From a virus: a stretch of DNA of 59,083 nucleotides. Below are positions 1 through 59,083 of the stretch, one piece after another. The stretch's first letter is position 1. Each line of letters opens with the position of its first letter. Made by a program: the position numbers and the translations under genes. The notes below the pieces were generated by a model, which had not been told where the DNA came from, searched no databases, and saw only the letters and a program-made list of their open reading frames with translations. The DNA lies in the IMG/VR virus record IMGVR_UViG_3300032278_002689, positions 1 to 59,083 of that record; one strand, 5' to 3'.

Positions 1-2734
1 AATTTGCAAAAAGTCCTTTTCCGAGAGTTGCTAATCCATTAAAATTATTCATAAATGTATCAAATTTACTTACATCAGGACCCTGAGCAAAAAATACAAC
101 AGCACCAGAATATTTTAAATTATTAAGTTCGCTTAATGCTTTTGGAATACCATCAGGCTCTATTTCTTGATCCTGTATACTTGGTCTTAAAACTTTTCTT
201 TTTACTTTTTTATCTAATCCAGTATAAGGATCTTGTATTACGGTTTCCGACTCAACTGTTTCCAGACTTATTTCATGTACTTTATTTTTTGCAGTTTGTA
301 CTAGTTTTAAAGTCGATAATTGTTTTTTAAACTCCGCAACACCATCTCCACTAAATTGTGCCGTATAAAGACCAGCCGCATTTAATCCTTGCGAAAAAAA
401 TGCAATTAATTGTTGAATTTGATCATTTAATCTTTGTATTGCTTTTATCTGTCTTTCTAAAAATTTTATATATTGATCTATAGATTTAGATATATCTTCA
501 ACTTGTTTTTTGAATTTTTTTATCTGACCAATTGCTTCTTGTATTGTTGATCCATATGCTGGAAATAAATCTGAAATTCTTACATATTTCCAATTAGGAG
601 AAACATTCTTATTTGCTGAATACAATACAAACGGCTGATTAGGAGGTTGGGGTCCTTTGGGATCTTCTGCGGGTATTGTTGTTTGCCAAGAATATACTAC
701 ACCATTTGGGGGATCTATAAATTTTGAAATATCAAAAATATTAAGAAATTCTGTATCAAATGATCCATCATGATTTAAAAATCCCAATTCAAAATCAAGT
801 TTATTCATTGCGGTGGGTCTTGATATTGTAGTTCCCACTTCTTCGGGTGTTGGATAAACAAAAACTTTTTCTTTCGTTAAAGAACTCATATTTTCTATGG
901 GCACACCATTGATTTTAATATTAGCAACATAATAATTTACACCTAATCCTGGAAGTGCATCTAACATTTTTCCGTAATTAAATTGCATTTTACCACCGGT
1001 GAACCATGAAGACTTACTAAATTCATCAGAGAATTCCAGTGGTTTCAAAAATGAATGGGTAATCCTCATTCCTTTTTTAACTCCTGCTAAAAAATTCATA
1101 TATGAAGATACAATATTCTCACTATCATCACCACCCAATAATGTGTTTAATCCTTTATCGAATTGCCCAAACTCATCACTAGCTTCTGAATTTTGACATG
1201 TTTTTCTAATTAGCTGACCTGTTATATTATTGGGTATAATATCTGTTATTAAGTTATCGGCGCTCACTATTGTTCCCCAAAACTGGCCCTCTGTTCTTTC
1301 AACTGGTTTTTCTAATGTATCTGTTCTAAAAATTACATGCTTGGATGGAGAAATGGGCTCTTTTGTAATTGCTCGGACAATTGGTATTGTAGCTGAATTA
1401 ATAGATTTCTGATTTGTTTTTATAAATTCACCTCTGGCGCCTTTTACTTTAACTCTATTGTCTAAAATCATACCCTTCTTAATAACTATTGGATAATGTT
1501 CAATAACTTCAGCAGAAAAACTATTAAATCCTAATACTCCCCCCTCTTGAACAAGCAGGTCGCCTGGTCTAAACATGTTTATTTTTCCACCTACTTTATA
1601 TTTTCCATCATCAAGTCCAATCGTAGGTTTAAAATCCCCACCTTCAAAAAACCACTCTGAATGCTTTTTCGGATCATCATCGAATCCTTTTGATAAAGGC
1701 TCTCCTAGTGAAATTGTTAATACTCTTTCATCAAAAACACCAGGACTATTTTTCCTCATAAAGTCCACTAATTCCTCACCAATAATATCACCAAAATAAT
1801 CAGCAAATGATTGTGCAATTTGAATCACCCCATTTATTGATGGAAGAGCGAACAGCAACATAAATGCTTTATAAGGACCAGATCCAGTTGGCTTATTACT
1901 ATCAGGAGATGATCCTGATAAAGATTCTATGATTTTTCTTACACATTCTTCGGGCGGCAATTCTCTAACAAATAGGTTTTTTTGTGTAAACTTTATGCTG
2001 GAGTGAAGTGAATCTCTTGCAACATCTAAGGCTTGACCAGTAAGTGATTGATCACCAGCAGTTGAAAGACCTTTGGCGGCTTCGAAACTTCCTTGACGAA
2101 GTGCTACTTCTTTCGCTAACTTACGACCGGCGGCGGCTTGTTCAGAATCAGCATAAAAAGGAGTTGTTGAACCTGACCACATTTCTGGATGGAAAAAATT
2201 ACGAATACCCAACATTGTATCATAAACCACATCTTTTGTTTGAAAAGGATATCCATCGGTACCCCTTTCAATTACTTGATCGGGAGTTAGTAAGGTCTCT
2301 CCATTTCTTGTTTCTACAAAAGTACCACGTTCACTAATTTTCAAAGAATTAACATCAATCCCTTTCATAGCGGCGGCAAGTGCAACTATTGATTCATCCA
2401 ATTTATCAGTTTGCAATTGTGAAGGATATGTTCCGTGTTCCCAAGGCCAAACGGTAACACTACCAAATCCTAAACTTTGCATTTCTTCAAGTGCTTCTAT
2501 CAAAGAATCAATAGTCGCAATTAGAGCCTCAGTAAGAGGATTTTTAATCGCCTGTAAAAATAATTTTGTTGCTTGAAAAAATTGAATTAACGTATCTGCA
2601 ACTCTTGAAAATTCAGCGCCAAATGCCGATAATCCCTCTAAAAATGCATTTAAAGCAACTCCCGCTTCACCTGAAAAAGGTGAATTTTTCATTTGTTTTA
2701 AAACAATTTCATTTTCTGATTCAGCTTCAGCCAT
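1..2734 (-). CDS. Large phage structural protein of unknown function, 3' end cut by window edge
   Basis: An open frame runs from ATG at 2734 off the left edge, giving about 911 residues without a stop. The start overlaps the stop of the preceding 55-residue gene in the sequence ATGGCTGA, so translation is probably coupled. I do not recognise the family. The chain looks like a large soluble beta-rich protein. Roughly residues 730-785 are a charged, heptad-like helical stretch that could form a coiled coil. No signal peptide or membrane segment is evident. Its place directly after gp5 and gp27-type hub genes suggests a virion, probably baseplate or tail, component. That role is inferred from context only. 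Confidence 0.75.
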   Translation of the reverse strand, partial: MAEAESENEIVLKQMKNSPFSGEAGVALNAFLEGLSAFGAEFSRVADTLIQFFQATKLFLQAIKNPLTEALIATIDSLIEALEEMQSLGFGSVTVWPWEHGTYPSQLQTDKLDESIVALAAAMKGIDVNSLKISERGTFVETRNGETLLTPDQVIERGTDGYPFQTKDVVYDTMLGIRNFFHPEMWSGSTTPFYADSEQAAAGRKLAKEVALRQGSFEAAKGLSTAGDQSLTGQALDVARDSLHSSIKFTQKNLFVRELPPEECVRKIIESLSGSSPDSNKPTGSGPYKAFMLLFALPSINGVIQIAQSFADYFGDIIGEELVDFMRKNSPGVFDERVLTISLGEPLSKGFDDDPKKHSEWFFEGGDFKPTIGLDDGKYKVGGKINMFRPGDLLVQEGGVLGFNSFSAEVIEHYPIVIKKGMILDNRVKVKGARGEFIKTNQKSINSATIPIVRAITKEPISPSKHVIFRTDTLEKPVERTEGQFWGTIVSADNLITDIIPNNITGQLIRKTCQNSEASDEFGQFDKGLNTLLGGDDSENIVSSYMNFLAGVKKGMRITHSFLKPLEFSDEFSKSSWFTGGKMQFNYGKMLDALPGLGVNYYVANIKINGVPIENMSSLTKEKVFVYPTPEEVGTTISRPTAMNKLDFELGFLNHDGSFDTEFLNIFDISKFIDPPNGVVYSWQTTIPAEDPKGPQPPNQPFVLYSANKNVSPNWKYVRISDLFPAYGSTIQEAIGQIKKFKKQVEDISKSIDQYIKFLERQIKAIQRLNDQIQQLIAFFSQGLNAAGLYTAQFSGDGVAEFKKQLSTLKLVQTAKNKVHEISLETVESETVIQDPYTGLDKKVKRKVLRPSIQDQEIEPDGIPKALSELNNLKYSGAVVFFAQGPDVSKFDTFMNNFNGLATLGKGLFAN

Positions 2735-2894
2735 TATTTTCCGTTTCTTTTAATTGTTTTTTAGAACTATCTAATTCACTCTTTAAAAATGTTAAATAAT
2801 CATTATTAAAATTTAAAACCTTATCTAAAAGTTCTAACATATTTCCATTAATTACTGGTTTTTGTTCTAAAATAATTTCTTCTTCTTTATTCAT
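2727..2894 (-). CDS. Small coupled gene between gp5-like and the large structural gene (55 aa)
   Basis: This short frame fills the gap between its neighbours. ATG at 2894 overlaps the gp5-like stop as ATGA, and its TGA at 2727-2729 overlaps the next start by eight bases. The product begins MNKEEEIILEQK and is 55 residues, charged and mostly helical in appearance, with a leucine/phenylalanine-containing middle and a lysine/glutamate tail. No family is recognised. The tight overlaps at both ends are the main evidence that it is real. It could be a small assembly factor or hub accessory protein, but that is a guess. Confidence 0.65.
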   Translation of the reverse strand: MNKEEEIILEQKPVINGNMLELLDKVLNFNNDYLTFLKSELDSSKKQLKETENNG

Positions 2895-4906
2895 TTTTTA
2901 AACACCATATCTATTTCTGTATCAAATTCAAGAAATTGATCCAAATTAATGATACTAGAAGTTGGCCCCACAGGCGTGACTAAAGACATATTTTTTAATG
3001 CCTTCGATAATTTTTTTAATAAAGTATGAACATCAGATTGTGCCGCTGTTATAGAAACATGTCCCGCAGTATCTATTTTCATAGCGCCATTTTTATTTTT
3101 AAGTTCGATGTCTGTACCAGCATCAACAGAAAAATTTGTTCCTGCACTTTGTGCAATTGCTCCTATTTCAGCCACTGCTTTAATATTTCCGAATTTAGTA
3201 TTAAGATCCATTCCAGCTATATTTAATTCTAAAGATGATGAGCCTCCAGCAGGTCCACTATGTAATTGAATCGGCATAGCAGGAGTTGTAGCTTCAAGAG
3301 TAATTGGTCCAAAAGTACATTGTTTCGACATGCCATAAGCAGGTGCTCCTGTTACTATTTCAGATGAGCTTATTCCAACTGTTTCTTCAGATTTTCCACC
3401 TATAGACATTTTATAATTTCCTGCAACGGCTGGACCGAAATTTGTACACACTAATTCTAAATCTCCAGTATCGACAGCATACGATTCTGCTATTTGTTTG
3501 ACAGACTTATTCCCATCTCCCATTTCAACGCCCATTTTTTGAACCAACATTGATGATTCGCCTGGATCTTTTGATGTTCCCTTAACTATAAGATTTCTTG
3601 CTGAAATAACCATATCACCATCTTTTAGATCGATATTATAATTTCCGCTCTTAATTTCTAAACCCACATCACCAGCTCCATCAAAAAGTATTTTACTGGC
3701 ACCTCCTCCTCTAGAATTATAAACATGATTCATTGATCCTTCAATATGTTTTACTTCATCACCATAAACATGAGAATGAACATCTGCATCACAAAGAAAA
3801 TAAGACTTGCCCACAACATTATCAATTCTAGAACCATCTGGTAAAAATTCAAGAAAACTTTGAGTTCTGTGTAACAATCTAATTCTTTCAGCCCCTGGAG
3901 AATCATCTAATTCAAATAAATGTCCACTTTCAGTATATGTAACATGATTATAAGGATATTCAGGATTAAATCCATCTGGTGGTATTCCCCATTCATCACC
4001 CAGAGCTTTCTTAATTCCTTTATGTAAATTCCCCTGAGTTGCGCTTAAACTGGCTGTAATTCTATGAGCCTTCATAATAATTTGGGACTGAGGATGAACA
4101 GTAGAATGTGGTGTAGGCGTTACCCCTGCTTCATGTTTTCTTAAAAATTTTATTCTATTTAAACCAAGCAAAGTCGTTGATGGTAAAGACATAAGTGGCA
4201 CACCACTATTATCAAATATCATTCTATTTTCATCAGGATGTCTAGAATAAAGTTGAGAAACTAACAACGGTGCATTGTTTGCTTTAACGGGCTCCGTCTC
4301 CGGCAATGCTGTTTCAGGTTTCTTATAAACATTTGCTTGAATTTTAGATTCATCTTCATTTTTTCCAAACCATAATTTTCCACCTTTCATTGGAGTTTCA
4401 CCAGCGAATTCATAAGTTGTCGGTTCAAAATATTGAGAATGTTCTATAACTTTTGCAGGCATACCTGAATTAAATCTATCAATATAAAGAGGAGGATAGG
4501 GAGCATTTAATCTTTCTTCAATTGATCTAGAATCATTAAATCCTTTATCGGGATTTGAAAAATTTTCAGGAATACCACCAGATGTTCCTAAAATAACTGG
4601 TTCTTGTCCTTCTCTTCCATCTCTAAAAAAACCAAATACATGAGTACCTTCTACTAATCCAGTAGGAGTAGAACCAATTCCAGATATTGCCGCTGATGTT
4701 ATTGATTGAATAACATCTGCCCAAGGAAGGTCTTCTGTAGGTATTAGTAATTTATCATCTGTATGAAATCCAATACATCTTACTTTAACTCTTCCAAGAA
4801 AAAGTGGATCTTTTCTATCTTCTACAACACCATAGAACCAGACAAAACCCTCCGTTCCCATAAAATCTCTAGTATCACTACTGTTTAAAATATTTGAACT
4901 ATTCAT
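2891..4906 (-). CDS. 5: Baseplate central hub/spike protein, gp5-like without lysozyme domain
   Basis: The 671-residue product has an N-terminal OB-fold of the T4 gp5 type: roughly residues 20-115, with FYGVVEDRKDPLFLGRVKVR and a later GTHVFGFFRDG segment. A long middle follows, then a C-terminal region (about 340-640) of repetitive short beta segments such as DVGLEIKSGNYNIDLKDGD, typical of a VgrG/gp5-like beta-helix spike. I see no lysozyme domain between the OB-fold and the helix, where T4 gp5 has its E-D-T muramidase. The protein should cap the tail tube and puncture the outer membrane. It overlaps the gp27-like gene by four bases, matching the gp5-gp27 partnership in the hub. The start is supported by the ATGA overlap. 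Confidence 0.8.
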   Translation of the reverse strand: MNSSNILNSSDTRDFMGTEGFVWFYGVVEDRKDPLFLGRVKVRCIGFHTDDKLLIPTEDLPWADVIQSITSAAISGIGSTPTGLVEGTHVFGFFRDGREGQEPVILGTSGGIPENFSNPDKGFNDSRSIEERLNAPYPPLYIDRFNSGMPAKVIEHSQYFEPTTYEFAGETPMKGGKLWFGKNEDESKIQANVYKKPETALPETEPVKANNAPLLVSQLYSRHPDENRMIFDNSGVPLMSLPSTTLLGLNRIKFLRKHEAGVTPTPHSTVHPQSQIIMKAHRITASLSATQGNLHKGIKKALGDEWGIPPDGFNPEYPYNHVTYTESGHLFELDDSPGAERIRLLHRTQSFLEFLPDGSRIDNVVGKSYFLCDADVHSHVYGDEVKHIEGSMNHVYNSRGGGASKILFDGAGDVGLEIKSGNYNIDLKDGDMVISARNLIVKGTSKDPGESSMLVQKMGVEMGDGNKSVKQIAESYAVDTGDLELVCTNFGPAVAGNYKMSIGGKSEETVGISSSEIVTGAPAYGMSKQCTFGPITLEATTPAMPIQLHSGPAGGSSSLELNIAGMDLNTKFGNIKAVAEIGAIAQSAGTNFSVDAGTDIELKNKNGAMKIDTAGHVSITAAQSDVHTLLKKLSKALKNMSLVTPVGPTSSIINLDQFLEFDTEIDMVFKK

Positions 4907-6561
4907 ATATTATCTCTTTCATCTGCTTCTTTCTTCGCATCATCAAAAGTTTGTTCAGACTCAAATTCCACCTTTCCTAATCTAGTAAACAATGTATCTT
5001 TTGCTAATTCCAGGGTTGTTAGATAACTATTGCCATGTACTACTGCATGTTGAACTTTCGTTATCAAATATAATCCTGTATAAAAAGAATGCTGTTCATC
5101 TGGATAATAATTTGAAGGATATTTTAGTTCTATTATTTCACCAATAACTCTATTATGATCACCTGGTATTGTTATTTGCGTTATTATATTTTTAATTTGT
5201 CTTGATTGAGAATAACTTTGTATCAACCATCTCTCCACTTGTTTATCTACAGAAATAGCACCTTTATCATTTTCTGTCATAATATTTTGTAATAACTTTG
5301 TAATCATTTTTTCATTATGCTGAAAATTTGTTGATGCATATTTATAAAATGTTTCGGATTTATCTACTCCATAATGGGCCTCGTTTGTTAATGGATTAGT
5401 TGTTCCACCAACATGTCTAAAATTTGAAAATTGGTCATAATAATCATATTCATAATAAGTTACTTTATGATTTGCTTTATATAATTTGTTAGTAAATCTC
5501 ACATCTTCATCTCCCGCTGGAATATATGGAGTAGAAGATGATTGATGTATAGTACCGATTCTTTGAGTTGTTGGATCATAAGTCAACAATCTTCCCGAAT
5601 ACATTCCTTCAATTAAATTATTTAAAACATTAAAAGTAGATTGTAATTTGTATCGAACAACCGTAAATTCTTTTTGAGCTACTGTGGAATTTATAATTTC
5701 GGCTGGTCGTATTACATAAGAAACCATTGGTATTTCAACTGATGATGCCTGTGCCGCCTTCTTGATTCTTAAAGCCTTTTGAAGACCATAATCCATGCCA
5801 GTTTCTTCTAATGCTGTTATATCTGAATCTTCAATGTCAGCAGGAGACTGGGTTATTAAAGGATGTAACAAGTCAGACAATGTTTTAAAATAAAAACCAA
5901 ATTTATTCTCATAAAATATAAATTTTCCAAAATTTGCAGTTTTTTCTCTTTGTAGCATTTCAACATTTGAAGCAACAGATTTTTTAACAACCATATCTAT
6001 TGCTTGAAAAGGTCTTACTGTAGGAAATACAAAATGCATTCCATAAAAAGTTCCATCTGTACCACCCTTTTTGTCAAAATGTAAATCTTTTACATGGTTA
6101 ACAAAAGAATCTGATGCTATATACTTCTCATATATGTCTTCAACAATATCAGATCCCAACCAAGATTTATATGATCTTGATACTCTATTTCTTAAATTTG
6201 CAATAAACTCATCTGAACAAAAATCCAATACATAAAATCTAGTAGTACCCTCTTCTATAGTAGCGGATCTTTTAACAATTGTAAATTCAGCATCCCAATC
6301 TGGTCCCTCCAGTAATTTATTTTTTAACTCTATACGTATTCTTTCTTGTCCAATAAGAGGAATTCTTTCATCTAGTCCAGAGACATCAAATATTTTTACA
6401 TCACCAATTATAACATTACTTTCAAATAAAGATTCAGTTAATGTAAATCCTGCAATTGCTGAATTATTATCAGAATCGATTACATATGGTACTCCTTTAT
6501 AGTTTGTAATAGTTATTTTCCAGTTTGATTCGGTACTAAAATTGGAAAGGTCTTCTGACAT
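4903..6561 (-). CDS. Baseplate hub protein, gp27-like
   Basis: The product is 552 residues. The segment NLRNRVSRSYKSWLGSDIVE, followed by a short helix ending in YEKYI, resembles hub proteins of the gp27/gpD group of contractile tails, as does the position next to the gp5-like gene. In such hubs a trimer of this protein joins the tail tube to the spike. The C-terminal part (about 440-530) reads like the second tube-like domain, with a conserved turn near GLYLITKVQHAV. An AGGAT sequence lies upstream of the ATG. The gp27 name is by position and general resemblance. Sequence similarity to T4 gp27 itself is not evident by eye. Confidence 0.55.
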   Translation of the reverse strand: MSEDLSNFSTESNWKITITNYKGVPYVIDSDNNSAIAGFTLTESLFESNVIIGDVKIFDVSGLDERIPLIGQERIRIELKNKLLEGPDWDAEFTIVKRSATIEEGTTRFYVLDFCSDEFIANLRNRVSRSYKSWLGSDIVEDIYEKYIASDSFVNHVKDLHFDKKGGTDGTFYGMHFVFPTVRPFQAIDMVVKKSVASNVEMLQREKTANFGKFIFYENKFGFYFKTLSDLLHPLITQSPADIEDSDITALEETGMDYGLQKALRIKKAAQASSVEIPMVSYVIRPAEIINSTVAQKEFTVVRYKLQSTFNVLNNLIEGMYSGRLLTYDPTTQRIGTIHQSSSTPYIPAGDEDVRFTNKLYKANHKVTYYEYDYYDQFSNFRHVGGTTNPLTNEAHYGVDKSETFYKYASTNFQHNEKMITKLLQNIMTENDKGAISVDKQVERWLIQSYSQSRQIKNIITQITIPGDHNRVIGEIIELKYPSNYYPDEQHSFYTGLYLITKVQHAVVHGNSYLTTLELAKDTLFTRLGKVEFESEQTFDDAKKEADERDNI

Positions 6562-6572
6562 ATTATATCCTA

Positions 6573-7151
6573 TTAACTAGCATAAATGCTTCTTAACTCA
6601 TTCATAATCTGTTTGGAATAAGTATTTTCTATTAAAATTATTTCTTTTTTCTCATTATTTTTCATAATTTCATAATCATAATTGTATATTATTTTTCTTT
6701 CTGTCTCTCCAAGAGCATCATATGTTTCTTCATTAATGATTACAGTTTTTTCCAAAATTTTACCAGTATCCGCCGTTTTATTAGAACCACTTCTTAATAT
6801 TTGCTCATAATGATGGATTTCTATTCTTGCAGAATCAAGCGATCCATACTTTTCTTTAATAAAATTTACCAGATCATCTCCAAATAAAGGCCAATCATAT
6901 AAAGGATCTTGAATTTGATTTGCTAAAAATATTAAATAGGTATAATCTGAAGACCCATAATATTGTTGTGCTATAATATCGGGTCTTTCGTGTTCTTTTA
7001 TTCGATATGGATGATATGAAGAAATATTTTTTAAAACTTCATTATTTACATTTACTCTAGACAATAAACTTGTTGCAAGTGTTCCTCTAACAGGTTTAAC
7101 TTTATCCATATTATAAAAAAATGTTTTATAATTTTTAAAAAATTCTGACAT
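6573..7151 (-). CDS. 53: Baseplate wedge subunit gp53
   Basis: The 192-residue product matches the gp53 pattern. A Y-x-I-x-x-x-ERPDIIAQQYYGSSDY segment (about residues 50-70, LysM-like) leads into FLANQIQDPLYDWPL, then a FIKEKYGS helix and the IHHYE motif near residue 112. gp53 clamps neighbouring wedges to the hub during T4 baseplate assembly. Length is close to T4 gp53 (about 196). The ATG overlaps the previous stop as TAATG, and a GGAGGA ribosome-binding sequence sits eight bases upstream inside the end of the gp48-like gene, so the start is well fixed. Confidence 0.87.
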   Translation of the reverse strand: MSEFFKNYKTFFYNMDKVKPVRGTLATSLLSRVNVNNEVLKNISSYHPYRIKEHERPDIIAQQYYGSSDYTYLIFLANQIQDPLYDWPLFGDDLVNFIKEKYGSLDSARIEIHHYEQILRSGSNKTADTGKILEKTVIINEETYDALGETERKIIYNYDYEIMKNNEKKEIILIENTYSKQIMNELRSIYAS

Positions 7152-8248
7152 TAATAATCCTCCGCATGTGATCTATCAAGGGTAAAGTTTTCTTTAAATT
7201 GAAGCTGTAAGCCTATTGTTGTCGGTAATCCATTTTCTTCAAAAAATTTAGGCGAATATTTTGTTTTAAGTGATACTAAAAAAGAATTTCCTATACGATG
7301 CAAATATGTATTTTCTTTCATATTACTATAAAATTGAATTCTATAAGAATTAGGAAAAGAAAAGAAAGCGGAATTCATTTTATTCGAAATCTTTAATGTT
7401 GTTTTTTTAGCACTATCAAAACCTGGATGTCCTGGTGACATGTTTTGTCTATCATATGACACTACTTCACTCTCGGGATCCTTATTTTCTAGGTTTATCT
7501 GATTCAATCCTGGTAGCATTCCATATTTTAAATTTGCTATAATTTTCATAAGTGTTTCAGATTCAATCGCAGATTTAGGATTAAATTCAAAAGCAAAAGA
7601 ATGTTCTCGTAATTTTTTTATTCCTGTAAATATAAGAGAAGTATATGGATTTCTTGCCTCCCTCATAGACATAGATGCTATTTGCTCTCCTTTTGCACTT
7701 GAAGGAGCTAATGATCCAAAGGCACTTACTACATTAAATTTAATTCTATTTGCAAAATCTCCTCTAAAATCATCACTATTATAATATGGCTCAACTTGTT
7801 TCACTACATCATCTTTCATTCTTCCATAAAAATCCAATGTATTTGATAGAAAACCACCGCTCCCTTCATTTGCAAAACTAGCATAATTTTCTCTTAAATC
7901 ATCTGTTATTTGTTGTGCATTTTGGGATAAAATGTCTCCAAAAATACCCAAATTCACATCAGAATAATCTGCAGAATATTGTGTTTTTAATGAACCAACA
8001 GGCAAGTGTAAAATAAAACTTTTGCCTCGGTCATAAAAATGACTTGATTCATTACCAGAAGTAACTCCTTCCATACCAGTCTGCCCATTAAATGCATCAT
8101 TACCTTTAGAGGGTGGATTGAATATTAATTCTGATATTATCATAAAATGTTGCAACCCTTTAGTTGTAGCAATGCCCTTGGGATATTCAAATCTTTTTTC
8201 ACCTGTTAATTTATTTAAAGAGCTACTCGGATCTGTTGATCTGGTCAT
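7151..8248 (-). CDS. 48: Baseplate tail-tube cap/initiator protein, gp48-like
   Basis: The 365-residue product is close in length to T4 gp48. It shares a core pattern with the next gene upstream: NPY, then a short stretch, a basic residue before F-x-F-x-F-x-P, then ES-x-x-(I/M)-x-x-I and a (G)MLPG turn (here NPYTSLIFTGIKK...REHSFAFEFNPKSAIES, about residues 200-235). Such paired proteins form the platform on the hub from which tube polymerisation starts. The start lies two bases after the upstream stop, with a GGAGGA ribosome-binding sequence overlapping the end of that gene. The choice between gp48 and gp54 rests on length and order. Confidence 0.7.
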   Translation of the reverse strand: MTRSTDPSSSLNKLTGEKRFEYPKGIATTKGLQHFMIISELIFNPPSKGNDAFNGQTGMEGVTSGNESSHFYDRGKSFILHLPVGSLKTQYSADYSDVNLGIFGDILSQNAQQITDDLRENYASFANEGSGGFLSNTLDFYGRMKDDVVKQVEPYYNSDDFRGDFANRIKFNVVSAFGSLAPSSAKGEQIASMSMREARNPYTSLIFTGIKKLREHSFAFEFNPKSAIESETLMKIIANLKYGMLPGLNQINLENKDPESEVVSYDRQNMSPGHPGFDSAKKTTLKISNKMNSAFFSFPNSYRIQFYSNMKENTYLHRIGNSFLVSLKTKYSPKFFEENGLPTTIGLQLQFKENFTLDRSHAEDY

Positions 8249-8249
8249 A

Positions 8250-9140
8250 TTATCCTCCGCTCAACTTATACATAGCACCATAATCTTCAAAACATCTTTC
8301 TCTAGTATAAATCTCAGTTTCTTTAACTGTTATATTTAATGTAGCAGTTAATGGTGCATTTGTTCTTTTAAAGAAAGTGGGATTTACCGTTCCTGCTGAA
8401 TAATCAATTGTAAAATTCTGTATAACTGCTTTTCGAATTTTTATTAACTTATCCTTATTTGTTTTACTATAATTTCCAGTTGTGGGAAAAAATGAAATAT
8501 TAACTTTATCGGGCATTTTTAAAATACCTGTACTTTGAGAAGACATTTCATCAGTCTGTCTTGTTCTTACTTTTTCGGGCAACATTGCATTTTTAAAAGT
8601 TTCAATAATTTCTTTTATGATATTACTTTCGGTAGAATTTTTAGGTATAAGAATAAAAGAAAAAGAAAATTCTCTAAATCCTACACTATTAAATACATTT
8701 GTAATATAAGGATTTTGTATTGTATTTAATCCCTTTGCGGCTCCGGCCTTTAAACCAGGAGTTCCACTTAATACTACATCTGTGGCTATTCTGGCAAAGG
8801 TTCCTGAATTAAAAGAAGATAATCCTGTTTTTGCAATATTCGATAAACGATCTATGCTTATATTTCCTGCTGAAGCCCCTACTGCGATTGCACCAACAAC
8901 ATCAAATTCAACATTATCATATTTTACATTAATAGCATCATTTATTTCTGGAAAAGGCAACACTACACAAGAACTAATTTCTGATTTCCCCCCCTTAATA
9001 GTAATAAATTCAAATAAACAAAATTTTCTTGCTTCTGGTTCTTTCGCAGGAGATCCAAGATTTTCTGGAAATCTATGGATAGGAACACCTGTTCTTGCAT
9101 TAATTACACTTTTTATTTTAGTTTCTGCATCTGTAGACAT
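8250..9140 (-). CDS. 54: Baseplate tail-tube junction protein, gp54-like
   Basis: The 296-residue product is shorter than its neighbour and shares its core: NPYITNVFNSVGFREFSFSF, then IPKNSTES and NAMLPEKVR (about residues 142-195). This fits gp54, which together with gp48 caps the hub and nucleates tail tube and sheath growth. It is the first gene of the leftward baseplate block. AAGGAG lies a few bases before the ATG, and a GCTAAATAT promoter-like motif lies 20 bases further upstream in the 29-base divergent gap. Downstream genes run 54-48-53-27-5, probably one transcript. Confidence 0.68.
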   Translation of the reverse strand: MSTDAETKIKSVINARTGVPIHRFPENLGSPAKEPEARKFCLFEFITIKGGKSEISSCVVLPFPEINDAINVKYDNVEFDVVGAIAVGASAGNISIDRLSNIAKTGLSSFNSGTFARIATDVVLSGTPGLKAGAAKGLNTIQNPYITNVFNSVGFREFSFSFILIPKNSTESNIIKEIIETFKNAMLPEKVRTRQTDEMSSQSTGILKMPDKVNISFFPTTGNYSKTNKDKLIKIRKAVIQNFTIDYSAGTVNPTFFKRTNAPLTATLNITVKETEIYTRERCFEDYGAMYKLSGG

Positions 9141-9160
9141 TATACTCCTTGTTATACATA

Positions 9161-9169
9161 ATATTTAGC
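9161..9169 (-). promoter_or_regulatory. Putative late-promoter motif for the leftward baseplate operon
   Basis: On the minus strand this reads GCTAAATAT. It shares the TAAATA core with the T4 late promoter TATAAATA. If it works like a T4 late promoter, the transcript would start about six bases past the motif, giving a leader of about 16 bases that contains the AAGGAG of the gp54-like gene. The same GCTAAATA string occurs at two other structural-gene junctions here. Function is inferred. Confidence 0.5.
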
Positions 9170-9613
9170 ATGAGTTACAAAGGAAAATATAAAATAAAGA
9201 ATTTGGAGAAATATAAAGGAGATCCTACTAAGATAACTTACCGTTCTTTATGGGAAAAAAAATTCATGAATTATTGTGAAGGAAATCCCATGGTTATTGA
9301 ATGGTCAAGTGAAGAAATAGTTGTGCCTTATAAATCTCCTATAGATAAAAGAATACACAGATATTTTCCTGATTTTTGGATTAAGATAAAAAGGAAAAAC
9401 GGTTTAACAGAATGTATTCTTATAGAAGTCAAACCCAAAAAACAAACATCGCCCCCCAAAAAACCCAAAAGAGTAACAAGAAAAACAAACAAAAAATATT
9501 TATCTGAAGTATACACATTTGGTGTAAATGAAGCAAAATGGAAAGCGGCTACAGAGTTTTGTAAAAACAGAAAGTGGAGATTTAAAATCATTACAGAAGA
9601 TCATCTTTTTTAG
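9170..9613 (+). CDS. 4: Head completion nuclease gp4
   Basis: The product (147 residues from this start) has the layout of a PD-(D/E)xK nuclease. YRSLWEKKFMNYC is near residue 24, a WSSEEIVVPY strand follows, then RYFPDFWI with P67-D68, and ILIEVKPK with E86 and K88. T4 gp4 acts in head completion before tail joining and has this length. A longer frame begins at 9149, but its extra residues (MLYIIFS) look non-homologous and run into the divergent promoter. MSYKGKYKIKNLEKY is the more natural start. Neither start has a clear ribosome-binding site. It opens the rightward structural block. Confidence 0.8.
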   Translation: MSYKGKYKIKNLEKYKGDPTKITYRSLWEKKFMNYCEGNPMVIEWSSEEIVVPYKSPIDKRIHRYFPDFWIKIKRKNGLTECILIEVKPKKQTSPPKKPKRVTRKTNKKYLSEVYTFGVNEAKWKAATEFCKNRKWRFKIITEDHLF

Positions 9614-9622
9614 CTAAATATA
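9613..9622 (+). promoter_or_regulatory. GCTAAATATA motif directly before a structural gene
   Basis: The sequence GCTAAATATA overlaps the last base of the gp4 stop and ends three bases before the next ATG. By analogy with T4 late promoters (TATAAATA, start about six bases downstream) transcription would begin on the A of that ATG. The following gene lacks a Shine-Dalgarno sequence, so a leaderless transcript is possible. This is inference from motif and spacing. Confidence 0.35.
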
Positions 9623-9625
9623 ACT

Positions 9626-10207
9626 ATGGCACAACAAGATCAAACGTTTTTAGATAAATTAAAAAACGCACTAAGAAGAAATGAAGGACAACCAAAAACA
9701 CGTAATGCATCACAATGGTTTCGCAGAAAGGTCGGTGCCCTAAGAGCAGAGTTAAGAAGTAGATTTAGTGAAGTTGATACTGCAGACGAATTTTATAAAA
9801 CTGCTAAAAAATCAGGTGCAGGAACAATATCTCCTGGTGCGATGGCATCATATTTTTATGATCCAAAAACTAAAGAAAAAATGAAATATTATGATAGATT
9901 TCCATTGATCATGTGTGTAAAAATGTATGGAAATGGGTTTCTTGGTTTAAATTTTCATTATCTTCCACCATTACTTAGAGCAAAATTGATGGATGCTATT
10001 GATCGTTCTAAGGGTGTAAACTATGAAGCACTTTCAAGAATTAAAGTACTTAAACCAACAGTAAAAAGATATTTATATAAACACATAACATCTAGAGTTG
10101 TAATTGTAGATGAAGATGAAAAAGAAATTGCATTATTTTTACCAACAGAAAGATTTAAAAAAGAAAACAAACTTGTCGTTTGGGGAGATAGTAGGAGAAT
10201 GATATAA
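9626..10207 (+). CDS. Conserved T4-like phage protein of unknown function, probably structural
   Basis: The 193-residue product has a basic helical N-terminus (residues 1-60), then MKYYDRFPLIMCVKMYGNGF and LNFHYLPPLLRAKLMDAI (about 88-130) and a C-terminal basic beta region. I associate this kind of segment with a small conserved gene in structural blocks of marine T4-like phages, but I cannot assign a T4 gene number. There is no membrane segment or signal peptide. The stop overlaps the next start as TAATG, so it is co-translated with the tube-fold gene. The ATG lacks a Shine-Dalgarno sequence and follows the GCTAAATATA motif immediately. Confidence 0.6.
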   Translation: MAQQDQTFLDKLKNALRRNEGQPKTRNASQWFRRKVGALRAELRSRFSEVDTADEFYKTAKKSGAGTISPGAMASYFYDPKTKEKMKYYDRFPLIMCVKMYGNGFLGLNFHYLPPLLRAKLMDAIDRSKGVNYEALSRIKVLKPTVKRYLYKHITSRVVIVDEDEKEIALFLPTERFKKENKLVVWGDSRRMI

Positions 10208-10800
10208 TGACTTTCAGTTCAGATAAATTCAGAAATAACTTAATGTTTCATGGTGGTCCCGCACCAGTCAATAGATATGAAGTTTATATTCCGAGAAGAG
10301 GTGGACAACATAGTTCATTAACTCTTCGGTGTGAACAAGCAGAACTTCCTGGTAAAACCATACTCACCGTTGAAGATAAATTATATGGACCCGTAAGAAA
10401 AATCGGTTATGGTCAAATGTTTATTGATACTACAATGACATTTATTTGCACAGCAGACGGTTGGGAAGAAAAAGAATTTTTTGATAATTGGCAAAATGAT
10501 ATAGTTGATCCTGATTTATATGATGCTAATTACTATGAAAATTATATAACTAATATTCAATTAAAAACGTTTACAGAAGGAAATGTACCAAGTTATAAAA
10601 TAAGTTTTATGGAAGCATATCCTTTAAATGTAGGAGCAATAAATTTGGGATGGGGTCAAAATAATGAATATGCAAGACTTAGTGTTACATTCGCATATCG
10701 AAGATGGAAACAAATAAAAGAGAAAGTGACACACAGTACCACCAACGAACTAGTAGGACTGGATAACTTTGGTTCTATAGATAGTTCGGGTATTTCGTAA
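10207..10800 (+). CDS. Tail tube-fold protein, gp19-like
   Basis: The 197-residue product follows the tail-tube pattern of T4-like phages. It opens with VNRYEVYIP, continues CEQAELPGKTILTVED (about 42-57), a Y-G-x-x-x-x-x-x-T-x-T-F strand, an EEKEFFDNW helix near residue 95, a YYENYITNIQL strand and a late KISFMEAYPLNVGAINLGW (about 137-156) before a final VTFAYRRWK strand. This fold builds the tube lumen. It may be the main tube subunit or a tube-like terminator or adaptor, because gp18 sheath is not in view to confirm the usual pairing. A strong AGGAG lies upstream and the start overlaps the preceding stop. Confidence 0.65.
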   Translation: MTFSSDKFRNNLMFHGGPAPVNRYEVYIPRRGGQHSSLTLRCEQAELPGKTILTVEDKLYGPVRKIGYGQMFIDTTMTFICTADGWEEKEFFDNWQNDIVDPDLYDANYYENYITNIQLKTFTEGNVPSYKISFMEAYPLNVGAINLGWGQNNEYARLSVTFAYRRWKQIKEKVTHSTTNELVGLDNFGSIDSSGIS

Positions 10801-10833
10801 TCACAATAAAAAATAATAAAAAATGGAGATATA

Positions 10834-11580
10834 ATGAGTTTACCTGTAATTGATACACCAACGTTTGAAATGAACTTGCTGTCAATAAAAAATACAATAA
10901 AATATAGACCCTTTTTAGTCAAAGAAGAAAAACTTCTATTAATGGCAATGGAAGCAGGAGATCAAGAAGAGGTAATAAACACTTCAAAACAAATAATTAA
11001 TAATTGTATTTTATCTGAAAATGTTGATGCTGATAAATTACCATTATTTGATTTACAAATGGCTTTATTAAATATAAGGTCAAAATCTGTTGGTGAAGAA
11101 ATTGAGATAGAAATGGGGCATTTTGAAGGAAAAAATAGTAACGAAAAGGAATGTGATGGAAGAAGCAATATAAAAATAAATCTATCTGATTTAAAACTTA
11201 CTACGCATGATGATCATTCTAAACACGTTAAATTGACAGATAAAATTTCAATTGATATGAAATATCCAACTATGTCTGTTTACGGTCGTATGGCGGCAAT
11301 GGATGGTGCAGAGGATGCTTCAACTGTAAGCGAATTATTTAATATTATCATTGATTGTATTGATAACATATATTCTGGTGACGAAATTTTTAGTGCAAAT
11401 GATCATACTAAAGAAGAAATGACTGATTTTGTTAATAGCTTATCAAGTGATCAGTTTGAAAAACTTAAAACATTTTTCAATACAATGCCTGCTCTAATAT
11501 ATGATATCCAATTTACTTGTTCGAAATGCAAATGTGTGGAAAAACAAACTTTAAACGGAGTTGCCGATTTTTTTTTATGA
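10834..11580 (+). CDS. 26: Baseplate hub assembly protein gp26
   Basis: The 248-residue product resembles T4 gp26. It has an N-terminal IKYRPFLVKEEKLLLMA segment (about residues 22-38), a helical early region counting targets such as LFDLQMALLNIRSKSVGE, and a C-terminal CSKCKC ... GVADFF ending with a CxxC that may bind zinc. GGAG with an ATATAATG spacer precedes the start. The last codons form T TTT TTA TGA, so a -1 slip would extend the protein into the next frame. The layout before a tape-measure-like gene resembles tail-assembly chaperones such as lambda gpG/gpGT. Confidence 0.8.
   Translation: MSLPVIDTPTFEMNLLSIKNTIKYRPFLVKEEKLLLMAMEAGDQEEVINTSKQIINNCILSENVDADKLPLFDLQMALLNIRSKSVGEEIEIEMGHFEGKNSNEKECDGRSNIKINLSDLKLTTHDDHSKHVKLTDKISIDMKYPTMSVYGRMAAMDGAEDASTVSELFNIIIDCIDNIYSGDEIFSANDHTKEEMTDFVNSLSSDQFEKLKTFFNTMPALIYDIQFTCSKCKCVEKQTLNGVADFFL
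11571..11577 (+). promoter_or_regulatory. Candidate -1 ribosomal frameshift site (T TTT TTA)
   Basis: A run of nine T residues (11568-11576) followed by A sits at the end of gp26. In the gp26 frame the heptamer reads T TTT TTA, directly before the TGA stop, which is the X XXY YYZ form of the HIV-1 slip site. A -1 slip would enter exactly the frame of the small downstream gene and yield a fusion of about 310 residues. No stimulatory structure was established. Confidence 0.5.
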
Positions 11581-11765
11581 TATGTAGTCATAATAATTTA
11601 TCAAACTATTATCAATTAAACTTTCAATTAATGCAACATCATAAATATAATTTAACTGAGATAGAAAATCTAATACCTTTTGAAAGAGACATTTACGTAG
11701 AAATGTTAATAAATCATATAGAAGAAGAAAACAGAAAAAATGAAGAACAATCAAGAAGGCGCTAA
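11577..11765 (+). CDS. Small hub-assembly/tail chaperone gene in the gp51 position (62 aa or frameshift extension)
   Basis: ATG at 11577 overlaps the gp26 stop as ATGA, giving a 62-residue product starting MICSHNN and ending in a charged tail EEENRKNEEQSRRR. The middle LTEIENLIPFERDIYVEML resembles the C-terminal part of tail assembly chaperones, which often carry an aromatic and acidic helix. T4 has gene 51 directly after gene 26, so this is the positional equivalent. It may be made both alone by re-initiation and as a gp26 extension by -1 frameshifting at the upstream T-run. Its stop overlaps the next start as TAATG. Confidence 0.65.
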   Translation: MICSHNNLSNYYQLNFQLMQHHKYNLTEIENLIPFERDIYVEMLINHIEEENRKNEEQSRRR

Positions 11766-13618
11766 TGGCACGTAAACCCCACAACTATGCACATTTTCAA
11801 AACCTTGTTAATGAACTTAAAGAACAGAATGAAAATAATATTGCAGGTCTTCAGACACATTTAGAAGTACAAACTGATGTGCTACTAAGCATGAAAGGGT
11901 TCATGCTGAAGGGAATACAAGCAGATGAAGCAGATTTAAGAAGAGAAAAAGAAGAACGGATTGAAGGAAAGAACAAAGAGAAATTCGGAGGACTTACGAA
12001 AAAATCTAAATTCGATCTACCAAGATTCTCAGGAAAAGGATTCATGGGAATGTTGGGAAATTTTTTATCTACTGCACTTGTAGGAATACCCGGAGGATTA
12101 AGAAGATTCTTACCACGAAGTTTGGGTTTGATGTTACTCCCTAAATTAGCAAGAGGCATTGCTTTAATGGTTGCAGGACCTTCATTAATTAAAGCATTAG
12201 AAGCAGGATTTGATCAAAAAACATTTTCTGGTGGTGTTACATCATTTATAGATTCATATTTTAGTTCAGGAAGCAAGCCCTATAAGTCTCTTGCTGGGGC
12301 CGCAGGGGGATCTGCCGCGAAAGGTGCTTTAATTGGTTTTGGATTGTTGGGACCAAGAGGAGCAATAATTGCTGGAATACTTTCAGGAGCATTGGGTGGA
12401 CTAAATCATATTTTTGCAGAAGATAAATCAAAAATGGACTCACAATTCGTCATGGGAGTAGTAAAAGAAAATTTGATGAAAAATATAAAATTATGGGCTG
12501 GAGGTGCAGGGGCTTTGTTAGGTATGAAGTTAGGAGCGATTGCAGGTCCAGGAGGAATGATAGCTGGGGGAATTCTTGGAGCAGGTATTGGAATAATAGG
12601 AGCAGGCACCCTTAAAGAAATGATGAAAGTAGAAGAAGCCGGAGAAAAAGATGTTGGTAAAGCATTCAGAACAGGCTTAGAAAATTATTTCCTGAGTGAC
12701 GAATTCGATAAATCTTCAATGCCATGGGCAGGGGGAATTTTTGGTGCGGCGGCATTTTCTGCTTTTGGTCCTGCAGGAATGCTTGCTGGTATGATATTGG
12801 GAGCTGGTGCTGGAATATTAGGAGGACCTGTTTTAGCAGAAGCATTGAAAGCTCAAAAATCAGAAGGAGGAGCCCTTGCAGATCACATGAAAGAGCAATT
12901 ATGGATATATTTGAAAAGCAGTCCATATCTAAAACACGCTTTGATAGGTGCTGGACTTTTTGGAGGAGCCGCAATGCTCGGACTTGGACCAGTAGGATTA
13001 ATTGCTGGTATAGTAATAGGTGGCGCAATAGGAATTATTGCAACATGGGTGGGAAAAGCACTAGAGGACCTGATAGGCACAACTGGAGCCAAGAGTATAA
13101 TGGGCAAACTCTTTGGAAAAGAAACATCCGGACTGTCCAAGAAATATCAGCACCTGCGGGATGAACAGGATGAGAGAGAAGCGAAAGCATCGACACATAC
13201 ACTAGGACTTTTGAGGGCTGACCCCTACAAAGGACCATACCAGGAATCACAAAAACTTATAAAAGCATATAAAAGGATTCATAAAGAACGAGGTCTTAGT
13301 TTTAAGGAGTTCGATGCGGGCACCGCCGTTCTGGCGGCAAAAGAAGTTCATACTGGATTGAGAGGTAAAATATTTGGGGGAGACACAGATACGACAAATA
13401 CAGAAGAAGCACAATTTTTAAGATTAAAATTTCTTCGGGAAAAAGTAATTCAACTAGAAAGAGAAAGAGACAAAAAACTTTCACGATCATCCGAAGGAAC
13501 AACAGTCATCGCCAACGATTCAAGTATGAAGATGAATACACATATCTCTCCAGATAACGCCTTTCCAATATTCAGTTCAGGACTGGTTGATCAGATTGGA
13601 TACGGTGTACCAACATGA
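11765..13618 (+). CDS. Tape-measure-like tail protein with glycine-rich hydrophobic repeats
   Basis: The 617-residue product starts with a charged helical region (residues 1-85). From about 165 to 445 it has four related units of roughly 75 residues. Each has a hydrophobic G/A-rich hairpin such as GAIAGPGGMIAGGILGAGIG followed by an amphipathic helix. A charged helical C-terminus follows (about 460-600). Alternating hydrophobic hairpins and long helices just after chaperone-type genes are typical of tape measures that also help form the injection channel. It occupies the T4 gene 29 neighbourhood (26-51-29). At 617 residues it is near the size of T4 gp29 (590). AAGAAGG precedes the start. Confidence 0.6.
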   Translation: MARKPHNYAHFQNLVNELKEQNENNIAGLQTHLEVQTDVLLSMKGFMLKGIQADEADLRREKEERIEGKNKEKFGGLTKKSKFDLPRFSGKGFMGMLGNFLSTALVGIPGGLRRFLPRSLGLMLLPKLARGIALMVAGPSLIKALEAGFDQKTFSGGVTSFIDSYFSSGSKPYKSLAGAAGGSAAKGALIGFGLLGPRGAIIAGILSGALGGLNHIFAEDKSKMDSQFVMGVVKENLMKNIKLWAGGAGALLGMKLGAIAGPGGMIAGGILGAGIGIIGAGTLKEMMKVEEAGEKDVGKAFRTGLENYFLSDEFDKSSMPWAGGIFGAAAFSAFGPAGMLAGMILGAGAGILGGPVLAEALKAQKSEGGALADHMKEQLWIYLKSSPYLKHALIGAGLFGGAAMLGLGPVGLIAGIVIGGAIGIIATWVGKALEDLIGTTGAKSIMGKLFGKETSGLSKKYQHLRDEQDEREAKASTHTLGLLRADPYKGPYQESQKLIKAYKRIHKERGLSFKEFDAGTAVLAAKEVHTGLRGKIFGGDTDTTNTEEAQFLRLKFLREKVIQLERERDKKLSRSSEGTTVIANDSSMKMNTHISPDNAFPIFSSGLVDQIGYGVPT

Positions 13619-13653
13619 GTTTGTTCAATGACATTAATCAAAGAACAAACTCA
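13616..13653. terminator. Strong hairpin between convergent genes, possible bidirectional terminator
   Basis: TGAGTTTGTTC at 13616-13626 is perfectly complementary to GAACAAACTCA at 13643-13653, giving an 11-bp stem with a 16-base loop. It starts in the tape-measure stop codon and ends ten bases before the gp32 stop. No good U-tract follows on either strand, so a classic intrinsic terminator is not certain. It may stop both convergent transcripts or protect their 3' ends. Confidence 0.5.
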
Positions 13654-13662
13654 AAAATATGT

Positions 13663-14553
13663 TTAGTTATCTTCTGCTAATTTTGCAAAATAAGACATAT
13701 CCTCATCTTCTCCTTCAGAAGATGTTTCTTTATTCGTTGGAGGAGTAAAATCTTCTTCTGCTGTTTTTGGTTTAGAAACAGGAGAACGCCCCTCAGGAAG
13801 AGTAGTTTCTACTATAAGAACAGAATCCAATCTCGCTTTCAAATCTTCATAAGACTTAAATTGATCATCACCAGTAAACTCTGTAAGAGCATACTCTGAA
13901 TTCCAAATCTTTTCAAGTTCAGTTTCATCTTCTACGAGTTGTGTGCTTTTATCAAATTCACTCTTATCGTAATTTCGATAACCTTCAACTTGACGAATCT
14001 TTAATTTGAAGTTTGCCCCCTCCCAAAGATCAAATGGATTGACAGGAGATTCATCTTCAAATTCGGGATTCATCACATCATTAACCTTATCGAAAATCTT
14101 CTTCCCAAATTTATACAAAAAGACTTTCCCCTCGTTCTGAGGATTCTTTGAATCAGTAACAACATAGATGTTGCTGATGTAAGTTAAGCGGCGCTTTTGC
14201 TTACGAGCAATATCTTTGTTCGCCTCTATTCCAGAATTCCAGAGTTGAGAATTATACTCTGAAACAGGATCTTTCTTACCAAGAGTTGTCAAAGAATTTT
14301 CAATGTACCATTGTCCTGTTGGTCCTTGAAAACCATGATTAAAAACTCTTGCCCATGGAACATCTTCTCCATCTACTGGAGGAAGAAATCGAATAACTGC
14401 AAATCCGTTTCCAGACTTGTCGATTTCAGGTTTCCAAAATCGATCATCAACATAACTCTTTGATTCAGAAGGAGTATCAATCTTCTCAATTTCTTTGTGA
14501 AGATTTTCCATGAAGGATTTGCGGGATTTCTTGAGTGCGTTTAGTGTAGCCAT
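13663..14553 (-). CDS. 32: Single-stranded DNA-binding protein gp32
   Basis: The 296-residue product is a clear gp32. The N-terminus has the basic LAST-type motif KKSRKS used for cooperative binding. The OB-fold core includes ENEGKVFLYKFGKKIFDK-type sequence (here QNEGKVFLYKFGKKIFDKV) and LWEGANFKLKIRQVEGYRNY (about residues 175-195). The tail is acidic, EGEDEDMSYFAKLAEDN, the protein-interaction tail. There is no cysteine anywhere, so the T4 zinc site is absent. A 37-base segment encoding FKSYEDLKARL is duplicated exactly in a radical SAM gene 20 kb away. GAAAGG lies upstream of the ATG. It organises replication and recombination together with the neighbouring gp59. Confidence 0.95.
   Translation of the reverse strand: MATLNALKKSRKSFMENLHKEIEKIDTPSESKSYVDDRFWKPEIDKSGNGFAVIRFLPPVDGEDVPWARVFNHGFQGPTGQWYIENSLTTLGKKDPVSEYNSQLWNSGIEANKDIARKQKRRLTYISNIYVVTDSKNPQNEGKVFLYKFGKKIFDKVNDVMNPEFEDESPVNPFDLWEGANFKLKIRQVEGYRNYDKSEFDKSTQLVEDETELEKIWNSEYALTEFTGDDQFKSYEDLKARLDSVLIVETTLPEGRSPVSKPKTAEEDFTPPTNKETSSEGEDEDMSYFAKLAEDN
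13826..13862 (-). repeat. 37-bp direct repeat, copy 1 (inside gp32)
   Basis: This segment is identical over 37 bases to 33730-33766 and lies in the same orientation and the same reading frame. It encodes FKSYEDLKARL in gp32. The flanking bases differ immediately on both sides. Confidence 0.95.
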
Positions 14554-14593
14554 ATTTACCTTTCGTATATCGGAATATTCGTTGTATATTAAA

Positions 14594-15184
14594 TTAAATT
14601 TTGTCTCGTAAAATCTTACGAAACTTCGTCTTATCCACCTCCAAAAATGGAGTGTATTTCAAAACTTTATCTCTAAACTGGGGCCAGACAAAAGTTTCTT
14701 TTATCTTTCGATCCCAGTCAGGAACAAAGTTAAGTATCATATTAAGTATGGAAAAAGTTTCCATACAAATATATTTAGCAATCGTTTGTTTTAATAATAA
14801 AGGATGTTGACCCTTTTTAATTTTGAACCAATTTTCAAAATCTTCTTTGATCAACAATTTATCAATATCATTACTAAAAATATAACTCATGCTTTGTATT
14901 CTTTTTTGCCATTCTTTATATTTGAGTTCTGCTTGTGAATCAAGTGCATCACCTATCCACAAATTTTCATTCTCAATAAAGTTAGCAACAAAGAATTTCG
15001 ATATCTCATCATCCTTATAACTTTTAGACAATTTCACAAAAAAGAGTTGATCATTGCGTTTTTTAAAAGCATTAAATGAGATTTTTCTTTTTTTATGCTT
15101 AAAGTAATCATACTTATTAGCATGAAAATGAGTCTTGATTGAAACATATTCTTTATAACAATCAAATGGATCCATTTTTATCAT
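14594..15184 (-). CDS. 59: Replicative helicase loader gp59
   Basis: The 196-residue product has the gp59 layout. It begins DPFDCYKEYVSIKTHFHANK then YDYFKHKKRKIS, followed by FKKRNDQLFFVKLSKSYKD, and a C-terminal region with LKQTIAKYICMETFSILNMI (T4 gp59 is 217 residues). gp59 loads gp41 helicase onto gp32-coated forked DNA, which fits the gene order 33-59-32. The ATGA overlap with the gp33 stop fixes the start at MIKMDPF rather than at the second methionine. A 40-base gap separates it from gp32. Confidence 0.85.
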   Translation of the reverse strand: MIKMDPFDCYKEYVSIKTHFHANKYDYFKHKKRKISFNAFKKRNDQLFFVKLSKSYKDDEISKFFVANFIENENLWIGDALDSQAELKYKEWQKRIQSMSYIFSNDIDKLLIKEDFENWFKIKKGQHPLLLKQTIAKYICMETFSILNMILNFVPDWDRKIKETFVWPQFRDKVLKYTPFLEVDKTKFRKILRDKI

Positions 15185-15405
15185 AGTCCTGGTATTGTAG
15201 CAGTTTTTGGGAGATAATGCAAGGCTGTAACCTCTTCTCTTAATTTAGCTTTCAAAGAACCCTGAACAAGTTTTCCAACTGTTTGTGGTTCCATTTTTGT
15301 TTCTTCACAATAATAGGATATTGCATCCAAGTATGTCATTTTTTTACTACTAACAATGTCTTCTATAATAATTGCAAAGTCTAGAGGTTTTATTGTTTTA
15401 ATCAT
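15181..15405 (-). CDS. 33: Late transcription co-activator gp33-like
   Basis: The 74-residue product contains YLDAISYYCEETKMEPQTVG then LKAKLREEVTALHYLPK. This is the short helical core I associate with gp33 of marine T4-like phages, next to gp59. gp33 links the sliding clamp to host RNA polymerase at late promoters. It is shorter than T4 gp33 (112), lacking the longer N-terminus. Start and stop both overlap neighbours (ATGA with gp59, one base with the giant glycosyltransferase). Identification rests on the helical motif, size and gene order. Confidence 0.65.
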   Translation of the reverse strand: MIKTIKPLDFAIIIEDIVSSKKMTYLDAISYYCEETKMEPQTVGKLVQGSLKAKLREEVTALHYLPKTATIPGL

Positions 15406-18400
15406 TATTGTTTTTTTTCGATCTGAGTTAACACATACTTCTTATCGAATTCCGCCTCTTTATCTCTTATTTTATTACGATTGAACTTATCCCTTCTCAT
15501 CGTAGTATTATCTAAACTTTTTTTTACTTCTTCAATAGCATCATATACTTTTTCTGGTGTAATATTTTTAGAACATTCAAACATTCTATCAGTATTTTTG
15601 TGATCTGGACACCAGATCCAATCACTAGGATCAAATTTATGTCGATTATAGCAACTATTACAGCCCGCATCACTATGAAGTCTAAAACATTTTGAGGAGA
15701 ATTCTGATTTAGGATTACTAAACCCCGATATTAATATTACATATTTATTTAAAGCCCAGGCCAACCATGATAGTCCAGAACCCAATCCAATAAAAAACTC
15801 GGCGCCATCTAAAGTAGCTATTGTTTGATCTAAAGTTCGTTCATGTCTGCCTATCACATTTTTGGGTGCTTTATTAAAATATTCTCCTTGTCCAAAAGAA
15901 TGGTATTTATCTATACATACTATATTATAACCCTTTTCGGATAAAAAGTCAACCACTTTGTCCCAGCCACCTGGATAATTCCAATATTTTGCTTGAGCAG
16001 TTGCTTGAGTGGCGATACAAACATAGGGTTTTTCCAATTCTGTTTCTGTTTCTTTAACTTTTATTTCACATTTTGTTTCTTTAAAATCTTTAATTCCAAG
16101 AATACCCGCACATAATCCCTGCAAAGAAACTTCTTTCATATCCACAGGCGATTGAGGACTAGTCTCAAAAAAACCTATTCTATAAGAAGATACAAAATCA
16201 TTAAATCCAGATTCAGGAGTTATAAAGGTTGTTTCGGAATATGAATCTATCAAATACTCATTCCAAAATGTACTACAATACATTTTACAATTATGTTTTT
16301 TACGAAATTCTTCAACAACTGGCATCCAAGCTAAAGTGTCTCCTAATGCTATTGAATCAAACCAAATAAAAATATTTTTATTTCTAAAATCTTGTTCATA
16401 CTCAAATTCTATATTTTCTGTTTCGATATTTATTGCTTCAACTTTCCAATTTACATAATAATCAATACCACAAGCGGCCCATCCCCCAGTAGAAACCTCA
16501 TTTGAATAATGACTAAAATTTGTATCCTTATCAATAAAATTGACTCTATAAGTTCCAGGAATAGATCCTCTAATAGTCAAATGGGGATTTTTTTGCATAT
16601 TTAATTCAAAAACATTTTTTCCCTCTATGCTTGTATTCTGATATGCAAACATTAGCCGATCTTTCATATCAAAGGGCTTGGTATATTTTAACTCTTTTGC
16701 TTCATAATAATATTTTTCTAATTCATCAAAAATATTTTCCCAATCTCTTTCTTTTGCAAACTCTCTTGCATTTTTAGAACATTCATCATAATTATCTAAA
16801 ACTTCTTTAACCTTTTCAACAATAACATCAACATCCCTTGTACATATTGTTAACCCCTTTACATGTATGTCATCTTGCATTGTTCCGACTACAGGCAAAC
16901 CACAGGCCATTGCTTCAAGAACTGCAAGACAAGGCTGACCCGTCTCTATAGATGCTGGATGTATCATCACGTGGTGTTCATTTAATAAATTTCTTAGTTC
17001 ATCTTTATCTACATTACCAGCAAGATGTACATCAATTGGATTTCCTTTTCCAATAATCGACAAGTCCTGGGGTGGATTTGCAGTTATGTGTTTTTTGCAA
17101 TCATTTACAATATCATAAAATTTCTTATTATAATCCTCATGTATTGAATCTGGACCAACAATTGTTATGGGAAGTCCTAATTTTTTTGCCGCTTGAATTG
17201 CTAAGTGAAATCCTTTTCTCTCATCTCCTCCCCCCACACAAATTAATCGTATATCTTTTTTATTTTCATACGGAAAGAAATAATTTGTATTTACACCGTG
17301 ATGCAATCTTCTCAATTTTTCTGGATATAGAAAAAAATCTATCATATCTTCAGTTGGAATTAAACTGAATAAAGAGTTTTTTATAGTTTCATTATTTGTC
17401 ATATAATAATGCGAATTTTTTCCATGTATTTTTACAAAAGCATCATGCATTGTAAAAATATAAGGTATACATCTATCTCTCAACAAATTCCAAAAACCAC
17501 CAGTATGATTATGAAACACATCATATTTTTCTAAATCACTTTGTGTTATATCATCTAACCATTTCAAACTTACTTCGTGTCCTCTGCCTTTTGCTACTCT
17601 CATGTACTGATATATGACTTCTTCTAATCCCCCATATCCTTTTGGAGGAATATCAAGACCACAACCAACATGTACTTGCATTATTTTTAAATTATTTTCT
17701 TCTTCTTTTTTATCTTGTGCATCATAAACATGTACATTTTGTGTGGGCAAAATAATTTCAGACACTTCTGTTATTTGCTGATTATCAGAAACAAAATGTA
17801 TTCGATTATCTTGTGCATACCAAAAAACACTTCGACCATCTGATGTAATAACCTCTTTTATGTCTTCAATATTATTAGATTGTTTACGATTATTTTCGTG
17901 TAAATGAGTATTATCTGAAAAAAAACTTATTTCATAATTACTTGAAGGTAATTTGGATATAATGTTCGATATTGTTTCTGGAGTATCTATTAAATTTATT
18001 TTAACAAAAAAGTAAGAAATGTCTTTCAAGTGTTTATCAAAAACTATATCATGATCGAAAAATAAATGTTTTACTTTTGATATTTGTTCTGAAGTATAAT
18101 CAAAATTTAAAAAACTTACAAGTTTTCTTTCTGTTTCATAATTTAATTTACTTAAATAGGTAGATTCTGCTAAATCATAGATATCATCAAAATACTTAAT
18201 ATTTCTAGGATACTCTAGAATAAAATTCTTTCTTTCTTCTTTTTCATTTATAACTAATTGTGCTTCCCCACGAGGATTCCAATTTCTAAAATTTTCAGAC
18301 TCTCCGTGTTCTCTTGCAAGATACGTTGTTCTAGGTATTGTTAACCATTTTCCATATCTTTCTAAGTTCAAAAGCCACTGTCCATCATTTGATAAACAAG

Positions 18401-18959
18401 CATCACCATCTTTATGTTCTGGAAAACGTAATGCTGGTAAGTTTTTAAATATTCTTAAATACCCAAAAATATTTGATCGTTGAGGCCACAACTTTTCAAA
18501 TCCTTCTAAAAAAGAATTATTATCCCTTGTCATGTATACATTGTCTTTAAAATTATCACAGAGATTGCTTGAATTCTTAGGCAGGTCGTTATAATATTTG
18601 TTTGCATTAAAATGAAGCAAGACTGCTTCTGGAAACAAATTAAAATAATGAATTATTTTTTCAAAGGTTCCTGGTAGAATTACATCATCAGCATCTAAAT
18701 GACATACAATATCACCAATAGCAGGAAGTTGTGGATTCCACCAAATTTCTTTCTTATGTTTAGGCTCTACTATTCTTATTCTGTTATCCGCTCTTTTTAA
18801 TTTTTCCATTATTGAGCGAGTATTATCAGAAGAAAAATCATCAGCAAGAATCCATTCCCAATGATCATAATTTTGATAAAGAACAGAACCCGCCAATTCT
18901 TCTAAATAAGTCTCAGCATTATAACAGGAAGTCACAAGAGACAGTTTAAAACTCTTCAT
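15405..18959 (-). CDS. Giant tri-domain glycosyltransferase: GT2 + GT4 + TibC/Aah-type O-heptosyltransferase
   Basis: The 1184-residue product has three parts. Residues 1-300 are a GT2 domain (SLVTSCYNAETYLEEL, and the metal-binding HLDADD near 92). Residues 425-760 are a GT4 domain (VHVGCGLDIPPKGYGGLEE, and ETGQPCLAVLEAMACGLPVV near 670). Residues 770-1150 match autotransporter O-heptosyltransferases: ALGDTLAWMPVVEEFRKKH, then KYWNYPGGWDKVVDFL, GLGSGLSWLAWAL, and the cysteine set CNSCYN...WCPDH...FEC. In TibC those cysteines hold an iron ion. That family attaches heptose to serines of surface proteins. The start overlaps the previous gene by 14 bases. The acceptor in this phage is unknown; virion proteins are plausible. 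Confidence 0.85.
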   Translation of the reverse strand: MKSFKLSLVTSCYNAETYLEELAGSVLYQNYDHWEWILADDFSSDNTRSIMEKLKRADNRIRIVEPKHKKEIWWNPQLPAIGDIVCHLDADDVILPGTFEKIIHYFNLFPEAVLLHFNANKYYNDLPKNSSNLCDNFKDNVYMTRDNNSFLEGFEKLWPQRSNIFGYLRIFKNLPALRFPEHKDGDACLSNDGQWLLNLERYGKWLTIPRTTYLAREHGESENFRNWNPRGEAQLVINEKEERKNFILEYPRNIKYFDDIYDLAESTYLSKLNYETERKLVSFLNFDYTSEQISKVKHLFFDHDIVFDKHLKDISYFFVKINLIDTPETISNIISKLPSSNYEISFFSDNTHLHENNRKQSNNIEDIKEVITSDGRSVFWYAQDNRIHFVSDNQQITEVSEIILPTQNVHVYDAQDKKEEENNLKIMQVHVGCGLDIPPKGYGGLEEVIYQYMRVAKGRGHEVSLKWLDDITQSDLEKYDVFHNHTGGFWNLLRDRCIPYIFTMHDAFVKIHGKNSHYYMTNNETIKNSLFSLIPTEDMIDFFLYPEKLRRLHHGVNTNYFFPYENKKDIRLICVGGGDERKGFHLAIQAAKKLGLPITIVGPDSIHEDYNKKFYDIVNDCKKHITANPPQDLSIIGKGNPIDVHLAGNVDKDELRNLLNEHHVMIHPASIETGQPCLAVLEAMACGLPVVGTMQDDIHVKGLTICTRDVDVIVEKVKEVLDNYDECSKNAREFAKERDWENIFDELEKYYYEAKELKYTKPFDMKDRLMFAYQNTSIEGKNVFELNMQKNPHLTIRGSIPGTYRVNFIDKDTNFSHYSNEVSTGGWAACGIDYYVNWKVEAINIETENIEFEYEQDFRNKNIFIWFDSIALGDTLAWMPVVEEFRKKHNCKMYCSTFWNEYLIDSYSETTFITPESGFNDFVSSYRIGFFETSPQSPVDMKEVSLQGLCAGILGIKDFKETKCEIKVKETETELEKPYVCIATQATAQAKYWNYPGGWDKVVDFLSEKGYNIVCIDKYHSFGQGEYFNKAPKNVIGRHERTLDQTIATLDGAEFFIGLGSGLSWLAWALNKYVILISGFSNPKSEFSSKCFRLHSDAGCNSCYNRHKFDPSDWIWCPDHKNTDRMFECSKNITPEKVYDAIEEVKKSLDNTTMRRDKFNRNKIRDKEAEFDKKYVLTQIEKKQ

Positions 18960-21624
18960 GATTTATCTCTATATCATCATCTTTTAATAAAGTAGTTCCA
19001 TCTTTGAAAGAGTTATCTAAATATGATTCTCCTGAACATTGAATTGAAATAGGAGTTTTAACTATGCCACATTTCTTATCAGGAAATATATTATTATTCA
19101 ACCACAGATCATATGTGTCCCATTTTGTATCTTTCAATTTCTTTCTAAAATACGTTTTTCTCTTTTTGTCTGTAGATATTAAATAACAATGTGCTTCAGA
19201 CATTCTATCTGTTATACCAAAATATGCATGATCTTCGTGATTCCAATCAGGAATTCTTTTTCCAAAAGACATATAATACAGATCATACTGATTTATATCA
19301 TCCAGTCGATCCATAATTGCTTTATGAACTTCATGTACTGGTTTTATAAAAACAGCATCACATTCACAAAATAAAACCGCATCAAATTCTTCGTTTAAAT
19401 GTTCATTTATAGCATCTCTATGGGCAGAAAAATTACCATAATGTGCTGGAGTTAATTTATATTCACCTGACTTCACTTGCACATCATTTGGTCTAGCACA
19501 TGTTTCTTTTGGGGGAAGATTTTTATATAAAGGATTTACCATTTGTACATATGTCCAATTTGCATGTTTAGATAATTTTTCAAGATGTCTTATTGATTCC
19601 TTTTCTCTTTCACCCTCTATATCAACGAGCATGTGAACTATTTTTATTTTTGGCAGGCGTCTTGTTGCCCACAAATTTCCCAACTCACCACGTTCTGTTA
19701 CTTGAGCATCAGCAATAACTTGATAACCAATACCTTCTAATCTCGCTATAAAATCATTTGCTTTGTCTTTCATAAAATCAACACCATGGTCATCCGTGCC
19801 ACATGGGTGTGCTTCCATAGAAAGTTTTCTCAACTTATATCTAAAAAAATCATCAGAAACAGCCGGAAATATGTCCCACTCCGCTCCTTCACAATCTATC
19901 TTTAATGCATCTATTCTATCAATATTATTATTTTTCATAAATTGTTCAAGTGTAACACAATTAACGATTTCTTCTTTTCTTACACCATGATTTGCTTCGT
20001 TGGCGGCATTATTATTATAAGTTTCATAAAAAGAATTACAAGAACTAGCACCGATAGTAATAAACGGTTTAGATGAATTATCAGAAGAAATTGCTAAATT
20101 ATATTTTTCAACATTTTTATATTCTTCCACATTTTTACATAAAATATCAAAAGTTGTTTTGGTGGGCTCAATCGTATGAATATGAGAAACTTTTTTATTT
20201 AAAGCATACAAATCAAAAAATCCATAATGTCCACCAATGTCAATTACAGTATCTCCTTCTATCAAATTTAATTTATCATAATAATTTAATATCAAAGTTT
20301 CATAAAAAGTGTACCAAGAAGAAGGATCATCTGCTATTCCATAAAACTTTTTTCTTTCTCCGAGAATTTTAATATCTACTTCAGTTTTCCATGGAAACGA
20401 TTTTTCATATAAAAGATGATGATTGTCTAATAAATTCACATCATTTAAATTAGAATAATAGTTTTTAGGAGCATCAAATATTTTTACTATAAATCCATTT
20501 GTAACATCTTTACCACAATGCGGCTGACACCACATTGAATTTGTCAGAATGTGTGATCTGTAAGTCAACAAACCAGTATCTATTTCATATACACACAACA
20601 ATTTCTCATGAAAACATTCATATAAATTTAAAAAATGAAAAGTTATTTTTGTTTCTTCAAGCGAACAATTTACAAGGCGATCACTAATGTTCAACATTCT
20701 ATGTATTTTAATTAAATTAATATTAAAATCTTCAGAAAGCCAAGTAACTTTTTCATCATATTTGTCAAGATATGAATCAATTTTATGCGATAATACAGGT
20801 ATATTCCAAGACAATGCCTCTTTCAATACTAGTGGATTCGTTTCTTTATCATAACCACTGCCTTTGGAAGTAAACAAAAATAGATCCATACATGAATAAA
20901 ATTTTTCTATATCATCTCTTTCTCCCCAAACCGTACAATTATCAGGAAGTTCTTTTGTTAAGGGGTCCCAGTAATCTTTAAAGTTTTCCGCAAGATTTCC
21001 TACAAAATGAAACTGGACATCAGTTAAGTGTTTAGCATATTCAATAACTTCTGCTTGGTTTTTTCTTGATGTCCATAACCCAACATTCAATACGTGTTTT
21101 AAGGCAGGATCAACACCCAATTCTCTCAAAGCAACATCTCTTTGTTTTTCTGATGTTTTTTTATCAACAGGATATTCTATGACACATGCAGGAACATCTA
21201 TTGACCTAAATTTTATTAATTGATTATCACTACAAAATAAAAATTTATCTGGTAAAACTTTCTTTGAGGAAGGATCGAAAGAAGAATCGTGAGAAGTTTC
21301 AAAAATTAAATAATTTCTATTTTTATTATAAATTTTTTCGGCTATTTTATCATCCATAAAGAATTCAGGCATTTCTTCAAAATGAACAATATGGGGTTTT
21401 ATTTCATCTAAATACTTCAGAATATCATCTTTATTATCAGATAAAGTTATTAAACGTTCATTTAGAATGTTTAATATTTTGTCCTTTTGAACCCTATAGT
21501 GTCCGTAATCACTATATTCTATTACATAAATATCATTGTCCCCATGCAACAATTCAATTTTTTTAAGAAGATATTGGGGTGCGCCACCTGTAGATAGATG
21601 GGGTGTAATATATAAAATTCTCAT
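18946..21624 (-). CDS. Tri-domain sugar enzyme: GT4 glycosyltransferase + FkbM methyltransferase + GT-A glycosyltransferase
   Basis: From ATG at 21624 the product is 892 residues; a GTG six bases earlier is a weaker start. Residues 1-310 resemble GT4 (LYITPHLSTGGAPQYLLKK at the N-terminus, KETNPLVLKEALSWNIPVLS near 260). Residues 450-640 are an FkbM-type methyltransferase (DTVIDIGGHYGFFDLYAL for SAM, then ALKIDCEGAEWDI). Residues 655-890 look like a GT-A transferase with a CECDAVF acidic motif near 750. Together they could build and O-methylate a glycan that the downstream protein transfers. It is first in the operon leading to gp33-59-32, behind a sigma70-like promoter. Confidence 0.8.
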   Translation of the reverse strand: MRILYITPHLSTGGAPQYLLKKIELLHGDNDIYVIEYSDYGHYRVQKDKILNILNERLITLSDNKDDILKYLDEIKPHIVHFEEMPEFFMDDKIAEKIYNKNRNYLIFETSHDSSFDPSSKKVLPDKFLFCSDNQLIKFRSIDVPACVIEYPVDKKTSEKQRDVALRELGVDPALKHVLNVGLWTSRKNQAEVIEYAKHLTDVQFHFVGNLAENFKDYWDPLTKELPDNCTVWGERDDIEKFYSCMDLFLFTSKGSGYDKETNPLVLKEALSWNIPVLSHKIDSYLDKYDEKVTWLSEDFNINLIKIHRMLNISDRLVNCSLEETKITFHFLNLYECFHEKLLCVYEIDTGLLTYRSHILTNSMWCQPHCGKDVTNGFIVKIFDAPKNYYSNLNDVNLLDNHHLLYEKSFPWKTEVDIKILGERKKFYGIADDPSSWYTFYETLILNYYDKLNLIEGDTVIDIGGHYGFFDLYALNKKVSHIHTIEPTKTTFDILCKNVEEYKNVEKYNLAISSDNSSKPFITIGASSCNSFYETYNNNAANEANHGVRKEEIVNCVTLEQFMKNNNIDRIDALKIDCEGAEWDIFPAVSDDFFRYKLRKLSMEAHPCGTDDHGVDFMKDKANDFIARLEGIGYQVIADAQVTERGELGNLWATRRLPKIKIVHMLVDIEGEREKESIRHLEKLSKHANWTYVQMVNPLYKNLPPKETCARPNDVQVKSGEYKLTPAHYGNFSAHRDAINEHLNEEFDAVLFCECDAVFIKPVHEVHKAIMDRLDDINQYDLYYMSFGKRIPDWNHEDHAYFGITDRMSEAHCYLISTDKKRKTYFRKKLKDTKWDTYDLWLNNNIFPDKKCGIVKTPISIQCSGESYLDNSFKDGTTLLKDDDIEINHEEF

Positions 21625-21638
21625 AAACACTTTTGAAG

Positions 21639-21648
21639 GCTAAATATA
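21639..21648 (+). promoter_or_regulatory. GCTAAATATA late-promoter-like motif upstream of rightward structural genes
   Basis: GCTAAATATA is the same string seen at 9613-9622. It lies about 75 bases before the ATG of the 323-residue gene, in the 98-base divergent gap. A T4-like late start would give a leader of about 70 bases. Function is inferred from recurrence and position. Confidence 0.4.
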
Positions 21649-21683
21649 TATAATATAAACAAAATATACTGTTACAATTATAT

Positions 21684-21712
21684 AGTTTACACTATTTTGA
21701 ACTTAATGTCAA
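21684..21712 (-). promoter_or_regulatory. Sigma70-type promoter for the giant glycosyltransferase-gp33-59-32 operon
   Basis: On the minus strand a perfect TTGACA (-35, 21712-21707) is followed after 17 bases by TAAACT (-10, 21689-21684). The predicted start near 21677 gives a leader of about 50 bases before the ATG at 21624. Such host-type promoters serve early phage genes, which suits gp59 and gp32. It implies that the two giant sugar enzymes are made early too. Confidence 0.6.
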
Positions 21713-21722
21713 TGGATTATTT

Positions 21723-22694
21723 ATGACACAATACAGACACTTATATTGGGATTCCGGAAATAAAGACCTTCGGATGTATCAAAATGCACATATAGACACC
21801 CTTAGTTATTTTTTAAGAAAAAGATATGCTGATCTTTTAAACACAACCGACACTACTCCAGGTTGGGTAGGAAAGACTCAGCCCGGCGGAGCAGGCTCAG
21901 CCGGAATAGGAAGTGCTAATAATGGTGTAAGATCATCGGGATCTCATACAGAAACAGATGATAATACTCCCACAGGTGGATACGAACCAGATACAACTTT
22001 TAGTAGTGATCAAACATCTATCACCAATACACAAAACTTTTTTTATCAAAATATAAATCATAGTACAGCGGCTCCTGTAGAAGCAACGATAAACACCAGT
22101 GGACTATTATATTGGCTAAGTCCCGATTTAAAAATAGGACCAATCAGCGAAACGGATCTTCGGGATACACTTGCAGATCATTGTCTTACTCAAATGGAAA
22201 CTGGAGATGAAGTGGGCACTTATAGAGTATCCGTTTCTGCTCCAAACACCGCAAGTGGAATATCTGGTGGATGGGTTGACAAAGGATCATTTTTTACAGA
22301 TTCAATCTATGGTAATGCTAGTTATAATGATTATAGATTATGGTTAAAAACTGCAAATACGACTGAACCATCATCTCCAGATAACTATATTAGATGGGAC
22401 AGCACCAATAATGAAATACAACTAGAAACTAGTACACTTTATAGTTCCACTGCTAAATTAATAAATGATGTTTATATAAACATACTCCATAGAAGAGCCC
22501 CATTATATAATGTTCAAACTACTAATAGTGGTAACCATAGAGGAACATTTTACGATAAAAAATATGACAGTTACACAAATGTATTAAGTGGTCCATCAGG
22601 CGGAGTATACACAAGAACATATACGCCGTCCGGATCTATTGTAGATAACAACGGACCTTACTATTTCGTAAGTCCTGGTCAAAGAACCCCATAG
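21723..22694 (+). CDS. Probable virion structural protein of unknown function (323 aa)
   Basis: The product starts MTQYRHLYWDSGNKDLRMYQ and is 323 residues. Residues 55-105 are very rich in Gly, Ser, Thr and Asn, and the whole chain has the polar, low-charge composition of fibre or decoration proteins. No enzyme motif, signal peptide or membrane segment is visible. It is followed after eleven bases by a second plus-strand gene with a strong ribosome-binding site, and both are flanked by minus-strand sugar genes. Its many Ser/Thr residues make it a possible acceptor for the neighbouring glycosyltransferases, but this is speculation. No clear Shine-Dalgarno sequence precedes its ATG. Confidence 0.6.
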   Translation: MTQYRHLYWDSGNKDLRMYQNAHIDTLSYFLRKRYADLLNTTDTTPGWVGKTQPGGAGSAGIGSANNGVRSSGSHTETDDNTPTGGYEPDTTFSSDQTSITNTQNFFYQNINHSTAAPVEATINTSGLLYWLSPDLKIGPISETDLRDTLADHCLTQMETGDEVGTYRVSVSAPNTASGISGGWVDKGSFFTDSIYGNASYNDYRLWLKTANTTEPSSPDNYIRWDSTNNEIQLETSTLYSSTAKLINDVYINILHRRAPLYNVQTTNSGNHRGTFYDKKYDSYTNVLSGPSGGVYTRTYTPSGSIVDNNGPYYFVSPGQRTP

Positions 22695-22705
22695 AAGGAA
22701 ATATA

Positions 22706-23602
22706 ATGATTACTCTAGAAGAAACATATCACGCCTCTGATTACGAAACATGGTTCGCCTACTGGAAACAATGTAGAGTTGCTACGGTTTACTTCAAATT
22801 TGCGCCGGGCTATACCGGAGAAGACAATCCTCTCCAAATACGTTTTAGAGAAATACCCGAAGGTGAAGATATGACTAAACCTCATCCAGACATTGAGGTA
22901 CAAATAATTGAATCACAAACAGAAACATATTGTGTTAGGGCACTATTAGACGCCCTACCCGAAGATTCTGTCTACAAAACCTTTTCCTTAATAGAGAAAT
23001 CTACACAAAATTATTATGATACCATAACAAAAAGAGAAAAAGAATTTAATGAATGGCAAGAATATAAAAAAAATGGTAATCTTACAATAGAAACTGTTGA
23101 TGAAACAAAACCCATCACATGGGAATCCATAAGAAATGCTTCAACAGAAGAATTGTTTCAAACAAAACTTGAAATATTTGAATCACCGCCCGTTCAAGAG
23201 ACTAATAAAAAAGAGTATCGTTCTGCTGTTAGAAAATCAAGTTCAATCATTGAGGCAATGTATTGGTACTATTTAATAGTTAATGAAGGTGAAGAAGACG
23301 GGGCGCGGTCAAAAATGGAAACAATTCCTGAAGATATAAATTCATTACTTATAGATATTCCTTCTGAATCAATTTTTAAATGGAAATTACAGATTTTCGA
23401 AAGAGAAGAAGTTCAAAATAGCGAAAACAAAAGAGCAAGAAGCAAAATTAGAAAAGCAAATAATTTAGTTGAACTATTTTCAGCCTATAATGAATTGGAT
23501 GAATCGGATCCAACAACTCCAACCATTGCAGAAAAATTTAAAAATTTAAATGATGAGGAAAAAGAAGAACTCAGAGAACTTCTTCAAGATAAAAAAGAAT
23601 AA
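22706..23602 (+). CDS. Probable structural or accessory protein with an internal duplication (298 aa)
   Basis: The 298-residue product begins MITLEETYHASDYETWFAYW. Its middle and C-terminus contain two related units of about 55 residues: one with STEELFQTKLEIFESPPVQE (about 147-205), one with PSESIFKWKLQIFEREEVQN (about 217-272). Each is followed by a basic R-S-x-x-RK-S/A helix. The rest is charged and helical. The family is not recognised. AGAAGG with an AATATAATG spacer precedes the start. Its 3' end overlaps the convergent glycosyltransferase gene by 19 bases, so no terminator separates them. Confidence 0.6.
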   Translation: MITLEETYHASDYETWFAYWKQCRVATVYFKFAPGYTGEDNPLQIRFREIPEGEDMTKPHPDIEVQIIESQTETYCVRALLDALPEDSVYKTFSLIEKSTQNYYDTITKREKEFNEWQEYKKNGNLTIETVDETKPITWESIRNASTEELFQTKLEIFESPPVQETNKKEYRSAVRKSSSIIEAMYWYYLIVNEGEEDGARSKMETIPEDINSLLIDIPSESIFKWKLQIFEREEVQNSENKRARSKIRKANNLVELFSAYNELDESDPTTPTIAEKFKNLNDEEKEELRELLQDKKE

Positions 23603-24231
23603 TCTATATCTTCATATTTAAAATGAATGATTTTAATGTCATCATGAAATCCGTCTAAATAAACATATTCTCCTGGATACATAGAATTTATTGATGCGAG
23701 TTCTTTTAAATTTTTTTTATTACACATTCTAGTTACCCATGTTTCAGGAAGATATTTTAATTTTAATTTTTTCTTTACTTGATCTTCTACAAAATATTGT
23801 TCCCCATTAACTGGTCCTGTTGTTATTTCACGTATAATATAATGTTGTGACCAATAATTAATATTGCTCATAAATTCATCATAAATGTATTTACAGTCTT
23901 TTGGATAATATTTTTGAAATCCACCACATAATGAATAATTTTCATTCCAGGTATCACTCCACCAAGATTTTACGGATAAAAATTCTCCTCTTTCTATGGG
24001 ATAATCAATAGCTTTAATGTAATCATTAATATAAAAAGTATCAATATCAATTACAAGAACTGGCTCATCAATATCCATATTCATGACTCGTAATTTATTC
24101 CATTGTAAATCTACTCCGGACAATTCATCTCTAATCCATGTAACATTCGATATTTTTGAATTAATATAATCTTCAACTCTTTGATCATATTTGTCACGCA
24201 CTCTAACTGCAAATACTTTTGTTTTATTCAT
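23584..24231 (-). CDS. GT-A type glycosyltransferase (last gene of the tailoring array)
   Basis: The 215-residue product has the small GT-A pattern of phage sugar transferases. It has an N-terminal KVFAVRVRDKYDQRVEDYI strand-helix, a LQWNKLRVMNM helix, then VLVIDIDTFYINDY with the DxD metal site near residue 63, and a VKSWWSDTWNENYSLCGGF acceptor-loop region. The 27006-27575 protein shares the WW...N.S...G...IYD-x-F pattern, so they are probably paralogues. Sugar and acceptor cannot be told. It starts with an ATGA overlap and ends inside the 3' end of the opposite-strand structural gene. Confidence 0.65.
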   Translation of the reverse strand: MNKTKVFAVRVRDKYDQRVEDYINSKISNVTWIRDELSGVDLQWNKLRVMNMDIDEPVLVIDIDTFYINDYIKAIDYPIERGEFLSVKSWWSDTWNENYSLCGGFQKYYPKDCKYIYDEFMSNINYWSQHYIIREITTGPVNGEQYFVEDQVKKKLKLKYLPETWVTRMCNKKNLKELASINSMYPGEYVYLDGFHDDIKIIHFKYEDIDYSFLS

Positions 24232-24743
24232 TTTCGGAAAACTGTGAAATCAATTGCAAATCTTTTCTTATCAGAAAGAATTTCTTCACCCGAATGTTTT
24301 TCTGACGGATCAAAAATACAAAATGATGTTGGTTTGATATAGTTGCTCATTCCGTTGTAAAAAAATCCACCACCCCATTCTTCTTTCCAATCACTATTAA
24401 TAATTCCTAGAATCTTAACACAATTATTATCTTTTTCCTCATCTATGTGTATATTATTTGGTGTATGTTTATCCTTTATTGATATACCACATAAACAAAT
24501 CTCTGGAATAAACAACCCTCGACCCCCTGTTTCATGAATCTGAAGTAATAATCCCATAGCAAGTCCCGCTAAAAGGGGATGTCTCATTCCATTAGTATTA
24601 ATAATGTCTAGTTTTAAAAACTTATCTTCGATTGAAAATTTTTCTCCAGCAGGAAATTTCAGATTCCAATTTTCAGAAGTAGATGCAAAGTATTTGAGTG
24701 TATCCAAATAATCTGGACTACAACAATTATTTAATATTTTCAT
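24228..24743 (-). CDS. Fe(II)/2-oxoglutarate-dependent oxygenase, prolyl hydroxylase-like
   Basis: The 171-residue product has the facial triad in order: H99 and D101 in NIHIDEEKD, H150 in PSEKHSGEE, and the co-substrate arginine R161 in KKRFAIDF. A GGGFFYNG turn near residue 125 matches the P4H-type double-stranded beta-helix. Such enzymes hydroxylate proteins, sugars or small molecules using oxygen and 2-oxoglutarate. It is flanked by two glycosyltransferases with ATGA overlaps on both sides, pointing to hydroxylation of a glycan or of its acceptor. It is one of six such oxygenases in the array. Confidence 0.8.
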   Translation of the reverse strand: MKILNNCCSPDYLDTLKYFASTSENWNLKFPAGEKFSIEDKFLKLDIINTNGMRHPLLAGLAMGLLLQIHETGGRGLFIPEICLCGISIKDKHTPNNIHIDEEKDNNCVKILGIINSDWKEEWGGGFFYNGMSNYIKPTSFCIFDPSEKHSGEEILSDKKRFAIDFTVFRK

Positions 24744-25531
24744 ATAGATTTAATCATATTAAAATGTTTATAAACTTCACGTTCTCTTACAACTTCTCTA
24801 TATTCCCATTCAACTTCTGGAATCCATAAACCAGCAGAAGAAGCAGATTTTTCTAAAAACCAATGATGATTATATAAAAAAATTTTTGGATCTTTATATT
24901 TTTCTCTAACTCTTTCAGTTCCAGCATATTCATTATCTCTAAATCCTTCACCAGGAATACTTACGTTCAATAAAAATTCTCTATTCCAAATAGTCGGTTG
25001 ATGGCACAATAAAAAACCACTGTCTCTTTTGGCCTTTAAAACTTTTTTATTTTGTACATAATGATCAGTTTCTTCATATTCATCTAAAACATAGGAAGAT
25101 GTAAGTCGATGTAATCTCAGTCCATTCACATCATTGAATCGTACAAACCTTAATAATGAATTAAACAAGTTTGCATCAATCTGTTTAAATGGCCATTGAT
25201 CTTCTTGCATGTATAAAACATACTTTGTTTGAACCGAATTTAAAGATGTTATAAGTCTATCACTCCACCCCTCATCAATTTGCTTTGGGCCCCCATAAGT
25301 AGGTAACCAATCTCGTTCTTCGATTCCCATATATTTTTTACTTTTACCCGTTTTAATCTGAAGTATTCTCTGATCATTAAAGGGTAATTCTATTTCTTCA
25401 TTGCAAAAATATATGGGCCATCCTAAATCTAAAAATTCAAAATGATCAAACATAGTATACCAGCCATCCCAAAAATGACTGTATTCGTCACACGTATGAA
25501 TTATGATACTTATATTATTGTTATGGGGCAT
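24740..25531 (-). CDS. Putative glycosyltransferase (GT-A)
   Basis: Taking ATG at 25531 (MPHNNNISIIIHTCDEYSHF) gives 263 residues. The longer frame from 25609 lies deep in the upstream gene and adds unrelated residues. An ISIIIHTCDEY strand opens the fold, WPIYFCNEE follows, and SVQTKYVLYMQEDQWPFKQI carries an acidic ED in the place of a DxD. Phage and bacterial glycan transferases share this Y-V-L-x-x-(Q/D)-(E/D)-D pattern. The start overlaps the previous stop by eleven bases. The precise family is uncertain. Confidence 0.6.
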   Translation of the reverse strand: MPHNNNISIIIHTCDEYSHFWDGWYTMFDHFEFLDLGWPIYFCNEEIELPFNDQRILQIKTGKSKKYMGIEERDWLPTYGGPKQIDEGWSDRLITSLNSVQTKYVLYMQEDQWPFKQIDANLFNSLLRFVRFNDVNGLRLHRLTSSYVLDEYEETDHYVQNKKVLKAKRDSGFLLCHQPTIWNREFLLNVSIPGEGFRDNEYAGTERVREKYKDPKIFLYNHHWFLEKSASSAGLWIPEVEWEYREVVREREVYKHFNMIKSI

Positions 25532-26594
25532 CGGTCCAAATATTACACAGTAAAATACGTTCTTTTGTTTCTGGTTTAGTGAAATCATATTCTCTAAAAA
25601 ATTCATCATTTACATGAATTGTTATATTTTCAAGACCAGCTTCAAGAAAAAAATCTGTTCTGTAACCCCAATCAGAACAGGTAAAAGCAGAATATTGCTC
25701 ATTATTTCTAAAAATTTTCACATGAATTGTTCCCTTTGGGGGCATAGCAAAAAATCTATATCCTTGTTGGGGTTCATACCACGCAAGACATATCCAAGGA
25801 TATTCAGCATCAGTATAAATTTTTTGTTTTTCGAAACCTATTCTTTGAACAGTCTCTTCAAGATTTTTTATTTCAATATTTTCTTCAAAAGTATTTGTGT
25901 TTTTATTCATATAAGATACACCAAGAACATATCCTAATAATTCTTCTCCCATCTGCATACCATAATCAACAATCATTTTTTTAAGATGATCATTAGGATA
26001 CATATTCAATCTTCGATATAAAAAATCTACATTACAAGACATAATCAATGTCATAATTTGCCAATGTCTGATTCTTCTATCTCCCCAATGTTCAACATCT
26101 AAATCTTCTGTTTCTCGTTCATAAAATACTGCTTGTTTTCCTTGATTTAATATAGTATCACTATTTTTTATTAATTCATCATCAAAAGGCAAAAATCCAT
26201 CATAGTCAAATAGGTGTATTACTTTTTTATTAAGAAGTTTTGCATATGTGACACCAGCAAGTAATAAACGTAAAACTGCAAATATTGTGTTATTTTTAAA
26301 AAATTCTCTACTTGCAATATTAAAAATAGGGAAAGTTTCTCCTTTGTCGTCACCGCCATAACAATAATGAATTAAGTATCCTTTCAATGTGGGATCATCG
26401 ATCAAGATATTATCTTTATCATAAATTGCATAATCAACTAATTCTTGGGTGTCTTTATCAAGAGGCAAATGGCTCGTAATCAAAACATCATATCCAAAAG
26501 ATTTAAATTGTTTTATAAATTTATGACAACATGATTTTCTCTCTTCATCAGACAAATATGCATGTATCAAAATTATATCATTTGTTTTATCCAT
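25521..26594 (-). CDS. Putative glycosyltransferase of a viral family (357 aa)
   Basis: The N-terminal half has DIILIHAYLSDEERKSCCHK, then FKSFGYDVLITSHLPLDKDT, VDYAIYDKDNIL and KLLNKKVIHLFDYDGFLPF (about residues 105-140). I associate this pattern with a glycosyltransferase-like family in large phages and marine viruses, where D-Y-D fills the metal site. The C-terminal part (about 240-357) seems to be a small beta domain with a receiver-like FFAMPPKGTIHVKIFRN strand pattern, perhaps substrate-binding. The product is soluble. The start overlaps the previous gene by eight bases. The function is tentative. Confidence 0.5.
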   Translation of the reverse strand: MDKTNDIILIHAYLSDEERKSCCHKFIKQFKSFGYDVLITSHLPLDKDTQELVDYAIYDKDNILIDDPTLKGYLIHYCYGGDDKGETFPIFNIASREFFKNNTIFAVLRLLLAGVTYAKLLNKKVIHLFDYDGFLPFDDELIKNSDTILNQGKQAVFYERETEDLDVEHWGDRRIRHWQIMTLIMSCNVDFLYRRLNMYPNDHLKKMIVDYGMQMGEELLGYVLGVSYMNKNTNTFEENIEIKNLEETVQRIGFEKQKIYTDAEYPWICLAWYEPQQGYRFFAMPPKGTIHVKIFRNNEQYSAFTCSDWGYRTDFFLEAGLENITIHVNDEFFREYDFTKPETKERILLCNIWTDAP

Positions 26595-27042
26595 AAATCC
26601 ACCCAGTTAAAGAATATCTTTTTCCTTTCAATACAGGATTAACTCTGTGTTCTAATTTTGAATCAAATCTAAGACAATCTCCCACATTCAATTCAATTGA
26701 ATCATAATCTTTAATTTCAAAAACTCCTCCTTGATATTCTACATTTAAGGGTATGACACATGTTTCTATTCTTTTACGATTGCTCAAGGTTTGATAATCA
26801 TTATGCCAATGATAATAATTTAACTTAGAATATTCTGAAAATTGAAATGTCATACCAGAACTATTAAATTTATTGTCCATAACAGAATCGTTTCCCCAAA
26901 TCCAAACCTTAGATTTTCTTTCAGAAGAAAATTCACCATTTATAATTTTAGCAGGATGAACTTTTTTTCTATAATTTATAATAAAGTCAAAACATTCTTC
27001 TTTTGTTAAGAAGTTTTTAATAATACGTATTTTTTTGTCCAT
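26587..27042 (-). CDS. Fe(II)/2-oxoglutarate-dependent oxygenase
   Basis: The compact 151-residue product has the full metal site: H80 and D82 in YYHWHNDYQ, H132 in KLEHRVNPV, and R142 in KGKRYSLTGW. The C-terminal RVNPV...K-R-Y-S-L-T-G-W run resembles the P4H/PiuC-like group. Oxygen-dependent hydroxylation of a protein residue or sugar is the likely activity. It overlaps the upstream glycosyltransferase by 37 bases, so expression is tightly linked with sugar transfer. Confidence 0.78.
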   Translation of the reverse strand: MDKKIRIIKNFLTKEECFDFIINYRKKVHPAKIINGEFSSERKSKVWIWGNDSVMDNKFNSSGMTFQFSEYSKLNYYHWHNDYQTLSNRKRIETCVIPLNVEYQGGVFEIKDYDSIELNVGDCLRFDSKLEHRVNPVLKGKRYSLTGWIYG

Positions 27043-27575
27043 TCTTCTGTTTTCATTGCAGGAGCAAAATTATGATTAAATAAACAAACTGAATAATTTA
27101 ATTCTTTTCGATTATAAGGATAAGACCAACATACTTCATCATAGATATTATAATCTATTTCTTTGTAAAGATATTCATCAATGCCTCTCCAATATTTTAC
27201 TCTGCTATAGTCTTCATCTTCATAAAATTTATCATAGATGTGAGAATAATCTCCTTTCCACGACATTATTGAAGAATTCAAAGGAGTATGAAACGGTTCT
27301 CTCCACCAGGCATTAATAAGTGTAAAATCATCTTTAATTAAATGAATTATAGAATCCTTAATAATTATATCTAAATCAAAATATAAATAATTTATATTAT
27401 CAGTACATTCTTTAAACATTTGTAATTTATCAAAAACAACACCTTCTCCTTCTCTTATGACATGATATTCAAATCTATATCTCAATTTTCCATGATTACG
27501 AATCATATGAAGAATATTATCAACATACCATTCATCATATTTATTTCCGGTACATACAAGAACAATGGTTACCAT
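27006..27575 (-). CDS. GT-A type glycosyltransferase
   Basis: The 189-residue product opens VTIVLVCTGNKYDEWYVDN, has VFDKLQMFKEC, then YLYFDLDIIIKDSI with DxD near residue 68, and a NAWWREPFHTPLNSSIMSW loop. The same overall plan is seen in the array's last gene. It resembles small capsule/LPS transferases that recognise a nucleotide sugar through the DxD and a divalent metal. The start overlaps the methyltransferase stop by seven bases. Confidence 0.65.
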   Translation of the reverse strand: MVTIVLVCTGNKYDEWYVDNILHMIRNHGKLRYRFEYHVIREGEGVVFDKLQMFKECTDNINYLYFDLDIIIKDSIIHLIKDDFTLINAWWREPFHTPLNSSIMSWKGDYSHIYDKFYEDEDYSRVKYWRGIDEYLYKEIDYNIYDEVCWSYPYNRKELNYSVCLFNHNFAPAMKTEEWTKKYVLLKTS

Positions 27576-28339
27576 TTTCCTATTACCATAAATCTATCAT
27601 ATAGGGGCAAAGATCGTTTTCCTTTATACAAAACATCTTTAATTTGATTTTTTTCAATCAATTCATTAACATCTTTTACACAATTTATATGATCTTCTAG
27701 CTCAAAATAATTATTTGATTGTATCACTAAAATGGGTTTCGTTGGATAATCTTTATAATATTCTTTCATTAAAGCAATATCAGCCATATGTTCTGAAGAA
27801 GTGTTTATTATTAATTGTCTTCTTCTTAATTCTTTACGTTCAAAAAAATCTCCAAATTGTGCAATTTTAAACTTTTCATCAAAATGATTTTTATATTGTG
27901 CAACTATCTTATGACAATTTTCATCCAAATCATATAAATCAACTTGTTTTATTTTAAAAATATCCGATAACATTTCAATTAACGGATATCCAAACCACGA
28001 ACCTATTATGTCAATATGAGACTCATCAAAATATTGTATTTTTTCTAACTCTTGAAAAAGCCACAATTTTGATTCATATTGTCCCTGAGATACAGAATCT
28101 TCAAAACTATTAGAATATGAAGGTAAATTATTATTAATCCATTGATTAACCCAATAATATGGTGTTTCTCGATTATCATTTTCACATATAGAAATTTCTT
28201 CTTTGTGTTCTCCGATAATCTCTCTAATTGAACCAATTTCTGTATTAAGTTCTCCGATTTGTTCATTACAAGAACCTATTTCAATATTATGCAGACTTAT
28301 ATCATTTTTATTTTTTCGCCAATTATATATTTGTTCCAT
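27569..28339 (-). CDS. SAM-dependent methyltransferase-like protein with a heptad-repeat N-terminus
   Basis: From ATG at 28339 (MEQIYNWRKNK) the product is 256 residues. A longer frame from 28384 lies inside the upstream gene. After the heptads (about residues 21-55) comes ESHIDIIGSWFGYPLIEML and then QVDLYDLDENCHKI, a Rossmann-type SAM site with an acidic residue after the second strand. IINTSSEHMADI follows as a possible motif IV. The methyl acceptor is unknown. The five IG-x-x-x-x-x heptads at the N-terminus suggest oligomerisation. Confidence 0.6.
   Translation of the reverse strand: MEQIYNWRKNKNDISLHNIEIGSCNEQIGELNTEIGSIREIIGEHKEEISICENDNRETPYYWVNQWINNNLPSYSNSFEDSVSQGQYESKLWLFQELEKIQYFDESHIDIIGSWFGYPLIEMLSDIFKIKQVDLYDLDENCHKIVAQYKNHFDEKFKIAQFGDFFERKELRRRQLIINTSSEHMADIALMKEYYKDYPTKPILVIQSNNYFELEDHINCVKDVNELIEKNQIKDVLYKGKRSLPLYDRFMVIGKW
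28175..28279 (-). repeat. Five 21-bp units encoding isoleucine-led heptads
   Basis: The units translate to IGSCNEQ, IGELNTE, IGSIREI, IGEHKEE and ISICEND. Units 2 and 4 start with the same ATCGGAGAAC, and units 1 and 3 resemble each other, so the array looks like a 42-bp unit duplicated. It codes a short candidate coiled coil before the methyltransferase domain. Confidence 0.7.
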
Positions 28340-28742
28340 ATACACAATAATGTTTATATTTTTTATTTTTACTTTGTATTTCAAATGAATTAAAAACTTC
28401 TGTCAGTTCATTATCTTCTATTAATTTATCAATCGAATGAATAGGATTACAATCACCATTATGTTCTTTATCATCACCTCTTAATATGAAAATTCCTTTA
28501 TGTATTCTACCTACAGGATATGTTTTTTCACAATTATAATGCAATACACAAGTATGTAATTTAACATTATCAAATACAAAATCATTACACATAACACTTG
28601 GCATATCTCTAAAATTAATATCATAATTTATATTATCAATTTCCATATCCAATCCCCTCAATGTTTTAATAAATTTAAAACTAGGACAACATAGTACAGA
28701 TATTTTTTCGTGATTTACAGCCCAATAGAATAACTTTTCCAT
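28323..28742 (-). CDS. Hypothetical protein, 139 aa
   Basis: The family is not recognised. The product starts MEKLFYWAVNHEKISVLCCP, has FRDMPSVMCNDFVFDN in the middle and ends in KYKHYCVYGTNI. It is soluble with six cysteines and mixed alpha/beta composition. HKGIFILRGDDKEHNGD might be a strand-turn typical of a nucleotide- or methyl-transfer fold, but no catalytic motif stands out. It overlaps both neighbours (a glycosyltransferase and a methyltransferase), so it probably acts in the same pathway. Confidence 0.5.
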   Translation of the reverse strand: MEKLFYWAVNHEKISVLCCPSFKFIKTLRGLDMEIDNINYDINFRDMPSVMCNDFVFDNVKLHTCVLHYNCEKTYPVGRIHKGIFILRGDDKEHNGDCNPIHSIDKLIEDNELTEVFNSFEIQSKNKKYKHYCVYGTNI

Positions 28743-29440
28743 AATTCCTGTACTGGTGATTCATGTAATTCATAATGTTTGATTTCTTTCATATTTTCAT
28801 TATTATAAAGATGTGATGTATTAAATAATGTCACCTTATTTTTTAATTGATAATTTTCTTTATTATAATTTGAAAATACTTCTTTTTCCCACAAATTCAA
28901 TCTACCATTTCTATGATGTTGATAAAACAAATATTTGTCTAAACTCTTATATGTCCACTTTATTTTTTCCCAATTTTCTTTAGTATATTTTAAGAGCCAA
29001 GTGGCTGTTCCTTTGTCCCATGCAACAAATGATGAATTTGTATGACAAGACACTCCTCTGCCATAATTAAATAAACTTATCTCTTCATAATCATTCCAAT
29101 AATTCCATATAAATGTAATATTATGATGTTTTCTTGTTATTAGCTCAGTTACATCTTCATGCACTAATACATCTAAATCTATCCAAAAGTTTTTATCATA
29201 TTCATCATTATCAATAAGAAATAATTTTTCATAAGTAAAAACTCTCTTTGTATCATATGGTCTAAGTTCTTGAATATCTTTTATTTCGATTTTAGAAGAT
29301 ATCCCTTTAGAATCATCAGTATAACACACAAAATGAAATGGTATTTGACAATGTTTCAGCAATCCACCATACGTTCTATTAACATAGTCAGAATTATATT
29401 TTGTGCCCCATTTAAGACAATTTATTTTAATATTATTCAT
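28715..29440 (-). CDS. GT8-like glycosyltransferase
   Basis: From ATG at 29440 (MNNIKINCLKWGTKYNSDYV) the product is 241 residues. The 24 residues ahead of it in the longer frame lie inside the preceding gene. KWGTKYNSDYVNRTYGGLLK, then IPFHFVCYTDDSKGI, and NFWIDLDVLVHEDV with the DxD near residue 88 follow the GT8/GT-A plan. VSCHTNSSFVAWDKG is the acceptor-side loop. The start sits in ATGAATAA, overlapping the SGNH gene stop. Its nucleotide sugar is unknown. Confidence 0.68.
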   Translation of the reverse strand: MNNIKINCLKWGTKYNSDYVNRTYGGLLKHCQIPFHFVCYTDDSKGISSKIEIKDIQELRPYDTKRVFTYEKLFLIDNDEYDKNFWIDLDVLVHEDVTELITRKHHNITFIWNYWNDYEEISLFNYGRGVSCHTNSSFVAWDKGTATWLLKYTKENWEKIKWTYKSLDKYLFYQHHRNGRLNLWEKEVFSNYNKENYQLKNKVTLFNTSHLYNNENMKEIKHYELHESPVQELWKSYSIGL

Positions 29441-30263
29441 AAATAAACATCGGTGGAGGGGGTTCAGACCCTTGATGTTCAGCAAATGGATCATCATATG
29501 CTGTATATACAAACCAACTAGAATCTGGTTCTTCCTTATTTAAAATATCACTACAAAACAATGCAAATTTTTCATTCTGTTCTACTGTCATATGATTATC
29601 AAGTACATCCTTCGGCGGACCGTGATATTTTCCTACCATATATGATATCGGTGTTGACACATAGTAAAAATTATATGTATTTAAATATTCAAAATCTAAA
29701 TCATGTAATAACTTAGTAGATTTAATATTAAAATTTTTATATTTAGAAGTAAAATGATCAAGACTGAAACAGGTAAAAACTAAAAAATTATATTTTTTAA
29801 ATTGTTTAGATAACAAATGTAAAAATGTGATATTTTTTACATTTTCATATAGATACATCGGTCCCAAAGTATTAGCAACTGCTTTTATTTCAGACTTATA
29901 ATTTTTATATTGTCTTCCTCGTTCGGGATTAGCAAACCTCGATGGGAGAGTGTCAGGAAGCGGCATGTTTTCTGCTAATAAAAACTGACCATCTGCATGA
30001 CCATCTTTTTCCAACCAAGGAAATTCCATTCTTTTTTGATCAGATAATAAAACTATAATAGTGTCTTGATGTTCTGGAGCATAAGTAAGCCTGGAGGAGG
30101 GGTCTTCTAAATGGGTTATTAATTTTCTTAAACTCCAATTAGGACCTGTTCCTCCCTGACCATTACAAATCACTTCTTGATTTTGTAATTTTTCCAATTC
30201 GAATGGCCAAGTTCCAGGTTCATAATTCTCACCAAAACTATCAGAATATACGTGTATAGTCAT
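29433..30263 (-). CDS. SGNH/GDSL-type hydrolase or acyltransferase
   Basis: From ATG at 30263 the product is 276 residues, beginning MTIHVYSDSFGENYEPGTWP. S9 in the SDSFG block is the expected nucleophile. NGQGGTGPNWSLRKL supplies the glycine block, and DVLDNHMTVEQNEKF near residue 225 carries the likely D/H pair. Such enzymes add or remove acyl groups on sugars. The upstream radical SAM stop is one base away, and the next glycosyltransferase overlaps by eight bases, so sugar acyl editing is a reasonable guess. No signal peptide is seen, so it acts in the cytoplasm. Confidence 0.6.
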   Translation of the reverse strand: MTIHVYSDSFGENYEPGTWPFELEKLQNQEVICNGQGGTGPNWSLRKLITHLEDPSSRLTYAPEHQDTIIVLLSDQKRMEFPWLEKDGHADGQFLLAENMPLPDTLPSRFANPERGRQYKNYKSEIKAVANTLGPMYLYENVKNITFLHLLSKQFKKYNFLVFTCFSLDHFTSKYKNFNIKSTKLLHDLDFEYLNTYNFYYVSTPISYMVGKYHGPPKDVLDNHMTVEQNEKFALFCSDILNKEEPDSSWFVYTAYDDPFAEHQGSEPPPPMFIYE

Positions 30264-30264
30264 A

Positions 30265-31305
30265 TTATTTCCACTGATCTCTAAATGCATCAAATCCCGT
30301 ACCGCATTTCTCTGAACAAACTTGAGATTTTCCTTGTGAACAAGAAGTTAAATTCCAAGACTGTTCAATCTTTTTGAAAAAATTTCCTTCTATAATTTCA
30401 TTTAAGGGTTTATGTAAAGCATTAATATTTTTAATATCGTCTATATAAGACCACATTTGATTCTCTCCTATTTGTTCATATGCTTTATATAATTTTCCAG
30501 CAGTCCAGCAACAAGGAGTAACCAAGCCCTCTGCTGAAATGTATATTTCTCTAGCATCTATCGATTTACATTTTATATCAGTATCATCTAAGTAATCTTG
30601 AAAAGTACCATGAGTCTTAATCAATTTATCATATTCATTTACACTCTTATTCTGATGTTCTGTCTTAATTGGTGGTTTAATCTCATTCCCTTTACTGGTT
30701 ATCTTTTTATCAATCTTATCGCCTTTATAGCTTTGTACCCATCTTCCAGTTTTTTTCTTCTGAAACTCAAGTCCAAATAATTTAGCCATACGTTCTGCTT
30801 CTTCCACTTGATGCTCATTATGTTCAAATATTAAAAACACCCATGTTCCTTTACCTCCTGCTTGAGTAAAAACATCCATTGAGTTTTCAACTCGTTTCCA
30901 ATCTACATTTACTCGATATAAATGATTCGTATCTTCCAAACCGTCTACTGAAAAAGATACTTTGCCATTATCACCAAAAAGTTCTGCAAGTCTTTTCCAC
31001 CAATCGTCTGATCGTCCTCCGGCATTTGTAATCATCTGAAGATGCAGTTCATTATTATTATAGCGCAACCATTCATATATGTCAAGTGTATCTTTTGCAA
31101 TCATAGGATCTCCATGATTACCACACATGAGAAAACTATTCAATTGTTGTACAAAATTAATATCAATGATTTGTTTAAATTGTTCAATAGAAATTTCAGC
31201 ATTCTTTATATGTGGATTATTTGTTCTATCGCACATAGGACACGATGCTTGACATCTTTGGGTAGGCTCAAAATGTATATGTTTTATTTCGTTAAGTTTG
31301 TACAT
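30265..31305 (-). CDS. Radical SAM protein with SPASM-like C-terminus (paralogue group A)
   Basis: The 346-residue product has the [4Fe-4S] motif C18-x3-C22-x2-C25 in RCQASCPMC. FLMCGNHGDPMIAKD replaces the usual GGEP, and TWVFLIFEHNEHQVEEA lies near residue 155. C-terminal cysteines (VTPCCW, CSQGKSQVCSEKCG) could hold auxiliary clusters. The 34826 and 36359 proteins share the GG..W.F(I)(F)(D/E)HNEH pattern, so they form a paralogous group. SPASM enzymes often modify peptides, but others act on sugars or small molecules. The start overlaps the previous gene by 22 bases. Confidence 0.82.
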   Translation of the reverse strand: MYKLNEIKHIHFEPTQRCQASCPMCDRTNNPHIKNAEISIEQFKQIIDINFVQQLNSFLMCGNHGDPMIAKDTLDIYEWLRYNNNELHLQMITNAGGRSDDWWKRLAELFGDNGKVSFSVDGLEDTNHLYRVNVDWKRVENSMDVFTQAGGKGTWVFLIFEHNEHQVEEAERMAKLFGLEFQKKKTGRWVQSYKGDKIDKKITSKGNEIKPPIKTEHQNKSVNEYDKLIKTHGTFQDYLDDTDIKCKSIDAREIYISAEGLVTPCCWTAGKLYKAYEQIGENQMWSYIDDIKNINALHKPLNEIIEGNFFKKIEQSWNLTSCSQGKSQVCSEKCGTGFDAFRDQWK

Positions 31306-32348
31306 TTTTCTTTCAATTTAGTCAAACATTCTTCAAAATTTCCTGAACAAAAATGACCTTGGTTATTAAACTCTTCAATAAATGCAGGAAGGTTCGTATA
31401 CGCAATGGTATCGATATTCATTGCTCTAGACAAATGAGTCCACATTCCTTCTGATGCTATTAATAATACACTTTTAGATAATAATTCTACATTTTTTTTA
31501 AAATTTACATCTTCTAAGCGAACAAAATAATAATCAGAACGATGAAGATAATGTATTAAATAATCTTTAAGTTGATTAAATGTTTTTTCTTCTTCTAATG
31601 TAATTATTTTGTTGTTCTCCCTTTCCCTCCCAACATAAAACATAAACGTTATAAATTTCTTTTTTACAGTTTTATCAAAATTTATAGGCCAATATTTTCC
31701 ATGATCATAAAGATGACGATTATGATATCCATATATTTCATTTTTCATATTATAATTTAAACAACTAACATTACCAGTAATATTTTTTCTCTTCTGGTAT
31801 GATTTACGAGAAATGTTTTCGGAGAGATTCGGATCAAGTGGATCCACATGTTCTTGTTCTATTACATTTGAAATTATTGGTACTTGTATTGATGGTCTTT
31901 CAAAATGAAAAAAATCTATAACCTCATAAAAATCCGTAAAATTTAAAAGTAGTTCACGTTGTGATGTTCTCCTTGTATTAAAATACATTTCTACAATAAA
32001 ACGACTGAGGTTCGTGCAGTTATTGCAATGCCGCATGTTCTTATAGATATTCATCTCTTTCATAGTATAAAGAATATTTGAAACCATAATAAATCTGTCC
32101 CCCAATCCAGTATCATTTACTATAAATTTAAAAATAAAAGACAGTACTTCCTCTTCAGGAAATTTTCGATATTTCTGTACATACCATTTAATTACATTTT
32201 TATAAAATTGTTGACTGTCATTATCCGCTTTAAATTGTGTTATAAAACTATTAGTGGCACCACACACAGATAATATTTTAGAAGAATAAATCTGCAACTC
32301 TCGCAAAGAATAATCTTGTATAGTGTTATCGATTAATTTCTCGTTCAT
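31284..32348 (-). CDS. Putative glycosyltransferase of GT-B type (354 aa)
   Basis: The first half has VNDTGLGDRFIMVSNILYTM (about 78-97), the glycine turn seen near the N-terminus of heptosyl- and fucosyltransferase-like GT-B enzymes. The C-terminal half has KKKFITFMFYVGRERENN and VLLIASEGMWTHLSRAMNID (about 300-320), comparable to the G-x-x-S-G-x-x-H-L-A-x-A nucleotide-sugar site of GT9. Sequence identity looks low and the family is uncertain. It overlaps radical SAM genes on both sides. Confidence 0.5.
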   Translation of the reverse strand: MNEKLIDNTIQDYSLRELQIYSSKILSVCGATNSFITQFKADNDSQQFYKNVIKWYVQKYRKFPEEEVLSFIFKFIVNDTGLGDRFIMVSNILYTMKEMNIYKNMRHCNNCTNLSRFIVEMYFNTRRTSQRELLLNFTDFYEVIDFFHFERPSIQVPIISNVIEQEHVDPLDPNLSENISRKSYQKRKNITGNVSCLNYNMKNEIYGYHNRHLYDHGKYWPINFDKTVKKKFITFMFYVGRERENNKIITLEEEKTFNQLKDYLIHYLHRSDYYFVRLEDVNFKKNVELLSKSVLLIASEGMWTHLSRAMNIDTIAYTNLPAFIEEFNNQGHFCSGNFEECLTKLKEKCTNLTK

Positions 32349-33723
32349 AACTTTCCAAAATGTTAATTAAAGAAGAATCCAGAAAATCTTTATAACTTTG
32401 ATTTCTCGTTTCATCTAATAATGATATTTCAGTATATAAACGAGAAATATCACACACATTATTCGTTATTGCATTTTCGATCAACGACAATAATTTATCA
32501 ATCTCATAATGAAAATATTTGCTTGAATGCATATATTCATATTTTTTTGTTCTAAATTCTTCAAATCCATCTTTATATTTTATAATATTTTTTTGTATTG
32601 TTTCTAAATAAGTAATTGGCAAATTTATAATATCAATTCCTCTACCATGAGGTCTTACTTCAGAAATAAAAACATTACATCTAATCTTGTTATGAAACAT
32701 TAAGGCGATCCACTCTAAAAAATCAACTATATTACCTAAATTTAAAGCAGATAAAACTAAGTTCACATTTATTGCATATAGGTTTGTAGAATTTTTATAC
32801 CATTGTTTTAACTTCTTTTCTAATATTAAAAAATTTGATTTATGTCTTATATAATCATACGTACTATCAACCCCATCAATACTAAATGAGTGTCTTTGAA
32901 TTTTGAATTTATTCATCAATTTTATAATATCATCTGTGATCAACATTCCATTTGTAGTTAAACACAATTCTGTTTCTTTACTATTTCCAGTATTAACAAA
33001 TTTTTGCAATAAATTAATAATGTTTTTATCGTATAAAGGTTCCCCTCCAGAGGCTTTAAATATTTTTATCTTATCAGTATTTTTATAAATCCATCGAATT
33101 AAATAATTTTCATTAACGTTCCTAGGTAAATTATGAGAATTTAAAGAATTGTTAGCCGCCATCTCAAATATCTCAAATTTTTTATTTTTCTTTAATTTAT
33201 CTACATCCTCAGCTATTTGATGGGAAGAGCCCACATTACACATTCTACAAGCAAGATTGCATTTATTGGAAAGTGAAATATCTATTTCTTTTAAATCTGT
33301 TTTAAATTCTTCTGAAAATTGCCATCTAGTGTACATTCTATGAGACATTATTCCTTTATCTTCTTGATTCCAACACGTACTACATCTAGGATCACGTTTA
33401 TTATTTAAAAGATTTTTTCTAAGATCCTCAAATTTTTCATGATGAAAAATATCGTAAGGAGACAGTCCCCTTAATTCTTCTTCAGTCAAAATTGAATTAT
33501 ATTCTTCCGCAAGTATAAAATGTTCCCCTGTTTCTAGTTGGAGACAATCTTCTGAAAGATTTGTACTAGATTCCAAAGAAAATCTTTTCGTCTCTTTAGT
33601 ATCATGCATCATACAACATGGTGCAACTGCTTTTAATTCATTACTACCTTTTTTCCATAATTTAAAAACCATAGCATAAAAGGGATAGAAACAAAAACTG
33701 TTATCTTTAGAGGGAATCATCAT
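32326..33723 (-). CDS. Radical SAM protein with N-terminal cysteine-rich (twitch-type) domain
   Basis: The 465-residue product carries C155-x3-C159-x2-C162 in KCNLACRMC. Ahead of it lies a cysteine set: C11 near a Y/P turn, C36-C37 in APCCMM, and C114-x2-C117 in CSTCW. This is the layout of 'twitch domain-containing radical SAM' proteins. ASGGEPLYDK and a TTNGM strand follow the barrel. Four other proteins in the array have the same architecture. The N-terminal cysteines probably bind an auxiliary Fe-S cluster. Substrate unknown. The start is an ATGA overlap. Confidence 0.82.
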   Translation of the reverse strand: MMIPSKDNSFCFYPFYAMVFKLWKKGSNELKAVAPCCMMHDTKETKRFSLESSTNLSEDCLQLETGEHFILAEEYNSILTEEELRGLSPYDIFHHEKFEDLRKNLLNNKRDPRCSTCWNQEDKGIMSHRMYTRWQFSEEFKTDLKEIDISLSNKCNLACRMCNVGSSHQIAEDVDKLKKNKKFEIFEMAANNSLNSHNLPRNVNENYLIRWIYKNTDKIKIFKASGGEPLYDKNIINLLQKFVNTGNSKETELCLTTNGMLITDDIIKLMNKFKIQRHSFSIDGVDSTYDYIRHKSNFLILEKKLKQWYKNSTNLYAINVNLVLSALNLGNIVDFLEWIALMFHNKIRCNVFISEVRPHGRGIDIINLPITYLETIQKNIIKYKDGFEEFRTKKYEYMHSSKYFHYEIDKLLSLIENAITNNVCDISRLYTEISLLDETRNQSYKDFLDSSLINILESYEREINR

Positions 33724-34829
33724 ATATTTTCCAATCTCGCTTTCAAATCTTCATAAGACTTAAATTTCCATAATGGTAAACTACAATTTGATTTCTTTTT
33801 TGGGATTTTACTATCAGCAGAACTTACACATGCATTCGTAATACATTCTTTTGGCGAGTTAAATAATTTAAATCCTGTTTCAATATTTCCTAAAGGAACA
33901 TCTCCGCAAGAATAAGACCGCTTAATGCTCCCATCAGGCTCACGAATAATACAACTGCGATAACCAGAAGAACAAGTCCACCCTTTGAAATTATTAAAAT
34001 TGAATGCATTAAATCTTTCTGCTTGGTCAAGATACCATTCATTACCTTCATCATCATTCATAACAATTTCAAATTCTTGATGAATATTTTTGAGTTTTTT
34101 TGATTTGACCTCCATATTTGTAATCTGAGGCATACCATTATGTAGCACCTGCATTTGTTCTTTTGTATATCCATCAACAACAAATGATGCAGTAGGATCA
34201 CTCTGAGGTTTAAGTGTTACGTTTATGCCTCGTTCATAAAAATATAATAAATCTTTATATATTTCGTCAAACGTATCTGGCACCATAACAGAATTGATAG
34301 TCACCCTTACACCATTACGTTGACAAAAATCAAGTTTCTCTGCAAACTCTTCAAGTTTATTTTGAGTAATATATTCACGATGAAATGATGCAGTAATAGA
34401 TGCTCTTGAAAATTTAGATGCTGATTTAACATATCGTTCAAACCATTTCATAGGACGAGAACAATTTGAAGTCATATGAACGGATGTATAATTTGTATTT
34501 TCTACATCATCAGCAAGATATTCAAGTATATCTAGATATGCTGGATGAAAGGTGGGCTCACCGCCAGATAGACTAAAATGAAAACTATTAAAATTTCGTT
34601 CTCTGGCTTGTCGCTTAATTTCGTCAATCGTTTTGAGGCATACACCAGTAGGTCTATGATCTTTTGTATTACTTCTAGCATATGGCCAACAATATGAACA
34701 TCTGTAATTACAAAATCTACCTAACAACCACGAAACTGAAAACAAATCGGTCTCCAACATTTTCCAAGTTCCAACTCGTTCAATTTTATTCCAAGGTATC
34801 TTGGTAAAATCATATTCACTATGTTTCAT
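33720..34829 (-). CDS. Radical SAM protein, group B, with a gp32-derived C-terminal tail
   Basis: The 369-residue product has C40-x3-C44-x2-C47 in FCNYRCSYC, SLSGGEPTFHPAYLDILEYL for SAM binding, and late cysteines (WTCSSGYRSC, SYSCGD, ITNACV, SNCS). The 38418 gene shares W-x-LGR-x-C-x-Y-x-CSYC and the GGEPT-x-HP block, so the two are paralogues. The last 14 residues, FKSYEDLKARLENI, include eleven encoded by the 37-bp repeat that also lies in gp32, so the C-terminus was acquired by recombination. Catalytic motifs are intact. The substrate is unknown. Confidence 0.83.
   Translation of the reverse strand: MKHSEYDFTKIPWNKIERVGTWKMLETDLFSVSWLLGRFCNYRCSYCWPYARSNTKDHRPTGVCLKTIDEIKRQARERNFNSFHFSLSGGEPTFHPAYLDILEYLADDVENTNYTSVHMTSNCSRPMKWFERYVKSASKFSRASITASFHREYITQNKLEEFAEKLDFCQRNGVRVTINSVMVPDTFDEIYKDLLYFYERGINVTLKPQSDPTASFVVDGYTKEQMQVLHNGMPQITNMEVKSKKLKNIHQEFEIVMNDDEGNEWYLDQAERFNAFNFNNFKGWTCSSGYRSCIIREPDGSIKRSYSCGDVPLGNIETGFKLFNSPKECITNACVSSADSKIPKKKSNCSLPLWKFKSYEDLKARLENI
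33730..33766 (-). repeat. 37-bp direct repeat, copy 2 (3' end of a radical SAM gene)
   Basis: This segment is identical to 13826-13862 in gp32 over 37 bases, with the same frame and orientation, and it stops matching at once on both sides. Only eight bases (two codons, the stop and the 2-base remainder) separate it from the end of the gene. Confidence 0.95.
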
Positions 34830-35758
34830 TTAACACCTATAGTTTCATCAACAAAAATATCTCGTTTTTTCTGCTTGCAAGTTTTCCAACATTTTTCTAC
34901 AGGATTTGTTGACCAAGAATCTACAACATATTCAAATAATTCGCCGGTCAATACTTCTGATATAGTATTATATCTAAGATTATTAGACAATACATTTCCT
35001 AATTCCATATATTTCGTTCCAAATTTAGTTTTGGGTTTTTTATTCGCATGAAGTTCTAATGCTTCAGAGTTTAAAAAACAACAAGGAATTAATGCTCCTG
35101 TATGATTTATAAAAAGTCGCTTTTGATTTCCATATTTACAAAAAATTTCTTGTTCTTCGACTACTTGTTTTTCAACTTCACCACTTCCTTTTCTGTGTGA
35201 AAAGATAGTTCTAAAATTTTTAAATCCCTCTTTATCTGAAATCTTTTTTGCTTCTTCAAGAAGATGTTCATTATGATCAAATACTATAAATTGCCATGTA
35301 GCATTACCTCCCGCTTTGATAAATGCTCTATAATTTTCTTGCACCTTTTTAAAATTAGACCCAATTCTATATTTTTCCAATGATTTTTGATCTGTTCCAT
35401 CAAGTCCGAAAAATACGGATACACCATATTCTCCCAATCTCTTCCAAAAATCTTTTGTTTTAGTCGATCCATTAGAAGCAATATTGACTTCTGAAAATTC
35501 CAAAAAATATTCTACTATTTTTAACATTTCAGGATGAGTAGTAGGCTCATCTACAGATCCACAAAAATTCATTAATTTTAAACTAGGAAATTTCTCTTTT
35601 GAAATCCATTTTTGTAAATCTGAAAAGTTTATCATATCCTTGTCCAGAATAGATTCAACTTGTTTTCTTTTTTCCTGTCTCAAACAACCTGGACACGCTA
35701 TATTACAGAATGATGTTAATTCAATATCAATCCACTCTACTGTTTCAATTTTCCACAT
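34826..35758 (-). CDS. Radical SAM protein with SPASM-like C-terminus (group A)
   Basis: The 310-residue product begins MWKIETVEWIDIELTSFCNI, with C18-x3-C22-x2-C25. MNFCGSVDEPTTHPEML replaces GGEP, and ATWQFIVFDHNEHLLEEA is the group-A signature near residue 158. ALIPCCFLN, then VEKCWKTCKQK near the C-terminus, supply cysteines for auxiliary clusters. It is closely related in layout to the 30265 and 36359 proteins. The start overlaps the hypothetical gene upstream by 14 bases. Confidence 0.83.
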   Translation of the reverse strand: MWKIETVEWIDIELTSFCNIACPGCLRQEKRKQVESILDKDMINFSDLQKWISKEKFPSLKLMNFCGSVDEPTTHPEMLKIVEYFLEFSEVNIASNGSTKTKDFWKRLGEYGVSVFFGLDGTDQKSLEKYRIGSNFKKVQENYRAFIKAGGNATWQFIVFDHNEHLLEEAKKISDKEGFKNFRTIFSHRKGSGEVEKQVVEEQEIFCKYGNQKRLFINHTGALIPCCFLNSEALELHANKKPKTKFGTKYMELGNVLSNNLRYNTISEVLTGELFEYVVDSWSTNPVEKCWKTCKQKKRDIFVDETIGVK

Positions 35759-36359
35759 ATTTTTTATATTCTTGTTGTGGTAAGGATGTTAATGTACTTG
35801 CAAGATTCGCACCATCGAATCTCAAAGGAATATGAAAGAAGTTTTTCTTTTTAAAATACAGAAAAAATTCTAATCTATAACAATTATACAGTTCTTTACA
35901 TTTTTCAATTTCATATTCCAAATTTATAGTATAATTTGTAGACCAATAAGTTTTATTCACAACTTCGATAGTCAAATACTCGGTTGGTAATTTATTAATT
36001 ATTTTACAAAGTGTGGTCCACTCATCAAATTCAAAAAGAGATTTCTCTTCATGTGTCGTATTAACAATATGTAAGATTTTTTCATCTTGTCGATTTGTCA
36101 AAAAATTTTCAAGACAATTATAAGATTTCTTATCATCAAACATTGAAGTTGTGATCTTATAATCTAGATATTTTACATCATCCCAATAATCAATATCACT
36201 CTTACCAATTTCTTCATATATCAAATCGCAAGTATTCCAAAAATAACGATGCTTATCAAACATCATATAACATAAATTTTCTTTTTTCTCATCATTAATA
36301 TCAGGTCTATGTATCAATTCACCAGTCTTTTGAGTATCAAAATTTTTAATTATTGACAT
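35745..36359 (-). CDS. Hypothetical protein, 204 aa
   Basis: The family is not recognised. The product starts MSIIKNFDTQKTGELIHRPD and is soluble, acidic and aromatic-rich, with segments KILHIVNTTHEEKSLFEFDE and FFHIPLRFDGANLASTL near the C-terminus. There is no metal or nucleotide motif. It sits between two group-A radical SAM genes, sharing TAATG and 14-base overlaps, so it may be a substrate-binding partner or chaperone for them. Confidence 0.5.
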   Translation of the reverse strand: MSIIKNFDTQKTGELIHRPDINDEKKENLCYMMFDKHRYFWNTCDLIYEEIGKSDIDYWDDVKYLDYKITTSMFDDKKSYNCLENFLTNRQDEKILHIVNTTHEEKSLFEFDEWTTLCKIINKLPTEYLTIEVVNKTYWSTNYTINLEYEIEKCKELYNCYRLEFFLYFKKKNFFHIPLRFDGANLASTLTSLPQQEYKKYVEN

Positions 36360-37345
36360 TAATTTTCAATCTGCTTTATTACTGCTCGTTTTCCTTCATC
36401 TCCGCATGTCAAATAACATCTAGGTAAATGCATAGGATGAAATTTATTCCAACTTTCTTCTAAGGTCTTTTTATACCACTCACTAGATAAAATATCTTTT
36501 ATACTATGTTTATTTAAATCATTAAAATTGTGCCCCACAGATTCAAATAAATGTTTCATAGAATTATTTTTTTGAGCAACATCTTCATCATATAAATGAC
36601 AACAAGGCCACAATCTCTTATTTGCACCAATGTATATTTCTCCCTTTACTTTATGTCTACATACAATTTTTGCATCTTCATATAATTTCTCATATGCTCG
36701 TTTTTCAACTTCTTCATACTTTTCAGCATCAATTTCTTTGGCGGCCCTAGATTTAACTTTAGCAAAATCTGAATTATTTCTCCAACTTTTACGAGTACCA
36801 AACCTCATTCCATGTTCTTTAGCCATTTGTCTAGCAAGATCAATTTCATGTTCATTATAATCAAAAATAATATATTGCCAAATACTATTTCCTCCTGTAG
36901 AATGATAAGCAGTTACATTTTTCCAAACCCTATCCAAATTCACATTTTCTCTGTAGTCATTTCTAGTTGCACCATCAATCGCCCAATGAATATGAAATCT
37001 TTTATTTGAATTTTTAGATAATATCCCCAATTCTTTCCAAAAATCTAATGAACGAGTACCACCATTCGTAGACATTTCAATATCTCGTACATGTTTTTCA
37101 TATAAGAAATAAAAAACAATATCATGCAATTCTGGATTAATCATAGGATCACCTAATACTCCACACATTTTTATTTTAGTATCTGATAAGTCTATATGAT
37201 TAAACCATGACTCAATTTCATCTAATGTTAAATTATTTTTTAAATAATATTTTCCACGTTCATCTAATATAGTACGCATACACGCAGAACACTTTGCATT
37301 ACAATGAGATGATAATTCTATTTCTATAATGTTTATTTTAAACAT
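36359..37345 (-). CDS. Radical SAM protein with SPASM-like C-terminus (group A)
   Basis: The 328-residue product has C15-x3-C19-x2-C22 in HCNAKCSACMR, KMCGVLGDPMINPELHD in the GGEP place, and SIWQYIIFDYNEHEIDLA near residue 158. Auxiliary cysteines appear in KIVCRHKV, RLWPCCHLY and LPRCYLTCGD. The third group-A paralogue in 7 kb suggests duplication within the phage or repeated capture. The start overlaps the twitch-type gene by 13 bases. Confidence 0.83.
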   Translation of the reverse strand: MFKINIIEIELSSHCNAKCSACMRTILDERGKYYLKNNLTLDEIESWFNHIDLSDTKIKMCGVLGDPMINPELHDIVFYFLYEKHVRDIEMSTNGGTRSLDFWKELGILSKNSNKRFHIHWAIDGATRNDYRENVNLDRVWKNVTAYHSTGGNSIWQYIIFDYNEHEIDLARQMAKEHGMRFGTRKSWRNNSDFAKVKSRAAKEIDAEKYEEVEKRAYEKLYEDAKIVCRHKVKGEIYIGANKRLWPCCHLYDEDVAQKNNSMKHLFESVGHNFNDLNKHSIKDILSSEWYKKTLEESWNKFHPMHLPRCYLTCGDEGKRAVIKQIEN

Positions 37346-38421
37346 GATATAACTTGAAAAGATTGATCGGGTATTTCATTTCTTAAATTCAAAAAAGAAA
37401 CGAATTTTTTTAATTCATTAATATATGTTGAATTAAATGAATTGGTTTCAAGAAAATTTTCTAATTCATCTTTAAAATAAACACTATTATTAACAATCAT
37501 ATTTTTACATTCATCTGTTAAAAATGAACAATTTAACATTTCGGGTTGTGATAAAAAATCATAAGAAATATACTTTAACATTGCTTCTAACTCTAAGTCA
37601 TAAATATCCATTAACCAATCTACAGTTTGATCAAAATTTAAGATATTTAAAGAATGAAAAACAAAATGAGGAATTATGTCCATATTATGAAAATTTAAAT
37701 CTAACCATTTCTTATAATTTTTTTCAAATTTCGTAAACTTAGTACCGTATCTTACAAATTCTGCAACCTCATGAATCCCATCAATACTAATATTAAAGTT
37801 GATATGTTTAAATCTTTTTAATTGTTCTATCCATTCTTTATTCGGAAAAACAGAATTATTTGTGACAAAAAATAAATTTATATTTTCAGCATCAATTTTT
37901 TTAAATATATCAATATATCTTTTATCTAAAAATGGTTCTCCACCTAAAATTTTTATTTCATTCAAATCCATGATTTTAAAATCTTCTTCATGAATTGTAT
38001 TATTTACAGTTTGTCCTTTAAAAGTATAATGTGTTCTTTTCAATAATAAATCATCTTCATACCATGAAGAACTAAATTTCGTATTACAATCTACACATTT
38101 ATAATTGCATTTATTACCCAATGCTAATTCCAATTCTTTTATTTTTGGATTATCAATATATTCTTGTTTATACCTTTCATTAAAACGTTGTCTATAACTG
38201 TACTTTCCCAAAGATTCATCTCTATAACATTTATTACATCCTTCTATTTTTTCATCTTTCAACATCTTTTGTCTAAAATCATTATTCTCCTTACTGTTGA
38301 ATGCTTCATGTATAGAATCATGTTCAGAATAAATTCTATCACTAAACATACAACAAGGATTAAACTCACCGAAAGAATTTCTTTGAATATGCACAAAGGG
38401 GGCCATGCAAAAATGTTTCAT
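37333..38421 (-). CDS. Radical SAM protein with N-terminal twitch-type cysteines
   Basis: The 362-residue product has C105-x3-C109-x2-C112 in NKCNYKCVDC. The N-terminus carries C5 (MKHFCMAPF), C23-C24 (NPCCMF) and C62-x2-C65 (CNKCYRDES), then KILGGEPFLDKRYIDIF and FFVTNNSVFPN in the barrel. It has the same plan as the 32326, 40289, 43510 and 55798 proteins. It overlaps the neighbouring radical SAM gene by four bases. Confidence 0.82.
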   Translation of the reverse strand: MKHFCMAPFVHIQRNSFGEFNPCCMFSDRIYSEHDSIHEAFNSKENNDFRQKMLKDEKIEGCNKCYRDESLGKYSYRQRFNERYKQEYIDNPKIKELELALGNKCNYKCVDCNTKFSSSWYEDDLLLKRTHYTFKGQTVNNTIHEEDFKIMDLNEIKILGGEPFLDKRYIDIFKKIDAENINLFFVTNNSVFPNKEWIEQLKRFKHINFNISIDGIHEVAEFVRYGTKFTKFEKNYKKWLDLNFHNMDIIPHFVFHSLNILNFDQTVDWLMDIYDLELEAMLKYISYDFLSQPEMLNCSFLTDECKNMIVNNSVYFKDELENFLETNSFNSTYINELKKFVSFLNLRNEIPDQSFQVISCLK

Positions 38422-39554
38422 GACATATTATTTTGAAATAATTTTTTAATTGTTAAATCTGTATACCAATTACTTTCTTTTTGAGAAACTACTTCATAAT
38501 TTAATTCATCTATTGTATGTCTATTAAACATTTCATCAATATTTTTTGAAGTTTTTGTTATACACATTCCACATCCACAAAATGTTTTCGGGCATGTAAT
38601 CATTGGAACTTTTTTTTGATATAAACTATCAGCAAGATCATCTATAATTTTATCAAATTCTGATATTTTTCCTAGTGGTGCAACTTCTCCATTTAAATTG
38701 ACTGCACAAGTTTGATGAGTATAAACCGCATCGAGTTCAGAATTTAAAAAGAGAAAGTACCAATTAACCATACAATTCCAACCCAAAAAATTAGTAGAAG
38801 GCAAAAAATAAGAGTCCACACCGTCCGCTTTGAAGCACCTCCCCCCACAACATGGTCTTCCAAGTCCTTGTTGTGTATTTCCTGTTTCTGTGACATTTTG
38901 TCCTTTCTGTTTCCAATAAGTACGAAACCATTTCATTTGGTCTTTATCATACTTATGTGTATAACCCAATTCTATAGACTTTTTGTCGTCAGGATGGTCA
39001 TCTCCTATAATTCTCGGTACATATTCTACACTATTTTTTTCCAATGTTTCACAAACATCTACACATTCCCAAAAATAATCTTTATGAAACATTACATTAA
39101 CTTTATATTTTTCTCTTAAATATATTGCATTTGATATAACTTGTTCTTTTTGTTTTTTTGTTGCTTCACAATGATAAGATATTGTCCCCCCAGTAGTCAA
39201 TGATAAAATTTTATCTAGAACATTACTACCAAACCACCCATTAGTTGTTAATCCTCTGCTAAAATCGGGATATTCTTTCTTTACATATTTTAAAAATCTA
39301 AAAAAATCAGGATGTACTGTGGGCTCGCCTCCTGTAAAACTCAATTTTTTAAGAGCTGGTTTCTTTCTAAATTGATCATACAATAATGCATATTCTACAA
39401 TTTTATCAACAGTTTTACACAATTTATCATACTTTAAAAATGAAGACCATTTGTTGTTTCTATGAGGGGGGCAATAAGAACACGCATATGAACATCTTCT
39501 TCCAAGATCCCATATTATTTGATAACGATTAGATTGATCTTCAATATTATACAT
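38418..39554 (-). CDS. Radical SAM protein, group B
   Basis: Starting at ATG 39554 (MYNIEDQSNRYQIIWDLGRR) gives 378 residues. The longer frame from 39725 lies almost wholly in the upstream gene, and the short ATGTATAA overlap fits the array. C21-x3-C25-x2-C28 is in RCSYACSYC, followed by LSFTGGEPTVHPDFFRFLKY. Late cysteines occur in GRPCCGGRCF, and TCPKTFCGCGMCI near residue 335 looks like an auxiliary cluster site. It is a paralogue of the 33720 protein, with a different C-terminus. Confidence 0.82.
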   Translation of the reverse strand: MYNIEDQSNRYQIIWDLGRRCSYACSYCPPHRNNKWSSFLKYDKLCKTVDKIVEYALLYDQFRKKPALKKLSFTGGEPTVHPDFFRFLKYVKKEYPDFSRGLTTNGWFGSNVLDKILSLTTGGTISYHCEATKKQKEQVISNAIYLREKYKVNVMFHKDYFWECVDVCETLEKNSVEYVPRIIGDDHPDDKKSIELGYTHKYDKDQMKWFRTYWKQKGQNVTETGNTQQGLGRPCCGGRCFKADGVDSYFLPSTNFLGWNCMVNWYFLFLNSELDAVYTHQTCAVNLNGEVAPLGKISEFDKIIDDLADSLYQKKVPMITCPKTFCGCGMCITKTSKNIDEMFNRHTIDELNYEVVSQKESNWYTDLTIKKLFQNNMS

Positions 39555-40299
39555 ATCTACCAAAAGCCCAGTATCGTTCCTCACACCACCAACACTTTTC
39601 ACAATGTTGTGTATGAGTTTTAGTAAGTTCAGCCGTTCCTTCACAACTATATGTACGAGGAAATAATGTATCAAGCACATCATATCGTTTATACAATTCT
39701 GCCAATTGTTTTTTATGTATATCAAAAAACGGATTAATATAAAAACGAAGACCGTTTTCTGTTTTTAAAGGTCTATCAGCATCATCATCTCTACTACGTT
39801 CTTTATTTTTTGATATTGTATTATCATCAGAAGGGGGGTTGCGAGTTATTCCAGAATATAATATTTGAAAGACGTAATCTCTAAAATTTTCATCATCTCT
39901 ATCCCAAAATTCTTTTATTTCTCGTTGATATTCATCATCAATAGGTGGATAATATATAATATGATCATTCATTTTAACATTCAATTCCTCTTCAATCCAA
40001 TCTATAACATTTCCTGCATATATTGGATTATTAGGTCTTCCTCTCCTAACAGATAAAGGTTGAATTTTTATATTTAAGTTTTCATCTTTAATTTTTTTAG
40101 CAAGTAAATATGCCAACATTGAACTGTCAGCCCCACCGGACATCCAAATACCTATGGTGTTTACGAACCTTTGTTCATAACATTCATCACCATAATGTCT
40201 AATATTACGCCAAATATCATCATTTTTAAATTTTGAATATAATTCTTCAATGTATATCTGTTTCAATCTACGTATTGTTTTAGGAATTTCAATTTGCAT
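39547..40299 (-). CDS. QueC-like PP-loop ATP pyrophosphatase
   Basis: From ATG at 40299, preceded by GGAG, the product is 250 residues. The PP-loop SGGADSS is at residues 54-60 in IGIWMSGGADSSMLAYLL. The C-terminus has YSCEG followed by CEKCWWCEERYWAFG, a C-x2-C-x2-C zinc-type end like that of QueC/ExsB enzymes, which adenylate and amidate a carboxyl. No QueD, QueE or FolE genes are seen here, so deazaguanine synthesis is not shown. It could instead form an amide or a thio group on the array's product. It sits between two radical SAM genes and overlaps both. Confidence 0.7.
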   Translation of the reverse strand: MQIEIPKTIRRLKQIYIEELYSKFKNDDIWRNIRHYGDECYEQRFVNTIGIWMSGGADSSMLAYLLAKKIKDENLNIKIQPLSVRRGRPNNPIYAGNVIDWIEEELNVKMNDHIIYYPPIDDEYQREIKEFWDRDDENFRDYVFQILYSGITRNPPSDDNTISKNKERSRDDDADRPLKTENGLRFYINPFFDIHKKQLAELYKRYDVLDTLFPRTYSCEGTAELTKTHTQHCEKCWWCEERYWAFGRYV

Positions 40300-41719
40300 A
40301 CCACTCCAACCATTCAAGATCAGGAAATATTTTTATAAAATCTAAGTTTCTTGTCTTTGCAATTGTAAAACACCATTCAGCAGTTTCAGGTAATCTCTCA
40401 GACCAATCTTCAGAATTCATAAAAGACACAAGTCCCTCAAGTCTTTTTATACCATACGGTAATTCTCTCCATTCTTTGAAGTCGATATTTTCGACCTCAA
40501 CACCATTACATTTTTTCCAATTCTCTTCAAGCCATGGATAAAACTCTTCAAATTTATCAGTTACATCTCGTTTAAACCATTTAGGTAATACCTTACAATT
40601 TAATTGAGGGGGCCAATATGCCAGATGTAAATCAATCATACCAGCACCAGCAGGAAATTTATTAAGCAATTTCCAATCTTCTTCTAATTTCCAACTTATA
40701 AATTCTGGTAAATAAAAAATATTAAGAGCAGTAATTGTAGTTGCTGTAGTTAGTCTAAGATTATCATGAGGATAATCATCTAACATATGCATCTGTTTTA
40801 CTATTCTTTTCCAACGAGAAGGATATCTAATAAAATTATTTTTTTCTTGATATGAATCTACACTAAAATGAAAAATAACATTCTTAAATTCAGACCAAAG
40901 ACCAAATAAATGAGATTCCCATTCAAGTCCATTCGAATTATATCTAAGTTCAATATCTTTTGCATAACCCATTTCAACAATACGTTCAAGCACCATATAA
41001 TGCTCCTTCATTATCAAAGATTCCCCACCAGCCCAATATAACTGTCTCAAAGTCGGTACTTGTGTCCAAAACTCATTCCAAAATGTAGGATTCGATTTAT
41101 GCCACGCATATGATCCACCAGATCGAGCTAATTTTCCAGTATCTTTTTCCCAAACTTGTGAGGCACGTAATCGTTCATTTTTTAATGTAGGAAATATTTC
41201 TTTATACTCTTTTACCCACTTAGATGAATCATGAGGACTACACATAACACATGCAAGCTGACACTTACTGCCAAGCCGAAGATCAATATACCGTACTTTA
41301 GGTGGAACGGCTCCTTCAACTGTGGTTTCTCCAATAATTTCCTCAAGTCCAATTTCGTTAACCCATTTTGCTGTTTCCCATTGTCGTTTTGATCTGTGTC
41401 CAGCATCTTCCTCCTTAAAGCATTTTAGACAAGATGCAGGACGATCACCTCTTAACATCATCCTTCGCACAGATTTCATATAATCATTATTCCATGCATC
41501 TAGTAAACTTGTTGTTGCTAAATTAGCAGGTTTTCCATCATCTCTTCGAAGAACACCTGCTTCTGGTATAGTTTTTATTGTTGAATCCTTATCCTGAACA
41601 GAAGAAGCATTTGCAGTACAACATACACGCATATGTCCATTTGGTCTTGTAGAAATATGCATCCAAGGTAGGGCACAAAATGTACAAGAGGGTAAATTTT
41701 CAGGATCTTTATCGATCAT
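40289..41719 (-). CDS. Radical SAM protein with N-terminal twitch-type cysteines (476 aa)
   Basis: C153-x3-C157-x2-C160 is in KCQLACVMC. The N-terminal domain has C12-x2-C15 in SCTFCALPWMH, C33-C34 in RVCCTA, and C97-x2-C100 in CLKCF. LRQLYWAGGESLIMKEH replaces GGEP and YNSNGLEW follows. The protein is the longest of the five twitch-type members, and its C-terminus is Trp-rich (WYAN end). The start overlaps the oxygenase gene by eleven bases. The substrate cannot be told. Confidence 0.82.
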   Translation of the reverse strand: MIDKDPENLPSCTFCALPWMHISTRPNGHMRVCCTANASSVQDKDSTIKTIPEAGVLRRDDGKPANLATTSLLDAWNNDYMKSVRRMMLRGDRPASCLKCFKEEDAGHRSKRQWETAKWVNEIGLEEIIGETTVEGAVPPKVRYIDLRLGSKCQLACVMCSPHDSSKWVKEYKEIFPTLKNERLRASQVWEKDTGKLARSGGSYAWHKSNPTFWNEFWTQVPTLRQLYWAGGESLIMKEHYMVLERIVEMGYAKDIELRYNSNGLEWESHLFGLWSEFKNVIFHFSVDSYQEKNNFIRYPSRWKRIVKQMHMLDDYPHDNLRLTTATTITALNIFYLPEFISWKLEEDWKLLNKFPAGAGMIDLHLAYWPPQLNCKVLPKWFKRDVTDKFEEFYPWLEENWKKCNGVEVENIDFKEWRELPYGIKRLEGLVSFMNSEDWSERLPETAEWCFTIAKTRNLDFIKIFPDLEWLEWYAN

Positions 41720-42233
41720 AACAATCTTCTATATCTTTCCAAGTATTATCAACATAATTTACAATCACAGTTCGTCTAACGTTCATGTTAATCTTTTTAA
41801 CCGAATGTTTCCAACTAGTTTTATCATAAGTTTCTTTTAAATCAGGTTCAAAATAAAGGGCTCTGTTAGGAATAAAACGAACCCGTTTCAATTCATGGGG
41901 ATAATGAAAAGTTGTTCCATTATTTACTTGTCCTTCAAGATAAACCACCGTAACTTCTCTTTTCGCAGAATGATCAGAGTGTGGTTTTAACCAAAAACCA
42001 TTCACATCATTACCTATTTCTATTTTTCTCCTATAATCATTTTTATATGGAAATTTAGAAAGTATAAGATTAGCAAGTTCAGATTCTTGAGTCAAATATT
42101 GTCTGGCCTTACCATAAGAACATCTTTTTCCATCATAGTTTTCTGGAACTTGATTAATAGGAAATTCTCTAACCAAGTCTAATATTCTATTAAATACCAC
42201 AAGAGTATAAAAATCATCTATTATTTTATACAT
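41709..42233 (-). CDS. Fe(II)/2-oxoglutarate-dependent oxygenase
   Basis: The 174-residue product has H85 and D87 in LKPHSDHSAKR, H143 in SWKHSVKK, and R153/R154 in NVRRTVIVNY. FIPNRALYFEP before the distal histidine follows the P4H-like double-stranded beta-helix. It sits between a radical SAM gene and a glycosyltransferase, with short overlaps. It is a candidate for hydroxylating the sugar or its acceptor. Confidence 0.78.
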   Translation of the reverse strand: MYKIIDDFYTLVVFNRILDLVREFPINQVPENYDGKRCSYGKARQYLTQESELANLILSKFPYKNDYRRKIEIGNDVNGFWLKPHSDHSAKREVTVVYLEGQVNNGTTFHYPHELKRVRFIPNRALYFEPDLKETYDKTSWKHSVKKINMNVRRTVIVNYVDNTWKDIEDCYDR

Positions 42234-42820
42234 AAATCCTCAGGATATCCATTCGTATAATGTAATGCTTTTGCATTTTCAATATCTTCATATTCCCCCA
42301 CTAAAAAATTATATTCTAAAGGAATACTACCGACATTTTTTGTCCAATTAAATTGATGTAAATCTAAAGCAATTTCTTCATTGACAAATTTTATATCTAA
42401 TTTTTTACAATCAGGATGAGAGTTATTAAATAACATCAAAGAAGACCAATTTTTCTTATTATATTTTAGTTGTTTTAGGTTTCCCCATTTTACAATATGT
42501 TTAGGAACATAGTTGTGTTTACACACCAATACAGAATAAGAATCATCACAGAAGTTTTGTAACTCAAGAGGGGATACATTCCAATAAAAATCATCATCCA
42601 TGAATACAGACCAACCTTTAAAATCTGATAGATAAGGAACTAAAAATCTACATACAGAAAAATCTGTAGAATCTGTAGATAGTCTTTTTCGATACCATAT
42701 ATCATTAGAAAGTGTTGAGGAACCTATTTTGTAATAATCAATCTGATATTCAAATAAACTTTTTACACAATAATCAAAAACATATGATCTAGATGAATCA
42801 TAACCAACAAAAAATTTCAT
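42221..42820 (-). CDS. GT8-like glycosyltransferase
   Basis: The 199-residue product begins MKFFVGYDSSRSYVFDYCVK, then STDSTDFSVCRFLVPYLSDF and GWSVFMDDDFYWN, giving the DxD near residue 75 in the glycogenin/GT8 pattern. NNSHPDCKKL and ALHYTNGYPED near the end match the acceptor-side H-x-x-G-x-P-W-like turn. It likely transfers a sugar from a nucleotide donor. A two-base gap separates it from the nitroreductase-like gene upstream. Confidence 0.72.
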   Translation of the reverse strand: MKFFVGYDSSRSYVFDYCVKSLFEYQIDYYKIGSSTLSNDIWYRKRLSTDSTDFSVCRFLVPYLSDFKGWSVFMDDDFYWNVSPLELQNFCDDSYSVLVCKHNYVPKHIVKWGNLKQLKYNKKNWSSLMLFNNSHPDCKKLDIKFVNEEIALDLHQFNWTKNVGSIPLEYNFLVGEYEDIENAKALHYTNGYPEDLCIK

Positions 42821-42822
42821 TT

Positions 42823-43464
42823 TTATTCATGTATAACAACTTCAATTTCTTTTTTTAATGTGGGAAATATAAAATCTTTATCAATATGATGTTCTCTTCT
42901 ATGCCTAGTAGGATCATCATATCCTATACCCATCAACAATAGAGTGGGCTCATCTAGTAATTCATTCAATTTATCAGAATCAAAACACTTACAACATCCT
43001 GTTGAATAGCCCAACATCGTAGAAGTAAGATTCGCATAACCAGCCGCAATACCTACTGCCATCATTCTATCATCATGATTGATTGTTTCATCAACCATAT
43101 CGTTTTTTTCTCTTTGATGAATATCTTCGGTATTCTCTGTAAACGCCAATAACAAATTACCTAAAACTTGAGAATTTGTTTTATATTCTTCGTTATCATG
43201 TTTTCCTGATTTAAATTCACCAGTATAATTATTATCTGCATGTATAGGACCAAATCCTTCCGTCAAATCATGAATTTTTTCAATCATCTTTCTATCAGTT
43301 ATTGCATGTACTTTATAATAAGGTAAATTTTGTTTACTGGGACATTGAGTCGCAGAAGTTAAAATTACATCAACATCTTCTTTTGGTATATCTTTTGATA
43401 AATCCCAATTTCGTTGACATTTTTGAGATTTATATATAGATTTTTTTAACATTTGTTGAAACAT
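42823..43464 (-). CDS. Nitroreductase-family flavoprotein
   Basis: The 213-residue product has the nitroreductase opening QRNWDLSKDIPKEDVDVILT followed by SATQCPSKQNLPYYKVH (about 18-55), the FMN-binding first part. GYANLTSTMLGYSTGCCKCF is the later helix-turn, and LLMGIGYDD is near residue 186. Such proteins move hydride from NAD(P)H to small molecules; some dehydrogenate. AGGA lies upstream, and the T4 late promoter consensus TATAAATA lies 43-50 bases before the start. This is one of the few real gaps in the array. Confidence 0.75.
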   Translation of the reverse strand: MFQQMLKKSIYKSQKCQRNWDLSKDIPKEDVDVILTSATQCPSKQNLPYYKVHAITDRKMIEKIHDLTEGFGPIHADNNYTGEFKSGKHDNEEYKTNSQVLGNLLLAFTENTEDIHQREKNDMVDETINHDDRMMAVGIAAGYANLTSTMLGYSTGCCKCFDSDKLNELLDEPTLLLMGIGYDDPTRHRREHHIDKDFIFPTLKKEIEVVIHE

Positions 43465-43506
43465 AATGGTTCCTCGATAATAGCTTGTTAATCACACTTT
43501 ATATTA

Positions 43507-43514
43507 TATTTATA
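43507..43514 (-). promoter_or_regulatory. T4-type late promoter TATAAATA inside the array
   Basis: TATAAATA is a perfect match to the T4 late promoter and overlaps the stop of the upstream radical SAM gene. A start about six bases later would give a leader of about 37 bases before the nitroreductase ATG. In AT-rich DNA this octamer arises by chance. Its place in one of the only intergenic gaps supports it. Confidence 0.5.
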
Positions 43515-44838
43515 CTCTTACTAGGTCTTCTTTGATTATTTGATAATTTTTAAAATATTGATTAAAATCTTGTTTCCATATTATATCAGATTTTTTTCTA
43601 TAGATCAGCCATCTATTAAAATGATTATAACTTATTTTAGTATTTTTTATATAATTTACAATATAATCTAACCATTTTCTAGCATCATTGCCTTTTATCA
43701 AATCCATTTTAGATTTCGCTTTTTTTTCCATACGTTCAATCAATTTATAGGTTTTTCTTATATCTTCCATTGTTTCATCATAAAAATCATACATTATAAG
43801 AGAAGGATCCAAATATTGGGGGGTCTGCACAATGGAGGCATCAAAATTTAATCCCAATTCAAAAAAAGATTCAAACACATCATAAATATCGAACATTTGA
43901 TATATTGAAGTCGTACAACTCACATCAACATATGTAAAATTATTATAATCTCTAAATTCTTTAACATTTTGCTTTAACTTATCCCAGCTACCACCATGTC
44001 TAAAATAAGAATAAAATGTTTTTCCGGCATCTGCTGATATTATAATAGTAGATTTTCCAAAAAAAGATAAAACATCAGATAATTCCATAACACTAAAATC
44101 AGCATTAAAATTTGTATGAAATGAAAGATGTATATTTTTAGCATTAGGATGTTCTGCTAATTTTCTAAGTGTTGGAAAAAATTGTTTTTGATACAATACT
44201 TCTCCACCAGCAACATCCACATAAGCTAAATTAGGAAAATTCTCATTTAAATCTTCAACTATTTTTAAAGCCTCATCAGTAGTCAATGACATTTCATTTC
44301 TATCATTAGGACCATGTCTATGCTCTGTACCCAATAGCTGTCTTAAATCATATAACTCATCTTCTTTATCTGGAATATAATTTTTTAATTTTTTTGTCCA
44401 ACCCGATGAATATACTTTAGAACAATGCAAACATGAAAAATTACATGCAGTACTAAATCTAAATTCAACATGCCGTAATCCTTCAGAAGTGACAGAATGA
44501 TCTGTATTATCATAACAATCTAGTAATTTTTTACTTGCTATTTCTCTATCATATCCTACCTTATTCTTACAAAAATAATTATCTGTATCTAATACATAAT
44601 CAAATCTCATAGACTTTAAATCAGATTTTTCCATTTCTTCGCAAGTAGAACATCCTTGCGGCCATTGATCTTCATGTAATAGTTTTCTCATGCCTCTAAA
44701 ATTTTTGTGATTAAAAATTTTAGATGGTAATATTGTCTCATGAGCAAAAACTAACTGATCTGATTGTCTAGGACATGTTGATATAACACCATTTTTATAA
44801 TTTATTCCTCCAAGAGCATATAAACAATTTTTACTCAT
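43510..44838 (-). CDS. Radical SAM protein with N-terminal twitch-type cysteines (442 aa)
   Basis: C132-x3-C136-x2-C139 is in ACNFSCLHC. The N-terminus has C5, C22 in ISTCPR, and C63-x2-C66 in CSTCEE. VDVAGGEVLYQKQFFPTL takes the GGEP place, followed by LSFHTNFNADF. The double-cysteine seen in sister proteins is a single C here, so the auxiliary site may differ. The start has an ATGA overlap with the amidinotransferase. The substrate is unknown. Confidence 0.8.
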   Translation of the reverse strand: MSKNCLYALGGINYKNGVISTCPRQSDQLVFAHETILPSKIFNHKNFRGMRKLLHEDQWPQGCSTCEEMEKSDLKSMRFDYVLDTDNYFCKNKVGYDREIASKKLLDCYDNTDHSVTSEGLRHVEFRFSTACNFSCLHCSKVYSSGWTKKLKNYIPDKEDELYDLRQLLGTEHRHGPNDRNEMSLTTDEALKIVEDLNENFPNLAYVDVAGGEVLYQKQFFPTLRKLAEHPNAKNIHLSFHTNFNADFSVMELSDVLSFFGKSTIIISADAGKTFYSYFRHGGSWDKLKQNVKEFRDYNNFTYVDVSCTTSIYQMFDIYDVFESFFELGLNFDASIVQTPQYLDPSLIMYDFYDETMEDIRKTYKLIERMEKKAKSKMDLIKGNDARKWLDYIVNYIKNTKISYNHFNRWLIYRKKSDIIWKQDFNQYFKNYQIIKEDLVRV

Positions 44839-45830
44839 ACTTCCACTCTTCTAATGTCCTGTGTGCAACAATGGGCTCCACCATCCCAAAAATATCTATG
44901 GCGATGATTCCACATAATAACATCTATTCCAAACTTTTCAATTTGTTTTATATTTTCTAAATTACGACCCACCGTAATAATTGTAGAAGGATTGACTGAA
45001 ATACAATTAACATCAAACCACGTCTCTTTAGCAAAACCCACCCACTCAGACAAATATTTCATTACATAATCCGAATAATATTGTTGTTTTCTTTGAACTA
45101 CGAATTCTTTGGGAAATTTTGCATTATCTTTAACTATTATCTTATCCCAATGACTCAATTCCTCTGGAATATACTCTTCCCTCCAAGTCAACAACAACCC
45201 CTCTCTTAATAATGCCAATTTACCATCTGCATGACCTCCTGCAGAAATCTCTATCCATTTTTTATCTGGAAATTTAGATTTCATCCATTTCAATCCTGTT
45301 TCGGTTCCTTTACCATTAGCAATATCTTTTTTAGCAGTTTGTGTATGCAGTAACATATCATTACACTTTAAAATATTCGCAGATTCAAAAAGAATTTCAT
45401 CTTCATACTTATCATATCGTTGTTGCATCTTAATCTTGTTTGTATGATCTTGAACTATTTCATAATCTTCTGTTTTGGTTATATTAGGAACAGGCATTTC
45501 TAGTAAATGATATCCATGAATATGATCTAATATATTTTCATAACACTCATGCTCTTTTATCCGAGAATGTACTGCTCCATATACTTTGACAATTACATCA
45601 TCATACACCCCTAAAATGTCTCTTGGCATTATTGGGTGATGAATATCTAAAGAAAATTCTGGTTGGGTGGGTCTGTGAACTGTTACATCTAGAGTTTCAA
45701 AAATATCATGTAAAGCATTTAAATCTTCATTAGTCTCTTCTATAACTCTATCTAAACCATTAATATTACAACTGCTATAAGAAGTTCCTACAATAACTTC
45801 TTCTAATTGATCCCATTCATTATAAATCAT
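44835..45830 (-). CDS. Amidinotransferase-family enzyme
   Basis: The 331-residue product opens YNEWDQLEEVIVGTSYSS, typical of glycine and scyllo-inosamine amidinotransferases. FESANILKCND is near residue 148, GGHADGKLALLREGLLLTW near 197, and GGAHCCTQDIRR at the end. C321 is the expected catalytic cysteine (H-C-x-T-x-D) and H199 the partner histidine. The family moves the amidino group of arginine to an amine, as in streptomycin assembly and creatine synthesis. In this array an amino sugar or amino acid is a likely acceptor. ATGA overlaps occur on both sides. Confidence 0.85.
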   Translation of the reverse strand: MIYNEWDQLEEVIVGTSYSSCNINGLDRVIEETNEDLNALHDIFETLDVTVHRPTQPEFSLDIHHPIMPRDILGVYDDVIVKVYGAVHSRIKEHECYENILDHIHGYHLLEMPVPNITKTEDYEIVQDHTNKIKMQQRYDKYEDEILFESANILKCNDMLLHTQTAKKDIANGKGTETGLKWMKSKFPDKKWIEISAGGHADGKLALLREGLLLTWREEYIPEELSHWDKIIVKDNAKFPKEFVVQRKQQYYSDYVMKYLSEWVGFAKETWFDVNCISVNPSTIITVGRNLENIKQIEKFGIDVIMWNHRHRYFWDGGAHCCTQDIRRVEV

Positions 45831-46339
45831 TGCACTATATTATATTTGTTAATGAAATTTAATTTTACAGGATCTATTTGCCACATAATATTTTTACTTA
45901 ACATTTTTGAATTTTTAAAATTTTCATTTGAAATTTTCAAATCTTGTGTATATAAATTACTTCCTATATAATCTGGAAAACTGCATATACTATAAAAAAA
46001 TATACCATGGGGATTTAGAATTAAAGAAGAAATATTATAATTTACTTCAGCAAGAGCAATAGTTCGATTATAATGCCATTGCATTTCTTTATCAAATGCA
46101 TCATCAATTTTTTCTGGAAAATCCGACCATATCCAAGCATGATCGGACACCCCAATTCGATTTTTTATTTCTTTCTTTATCAGAGGCCTGTACGTAGAAA
46201 CATAAAATTTATATTCTTTTTCATTATTACATTCTTCAATAGAATAAAATTCTATACTATCACCTTTATTCCTCGTTCTAAGGTCATAGTCTATACCATA
46301 ATTACAATTATTTTTATGTAAAATACTATCTAAAATCAT
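45827..46339 (-). CDS. Hypothetical protein, 170 aa
   Basis: From ATG at 46339 (MILDSILHKNNCNYGIDYDL) the start overlaps the previous stop as ATGA. The longer frame adds only five residues and is less likely. The family is not recognised. The product is soluble and rich in Asn, Ile and aromatics, with VSDHAWIWSDFPEKIDDAF in the middle and LILNPHGIFFYSICS later. It lies directly before the amidinotransferase gene, so a pathway role is likely but undefined. Confidence 0.5.
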   Translation of the reverse strand: MILDSILHKNNCNYGIDYDLRTRNKGDSIEFYSIEECNNEKEYKFYVSTYRPLIKKEIKNRIGVSDHAWIWSDFPEKIDDAFDKEMQWHYNRTIALAEVNYNISSLILNPHGIFFYSICSFPDYIGSNLYTQDLKISNENFKNSKMLSKNIMWQIDPVKLNFINKYNIVQ

Positions 46340-46722
46340 CCAACATCTTGCCAATATTCAGTAGACCCATTAATTTTTTTAGCATTTCCTATTATACATG
46401 CGCCACTATGAATGGTCTTCGAAATATAATTTTTAAGTTCATTATCATCATTAATAAGTTTGTCATCATCTAATAAATTTAATTCTTCTTGAATTGTTTT
46501 TCTAAAAACATCTATATCTTCACTTGTCAATTTATCATATTCAGTAACAGATTGTGTACTTTCAGGAACAGTTCCTCCTCCCCCCCGCACACACTCTATG
46601 ACCAATTGTAATTGTAAAATTGTCATATCAGGCATTTGAACTTGTTCTTGTTTTATTAATTTTAATCCATATTTCAATATCGTATTAAAATCTTCAACCA
46701 ACACCTCATTAAGTTTTATCAT
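46336..46722 (-). CDS. Small acidic protein, paralogue of the 48588-48944 product (128 aa)
   Basis: The product has FNTILKYGLKLIKQEQVQMP at the start, then a GGGG-containing variable loop, DDDKLINDDNELKNYISKT, and HSGACIIGNAKKIN near the end. The other copy has FNTVLEYACKIIKSESATMP, DDDELITDDEKLEDYVSRA and HSGAAIIGLANKFN. The conserved HSGA-x-IIG-x-A-x-K-x-N suggests a common fold. There are no carrier serine or Fe-S motifs. The gene overlaps the glycosyltransferase upstream by 14 bases. Role unknown. Confidence 0.6.
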   Translation of the reverse strand: MIKLNEVLVEDFNTILKYGLKLIKQEQVQMPDMTILQLQLVIECVRGGGGTVPESTQSVTEYDKLTSEDIDVFRKTIQEELNLLDDDKLINDDNELKNYISKTIHSGACIIGNAKKINGSTEYWQDVG

Positions 46723-47983
46723 CTATAAACCCAAAAGAATTATAAGAAGGTAATAAAATTCTATTAGCTAACGCCCAAACATCAACAATTCTGCTCATAT
46801 AAGATCGTCCAATACTTTTCATTATTTCTTTGTTATATTTAAGTTTTGGTTTCATTTTTTCAATTTTATCTTTTAACTCCTTATGTGGAGTATCTAAAAT
46901 TTTATCACATTGATTCATGATATGCTCCCATCTGTCTTTATAAGAAGGCAACGAATCAAAAGAATAATCAAACAACTCATCATACAATTGAAATCCATAA
47001 GACTTAAAATATTTATACCAATTTTGACATCCTATTGTAAGAAAAGGTTTCATATGTCCAACTGCTTTTGCAGTTTTTTCACTAATTGATCCACTACTAA
47101 CACAATAAGTTTCGTGTATTAATTCAATGTGAGATTGTAGCCATTCTAATGTCGGAAAAAAATAATGATAATCATTTTCTTGAATGTCTTCGGGCCAAAC
47201 AGTTGGAAGTTTAAGTATATCAGTAAAATATTTCTGTTTTCGAATATTAAAATCGTTTATAGGAAATTCAATATTATGATCTACAGGAATCGCAAATTCT
47301 TCTCCTACAATATGATTACCATCTTCAGCCCAATTCCATTGTTTTTTATTTTTTAATACAAAAGCATTAAATTCAGCATCAGTAAAAGAACCATCTTTTT
47401 TAATAGTATCAGTATTTTTAAAAGAATATGCAAACTCATGATGTTCTGCAAGTCTACCTAAGGTCATTACTCTATTAATTTTAGGATGATTAACAGGACA
47501 CACAATTTTATATTTTTTATAATAATCTAATTTCGCATGTTTTATATACGTATCACCAAAACATCCTTTCATTCCACTTTTTTCTGTATATTTTTTATCT
47601 CTCCATAACCAACGTTGCATAAAAATCCAAGGGAAAGAATATACGTTTATAGGAAAACGAGTCAAATTATGATAAGTACGACAAAACCTTTCATGTTTTT
47701 CATTTAATTTTAAATCTCCATTACAATAAAACGTTTTTGAAGCATTTTCAGGATGTATATTTTCATAAATTTCTTTTAACGTATCACTATGCTCCCATTT
47801 CACAGGATCATATATAAAAGTATAACGGTCTGTTTTTTTGTATAATTTTTTTATACAATCATTCCAAATTTCTGGAAACTTTCGTTTTTGTCCACCAAAA
47901 ATATAACTTCCAAGTGTTGCAAGAGAATCCTTGGATTGTACGATAGCAGTCAATTCATCCGGAGGCCTGGATTGTTTATCCAT
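46709..47983 (-). CDS. Putative glycosyltransferase (424 aa)
   Basis: The N-terminal half has RYTFIYDPVKWEHSDTLKE and LTRFPINVYSFPWIFMQRW. The C-terminal part has SSGSISEKTAKAVGHMKPFL then GCQNWYKYFKSYGFQLYDEL and FDYSFDS (about 290-345). The S/T-E-K-T-x-K-x...P-F...L-x-x-x-G-F...D pattern occurs in fucosyl-type and related viral sugar transferases, where it sits at the nucleotide-sugar site. The family assignment is tentative. It overlaps the IPNS-like oxygenase by eight bases. Confidence 0.5.
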   Translation of the reverse strand: MDKQSRPPDELTAIVQSKDSLATLGSYIFGGQKRKFPEIWNDCIKKLYKKTDRYTFIYDPVKWEHSDTLKEIYENIHPENASKTFYCNGDLKLNEKHERFCRTYHNLTRFPINVYSFPWIFMQRWLWRDKKYTEKSGMKGCFGDTYIKHAKLDYYKKYKIVCPVNHPKINRVMTLGRLAEHHEFAYSFKNTDTIKKDGSFTDAEFNAFVLKNKKQWNWAEDGNHIVGEEFAIPVDHNIEFPINDFNIRKQKYFTDILKLPTVWPEDIQENDYHYFFPTLEWLQSHIELIHETYCVSSGSISEKTAKAVGHMKPFLTIGCQNWYKYFKSYGFQLYDELFDYSFDSLPSYKDRWEHIMNQCDKILDTPHKELKDKIEKMKPKLKYNKEIMKSIGRSYMSRIVDVWALANRILLPSYNSFGFIDDKT

Positions 47984-48584
47984 AACTATTTTTTATATCT
48001 AATCTTTCTCTCATTGAAATTTTACAGTCTTTATAATCTACATGATATGTAACAGACCACCTCTCTTTTAATGGATCTGTATATATTACACGATGCTGAG
48101 TTCCTTTAAATAAAACACATGAGTCAGAATTTTTCCAAACATCATCTTTAAAAATTTGAAATCCTGAATCAGAAACATATTCATAATATAATGTCAAAAT
48201 ACCATAATCTTTATGAGGACACAATCTATATATTTGATCACTTTCTCCTTCACTAGCATTACCATGAATATTCATTTTGATTTTAGGATAATGTGTTATT
48301 CTGAGAATTGCATCAAATTCCTGATCTGTATAATCTCTAACAATATCATCTAAGGAATCAAAAATATCAGCTTCAAAAGGATTGTAACCATATTTTCTTG
48401 AAAAATTGTAACTTTCTTTTGCGGCAAGTTCAACACCCAATCCCCTATATCCATGATTTCCTAAACCATCTATACGGTCTAATCCTGTATATTCAAATTG
48501 TTCTTTATCTGATCTAGCAAAAAACTTCTTTATTTTTTCTAAATCTAACAATTCCGATAATACCCATGAAACTTTCATTCCCAT
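47976..48584 (-). CDS. Isopenicillin N synthase-like Fe(II) oxygenase
   Basis: The 202-residue product has H124 and D126 in LCPHKDYGILTLYY, H164 in GTQHRVIYTDP, and the R175-x-S177 pair in ERWSVTYHVDY. HKDxGxLT and RxSxxY are the hallmark of the IPNS/gibberellin-oxidase type. The chain is shorter than IPNS because it lacks most of the N-terminal domain. It probably oxidises a small molecule or an attached sugar. The start codon could also be the methionine two residues on. Confidence 0.8.
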   Translation of the reverse strand: MGMKVSWVLSELLDLEKIKKFFARSDKEQFEYTGLDRIDGLGNHGYRGLGVELAAKESYNFSRKYGYNPFEADIFDSLDDIVRDYTDQEFDAILRITHYPKIKMNIHGNASEGESDQIYRLCPHKDYGILTLYYEYVSDSGFQIFKDDVWKNSDSCVLFKGTQHRVIYTDPLKERWSVTYHVDYKDCKISMRERLDIKNSYG

Positions 48585-48587
48585 AAG

Positions 48588-48944
48588 TTATTGTCGAATA
48601 ATATCCCAGTCTAACCAAGATATATCTTCGTCATTAAATTTATTAGCAAGTCCAATAATCGCCGCACCACTATGGGCCGCTCTTGAAACATAATCTTCCA
48701 ACTTTTCATCATCTGTAATTAGTTCATCATCATCTGATAAACTGAACACAGTTTTTACAGTTGTTCTAAATAATGTTATTTGTTCAACAGACATGGGAGC
48801 ATCAGGACTCCAAGCATGAGTAATCGCAATCAAATTTGTTAATTCTATTATAGTCAAACCAGTAGGCATAGTTGCCGATTCTGATTTTATAATTTTACAA
48901 GCATATTCTAATACTGTATTAAAATTTTCGTTGTCTGTGGCCAT
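48588..48944 (-). CDS. Small acidic protein, paralogue of the 46336-46722 product (118 aa)
   Basis: The product begins MATDNENFNTVLEYACKIIK and ends in a DISWLDWDIIRQ tail. The conserved block HSGAAIIGLANKFN lies near residue 91. It lacks the glycine-rich loop of its sister copy. AGAAGGATATAA precedes the ATG, one of the better ribosome-binding sites in the array. Two copies separated by a glycosyltransferase and an oxygenase suggest duplication together with that pathway step. Role unknown. Confidence 0.6.
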   Translation of the reverse strand: MATDNENFNTVLEYACKIIKSESATMPTGLTIIELTNLIAITHAWSPDAPMSVEQITLFRTTVKTVFSLSDDDELITDDEKLEDYVSRAAHSGAAIIGLANKFNDEDISWLDWDIIRQ

Positions 48945-48956
48945 TTATATCCTTCT

Positions 48957-49508
48957 TCAAAATCTGTGATCGAGAGTAGTATATCCTATTAAATGAAATC
49001 TATATTCGTCTTTCGACCCATTTAATGCTGTGTGTTTAACTTTAGTATTTGTCAAATAAACACCACCATCTGCTGGTAGTTTATATAAAGTATCTTCAAA
49101 AATATAAAAACAACTATCATTTGTAATAAGAGGAATATTAATCCTGTTATTAAAATCTACATGATAATCCAATGTAGATTTTGGAGGTAAACACATGCAT
49201 CTAAATCCCTTTGATTTATATTTTTCACAGAGTTCTTGTATAAAATCTGGTTCTGTATTTTCTACCATCACTTTTGATTTAGAGTCATGATCCCATCTGA
49301 ACTCATTCAAGTCAGGTCTACTATCAAGGCCATTATCCTGAAAATATCGACTCTTGCCAGAATATCCTACTTCTTGAATCTCTTTAAAAGCTCTTGGAGA
49401 ATTTTCATAGTCTTCTATAGGCATCAACCATCCTTGATCTCTACAAGTATTCACTAGACCCGATAAATCTATTTCTCCTATTTTTTTAATATGTTTACCA
49501 AGTTTCAT
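48957..49508 (-). CDS. Aspartyl/asparaginyl beta-hydroxylase-like oxygenase
   Basis: The 183-residue product shows H116 and D118 in DYHVDFNNRINIPLI, H159 in TKVKHTALNG, and R170 in DEYRFHLIGY. The H-x-D-x-x-x-R-x-x-x-P-L opening is the sign of the Asp/Asn hydroxylase group (AspH-like), in which Arg binds 2-oxoglutarate. It may hydroxylate side chains on a protein. It overlaps the upstream hypothetical gene by four bases. Confidence 0.78.
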   Translation of the reverse strand: MKLGKHIKKIGEIDLSGLVNTCRDQGWLMPIEDYENSPRAFKEIQEVGYSGKSRYFQDNGLDSRPDLNEFRWDHDSKSKVMVENTEPDFIQELCEKYKSKGFRCMCLPPKSTLDYHVDFNNRINIPLITNDSCFYIFEDTLYKLPADGGVYLTNTKVKHTALNGSKDEYRFHLIGYTTLDHRF

Positions 49509-50140
49509 GTTATTGCTTCTATAAACTTTTTATTATCAAATATTTCAATATTCTCATATCCTTGTTGATATTCTGTTATACTATATTTATTAGGATCAAT
49601 ATAATGATTATAATTGTCTCTATACTTATCGCCGCCTTCGAAATGACTAACTGTATCGCAGTATTTGTGTTTATCTGTAAAATTTATAACTTGTTGTGTG
49701 GTATATGGACCGTCAATAATTATATTGAGCTTTTTATTTGTATTTCGAGGATATTCTTGTATATCAGGAGCAATGAAAGCCTTTAATGAATTTTCACTAT
49801 TAATAGTATCTTCTTTATAATATTCGTAAATTAAATTTGATGGAAGTGTTTTAATATTATCGTTGATATATTCACCCACTAAACAAAACCAAAAATAAGT
49901 CTTTGTAATATGAGGCGTTCTTAAAGGGTATTTTGGTAATAAGTGAGTATGTCGATGAACATAATTCTGAGTTTGTCTTATATACTCATAGTATCCAAGC
50001 TCAACACCATACTTAAATACAAAAAATAAAGAACTTTTTAGCTTTCCTTCAAAATTATTACTATCTTTAGGAAATACATAATTATCAATGAAATCATCAT
50101 ATTCTTCATGTCCCAGCCAAATTCTCTCCCATACTGCCAT
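49505..50140 (-). CDS. Hypothetical protein, 211 aa
   Basis: ATG at 50140 is preceded by GAAGGGGTG, a good ribosome-binding site. The longer frame from 50194 lacks one and lies in the upstream gene. The family is not recognised. The product starts MAVWERIWLGHEEYDDFIDN, has SSLFFVFKYGVELGYYEYIR then PHITKTYFWFCLVGEYIND, and ends in a polar NKKFIEAIT tail. It is aromatic-rich and soluble, without a metal motif. Its gene overlaps an AspH-like oxygenase, so it might be a partner or substrate. Confidence 0.5.
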   Translation of the reverse strand: MAVWERIWLGHEEYDDFIDNYVFPKDSNNFEGKLKSSLFFVFKYGVELGYYEYIRQTQNYVHRHTHLLPKYPLRTPHITKTYFWFCLVGEYINDNIKTLPSNLIYEYYKEDTINSENSLKAFIAPDIQEYPRNTNKKLNIIIDGPYTTQQVINFTDKHKYCDTVSHFEGGDKYRDNYNHYIDPNKYSITEYQQGYENIEIFDNKKFIEAIT

Positions 50141-50162
50141 CACCCCTTCATTTACATTCAGA

Positions 50163-50819
50163 TCAATTGATTGTGCCTCTGAACTTATAACCATATTGTT
50201 CTATATCCTTAGAGCAAAATTTTTCTATTACTGATTTAGTCTTTTCTGTCATAATATATTTATCAGCGGGAACATAATATTGACCTGAATGAGATACAGA
50301 AGCAGAAGGTACTTTTAATCCAGTAAATATCTTATCCACATCCTCATCTAAATATTCATATCTTATTACATAATCACAGTCTCTTCTCATAATTTCTTGA
50401 TTAAGTATTTCCCCCCACCAATCAAAAGTTCTATCATCTTCTAATGAAGAAATCCATTCATCAAACGTTTTTTTACTTACAGTAAAGTCATAAATTTTTC
50501 GCTCAATCTTTTTTTCAGGCTGATTTAAAGTGAAATGCCATGTATAAAAATCATATAATCTGGACCAAGGATTTCTAACTGTAGTAATTTTTTTTAAATT
50601 GCTCCATTCATCACCAATTATTTTTTTAAAATTAAAACAATCTGTAGATAAAAGCCCTGAAGGAGATACATGTTTATGTCCATATTCACTTCTATTTGCC
50701 CAGTCCCAAGAATAATCTCTTTCACGATCCATCAAGGTTTCTAAAGCCATACAAATAGAATGATTAGCATTACTATGACATAGGAAAAAAGCAAAATTAG
50801 ATTTTTCTGAATACAACAA
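50163..50819 (-). CDS. Sulfotransferase-like protein
   Basis: The 218-residue product has ITTVRNPWSRLYDFYTW (about 78-94), the 3'-phosphate-binding part of PAPS sulfotransferases, then YVIRYEYLDEDVDKIF and a C-terminal KSVIEKFCSKDIEQYGYKF helix common in the Sulfotransfer_2 group. The usual P-loop-like K-x-G-x-T at the N-terminus is not clear; LCHSNANHSICMALE takes its place. It may transfer sulfate to a sugar or may be inactive. It overlaps the cytidylyltransferase gene by 23 bases. Confidence 0.68.
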   Translation of the reverse strand: MLYSEKSNFAFFLCHSNANHSICMALETLMDRERDYSWDWANRSEYGHKHVSPSGLLSTDCFNFKKIIGDEWSNLKKITTVRNPWSRLYDFYTWHFTLNQPEKKIERKIYDFTVSKKTFDEWISSLEDDRTFDWWGEILNQEIMRRDCDYVIRYEYLDEDVDKIFTGLKVPSASVSHSGQYYVPADKYIMTEKTKSVIEKFCSKDIEQYGYKFRGTIN

Positions 50820-52446
50820 CGAATTTCTCCATTTCTGTCCTAGGTCCTAAAGTCAATCGTATACCATCAAGACATTTTCTCACTAAAATTCCTTGATCAG
50901 CAAGTTTATCTGCATTATTAGGATCAGTATGTATGAAAATAAAATTGCCATATTCTCCTCCTTGAGTACTAACATTCATTTTGTTTAATTCCTCAATCAA
51001 ATAATCACGACCTTTATTCATTTCTTGCACGTATTCGTCTTTTATTTCTTCATGATTAATAAAATAATGTGCAGTTTGTAAAGATAGTAAATTAGTCTCA
51101 TATCCATTTCTATTATTTGAGATATATTTAATATTATGTTCTTGTGACATAATATAACCTAATCTAATACTAGCAAGACCAAAAGCCTTCGAAAAACTTC
51201 GCATTATCACTAAATTATTATACTCATCAATCAGCGGCAAATAATCAGGAACATTAAAACCAAAATAAACATCATCAAGAGCAATTATTTTATCTGTATT
51301 AGAACAAATATTACGTATTTCATCTTCTGAATAACTATTACCATATGGCACATTAGGATTTTGCAAAAATATTAAATCTGCATTATCCATGTTATGATCT
51401 CTTATCAATCGAAAAATATTAGCATAAACATCATACATTGCATAAGTAGGAGTGTCATAATATACAGTAGTTTCAGCATAAAGTTCCATTAAATTTCTAA
51501 TCGCACCCGAAACCCCTTCAGTAAAAAACAATTTACTAGAATCTATATTCAACCAATCTGCAAAAATATTATAATAAGCATCTACATCAGGATATTTCCA
51601 AACATTGTTAGCTAATTTTTTTCTCAAATCATTCATTGTGGAAATATGAAATGGTGTCACTCTTTCATTTTTATCTAAAGGAACACCAACTTTATCAACC
51701 CCCTTCGATCTATCACGGAAAAGATACTCTATATGTTTTTTCGTACTCTTTTTAATCTGCATCTTGCTATCAAACTTTTCTATTTTCTTCCCCATGAAGT
51801 TATTATAATGTAATATTCCATTTATCAGTTCAATATCTTCAGGAGTCTTGACTACCATTCCTGCTTTTTTTGATATAGGACCATACATTTTATGTTTCCC
51901 ACAAAAAATGTTTTTTTCTTTCATAAAAACATTCGTTCTCACTACCTGTACAGAATATGCTATCAATTTCACAGGTTCTAAATCTTGAGTCTTACACATT
52001 TTTCCATATTCAAAATTAATAGGTCGATCACCTAAACATGTATGAATATATTTTAATTCATATGTATTACAAGAATCTAATTCATTTTCTTCATAATAAG
52101 CCATCACCTTAGCAATTTCTTCTCCGGTTTGTAGAGGATTTATTGTATTCACTATTGCGACAGTATGCAAGTATGGGTGTTTTTCTATAAAGTCATAAAA
52201 CACATCATCAATTAATGTCTCAGACGAACCTAACTCTGTAGGTCTTTCATAATATTCAACACCATATTCCTCTGCAATCTTTCTAAAAACATCATTATCT
52301 CCGTTCACTATAACTTTATCAAAACAATTTGATTCAAGAGCGGCTTTTATAGCCCAAGCCATCATGGGTTCACCACCTATTAATGCTAAATTTTTAAGTT
52401 TTGCTCTTGTACTGCCATATCTACAAGGTATCATAGCATATTTCAT
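50797..52446 (-). CDS. Fusion: cytidylyltransferase + class I/II aminotransferase
   Basis: The 549-residue product joins two enzymes. Residues 1-215 are a CMP-sugar-type nucleotidyltransferase (IPCRYGSTRAKLKNLALIGG at residues 6-25; INPLQTGEEI near 105). Residues 245-549 are a HisC-like PLP aminotransferase: LQNPNVPYG near 365, ALDDVYFGF near 393, and K420 in MRSFSKAFGLASIRLGY. The pair could make an amine and a CMP- or CDP-linked unit, as in CMP-activated sugars or aminoalkylphosphonates. The donor-side motif differs from NeuA and KdsB in detail, so the product is not known. The start has an ATGA overlap. Confidence 0.8.
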   Translation of the reverse strand: MKYAMIPCRYGSTRAKLKNLALIGGEPMMAWAIKAALESNCFDKVIVNGDNDVFRKIAEEYGVEYYERPTELGSSETLIDDVFYDFIEKHPYLHTVAIVNTINPLQTGEEIAKVMAYYEENELDSCNTYELKYIHTCLGDRPINFEYGKMCKTQDLEPVKLIAYSVQVVRTNVFMKEKNIFCGKHKMYGPISKKAGMVVKTPEDIELINGILHYNNFMGKKIEKFDSKMQIKKSTKKHIEYLFRDRSKGVDKVGVPLDKNERVTPFHISTMNDLRKKLANNVWKYPDVDAYYNIFADWLNIDSSKLFFTEGVSGAIRNLMELYAETTVYYDTPTYAMYDVYANIFRLIRDHNMDNADLIFLQNPNVPYGNSYSEDEIRNICSNTDKIIALDDVYFGFNVPDYLPLIDEYNNLVIMRSFSKAFGLASIRLGYIMSQEHNIKYISNNRNGYETNLLSLQTAHYFINHEEIKDEYVQEMNKGRDYLIEELNKMNVSTQGGEYGNFIFIHTDPNNADKLADQGILVRKCLDGIRLTLGPRTEMEKFVVVFRKI

Positions 52447-53264
52447 ATCATCTCCATTAATTTATTATAACTATCTTTTCCTAATAATAAACCATTTGCA
52501 TCACATTCTTTACAAGATATCACGTTACATCTATTTCCTTTAGACAATTCTTTTCTGTACTTGTTCATTTTATCAGACATCCAAAGTTCTTCTAATGTGT
52601 TTTCTCTCAGATTTCCTAAACTTTCCTTATATTTCCAGTCATTACAACAAAATCTAAGATCCATAGTCAGATCAATATATCCTTTATAAAAAGGCAAATA
52701 ACATTTTCTATCTAATGATTTTTCAATAGTTTTAAAAGATCCGGATCTATTATTAAAAATTGAAGACTGTAATCCACCAGCAAAATGATTTTTAATCACT
52801 CCACATCTATCACCTAAAATTTCTATTTTTTTATTATAATTTTCTTCATTATCATATTCATCTAGAATTATTCTACTTAATCCATTATCAAATAACTCAT
52901 CCAACATACTCGGAAATTCTAATATCTTATCACCATTTGAAATTAATTCTATCCATTCATTTTTAAACACATTAACAATTTCAAGAATATCTGGATTGAG
53001 AAGAGGCTCTCCCTTACCACTTATAATAATAATGCCTTGATATTCAAATTCATCAAGTCTATTTTTAATTAAATAAGCATCATCGATTGTTAAGTGTTCA
53101 TCTTTATTAGGATATCCATTTCCTCTGGGACAAAAACTACATGTTCTATTACAAAGTTCTGTAGGATTTATCTCAACGGTAGTCATTCCTAAAACGGATT
53201 TTAAATTTTCATATTGAGCGGATCTAAAATTTATATGATTACTGGAAGAAAACGAATCATTCAT
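52443..53264 (-). CDS. Radical SAM/SPASM protein (273 aa)
   Basis: C38-x3-C42-x2-C45 is in LCNRTCSFCPRG. GIIIISGKGEPLLNPDILEI takes the SAM-binding strand. The C-terminal SPASM-like part has LRFCCNDW near residue 207, NTLEELWMSDKMNKYR and a final CNVISCKECD. It differs from both other groups in the array. It lies next to a cytidylyltransferase-aminotransferase fusion and a 2OG oxygenase, with ATGA overlaps. Peptide or amino-acid modification is typical for SPASM enzymes, but the substrate is unknown here. Confidence 0.83.
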   Translation of the reverse strand: MNDSFSSSNHINFRSAQYENLKSVLGMTTVEINPTELCNRTCSFCPRGNGYPNKDEHLTIDDAYLIKNRLDEFEYQGIIIISGKGEPLLNPDILEIVNVFKNEWIELISNGDKILEFPSMLDELFDNGLSRIILDEYDNEENYNKKIEILGDRCGVIKNHFAGGLQSSIFNNRSGSFKTIEKSLDRKCYLPFYKGYIDLTMDLRFCCNDWKYKESLGNLRENTLEELWMSDKMNKYRKELSKGNRCNVISCKECDANGLLLGKDSYNKLMEMI

Positions 53265-54286
53265 AATCTTGCGTTTATATCTAATGCTATAAAAAATTGA
53301 TAAGTATTATCTTCAAACGACATTGCATCATGCCATATTGAACTATCATGTAAATACAATCTTCCTGCTTCTACATTCTTCTCAGAAATATAACTCTCAT
53401 ATTCTTTTTTTATATCATTCCAAACTAATTTCTCTCCATCATCAGATTTATATCGTAATTTAACCGATTCAGGATGAGTAGTTCCCCACAATCTTAACCA
53501 AGAAGACTTATTTTTCCACGTATCTATGTGAGGTTTAAAATGTCCTAGAGTGTTAAATTTTAAAATACAAGAACGCAACATATATTTTTCAATAGATTCT
53601 AAAACTTTTAACGAGGTTAAGTTCATAACTTCAGTTTTCATTAAAAAATCTGTCTCATTCACCATTTTATTCATATCAAAAGGATCCGTATAAAATTTAG
53701 TGAAATCTTCTGGTGTGTCTTTATATCCCAAATTAACAAAGTTCCATCTATCTAGAGGCCAGCATGAAGGTTCTACTTTATTATTAAGCGCACCATTCAT
53801 ATTAATTAAAGGTAATCCAAATCTTCCAAATTCTTGAAATTTATCTCCCCAAGACTTAAAGCAATCTCTATATTGTTTAATTTCTTCTAAAAATTTGTCA
53901 ACATTAATTTTTATATTGGTGGGTTGAAGATTTTGCTTGTGTAGATTCACATATTCTTCTTCGTTCATTATGGGAATATTATCTTTTATTTCATATTTAT
54001 ATTGAATATCATTACTATTCATATGTTTTTTTTGTTGCTCTCGTAATTTTATACTCCCTTCATATTCTTCTTGAGTATGATATCGATGATATAATATTCC
54101 GATATTTGGTTTTTGAAACACTAAGTTAAAAAAACAATGACCATATTTGTCCATCAATTTAAAATTATATTTTCTTAATGGATCTGTGTCTTCTGGAACA
54201 TAATTATCAACCATAAAAGTTTTAAATTCATCCTTATTCGTAAATTCTTTATATGGGTAAACTATTTTTGTTATTACTGTAATCAT
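53261..54286 (-). CDS. 2-oxoglutarate oxygenase-like protein with long N-terminal extension (341 aa)
   Basis: Residues 1-215 are not recognised. The C-terminal half has FNTLGHFKPHIDTW with H253 and D255, and SSIWHDAMSF with H319. In AspH-like enzymes an arginine follows the distal histidine by about ten residues; here Y-Q-F occupies that place, and R340 lies far down. The oxoglutarate site may be altered. LRLWGTTHPES near 264 fits the strand before. The N-terminal part may bind the substrate. ATGA overlaps occur with both neighbours. Confidence 0.65.
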   Translation of the reverse strand: MITVITKIVYPYKEFTNKDEFKTFMVDNYVPEDTDPLRKYNFKLMDKYGHCFFNLVFQKPNIGILYHRYHTQEEYEGSIKLREQQKKHMNSNDIQYKYEIKDNIPIMNEEEYVNLHKQNLQPTNIKINVDKFLEEIKQYRDCFKSWGDKFQEFGRFGLPLINMNGALNNKVEPSCWPLDRWNFVNLGYKDTPEDFTKFYTDPFDMNKMVNETDFLMKTEVMNLTSLKVLESIEKYMLRSCILKFNTLGHFKPHIDTWKNKSSWLRLWGTTHPESVKLRYKSDDGEKLVWNDIKKEYESYISEKNVEAGRLYLHDSSIWHDAMSFEDNTYQFFIALDINARL

Positions 54287-55110
54287 TTTGGTTTAAATCC
54301 CGTATCTCGACCACCAGAATCATTTATGTTTATATTAAAAAACTCACCATCATATATTTTATTCTTAAATTTAAAAACACCCTCTCCATGAAATCTATTT
54401 TTTTTCCAATATCCTGTATAGCTACCAGTATTAAAAATTGCCTCCCCATATCCATGTATATGACCTTCTTTAAATTGACCCTTAACGTATTCTGTTCCAT
54501 GATAAAAAATACCATTACCATCAAAATACCCATCAACAAATTCTCCCTCATAATATCGACTCTTAGAAAAAACTAATTTTCCAGTACCAGAATAATTTCC
54601 GTCTTCATCAAATTCTCCAATATAAAATGTACCATCTGGCCATATTTCTTTCATATTTGATTTCTGAAATCCATGCCGATCAAAACTTTCATTTAAAGGC
54701 TCTGCCCATTGTCCGTCACCTGTTATCCAAAAATCATCACCTTTCATTCCTTTAGGACCAACACCCATTTCTCCAAAATACTTATTTCCATTCCATATCT
54801 TAAAACATCCTGTACCACAAGCTCGATCATTCGTAAATTCTCCTACATATGTTGCGCCTGAAACCCACTTATGCATTCCTATTCCAATATGTGCATTTTT
54901 ATCAAATTCGCAAACTATTTTTCGTTCCCAGTCGGTTCCAGCTCCTTGTATTTTCAATCCTATACCATGAGCTTTGTCATTTTCAAACTCTCCAACATAT
55001 TTTTGATTCCACAGTTCTATTTCATAAAAACCTATTCCATGTTCTTTTTCATTTTTTGTATCACCAAAATATCTTCTTCCTCCTTTTATACTACTATATG
55101 TCTCATTCAT
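54283..55110 (-). CDS. MORN-repeat protein (275 aa)
   Basis: From ATG at 55110 (MNETYSSIKGGRRYFG) the product is built of about nine MORN-like units, with hits such as KYVGEFENDKAHGIG, ATYVGEFTNDRACGTG, TFYIGEFDEDGNYSGTG and YYEGEFVDGYFDGNG. These beta-hairpins bind membranes or partners in eukaryotes and occur in some bacterial proteins. In a phage sugar cluster it may be a scaffold or a lipid/glycan-binding protein. The start overlaps the SGNH gene in ATGAATGA. A catalytic role is unlikely. Confidence 0.85.
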   Translation of the reverse strand: MNETYSSIKGGRRYFGDTKNEKEHGIGFYEIELWNQKYVGEFENDKAHGIGLKIQGAGTDWERKIVCEFDKNAHIGIGMHKWVSGATYVGEFTNDRACGTGCFKIWNGNKYFGEMGVGPKGMKGDDFWITGDGQWAEPLNESFDRHGFQKSNMKEIWPDGTFYIGEFDEDGNYSGTGKLVFSKSRYYEGEFVDGYFDGNGIFYHGTEYVKGQFKEGHIHGYGEAIFNTGSYTGYWKKNRFHGEGVFKFKNKIYDGEFFNININDSGGRDTGFKPK

Positions 55111-55828
55111 AAATAAAATCACCTTCTATGCCTTGATTGTAATAAGTAAGAAAATAATTTGCTATTGCTCTATGTCCAAATTTATTAGGATGAAAATCAT
55201 CTTCACTTATATGATACTCATTATGATTTTCATAATCTATAATATCCAATACTTTGGGTATGGGTCCTTGCCAATATCGATTATTTTTACAAATATCAGG
55301 AAATTTTGATAAATTAAAAATATCATAAGGAGCATTATATCCCTCTTTTTTAAATCTTTCTAATTTTCCTATCTGTAAAGGACTAATACCTTGACCACAA
55401 AGATATTCTATACCTTTCGATTCACACAACTGTTTGGCCATATAGAACATTCTCAAATTTAAATTCACAACTTTTTTTAATGAAAAATGTTTATATGCAA
55501 ATCCATGCGGCAGTCCTCTTTCATATTCATGCATCATTCTCATAATTAAAGAAGAAGTCATATCTTTTGAATCTGTTTCAAAAAAACTTTGTCTGTCCCA
55601 TCCAGTCCATAAAATACATACATCAGTTATATCAGAATATTCATATAGGTAATCATATAAAAGATAAAAAATCTTTTCATTTCCTGCCGCAATTTGTCCT
55701 AAATTCACTACCTCAATTCCCAATTCTTCACCTAAAACTGAGGGCCATCTTAAAAAATTAAGATCAGACCTATAGTTATTATCTGTATAACTACATCCTA
55801 AGCATAATAATTTTTTACTCTTTTGCAT
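55103..55828 (-). CDS. SGNH/GDSL-type hydrolase or acyltransferase
   Basis: From ATG at 55828 (MQKSKKLLCLGCSYTDNNYR), preceded by GGAG, the product is 241 residues. S13 in GCSYTDN is the nucleophile. AAGNEKIFYLLYDYLYEYSD provides the later block, and ISEDDFHPNKFGHRAIANYF near 210 has the D-x-x-H pair. Such enzymes remove or transfer acyl groups on sugars or natural products. It lies between MORN and radical SAM genes. It is the second SGNH-type enzyme of the array and differs from the first. Confidence 0.68.
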   Translation of the reverse strand: MQKSKKLLCLGCSYTDNNYRSDLNFLRWPSVLGEELGIEVVNLGQIAAGNEKIFYLLYDYLYEYSDITDVCILWTGWDRQSFFETDSKDMTSSLIMRMMHEYERGLPHGFAYKHFSLKKVVNLNLRMFYMAKQLCESKGIEYLCGQGISPLQIGKLERFKKEGYNAPYDIFNLSKFPDICKNNRYWQGPIPKVLDIIDYENHNEYHISEDDFHPNKFGHRAIANYFLTYYNQGIEGDFIYE

Positions 55829-56988
55829 GTATGAGCCAGCTCCCATATTTCAGGATTAACATCTGAAAATTTTCTTTTTTGATATTCATCTAAATGCTTC
55901 ATTGATTTTACAAATTCTAACAATTTATTTTCAGACTGTTCTTCATCTAATATTATTGTATTGAAATCTCGTACATCATCATATACCTGTTCAAGACCCA
56001 TAAAATATATGGTATTTAATTTTTTAGATAAATTTATTTTCCACTGTTTTCTCATATTTAACGGTATCATATTAGATTTTAAATAACTGGGCCAAAACAA
56101 AGAATAACAAGTTTGTGGGGAATCATAATGTCTAGAAAATTCTAAAATACTCTGTAGCTTGTTTATATTCATTATACTGACAGTAGTTACTAATTTAATA
56201 ACAAAATCTGTTTTTAAAAATTTTTCAATATTTTTTACTATCATTTTCCAGGGAGCGCCGAATCTCATAACTTCTGCTAACTCTTCAACAGCATCTATAC
56301 TTATATCTAAATAAACTTTTTTACATTTATTCAACAAACGCAATAATTCATCATCTGGAAAAACACTACCATTAGTAGTAATCTTTAAGTAAATATTTTT
56401 TAAATCTAATTTATTCAAAAACCATTTCAAATTTCGACTCAAAAACGGCTCTCCTCCAACTATAGCAACTCTTTTTAAATTAGATAAATCAGAATTTTCT
56501 AATAATGTCTTTATTTTTTTAGAATAATTATTAATAGACAACGGTTCATAATGATCATGTTCGAATTCTTTCAATTTCTGTATAACACTTGTTGCTTTAT
56601 TCCATGTTGAACTGATTCCTGGTCTACAAGACCTACACATAAAATTACAACTAAAATCTAATGAAATTTCTAAATCTTCTATAAGTTGTATTTGATGATT
56701 CTTTAAACACAAATCATTATAATATTTTCTTTTACTTAAATATCCTATTCTTTCAGCATTCCAACAATTTTTACATCCTTCATACTTCACTCCCTCCGAA
56801 AACATTTCTCGTAAATCATACCATCTGTAAGATTTTAATAATCTACTTAATGTATTTACAGAATTTAAATTAACTTGATCCCAATGAGGGTTTGCGGAAG
56901 TGTCAAAGTGACAACAAGGAGAAATTTTACCTTCAGGTTGAGTAATAGATAAATGATTTTGTTGATATGTACAGACTAATTTTTCCAT
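55798..56988 (-). CDS. Radical SAM protein with N-terminal twitch-type cysteines (396 aa)
   Basis: C114-x3-C118-x2-C121 is in SCNFMCRSC. The N-terminal domain has C6, C25-C26 in ISPCCHFD, and C72-x2-C75 in CKNCWNAER. AIVGGEPFLSRNLKWFLNKL and KITTNGSVFPDDELL follow. It has the same plan as 37333 and 32326 and is the last radical SAM protein at this end. It overlaps the adenylating enzyme by 13 bases, so its substrate may be the acyl group or amino acid activated there. Confidence 0.82.
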   Translation of the reverse strand: MEKLVCTYQQNHLSITQPEGKISPCCHFDTSANPHWDQVNLNSVNTLSRLLKSYRWYDLREMFSEGVKYEGCKNCWNAERIGYLSKRKYYNDLCLKNHQIQLIEDLEISLDFSCNFMCRSCRPGISSTWNKATSVIQKLKEFEHDHYEPLSINNYSKKIKTLLENSDLSNLKRVAIVGGEPFLSRNLKWFLNKLDLKNIYLKITTNGSVFPDDELLRLLNKCKKVYLDISIDAVEELAEVMRFGAPWKMIVKNIEKFLKTDFVIKLVTTVSIMNINKLQSILEFSRHYDSPQTCYSLFWPSYLKSNMIPLNMRKQWKINLSKKLNTIYFMGLEQVYDDVRDFNTIILDEEQSENKLLEFVKSMKHLDEYQKRKFSDVNPEIWELAHTCKRVKNYYA

Positions 56989-57584
56989 GTTTCATTTTGT
57001 ATTAATCTACCCATACATTGATTATGTTCAAATTTATCTTCCGTATCAAAACCATTAACTATCAAAGAATTTTGATATTCCAAATAGTATGGGGTATCTT
57101 TAAAATCAAATATTGTATTATTTGACATCAAAACAGGAGGAATACATTCAGTAGAACCATAAATATTCCATATATTTTTTGCTCCTGTTGCTTCTAATTG
57201 AGCAATATCCCAATCAGTAATTGGTGCAGATCCCGTACATAAATTTTTAATGAAATCTAATTTTGGCATTCTTCTTTTGATCAAAGTTCTAAAAGTTCCT
57301 ATTGCTAATGTTAAAATAGTAGGTTTCAATTCCTCTACCATATCCCAAAATTTAAAAGGTTCCATCTTAACATTTATTACTTCACATCCAACTGTTTGAG
57401 CAGGAATAATACAAAAAGCCCAACTTGCTATAGTCCAAGTAGGAAAAGGATTTAAAATTATATCTTCAGGGGTTAACTCCCATTTATTACATAAAAATTG
57501 TGCTGGCTTATAAAAATCCATTTCATCATGAGTAACACGTTTTTGTTTTCCTGTAGTTCCACTGGTAAATATTGTAATTTTCAT
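56976..57584 (-). CDS. Half-size acyl-adenylating (ANL superfamily) protein
   Basis: From ATG at 57584 the product is 202 residues. The AMP-binding core has FTSGTTGKQKRVTH at residues 6-19, and NIWNIYGSTECIPP with the A5-type G-S-T-E near residue 145. It stops soon after, so the C-terminal lid domain (motifs A8-A10, with the catalytic lysine) is missing. A normal ANL enzyme has about 500 residues. It may adenylate without thioester formation, or work with a partner. ATGA overlaps the upstream stop, so the start is secure. Confidence 0.75.
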   Translation of the reverse strand: MKITIFTSGTTGKQKRVTHDEMDFYKPAQFLCNKWELTPEDIILNPFPTWTIASWAFCIIPAQTVGCEVINVKMEPFKFWDMVEELKPTILTLAIGTFRTLIKRRMPKLDFIKNLCTGSAPITDWDIAQLEATGAKNIWNIYGSTECIPPVLMSNNTIFDFKDTPYYLEYQNSLIVNGFDTEDKFEHNQCMGRLIQNETWKN

Positions 57585-58039
57585 AATTCCCAAATCTCCT
57601 GAACTTCACCATAGACTTCTTGAGTTCCTATATATGTGCTTCCGGGCCATCCTCTTCCTGTGTGTACCCACTTCCTTAGTCTATTACTTTTAGCTCCCGC
57701 ATTATTTGATATGTTGAGAGTAAAATAAAAAATAGACTTATCATGAATATTATTAATATAATCCATTTGAGCATGTGCTTGAATCTTATTTAAAAATTTA
57801 TTTGAAACACCAGATAAAGTTGCTCCTCTGAACATTACTCTATATCCATCTAAAAAATCATGAACACCGCTCAATGAAACTATTTTGTCATCTGCGAAAT
57901 GACCAAACCAAATTGCTTTATCCCATTTCATTGCCTCTAACGATTGATTATTTACATAATTCAACTTTTTACATTTTATACAAAATTCATGAACCTGAAA
58001 AAGGTGATCATCTGTCAACTGCAGTAGTTCTGTTATCAT
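57581..58039 (-). CDS. GNAT-like acetyltransferase (putative)
   Basis: The 152-residue product has AIWFGHFADDKIVSLSGVHD then YRVMFRGATLSG, comparable to the N-terminal strands of a GNAT fold, and SIFYFTLNISNNAGAKSNRL with RKWVHTGRGW near the end. The GNAT pyrophosphate loop (Q/R-x-x-G-x-G/A) is not obvious. The family is uncertain. Its tight ATGA overlaps with the adenylating enzyme and carbamoyltransferase put it in the same pathway. Confidence 0.5.
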   Translation of the reverse strand: MITELLQLTDDHLFQVHEFCIKCKKLNYVNNQSLEAMKWDKAIWFGHFADDKIVSLSGVHDFLDGYRVMFRGATLSGVSNKFLNKIQAHAQMDYINNIHDKSIFYFTLNISNNAGAKSNRLRKWVHTGRGWPGSTYIGTQEVYGEVQEIWEL

Positions 58040-59083
58040 AAAACTTTCACATCTGTTTTTATTTCAAACTTCTTTACATCTTTTTCATTATTAACAATGG
58101 GCTCTCCTTTTATATTTAAGGACGTATTCAATAGCATTGGACAACCTGTTTCTTTTTTCCATTCTTCAAGCAATGTTCGATGAGGATCTTCTGTCACCTC
58201 CTGAATTCTTGATGTTCCATCAAGGTGTACTATACTAGGATATAATTGTTGGGTTTGATGAGTTGCATTTCTAACAGTATTCATATAAGGCGAAGATATT
58301 CCTTTTTCAAAAAAGGTATTCACATCTTCTTTTAGAATCATTGGCGCAAATGGCCTAAATTTTTCTCGACCTTTTACTTTATTCACTTTATTTTTCATGT
58401 CAAGAATCGATGGATCAGCAAACAATGATCTATTGCCCAATGCTCTCGGACCAAATTCTGCTCGACCTTTCGCAACACCCACCATATGATTTTCTTTAAG
58501 TTCTTTGATAATCTCTGTGACAGGATATTCTCCTGCAATTTCGTAACCAAGATATGGATTTGGTTCTATTTTATGATCTAAAGCACATCCAATAGCAGAT
58601 CCACCATCGCCCGGATTACAAGGAATGTATGTATTAAATTTTGTAAGAAAACGATTTGCAGACACATTTAAAGCACATCCACCAACAAAAACAAGATTTT
58701 CATCATCAATTTTGTCTATAATTTTTTGAAATTCTTCTTCATATATATCTTGTGCTATGGCGGCTATCTCAAACTCATCAGTCAATCCTTCTAAATCTAT
58801 TCCTTGATGAAAACTTTTATTATTGTTCCACATTGATTTAATATATTGATAATCATGTATATTATAGTTTTGTGTGACTGCTGATGCTCCCATTAAAATA
58901 TATTCTTCTTCATTTGGTTTCCAACCTGCCGCCTGAGTCATTGCAGAATAAAACAAACCAAGCGATTTAGGATAATCCCATTTTTCAATTAATGTAAAAT
59001 CACCATCTTTTACTTTCCATTGAGTCATAGTATTCCATTCACCAATGGCGTCTATTACTAAAACTGTACAATCTATAAAAGGA
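58036..59083 (-). CDS. NodU/CmcH/TobZ-family O-carbamoyltransferase, 5' end beyond window
   Basis: The open frame continues past ATG at 59026-59028 to the right edge, reading PFIDCTVLVIDAIGEWNTMT, so the gene begins outside and this ATG is internal. The visible part covers the second half of the Kae1-like domain (SLGLFYSAMTQAAGW; FVGGCALNVSANRFL) and the C-terminal carbamoyl-phosphate domain: KGRAEFGPRALGNRSLFADP, GREKFRPFAP and CPMLLNTSLNIKGEPIVN. The family puts a carbamoyl group on sugar or antibiotic hydroxyls via carbamoyl-AMP. The metal-binding histidines lie outside. It overlaps the GNAT-like gene by four bases. Confidence 0.88.
   Translation of the reverse strand, partial: PFIDCTVLVIDAIGEWNTMTQWKVKDGDFTLIEKWDYPKSLGLFYSAMTQAAGWKPNEEEYILMGASAVTQNYNIHDYQYIKSMWNNNKSFHQGIDLEGLTDEFEIAAIAQDIYEEEFQKIIDKIDDENLVFVGGCALNVSANRFLTKFNTYIPCNPGDGGSAIGCALDHKIEPNPYLGYEIAGEYPVTEIIKELKENHMVGVAKGRAEFGPRALGNRSLFADPSILDMKNKVNKVKGREKFRPFAPMILKEDVNTFFEKGISSPYMNTVRNATHQTQQLYPSIVHLDGTSRIQEVTEDPHRTLLEEWKKETGCPMLLNTSLNIKGEPIVNNEKDVKKFEIKTDVKVL

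Follow-up and report, generated by a model that had tools for sequence, protein, structure and literature searches.

A single-strand array beside gp59 and gp32

The window, the whole 59,083-nt stretch of viral DNA that was analyzed, holds an array of 43 open reading frames (ORFs) running along the minus strand from position 23584 to the window end (Table 1). Neighboring ORFs overlap at 38 of the 42 junctions and are otherwise separated by 2, 3, 12, and at most 45 bp, leaving only 62 bp uncovered in total, as expected from an earlier note that had described an overlapping single-strand run. The right edge of the window cuts the array, which in relatives runs 15 to 20 kb further. No tRNA genes were found in the 59,083-nt window.

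The array adjoins the T4 core genes gp59 and gp32 in the window and in G003, G026, G011, and G012, and its genes recur beside the same T4 core in an independent contig of 87 kb and in a near-complete relative of 161 kb, in agreement with the earlier assignment to a T4-like phage. Judged by gp32, the isolates that come closest, at ~57% identity, are HTVC008M, Melnitz, and cyanophages. An assembly chimera of bacterial DNA, a concern raised in the earlier note, was ruled out by collinear G003 and G026 contigs, a codon-usage correlation of 0.99 between array and core, and equal GC3. The late-promoter candidate TATAAATA has fewer copies in the window than expected; one, at 43507-43514, occupies the array's only sizeable gap, 43 bp upstream of the gene at 42823. 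Since a similar ATAAATA in distant relatives apparently falls within a coding region, we regard this late-promoter signal as weak.

Table 1. Features of the array and its flank in the window. rSAM, radical SAM; 2OG, 2-oxoglutarate; clade sizes are counted among 10 records.
Feature	Position	Strand	Evidence
T4 gp32 and gp59, core genes flanking array region	13663..15184	-	PF08804, PF08993, PF08994
Associated three-domain glycosyltransferase (GT2-GT4-GT9)	15405..18959	-	Pfam
Associated glycosyltransferase + FkbM methyltransferase	18946..21630	-	Pfam
GT-A-like glycosyltransferase	23584..24231	-	hhalign to 27006, E=2e-8; no Pfam match
Possible 2OG oxygenase, motif only	24228..24743	-	HID99...H150...R161
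2OG-Fe(II) oxygenase	26587..27042	-	PF13640, 54.6 bits (cut-off 27)
GT-A-like glycosyltransferase	27006..27575	-	hhalign to 28715, E=8e-16
Class I methyltransferase-fold protein, conserved core	27569..28384	-	AlphaFold pLDDT 90; Foldseek to SAM methyltransferases
Small conserved core protein, related to C-terminal part of 27569	28323..28742	-	hhalign, E=1e-6
GT-A-fold glycosyltransferase, core	28715..29512	-	AlphaFold pTM 0.79; Foldseek
rSAM, minimal core	30265..31305	-	PF04055, 40.6 bits; clade of 8 records
rSAM, N-twitch type	32326..33723	-	PF04055; NF033640, 209 bits
rSAM, core	33720..34829	-	PF04055, 60.9 bits; clade of 8 records
rSAM with SPASM, core	34826..35758	-	PF04055 + PF13186; clade of 9 records
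rSAM, SPASM-like tail, core	36359..37345	-	PF04055, 32.6 bits; clade of 9 records
rSAM, N-twitch type	37333..38421	-	NF033640, 242 bits
rSAM, core	38418..39725	-	PF04055, 39 bits; clade of 10/10 records
QueC-like PP-loop ATPase, core	39547..40317	-	PF06508, 23.7 bits (cut-off 22)
rSAM, N-twitch type	40289..41719	-	NF033640, 392 bits; clade of 10/10 records
Putative 2OG oxygenase	41709..42233	-	H85, D87, H143, R153 invariant in 5 sequences; no Pfam match
Nitroreductase-family flavoprotein	42823..43464	-	PF00881; TATAAATA upstream
rSAM, N-twitch type	43510..44838	-	PF04055; NF033640, 201 bits
Predicted StrB/AGAT-type amidinotransferase	44835..45830	-	Profile to 1bwd, E=1.2e-88; catalytic His + Cys kept
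2OG-Fe(II) oxygenase	47976..48584	-	PF03171, 26.8 bits (cut-off 23)
Putative 2OG oxygenase	48957..49508	-	H116, D118, H159, R170 invariant in 6 sequences; no Pfam match
NeuA-like cytidylyltransferase fused to HisC/CobD-like aminotransferase	50797..52446	-	PF02348 + PF00155; PDB matches
rSAM with SPASM	52443..53264	-	PF04055 + PF13186
Putative 2OG oxygenase	53261..54286	-	H253, D255, H319 invariant in 10 sequences; no Pfam match
MORN-repeat protein	54283..55122	-	PF02493
rSAM, N-twitch type	55798..56988	-	PF04055; NF033640, 219 bits
Short AMP-binding (adenylate-forming) protein	56976..57593	-	PF00501, 74.6 bits
NodU/CmcH-type carbamoyltransferase, cut at window edge	58036..59082	-	PF16861 + PF02543

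Enzyme families of the array

The CxxxCxxC motif is present in exactly 11 array ORFs, and all 11 proved to encode rSAM proteins, as had been claimed: PF04055 matches every one, 10 above its cut-off, and the protein at 40289 is supported through NF033640. The latter model (N-twitch rSAM) has a cut-off of 170 bits, which five window proteins exceed; it names a subfamily only, and we know of no tested function for it. The gene at 40289 is the most conserved of the array, with 396 relatives in IMG/VR, and a search for bacterial NF033640 contexts returned one match in ~595 genomes sampled around two MAGs, besides those MAGs' own phage contigs. Since most of the rSAM paralogues have orthologues in divergent phages, we conclude that they are old and distinct enzymes. 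None of the array rSAMs tested scored above the cut-off for a characterized sugar-acting family, and a Viperin-like identity for 33720 was rejected, its score being 43 bits where the cut-off is 180. Translation of the rSAM at 38418..39725 probably starts to the left of 39725.

Six 2OG oxygenases had been proposed. Two are recognized by Pfam, and in three others (41709, 48957, and 53261) the HxD and distal histidine are invariant in 5, 6, and 10 homologues, respectively, with an invariant arginine close by; the sixth, 24228, returned neither a homologue nor a profile match. Among about eight proposed glycosyltransferases, those at 28715, 27006, and 23584 are upheld and the other five found no support. 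A PDB profile search by sequence gave no match for 28715, 27569, or 46709, and the first two were resolved by their folds. Foldseek matched the AlphaFold model of 28715 to UGGT, LARGE1, GT6, and LgtC (E of about 1e-7 to 1e-6), and the remaining relationships in Table 1 come from an all-against-all hhalign comparison in which 1119 pairs were read. The family of 27569, whose class I methyltransferase fold had been overlooked, is present in 24 of 34 non-redundant loci. An N-twitch rSAM, a SPASM-type rSAM, and this methyltransferase-fold protein together define a minimal trio.

Further tailoring genes were in part as described earlier. The predicted amidinotransferase retains H200 and H320 in all aligned sequences and C321 in 12 of 13, and its closest solved relative is inosamine-phosphate amidinotransferase, a cyclitol enzyme; profiles likewise bear out the carbamoyltransferase and the fusion of nucleotidyl- and aminotransferase in one ORF. 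The QueC-like call is marginal, as the PF06508 match covers only the last quarter of the model, and is aided by an N-terminal PP-loop motif, with SGGADS and a C-terminal Cys motif invariant in 14 sequences. No Pfam match was obtained for a supposed sulfotransferase-like protein (50163) or two supposed SGNH enzymes (29433 and 55103). The nitroreductase, AMP-binding, and MORN-repeat proteins had escaped notice. A PHROGs search with ten proteins of no known family produced one weak match, itself of no known function.

Conservation in relatives and known multi-rSAM phages

Gene order, which the earlier note had suggested comparing among related phages, is kept in eight of nine relatives (|tau| of 0.71 to 1.0). 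The core (rSAMs, QueC-like protein, methyltransferase-fold protein, and glycosyltransferase) and the left half of the array are stable, whereas the right half varies, with cassettes shifted, inserted, or lost. Gene families interleaved with the core in relatives include DegT, UDP-sugar dehydrogenase, sugar nucleotidyltransferase, carbamoyltransferase, StrB-type amidinotransferase, and flavin halogenase. In L018, the core trio is surrounded by DegT, UDP-sugar dehydrogenase, cupin, and a TagD-like CTP transferase; G001 to G003 have an RmlA-like NTP transferase and DegT at the array end; and the cultured phage HTVC008M carries rSAM, methyltransferase, carbamoyltransferase, PP-loop, UDP-sugar dehydrogenase, and 2OG oxygenase genes in one run. 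The window, which ends inside the array, gave no match to DegT, epimerase, or NTP_transferase.

Phages are not limited to single members of such families, contrary to what the earlier note assumed: T4-like phages with 11 to 12 rSAMs were described in 2010 and 2017 (PMC2853527, PMC5332604). The T4-like Campylobacter phages CP220 and CPt10 have 11 to 12 rSAMs and a swappable module of five rSAMs and an amidinotransferase, at which CPt10 carries a different block with the same functions (PMC2853527). In CP220, which is cultured, we found one block with five rSAMs, the amidinotransferase (StrB/AGAT type), and two nucleotide-sugar transferase-like genes, with a sixth rSAM nearby and a tail fiber downstream. 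The array shares this composition of several rSAMs, an amidinotransferase, and sugar-transferase genes in one block of a T4-like phage, and the proteins are related (E down to 1e-33 for rSAMs and 3e-47 for the amidinotransferase). However, the CP220/CPt10 block lies elsewhere in the genome, has no annotated 2OG oxygenase or halogenase, and holds 5 to 6 rSAMs in ~14 kb, in contrast to 11 to 20 in 30 to 50 kb in the array and its relatives. The module differs between close relatives; in the array, the right half does so, with the left half and the core retained.

By its description, the 183-kb marine T4-like genome TARA_ERS488813_N000010 has a similar number of rSAM genes (12), although that account presents them as Fe-S-related genes, with no pathway, synteny, or paralogue analysis accompanying the description (Nishimura 2017, PMC5332604). 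Pelagimyophages likewise have a T4-like backbone (gp32 of HTVC008M at 57% identity) and hypervariable regions that include glycosyltransferases as well as rSAM cassettes (Zaragoza-Solas 2020, PMC7029224). Their host recognition cluster, with tail fiber genes, lies between VrlC and gp14 instead of beside gp59-gp32, and the stretches of HTVC008M examined contain a single protein with an rSAM motif, compared to eleven in the array.

Possible products of the array

On balance, we favor reading the array as an exchangeable pathway by which marine T4-like phages tailor a surface glycan. The conserved core, with its N-twitch and SPASM rSAMs, QueC-like ATPase, methyltransferase-fold protein, and GT-A glycosyltransferases, would make or edit a rare sugar, to which variable decorators would add guanidino, carbamoyl, hydroxyl, and phospho-amino groups and, in relatives, halogen. 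The glycan might be built late, on the virion or on the envelope of the infected cell (LPS or capsule), where it could exclude other phages or mask receptors, and an arms race may drive the swapping of decorators. Several lines of evidence point this way: core genes lie among sugar-nucleotide genes in L018, G001 to G003, and HTVC008M; 28715 has a GT-A fold, two more glycosyltransferases are supported by profile, and two large ones lie next door; the amidinotransferase resembles a cyclitol enzyme; the CP220 block pairs an amidinotransferase with nucleotide-sugar transferase-like genes and is exchanged in CPt10; and gene order is conserved. Furthermore, glycosyltransferases of pelagimyophage variable regions have been tied in published opinion to host O-chain change (PMC7029224), and in Vibrio phage K566 a gene for the lipid A enzyme PagP lies close to the rSAM cluster. 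Weighing against a glycan are the lack of tested rSAMs in characterized sugar-acting families, the lack of DegT, epimerase, and NTP_transferase matches in the window, and the unconfirmed sulfotransferase and SGNH calls.

The main rival, which we consider unlikely, is modification of virion proteins, in which rSAMs, oxygenases, and halogenase would act on tail or fiber residues, such as those of the Gly-Ser-Ala (GSA) repeat proteins of relatives, and glycosyltransferases would sugar the modified residues. SPASM and twitch rSAMs modify peptides at least as often, which also counts against a glycan. G026 encodes a 1662-aa GSA-repeat protein with a stretch in common with the CP220 tail fiber; shortly after it comes a second rSAM group, of three ORFs, one of which has a relative in the rSAM found upstream of that fiber in CP220. 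However, at least eleven old paralogues and sugar-nucleotide genes are more than such a role would need, and the array core, tiled nearly throughout by larger ORFs, has no precursor-like small conserved ORF of the RiPP kind; the only small paralogues, 46336 and 48588, are confined to the closest relatives. It is rather improbable that there is no single pathway and that the locus is a hotspot gathering unrelated metabolic genes and cassettes. Whole cassettes are indeed gained or lost in the right half, and module exchange separates CP220 from CPt10 (PMC2853527), but core order and linkage hold at 40 to 90% protein identity, which is not expected of an unselected hotspot.

It is very improbable that the array produces a soluble, small-molecule natural product in the course of infection. 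Halogenase, amidinotransferase, adenylation, and carbamoyltransferase genes recall natural-product clusters, yet the profile matches include no PKS/NRPS, carrier protein, or exporter, and glycosyltransferases and structural genes adjoin. Of the targets named in the earlier note (virion, host surface, or DNA), DNA is the least likely, and we give hardly any weight to hypermodification through a 7-deazaguanine route in which the QueC-like protein and one rSAM would take part. The QueC-like PP-loop protein belongs to the core and the QueD family occurs in 5 of 19 relatives; however, no tested window rSAM passes a QueE model, QueD had no match in the window fragment or G003, the G011 copy is >100 kb from the array, and CP220 has both its QueD and its QueC genes apart from the rSAM cluster.

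A tailored glycan remains the best inference from context, and the families look like one biosynthetic pathway; several of the original motif labels were not confirmed. We suggest more tentatively that such a pathway, ancient in marine T4-like phages, may yield C-H-edited sugars of a new class, bearing guanidino, carbamoyl, and hydroxyl groups (and halogen in relatives), through at least a dozen dedicated rSAMs, giving a swappable antigenic or receptor-masking coat on envelope or virion. If the sugar reading is true, marine phages hold a large unexplored repertoire of radical chemistry and halogenation directed at the surfaces of cells or viruses. Clusters of several rSAMs have been on record for a few T4-like phages since 2010; the array and its relatives supply a defined ancient core, the minimal trio, and a sugar-pathway context, and open routes into the cultured phages CP220/CPt10, Vibrio K566, and HTVC008M.

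Array composition and integrity

Pfam matches to gp32, gp59, gp5, gp53 and a T4 baseplate protein in this linear IMG/VR record (59,083 bp) agree with its earlier assignment to a T4-like phage. The reported one-strand, overlapping run was also borne out: 43 minus-strand ORFs extend from 23584 to the right edge, overlapping at 38 of 42 junctions (start codons were assigned mechanically), with only 62 bp of the array outside any ORF. The array is open at the right, where the window boundary falls within it. Cysteine accounts for 2.3% of codons in the array versus 0.56% in the core.

The earlier note had counted eleven radical SAM (rSAM) proteins, and CxxxCxxC was found in all eleven; Pfam supports ten of them, and the remaining one reaches 392 bits with the N-twitch rSAM profile NF033640, whose cut-off is exceeded by five window proteins. 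Profile scores under cut-off were excluded as support. The proposed amidinotransferase is upheld by a profile built from 13 phage homologues, which matches inosamine-phosphate amidinotransferase (1bwd) at 1e-88, and the catalytic His and Cys are retained. The carbamoyltransferase and the cytidylyltransferase-aminotransferase fusion pass Pfam, as do nitroreductase, AMP-binding and MORN proteins. Two of six claimed oxygenases are supported by Pfam and three by an invariant HxD...H with Arg close by, while one has the motif only. Roughly eight glycosyltransferases had been suggested, of which three stand: 28715 (ORFs are named by left coordinate), with a predicted GT-A fold near UGGT, LARGE1 and GT6 enzymes, and 27006 and 23584, grouped with it through profile comparison; the other five lack support. 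No Pfam support was found for the sulfotransferase or SGNH labels. The modeled fold of 27569 is that of class I methyltransferases.

A chimera with bacterial DNA is ruled out by collinear relatives carrying the same array and T4 core and by matching codon usage and GC3. An 87-kb relative (G003) is collinear with almost the entire window, including array and T4 core (protein identity mostly 57 to 95%), and the layout recurs in a near-complete relative, a 161-kb contig found in a Chloroflexi MAG. Array and core correlate in codon usage at 0.99, with a GC3 of 0.18 for each. The anticipated conservation of gene order was seen in eight of nine relatives (|tau| 0.71 to 1.0), the exception being G002 (12 shared genes, |tau| 0.33, p 0.15), and gp59-gp32 adjoin the array in every case where both are visible. 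Phage contigs PAAV01000055.1 (L064, 161 kb) and PBYV01000081.1 (L065, 80 kb) lie within Chloroflexi and Acidimicrobiaceae MAGs, respectively; they appear to be mis-binned, an error by which rSAM genes would be wrongly assigned to bacteria.

Conserved rSAM core and its gene context

A quick tree of 144 rSAM sequences out of 10 records has weak deep forks, on which its orthologue clades do not depend. Judged from these sequences, the window paralogues are old and not redundant, since they fall into separate clades with orthologues from other phages. Clades of 40289 and 38418 occur in all 10 records, those of 34826 and 36359 in 9, and those of 33720 and 30265 in 8. A profile search recovered 396 relatives of 40289 in IMG/VR, 80 of which were retained, giving 34 non-redundant loci (90%, single linkage) with 1 to 13 rSAMs each. 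Within 9 kb of these relatives were SPASM-type rSAMs (28/34 loci), the 27569 family (24/34), 33720/38418 rSAMs (18/34) and a QueC-like protein (13/34). The minimal linkage in several distant phages is 27569, 30265 and 40289, and the variable portion of the window array is its right half.

Sugar-nucleotide genes of relatives lie inside the array or at its ends: DegT, UDP-sugar dehydrogenase, cupin and TagD-like enzymes in the L018 array, and RmlA-like and DegT genes in G001 to G003. Flavin halogenases (PF04820) are present in nine records out of 19 and absent from the window; those of G001, G003 and G006 lie within the array. A single run in the cultured pelagimyophage HTVC008M encodes rSAM, methyltransferase, carbamoyltransferase, NadE-type PP-loop, UDP-sugar dehydrogenase and 2OG oxygenase proteins. 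The single-cell-derived marine virus AG-345-D19 (L090, L103) has amidinotransferase-like and carbamoyltransferase-like genes.

Proposed function and precedents

The simplest account of the array is a swappable surface-glycan tailoring pathway; we infer both the single pathway and the sugar substrate. The rSAMs would probably perform C-H chemistry on sugars, while other enzymes may add guanidino, carbamoyl, hydroxyl or phospho-amino groups. The coat could lie on the host envelope or on the virion. The former is suggested by Vibrio phage K566, where PagP is close to the rSAM cluster, and the latter by G026, where rSAMs adjoin a fibre-like gene; its product, a Gly-Ser-Ala repeat protein, has one stretch in common with the CP220 tail fibre.

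The premise that phages carry only single members of these families was wrong. Many-rSAM clusters in T4-like phages are already in print (PMC2853527, 2010; PMC5332604, 2017; PMC7029224, 2020), so rSAM density itself is not new. Cultured Campylobacter phage CP220 has a block, smaller than the window array, of rSAM, amidinotransferase and nucleotide-sugar transferase-like genes that lies upstream of a tail fibre; its CPt10 counterpart is a different block with equal functions (Timms et al., PMC2853527). Within the literature searched, what is new is the ancient, ordered, non-redundant rSAM core with its minimal trio, and, across marine phages, the association of this core with genes for sugar-nucleotide enzymes, amidinotransferases and halogenases.

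Additional features of the window and related phages are tabulated below. The ~1400-aa rSAM proteins are apparently several enzymes fused, and the cores followed by short ORFs are, by their cysteine pattern, possibly split rSAM/SPASM enzymes.

Locations of individual features in the window and in relatives
Record	Position	Feature	Observation
Window	15405-18959	Three-domain glycosyltransferase	Closest phage relative in LR756501.1, 735-kb uncultured phage (35% over 748 aa)
Window	43507-43514	TATAAATA, T4-late-promoter-like	Occupies the array's only sizeable gap; kept in G001
Window	46336-46722; 48588-48944	Small paralogue pair (128 and 118 aa)	Only in closest relatives; no family match for either
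K566 (L089)	16.6-34 kb	Five rSAM-motif proteins	PagP gene a few kb off
G026:C1 (L070-L071)	98.9-112 kb	Second rSAM group	Follows 1662-aa Gly-Ser-Ala repeat protein
L056	3182-5158	rSAM cores, then separate short ORFs	Two ~230-aa cores, then 91-125-aa ORFs with SPASM-like cysteine pattern (also next two rows)
G001 (L061)	29.8-31.8 kb	rSAM cores, then separate short ORFs	
L053	11703-13643	rSAM cores, then separate short ORFs	
L022	8669-12907	~1400-aa rSAM protein	
G016-G018, G020, G021		~1400-aa rSAM proteins	Open frames of 1416-1423 aa
L033 (328-kb contig)	2307-7760	rSAM core	Adjoined by ClpS-looking ORF, PF01883 Fe-S assembly protein and ClpP-looking ORF
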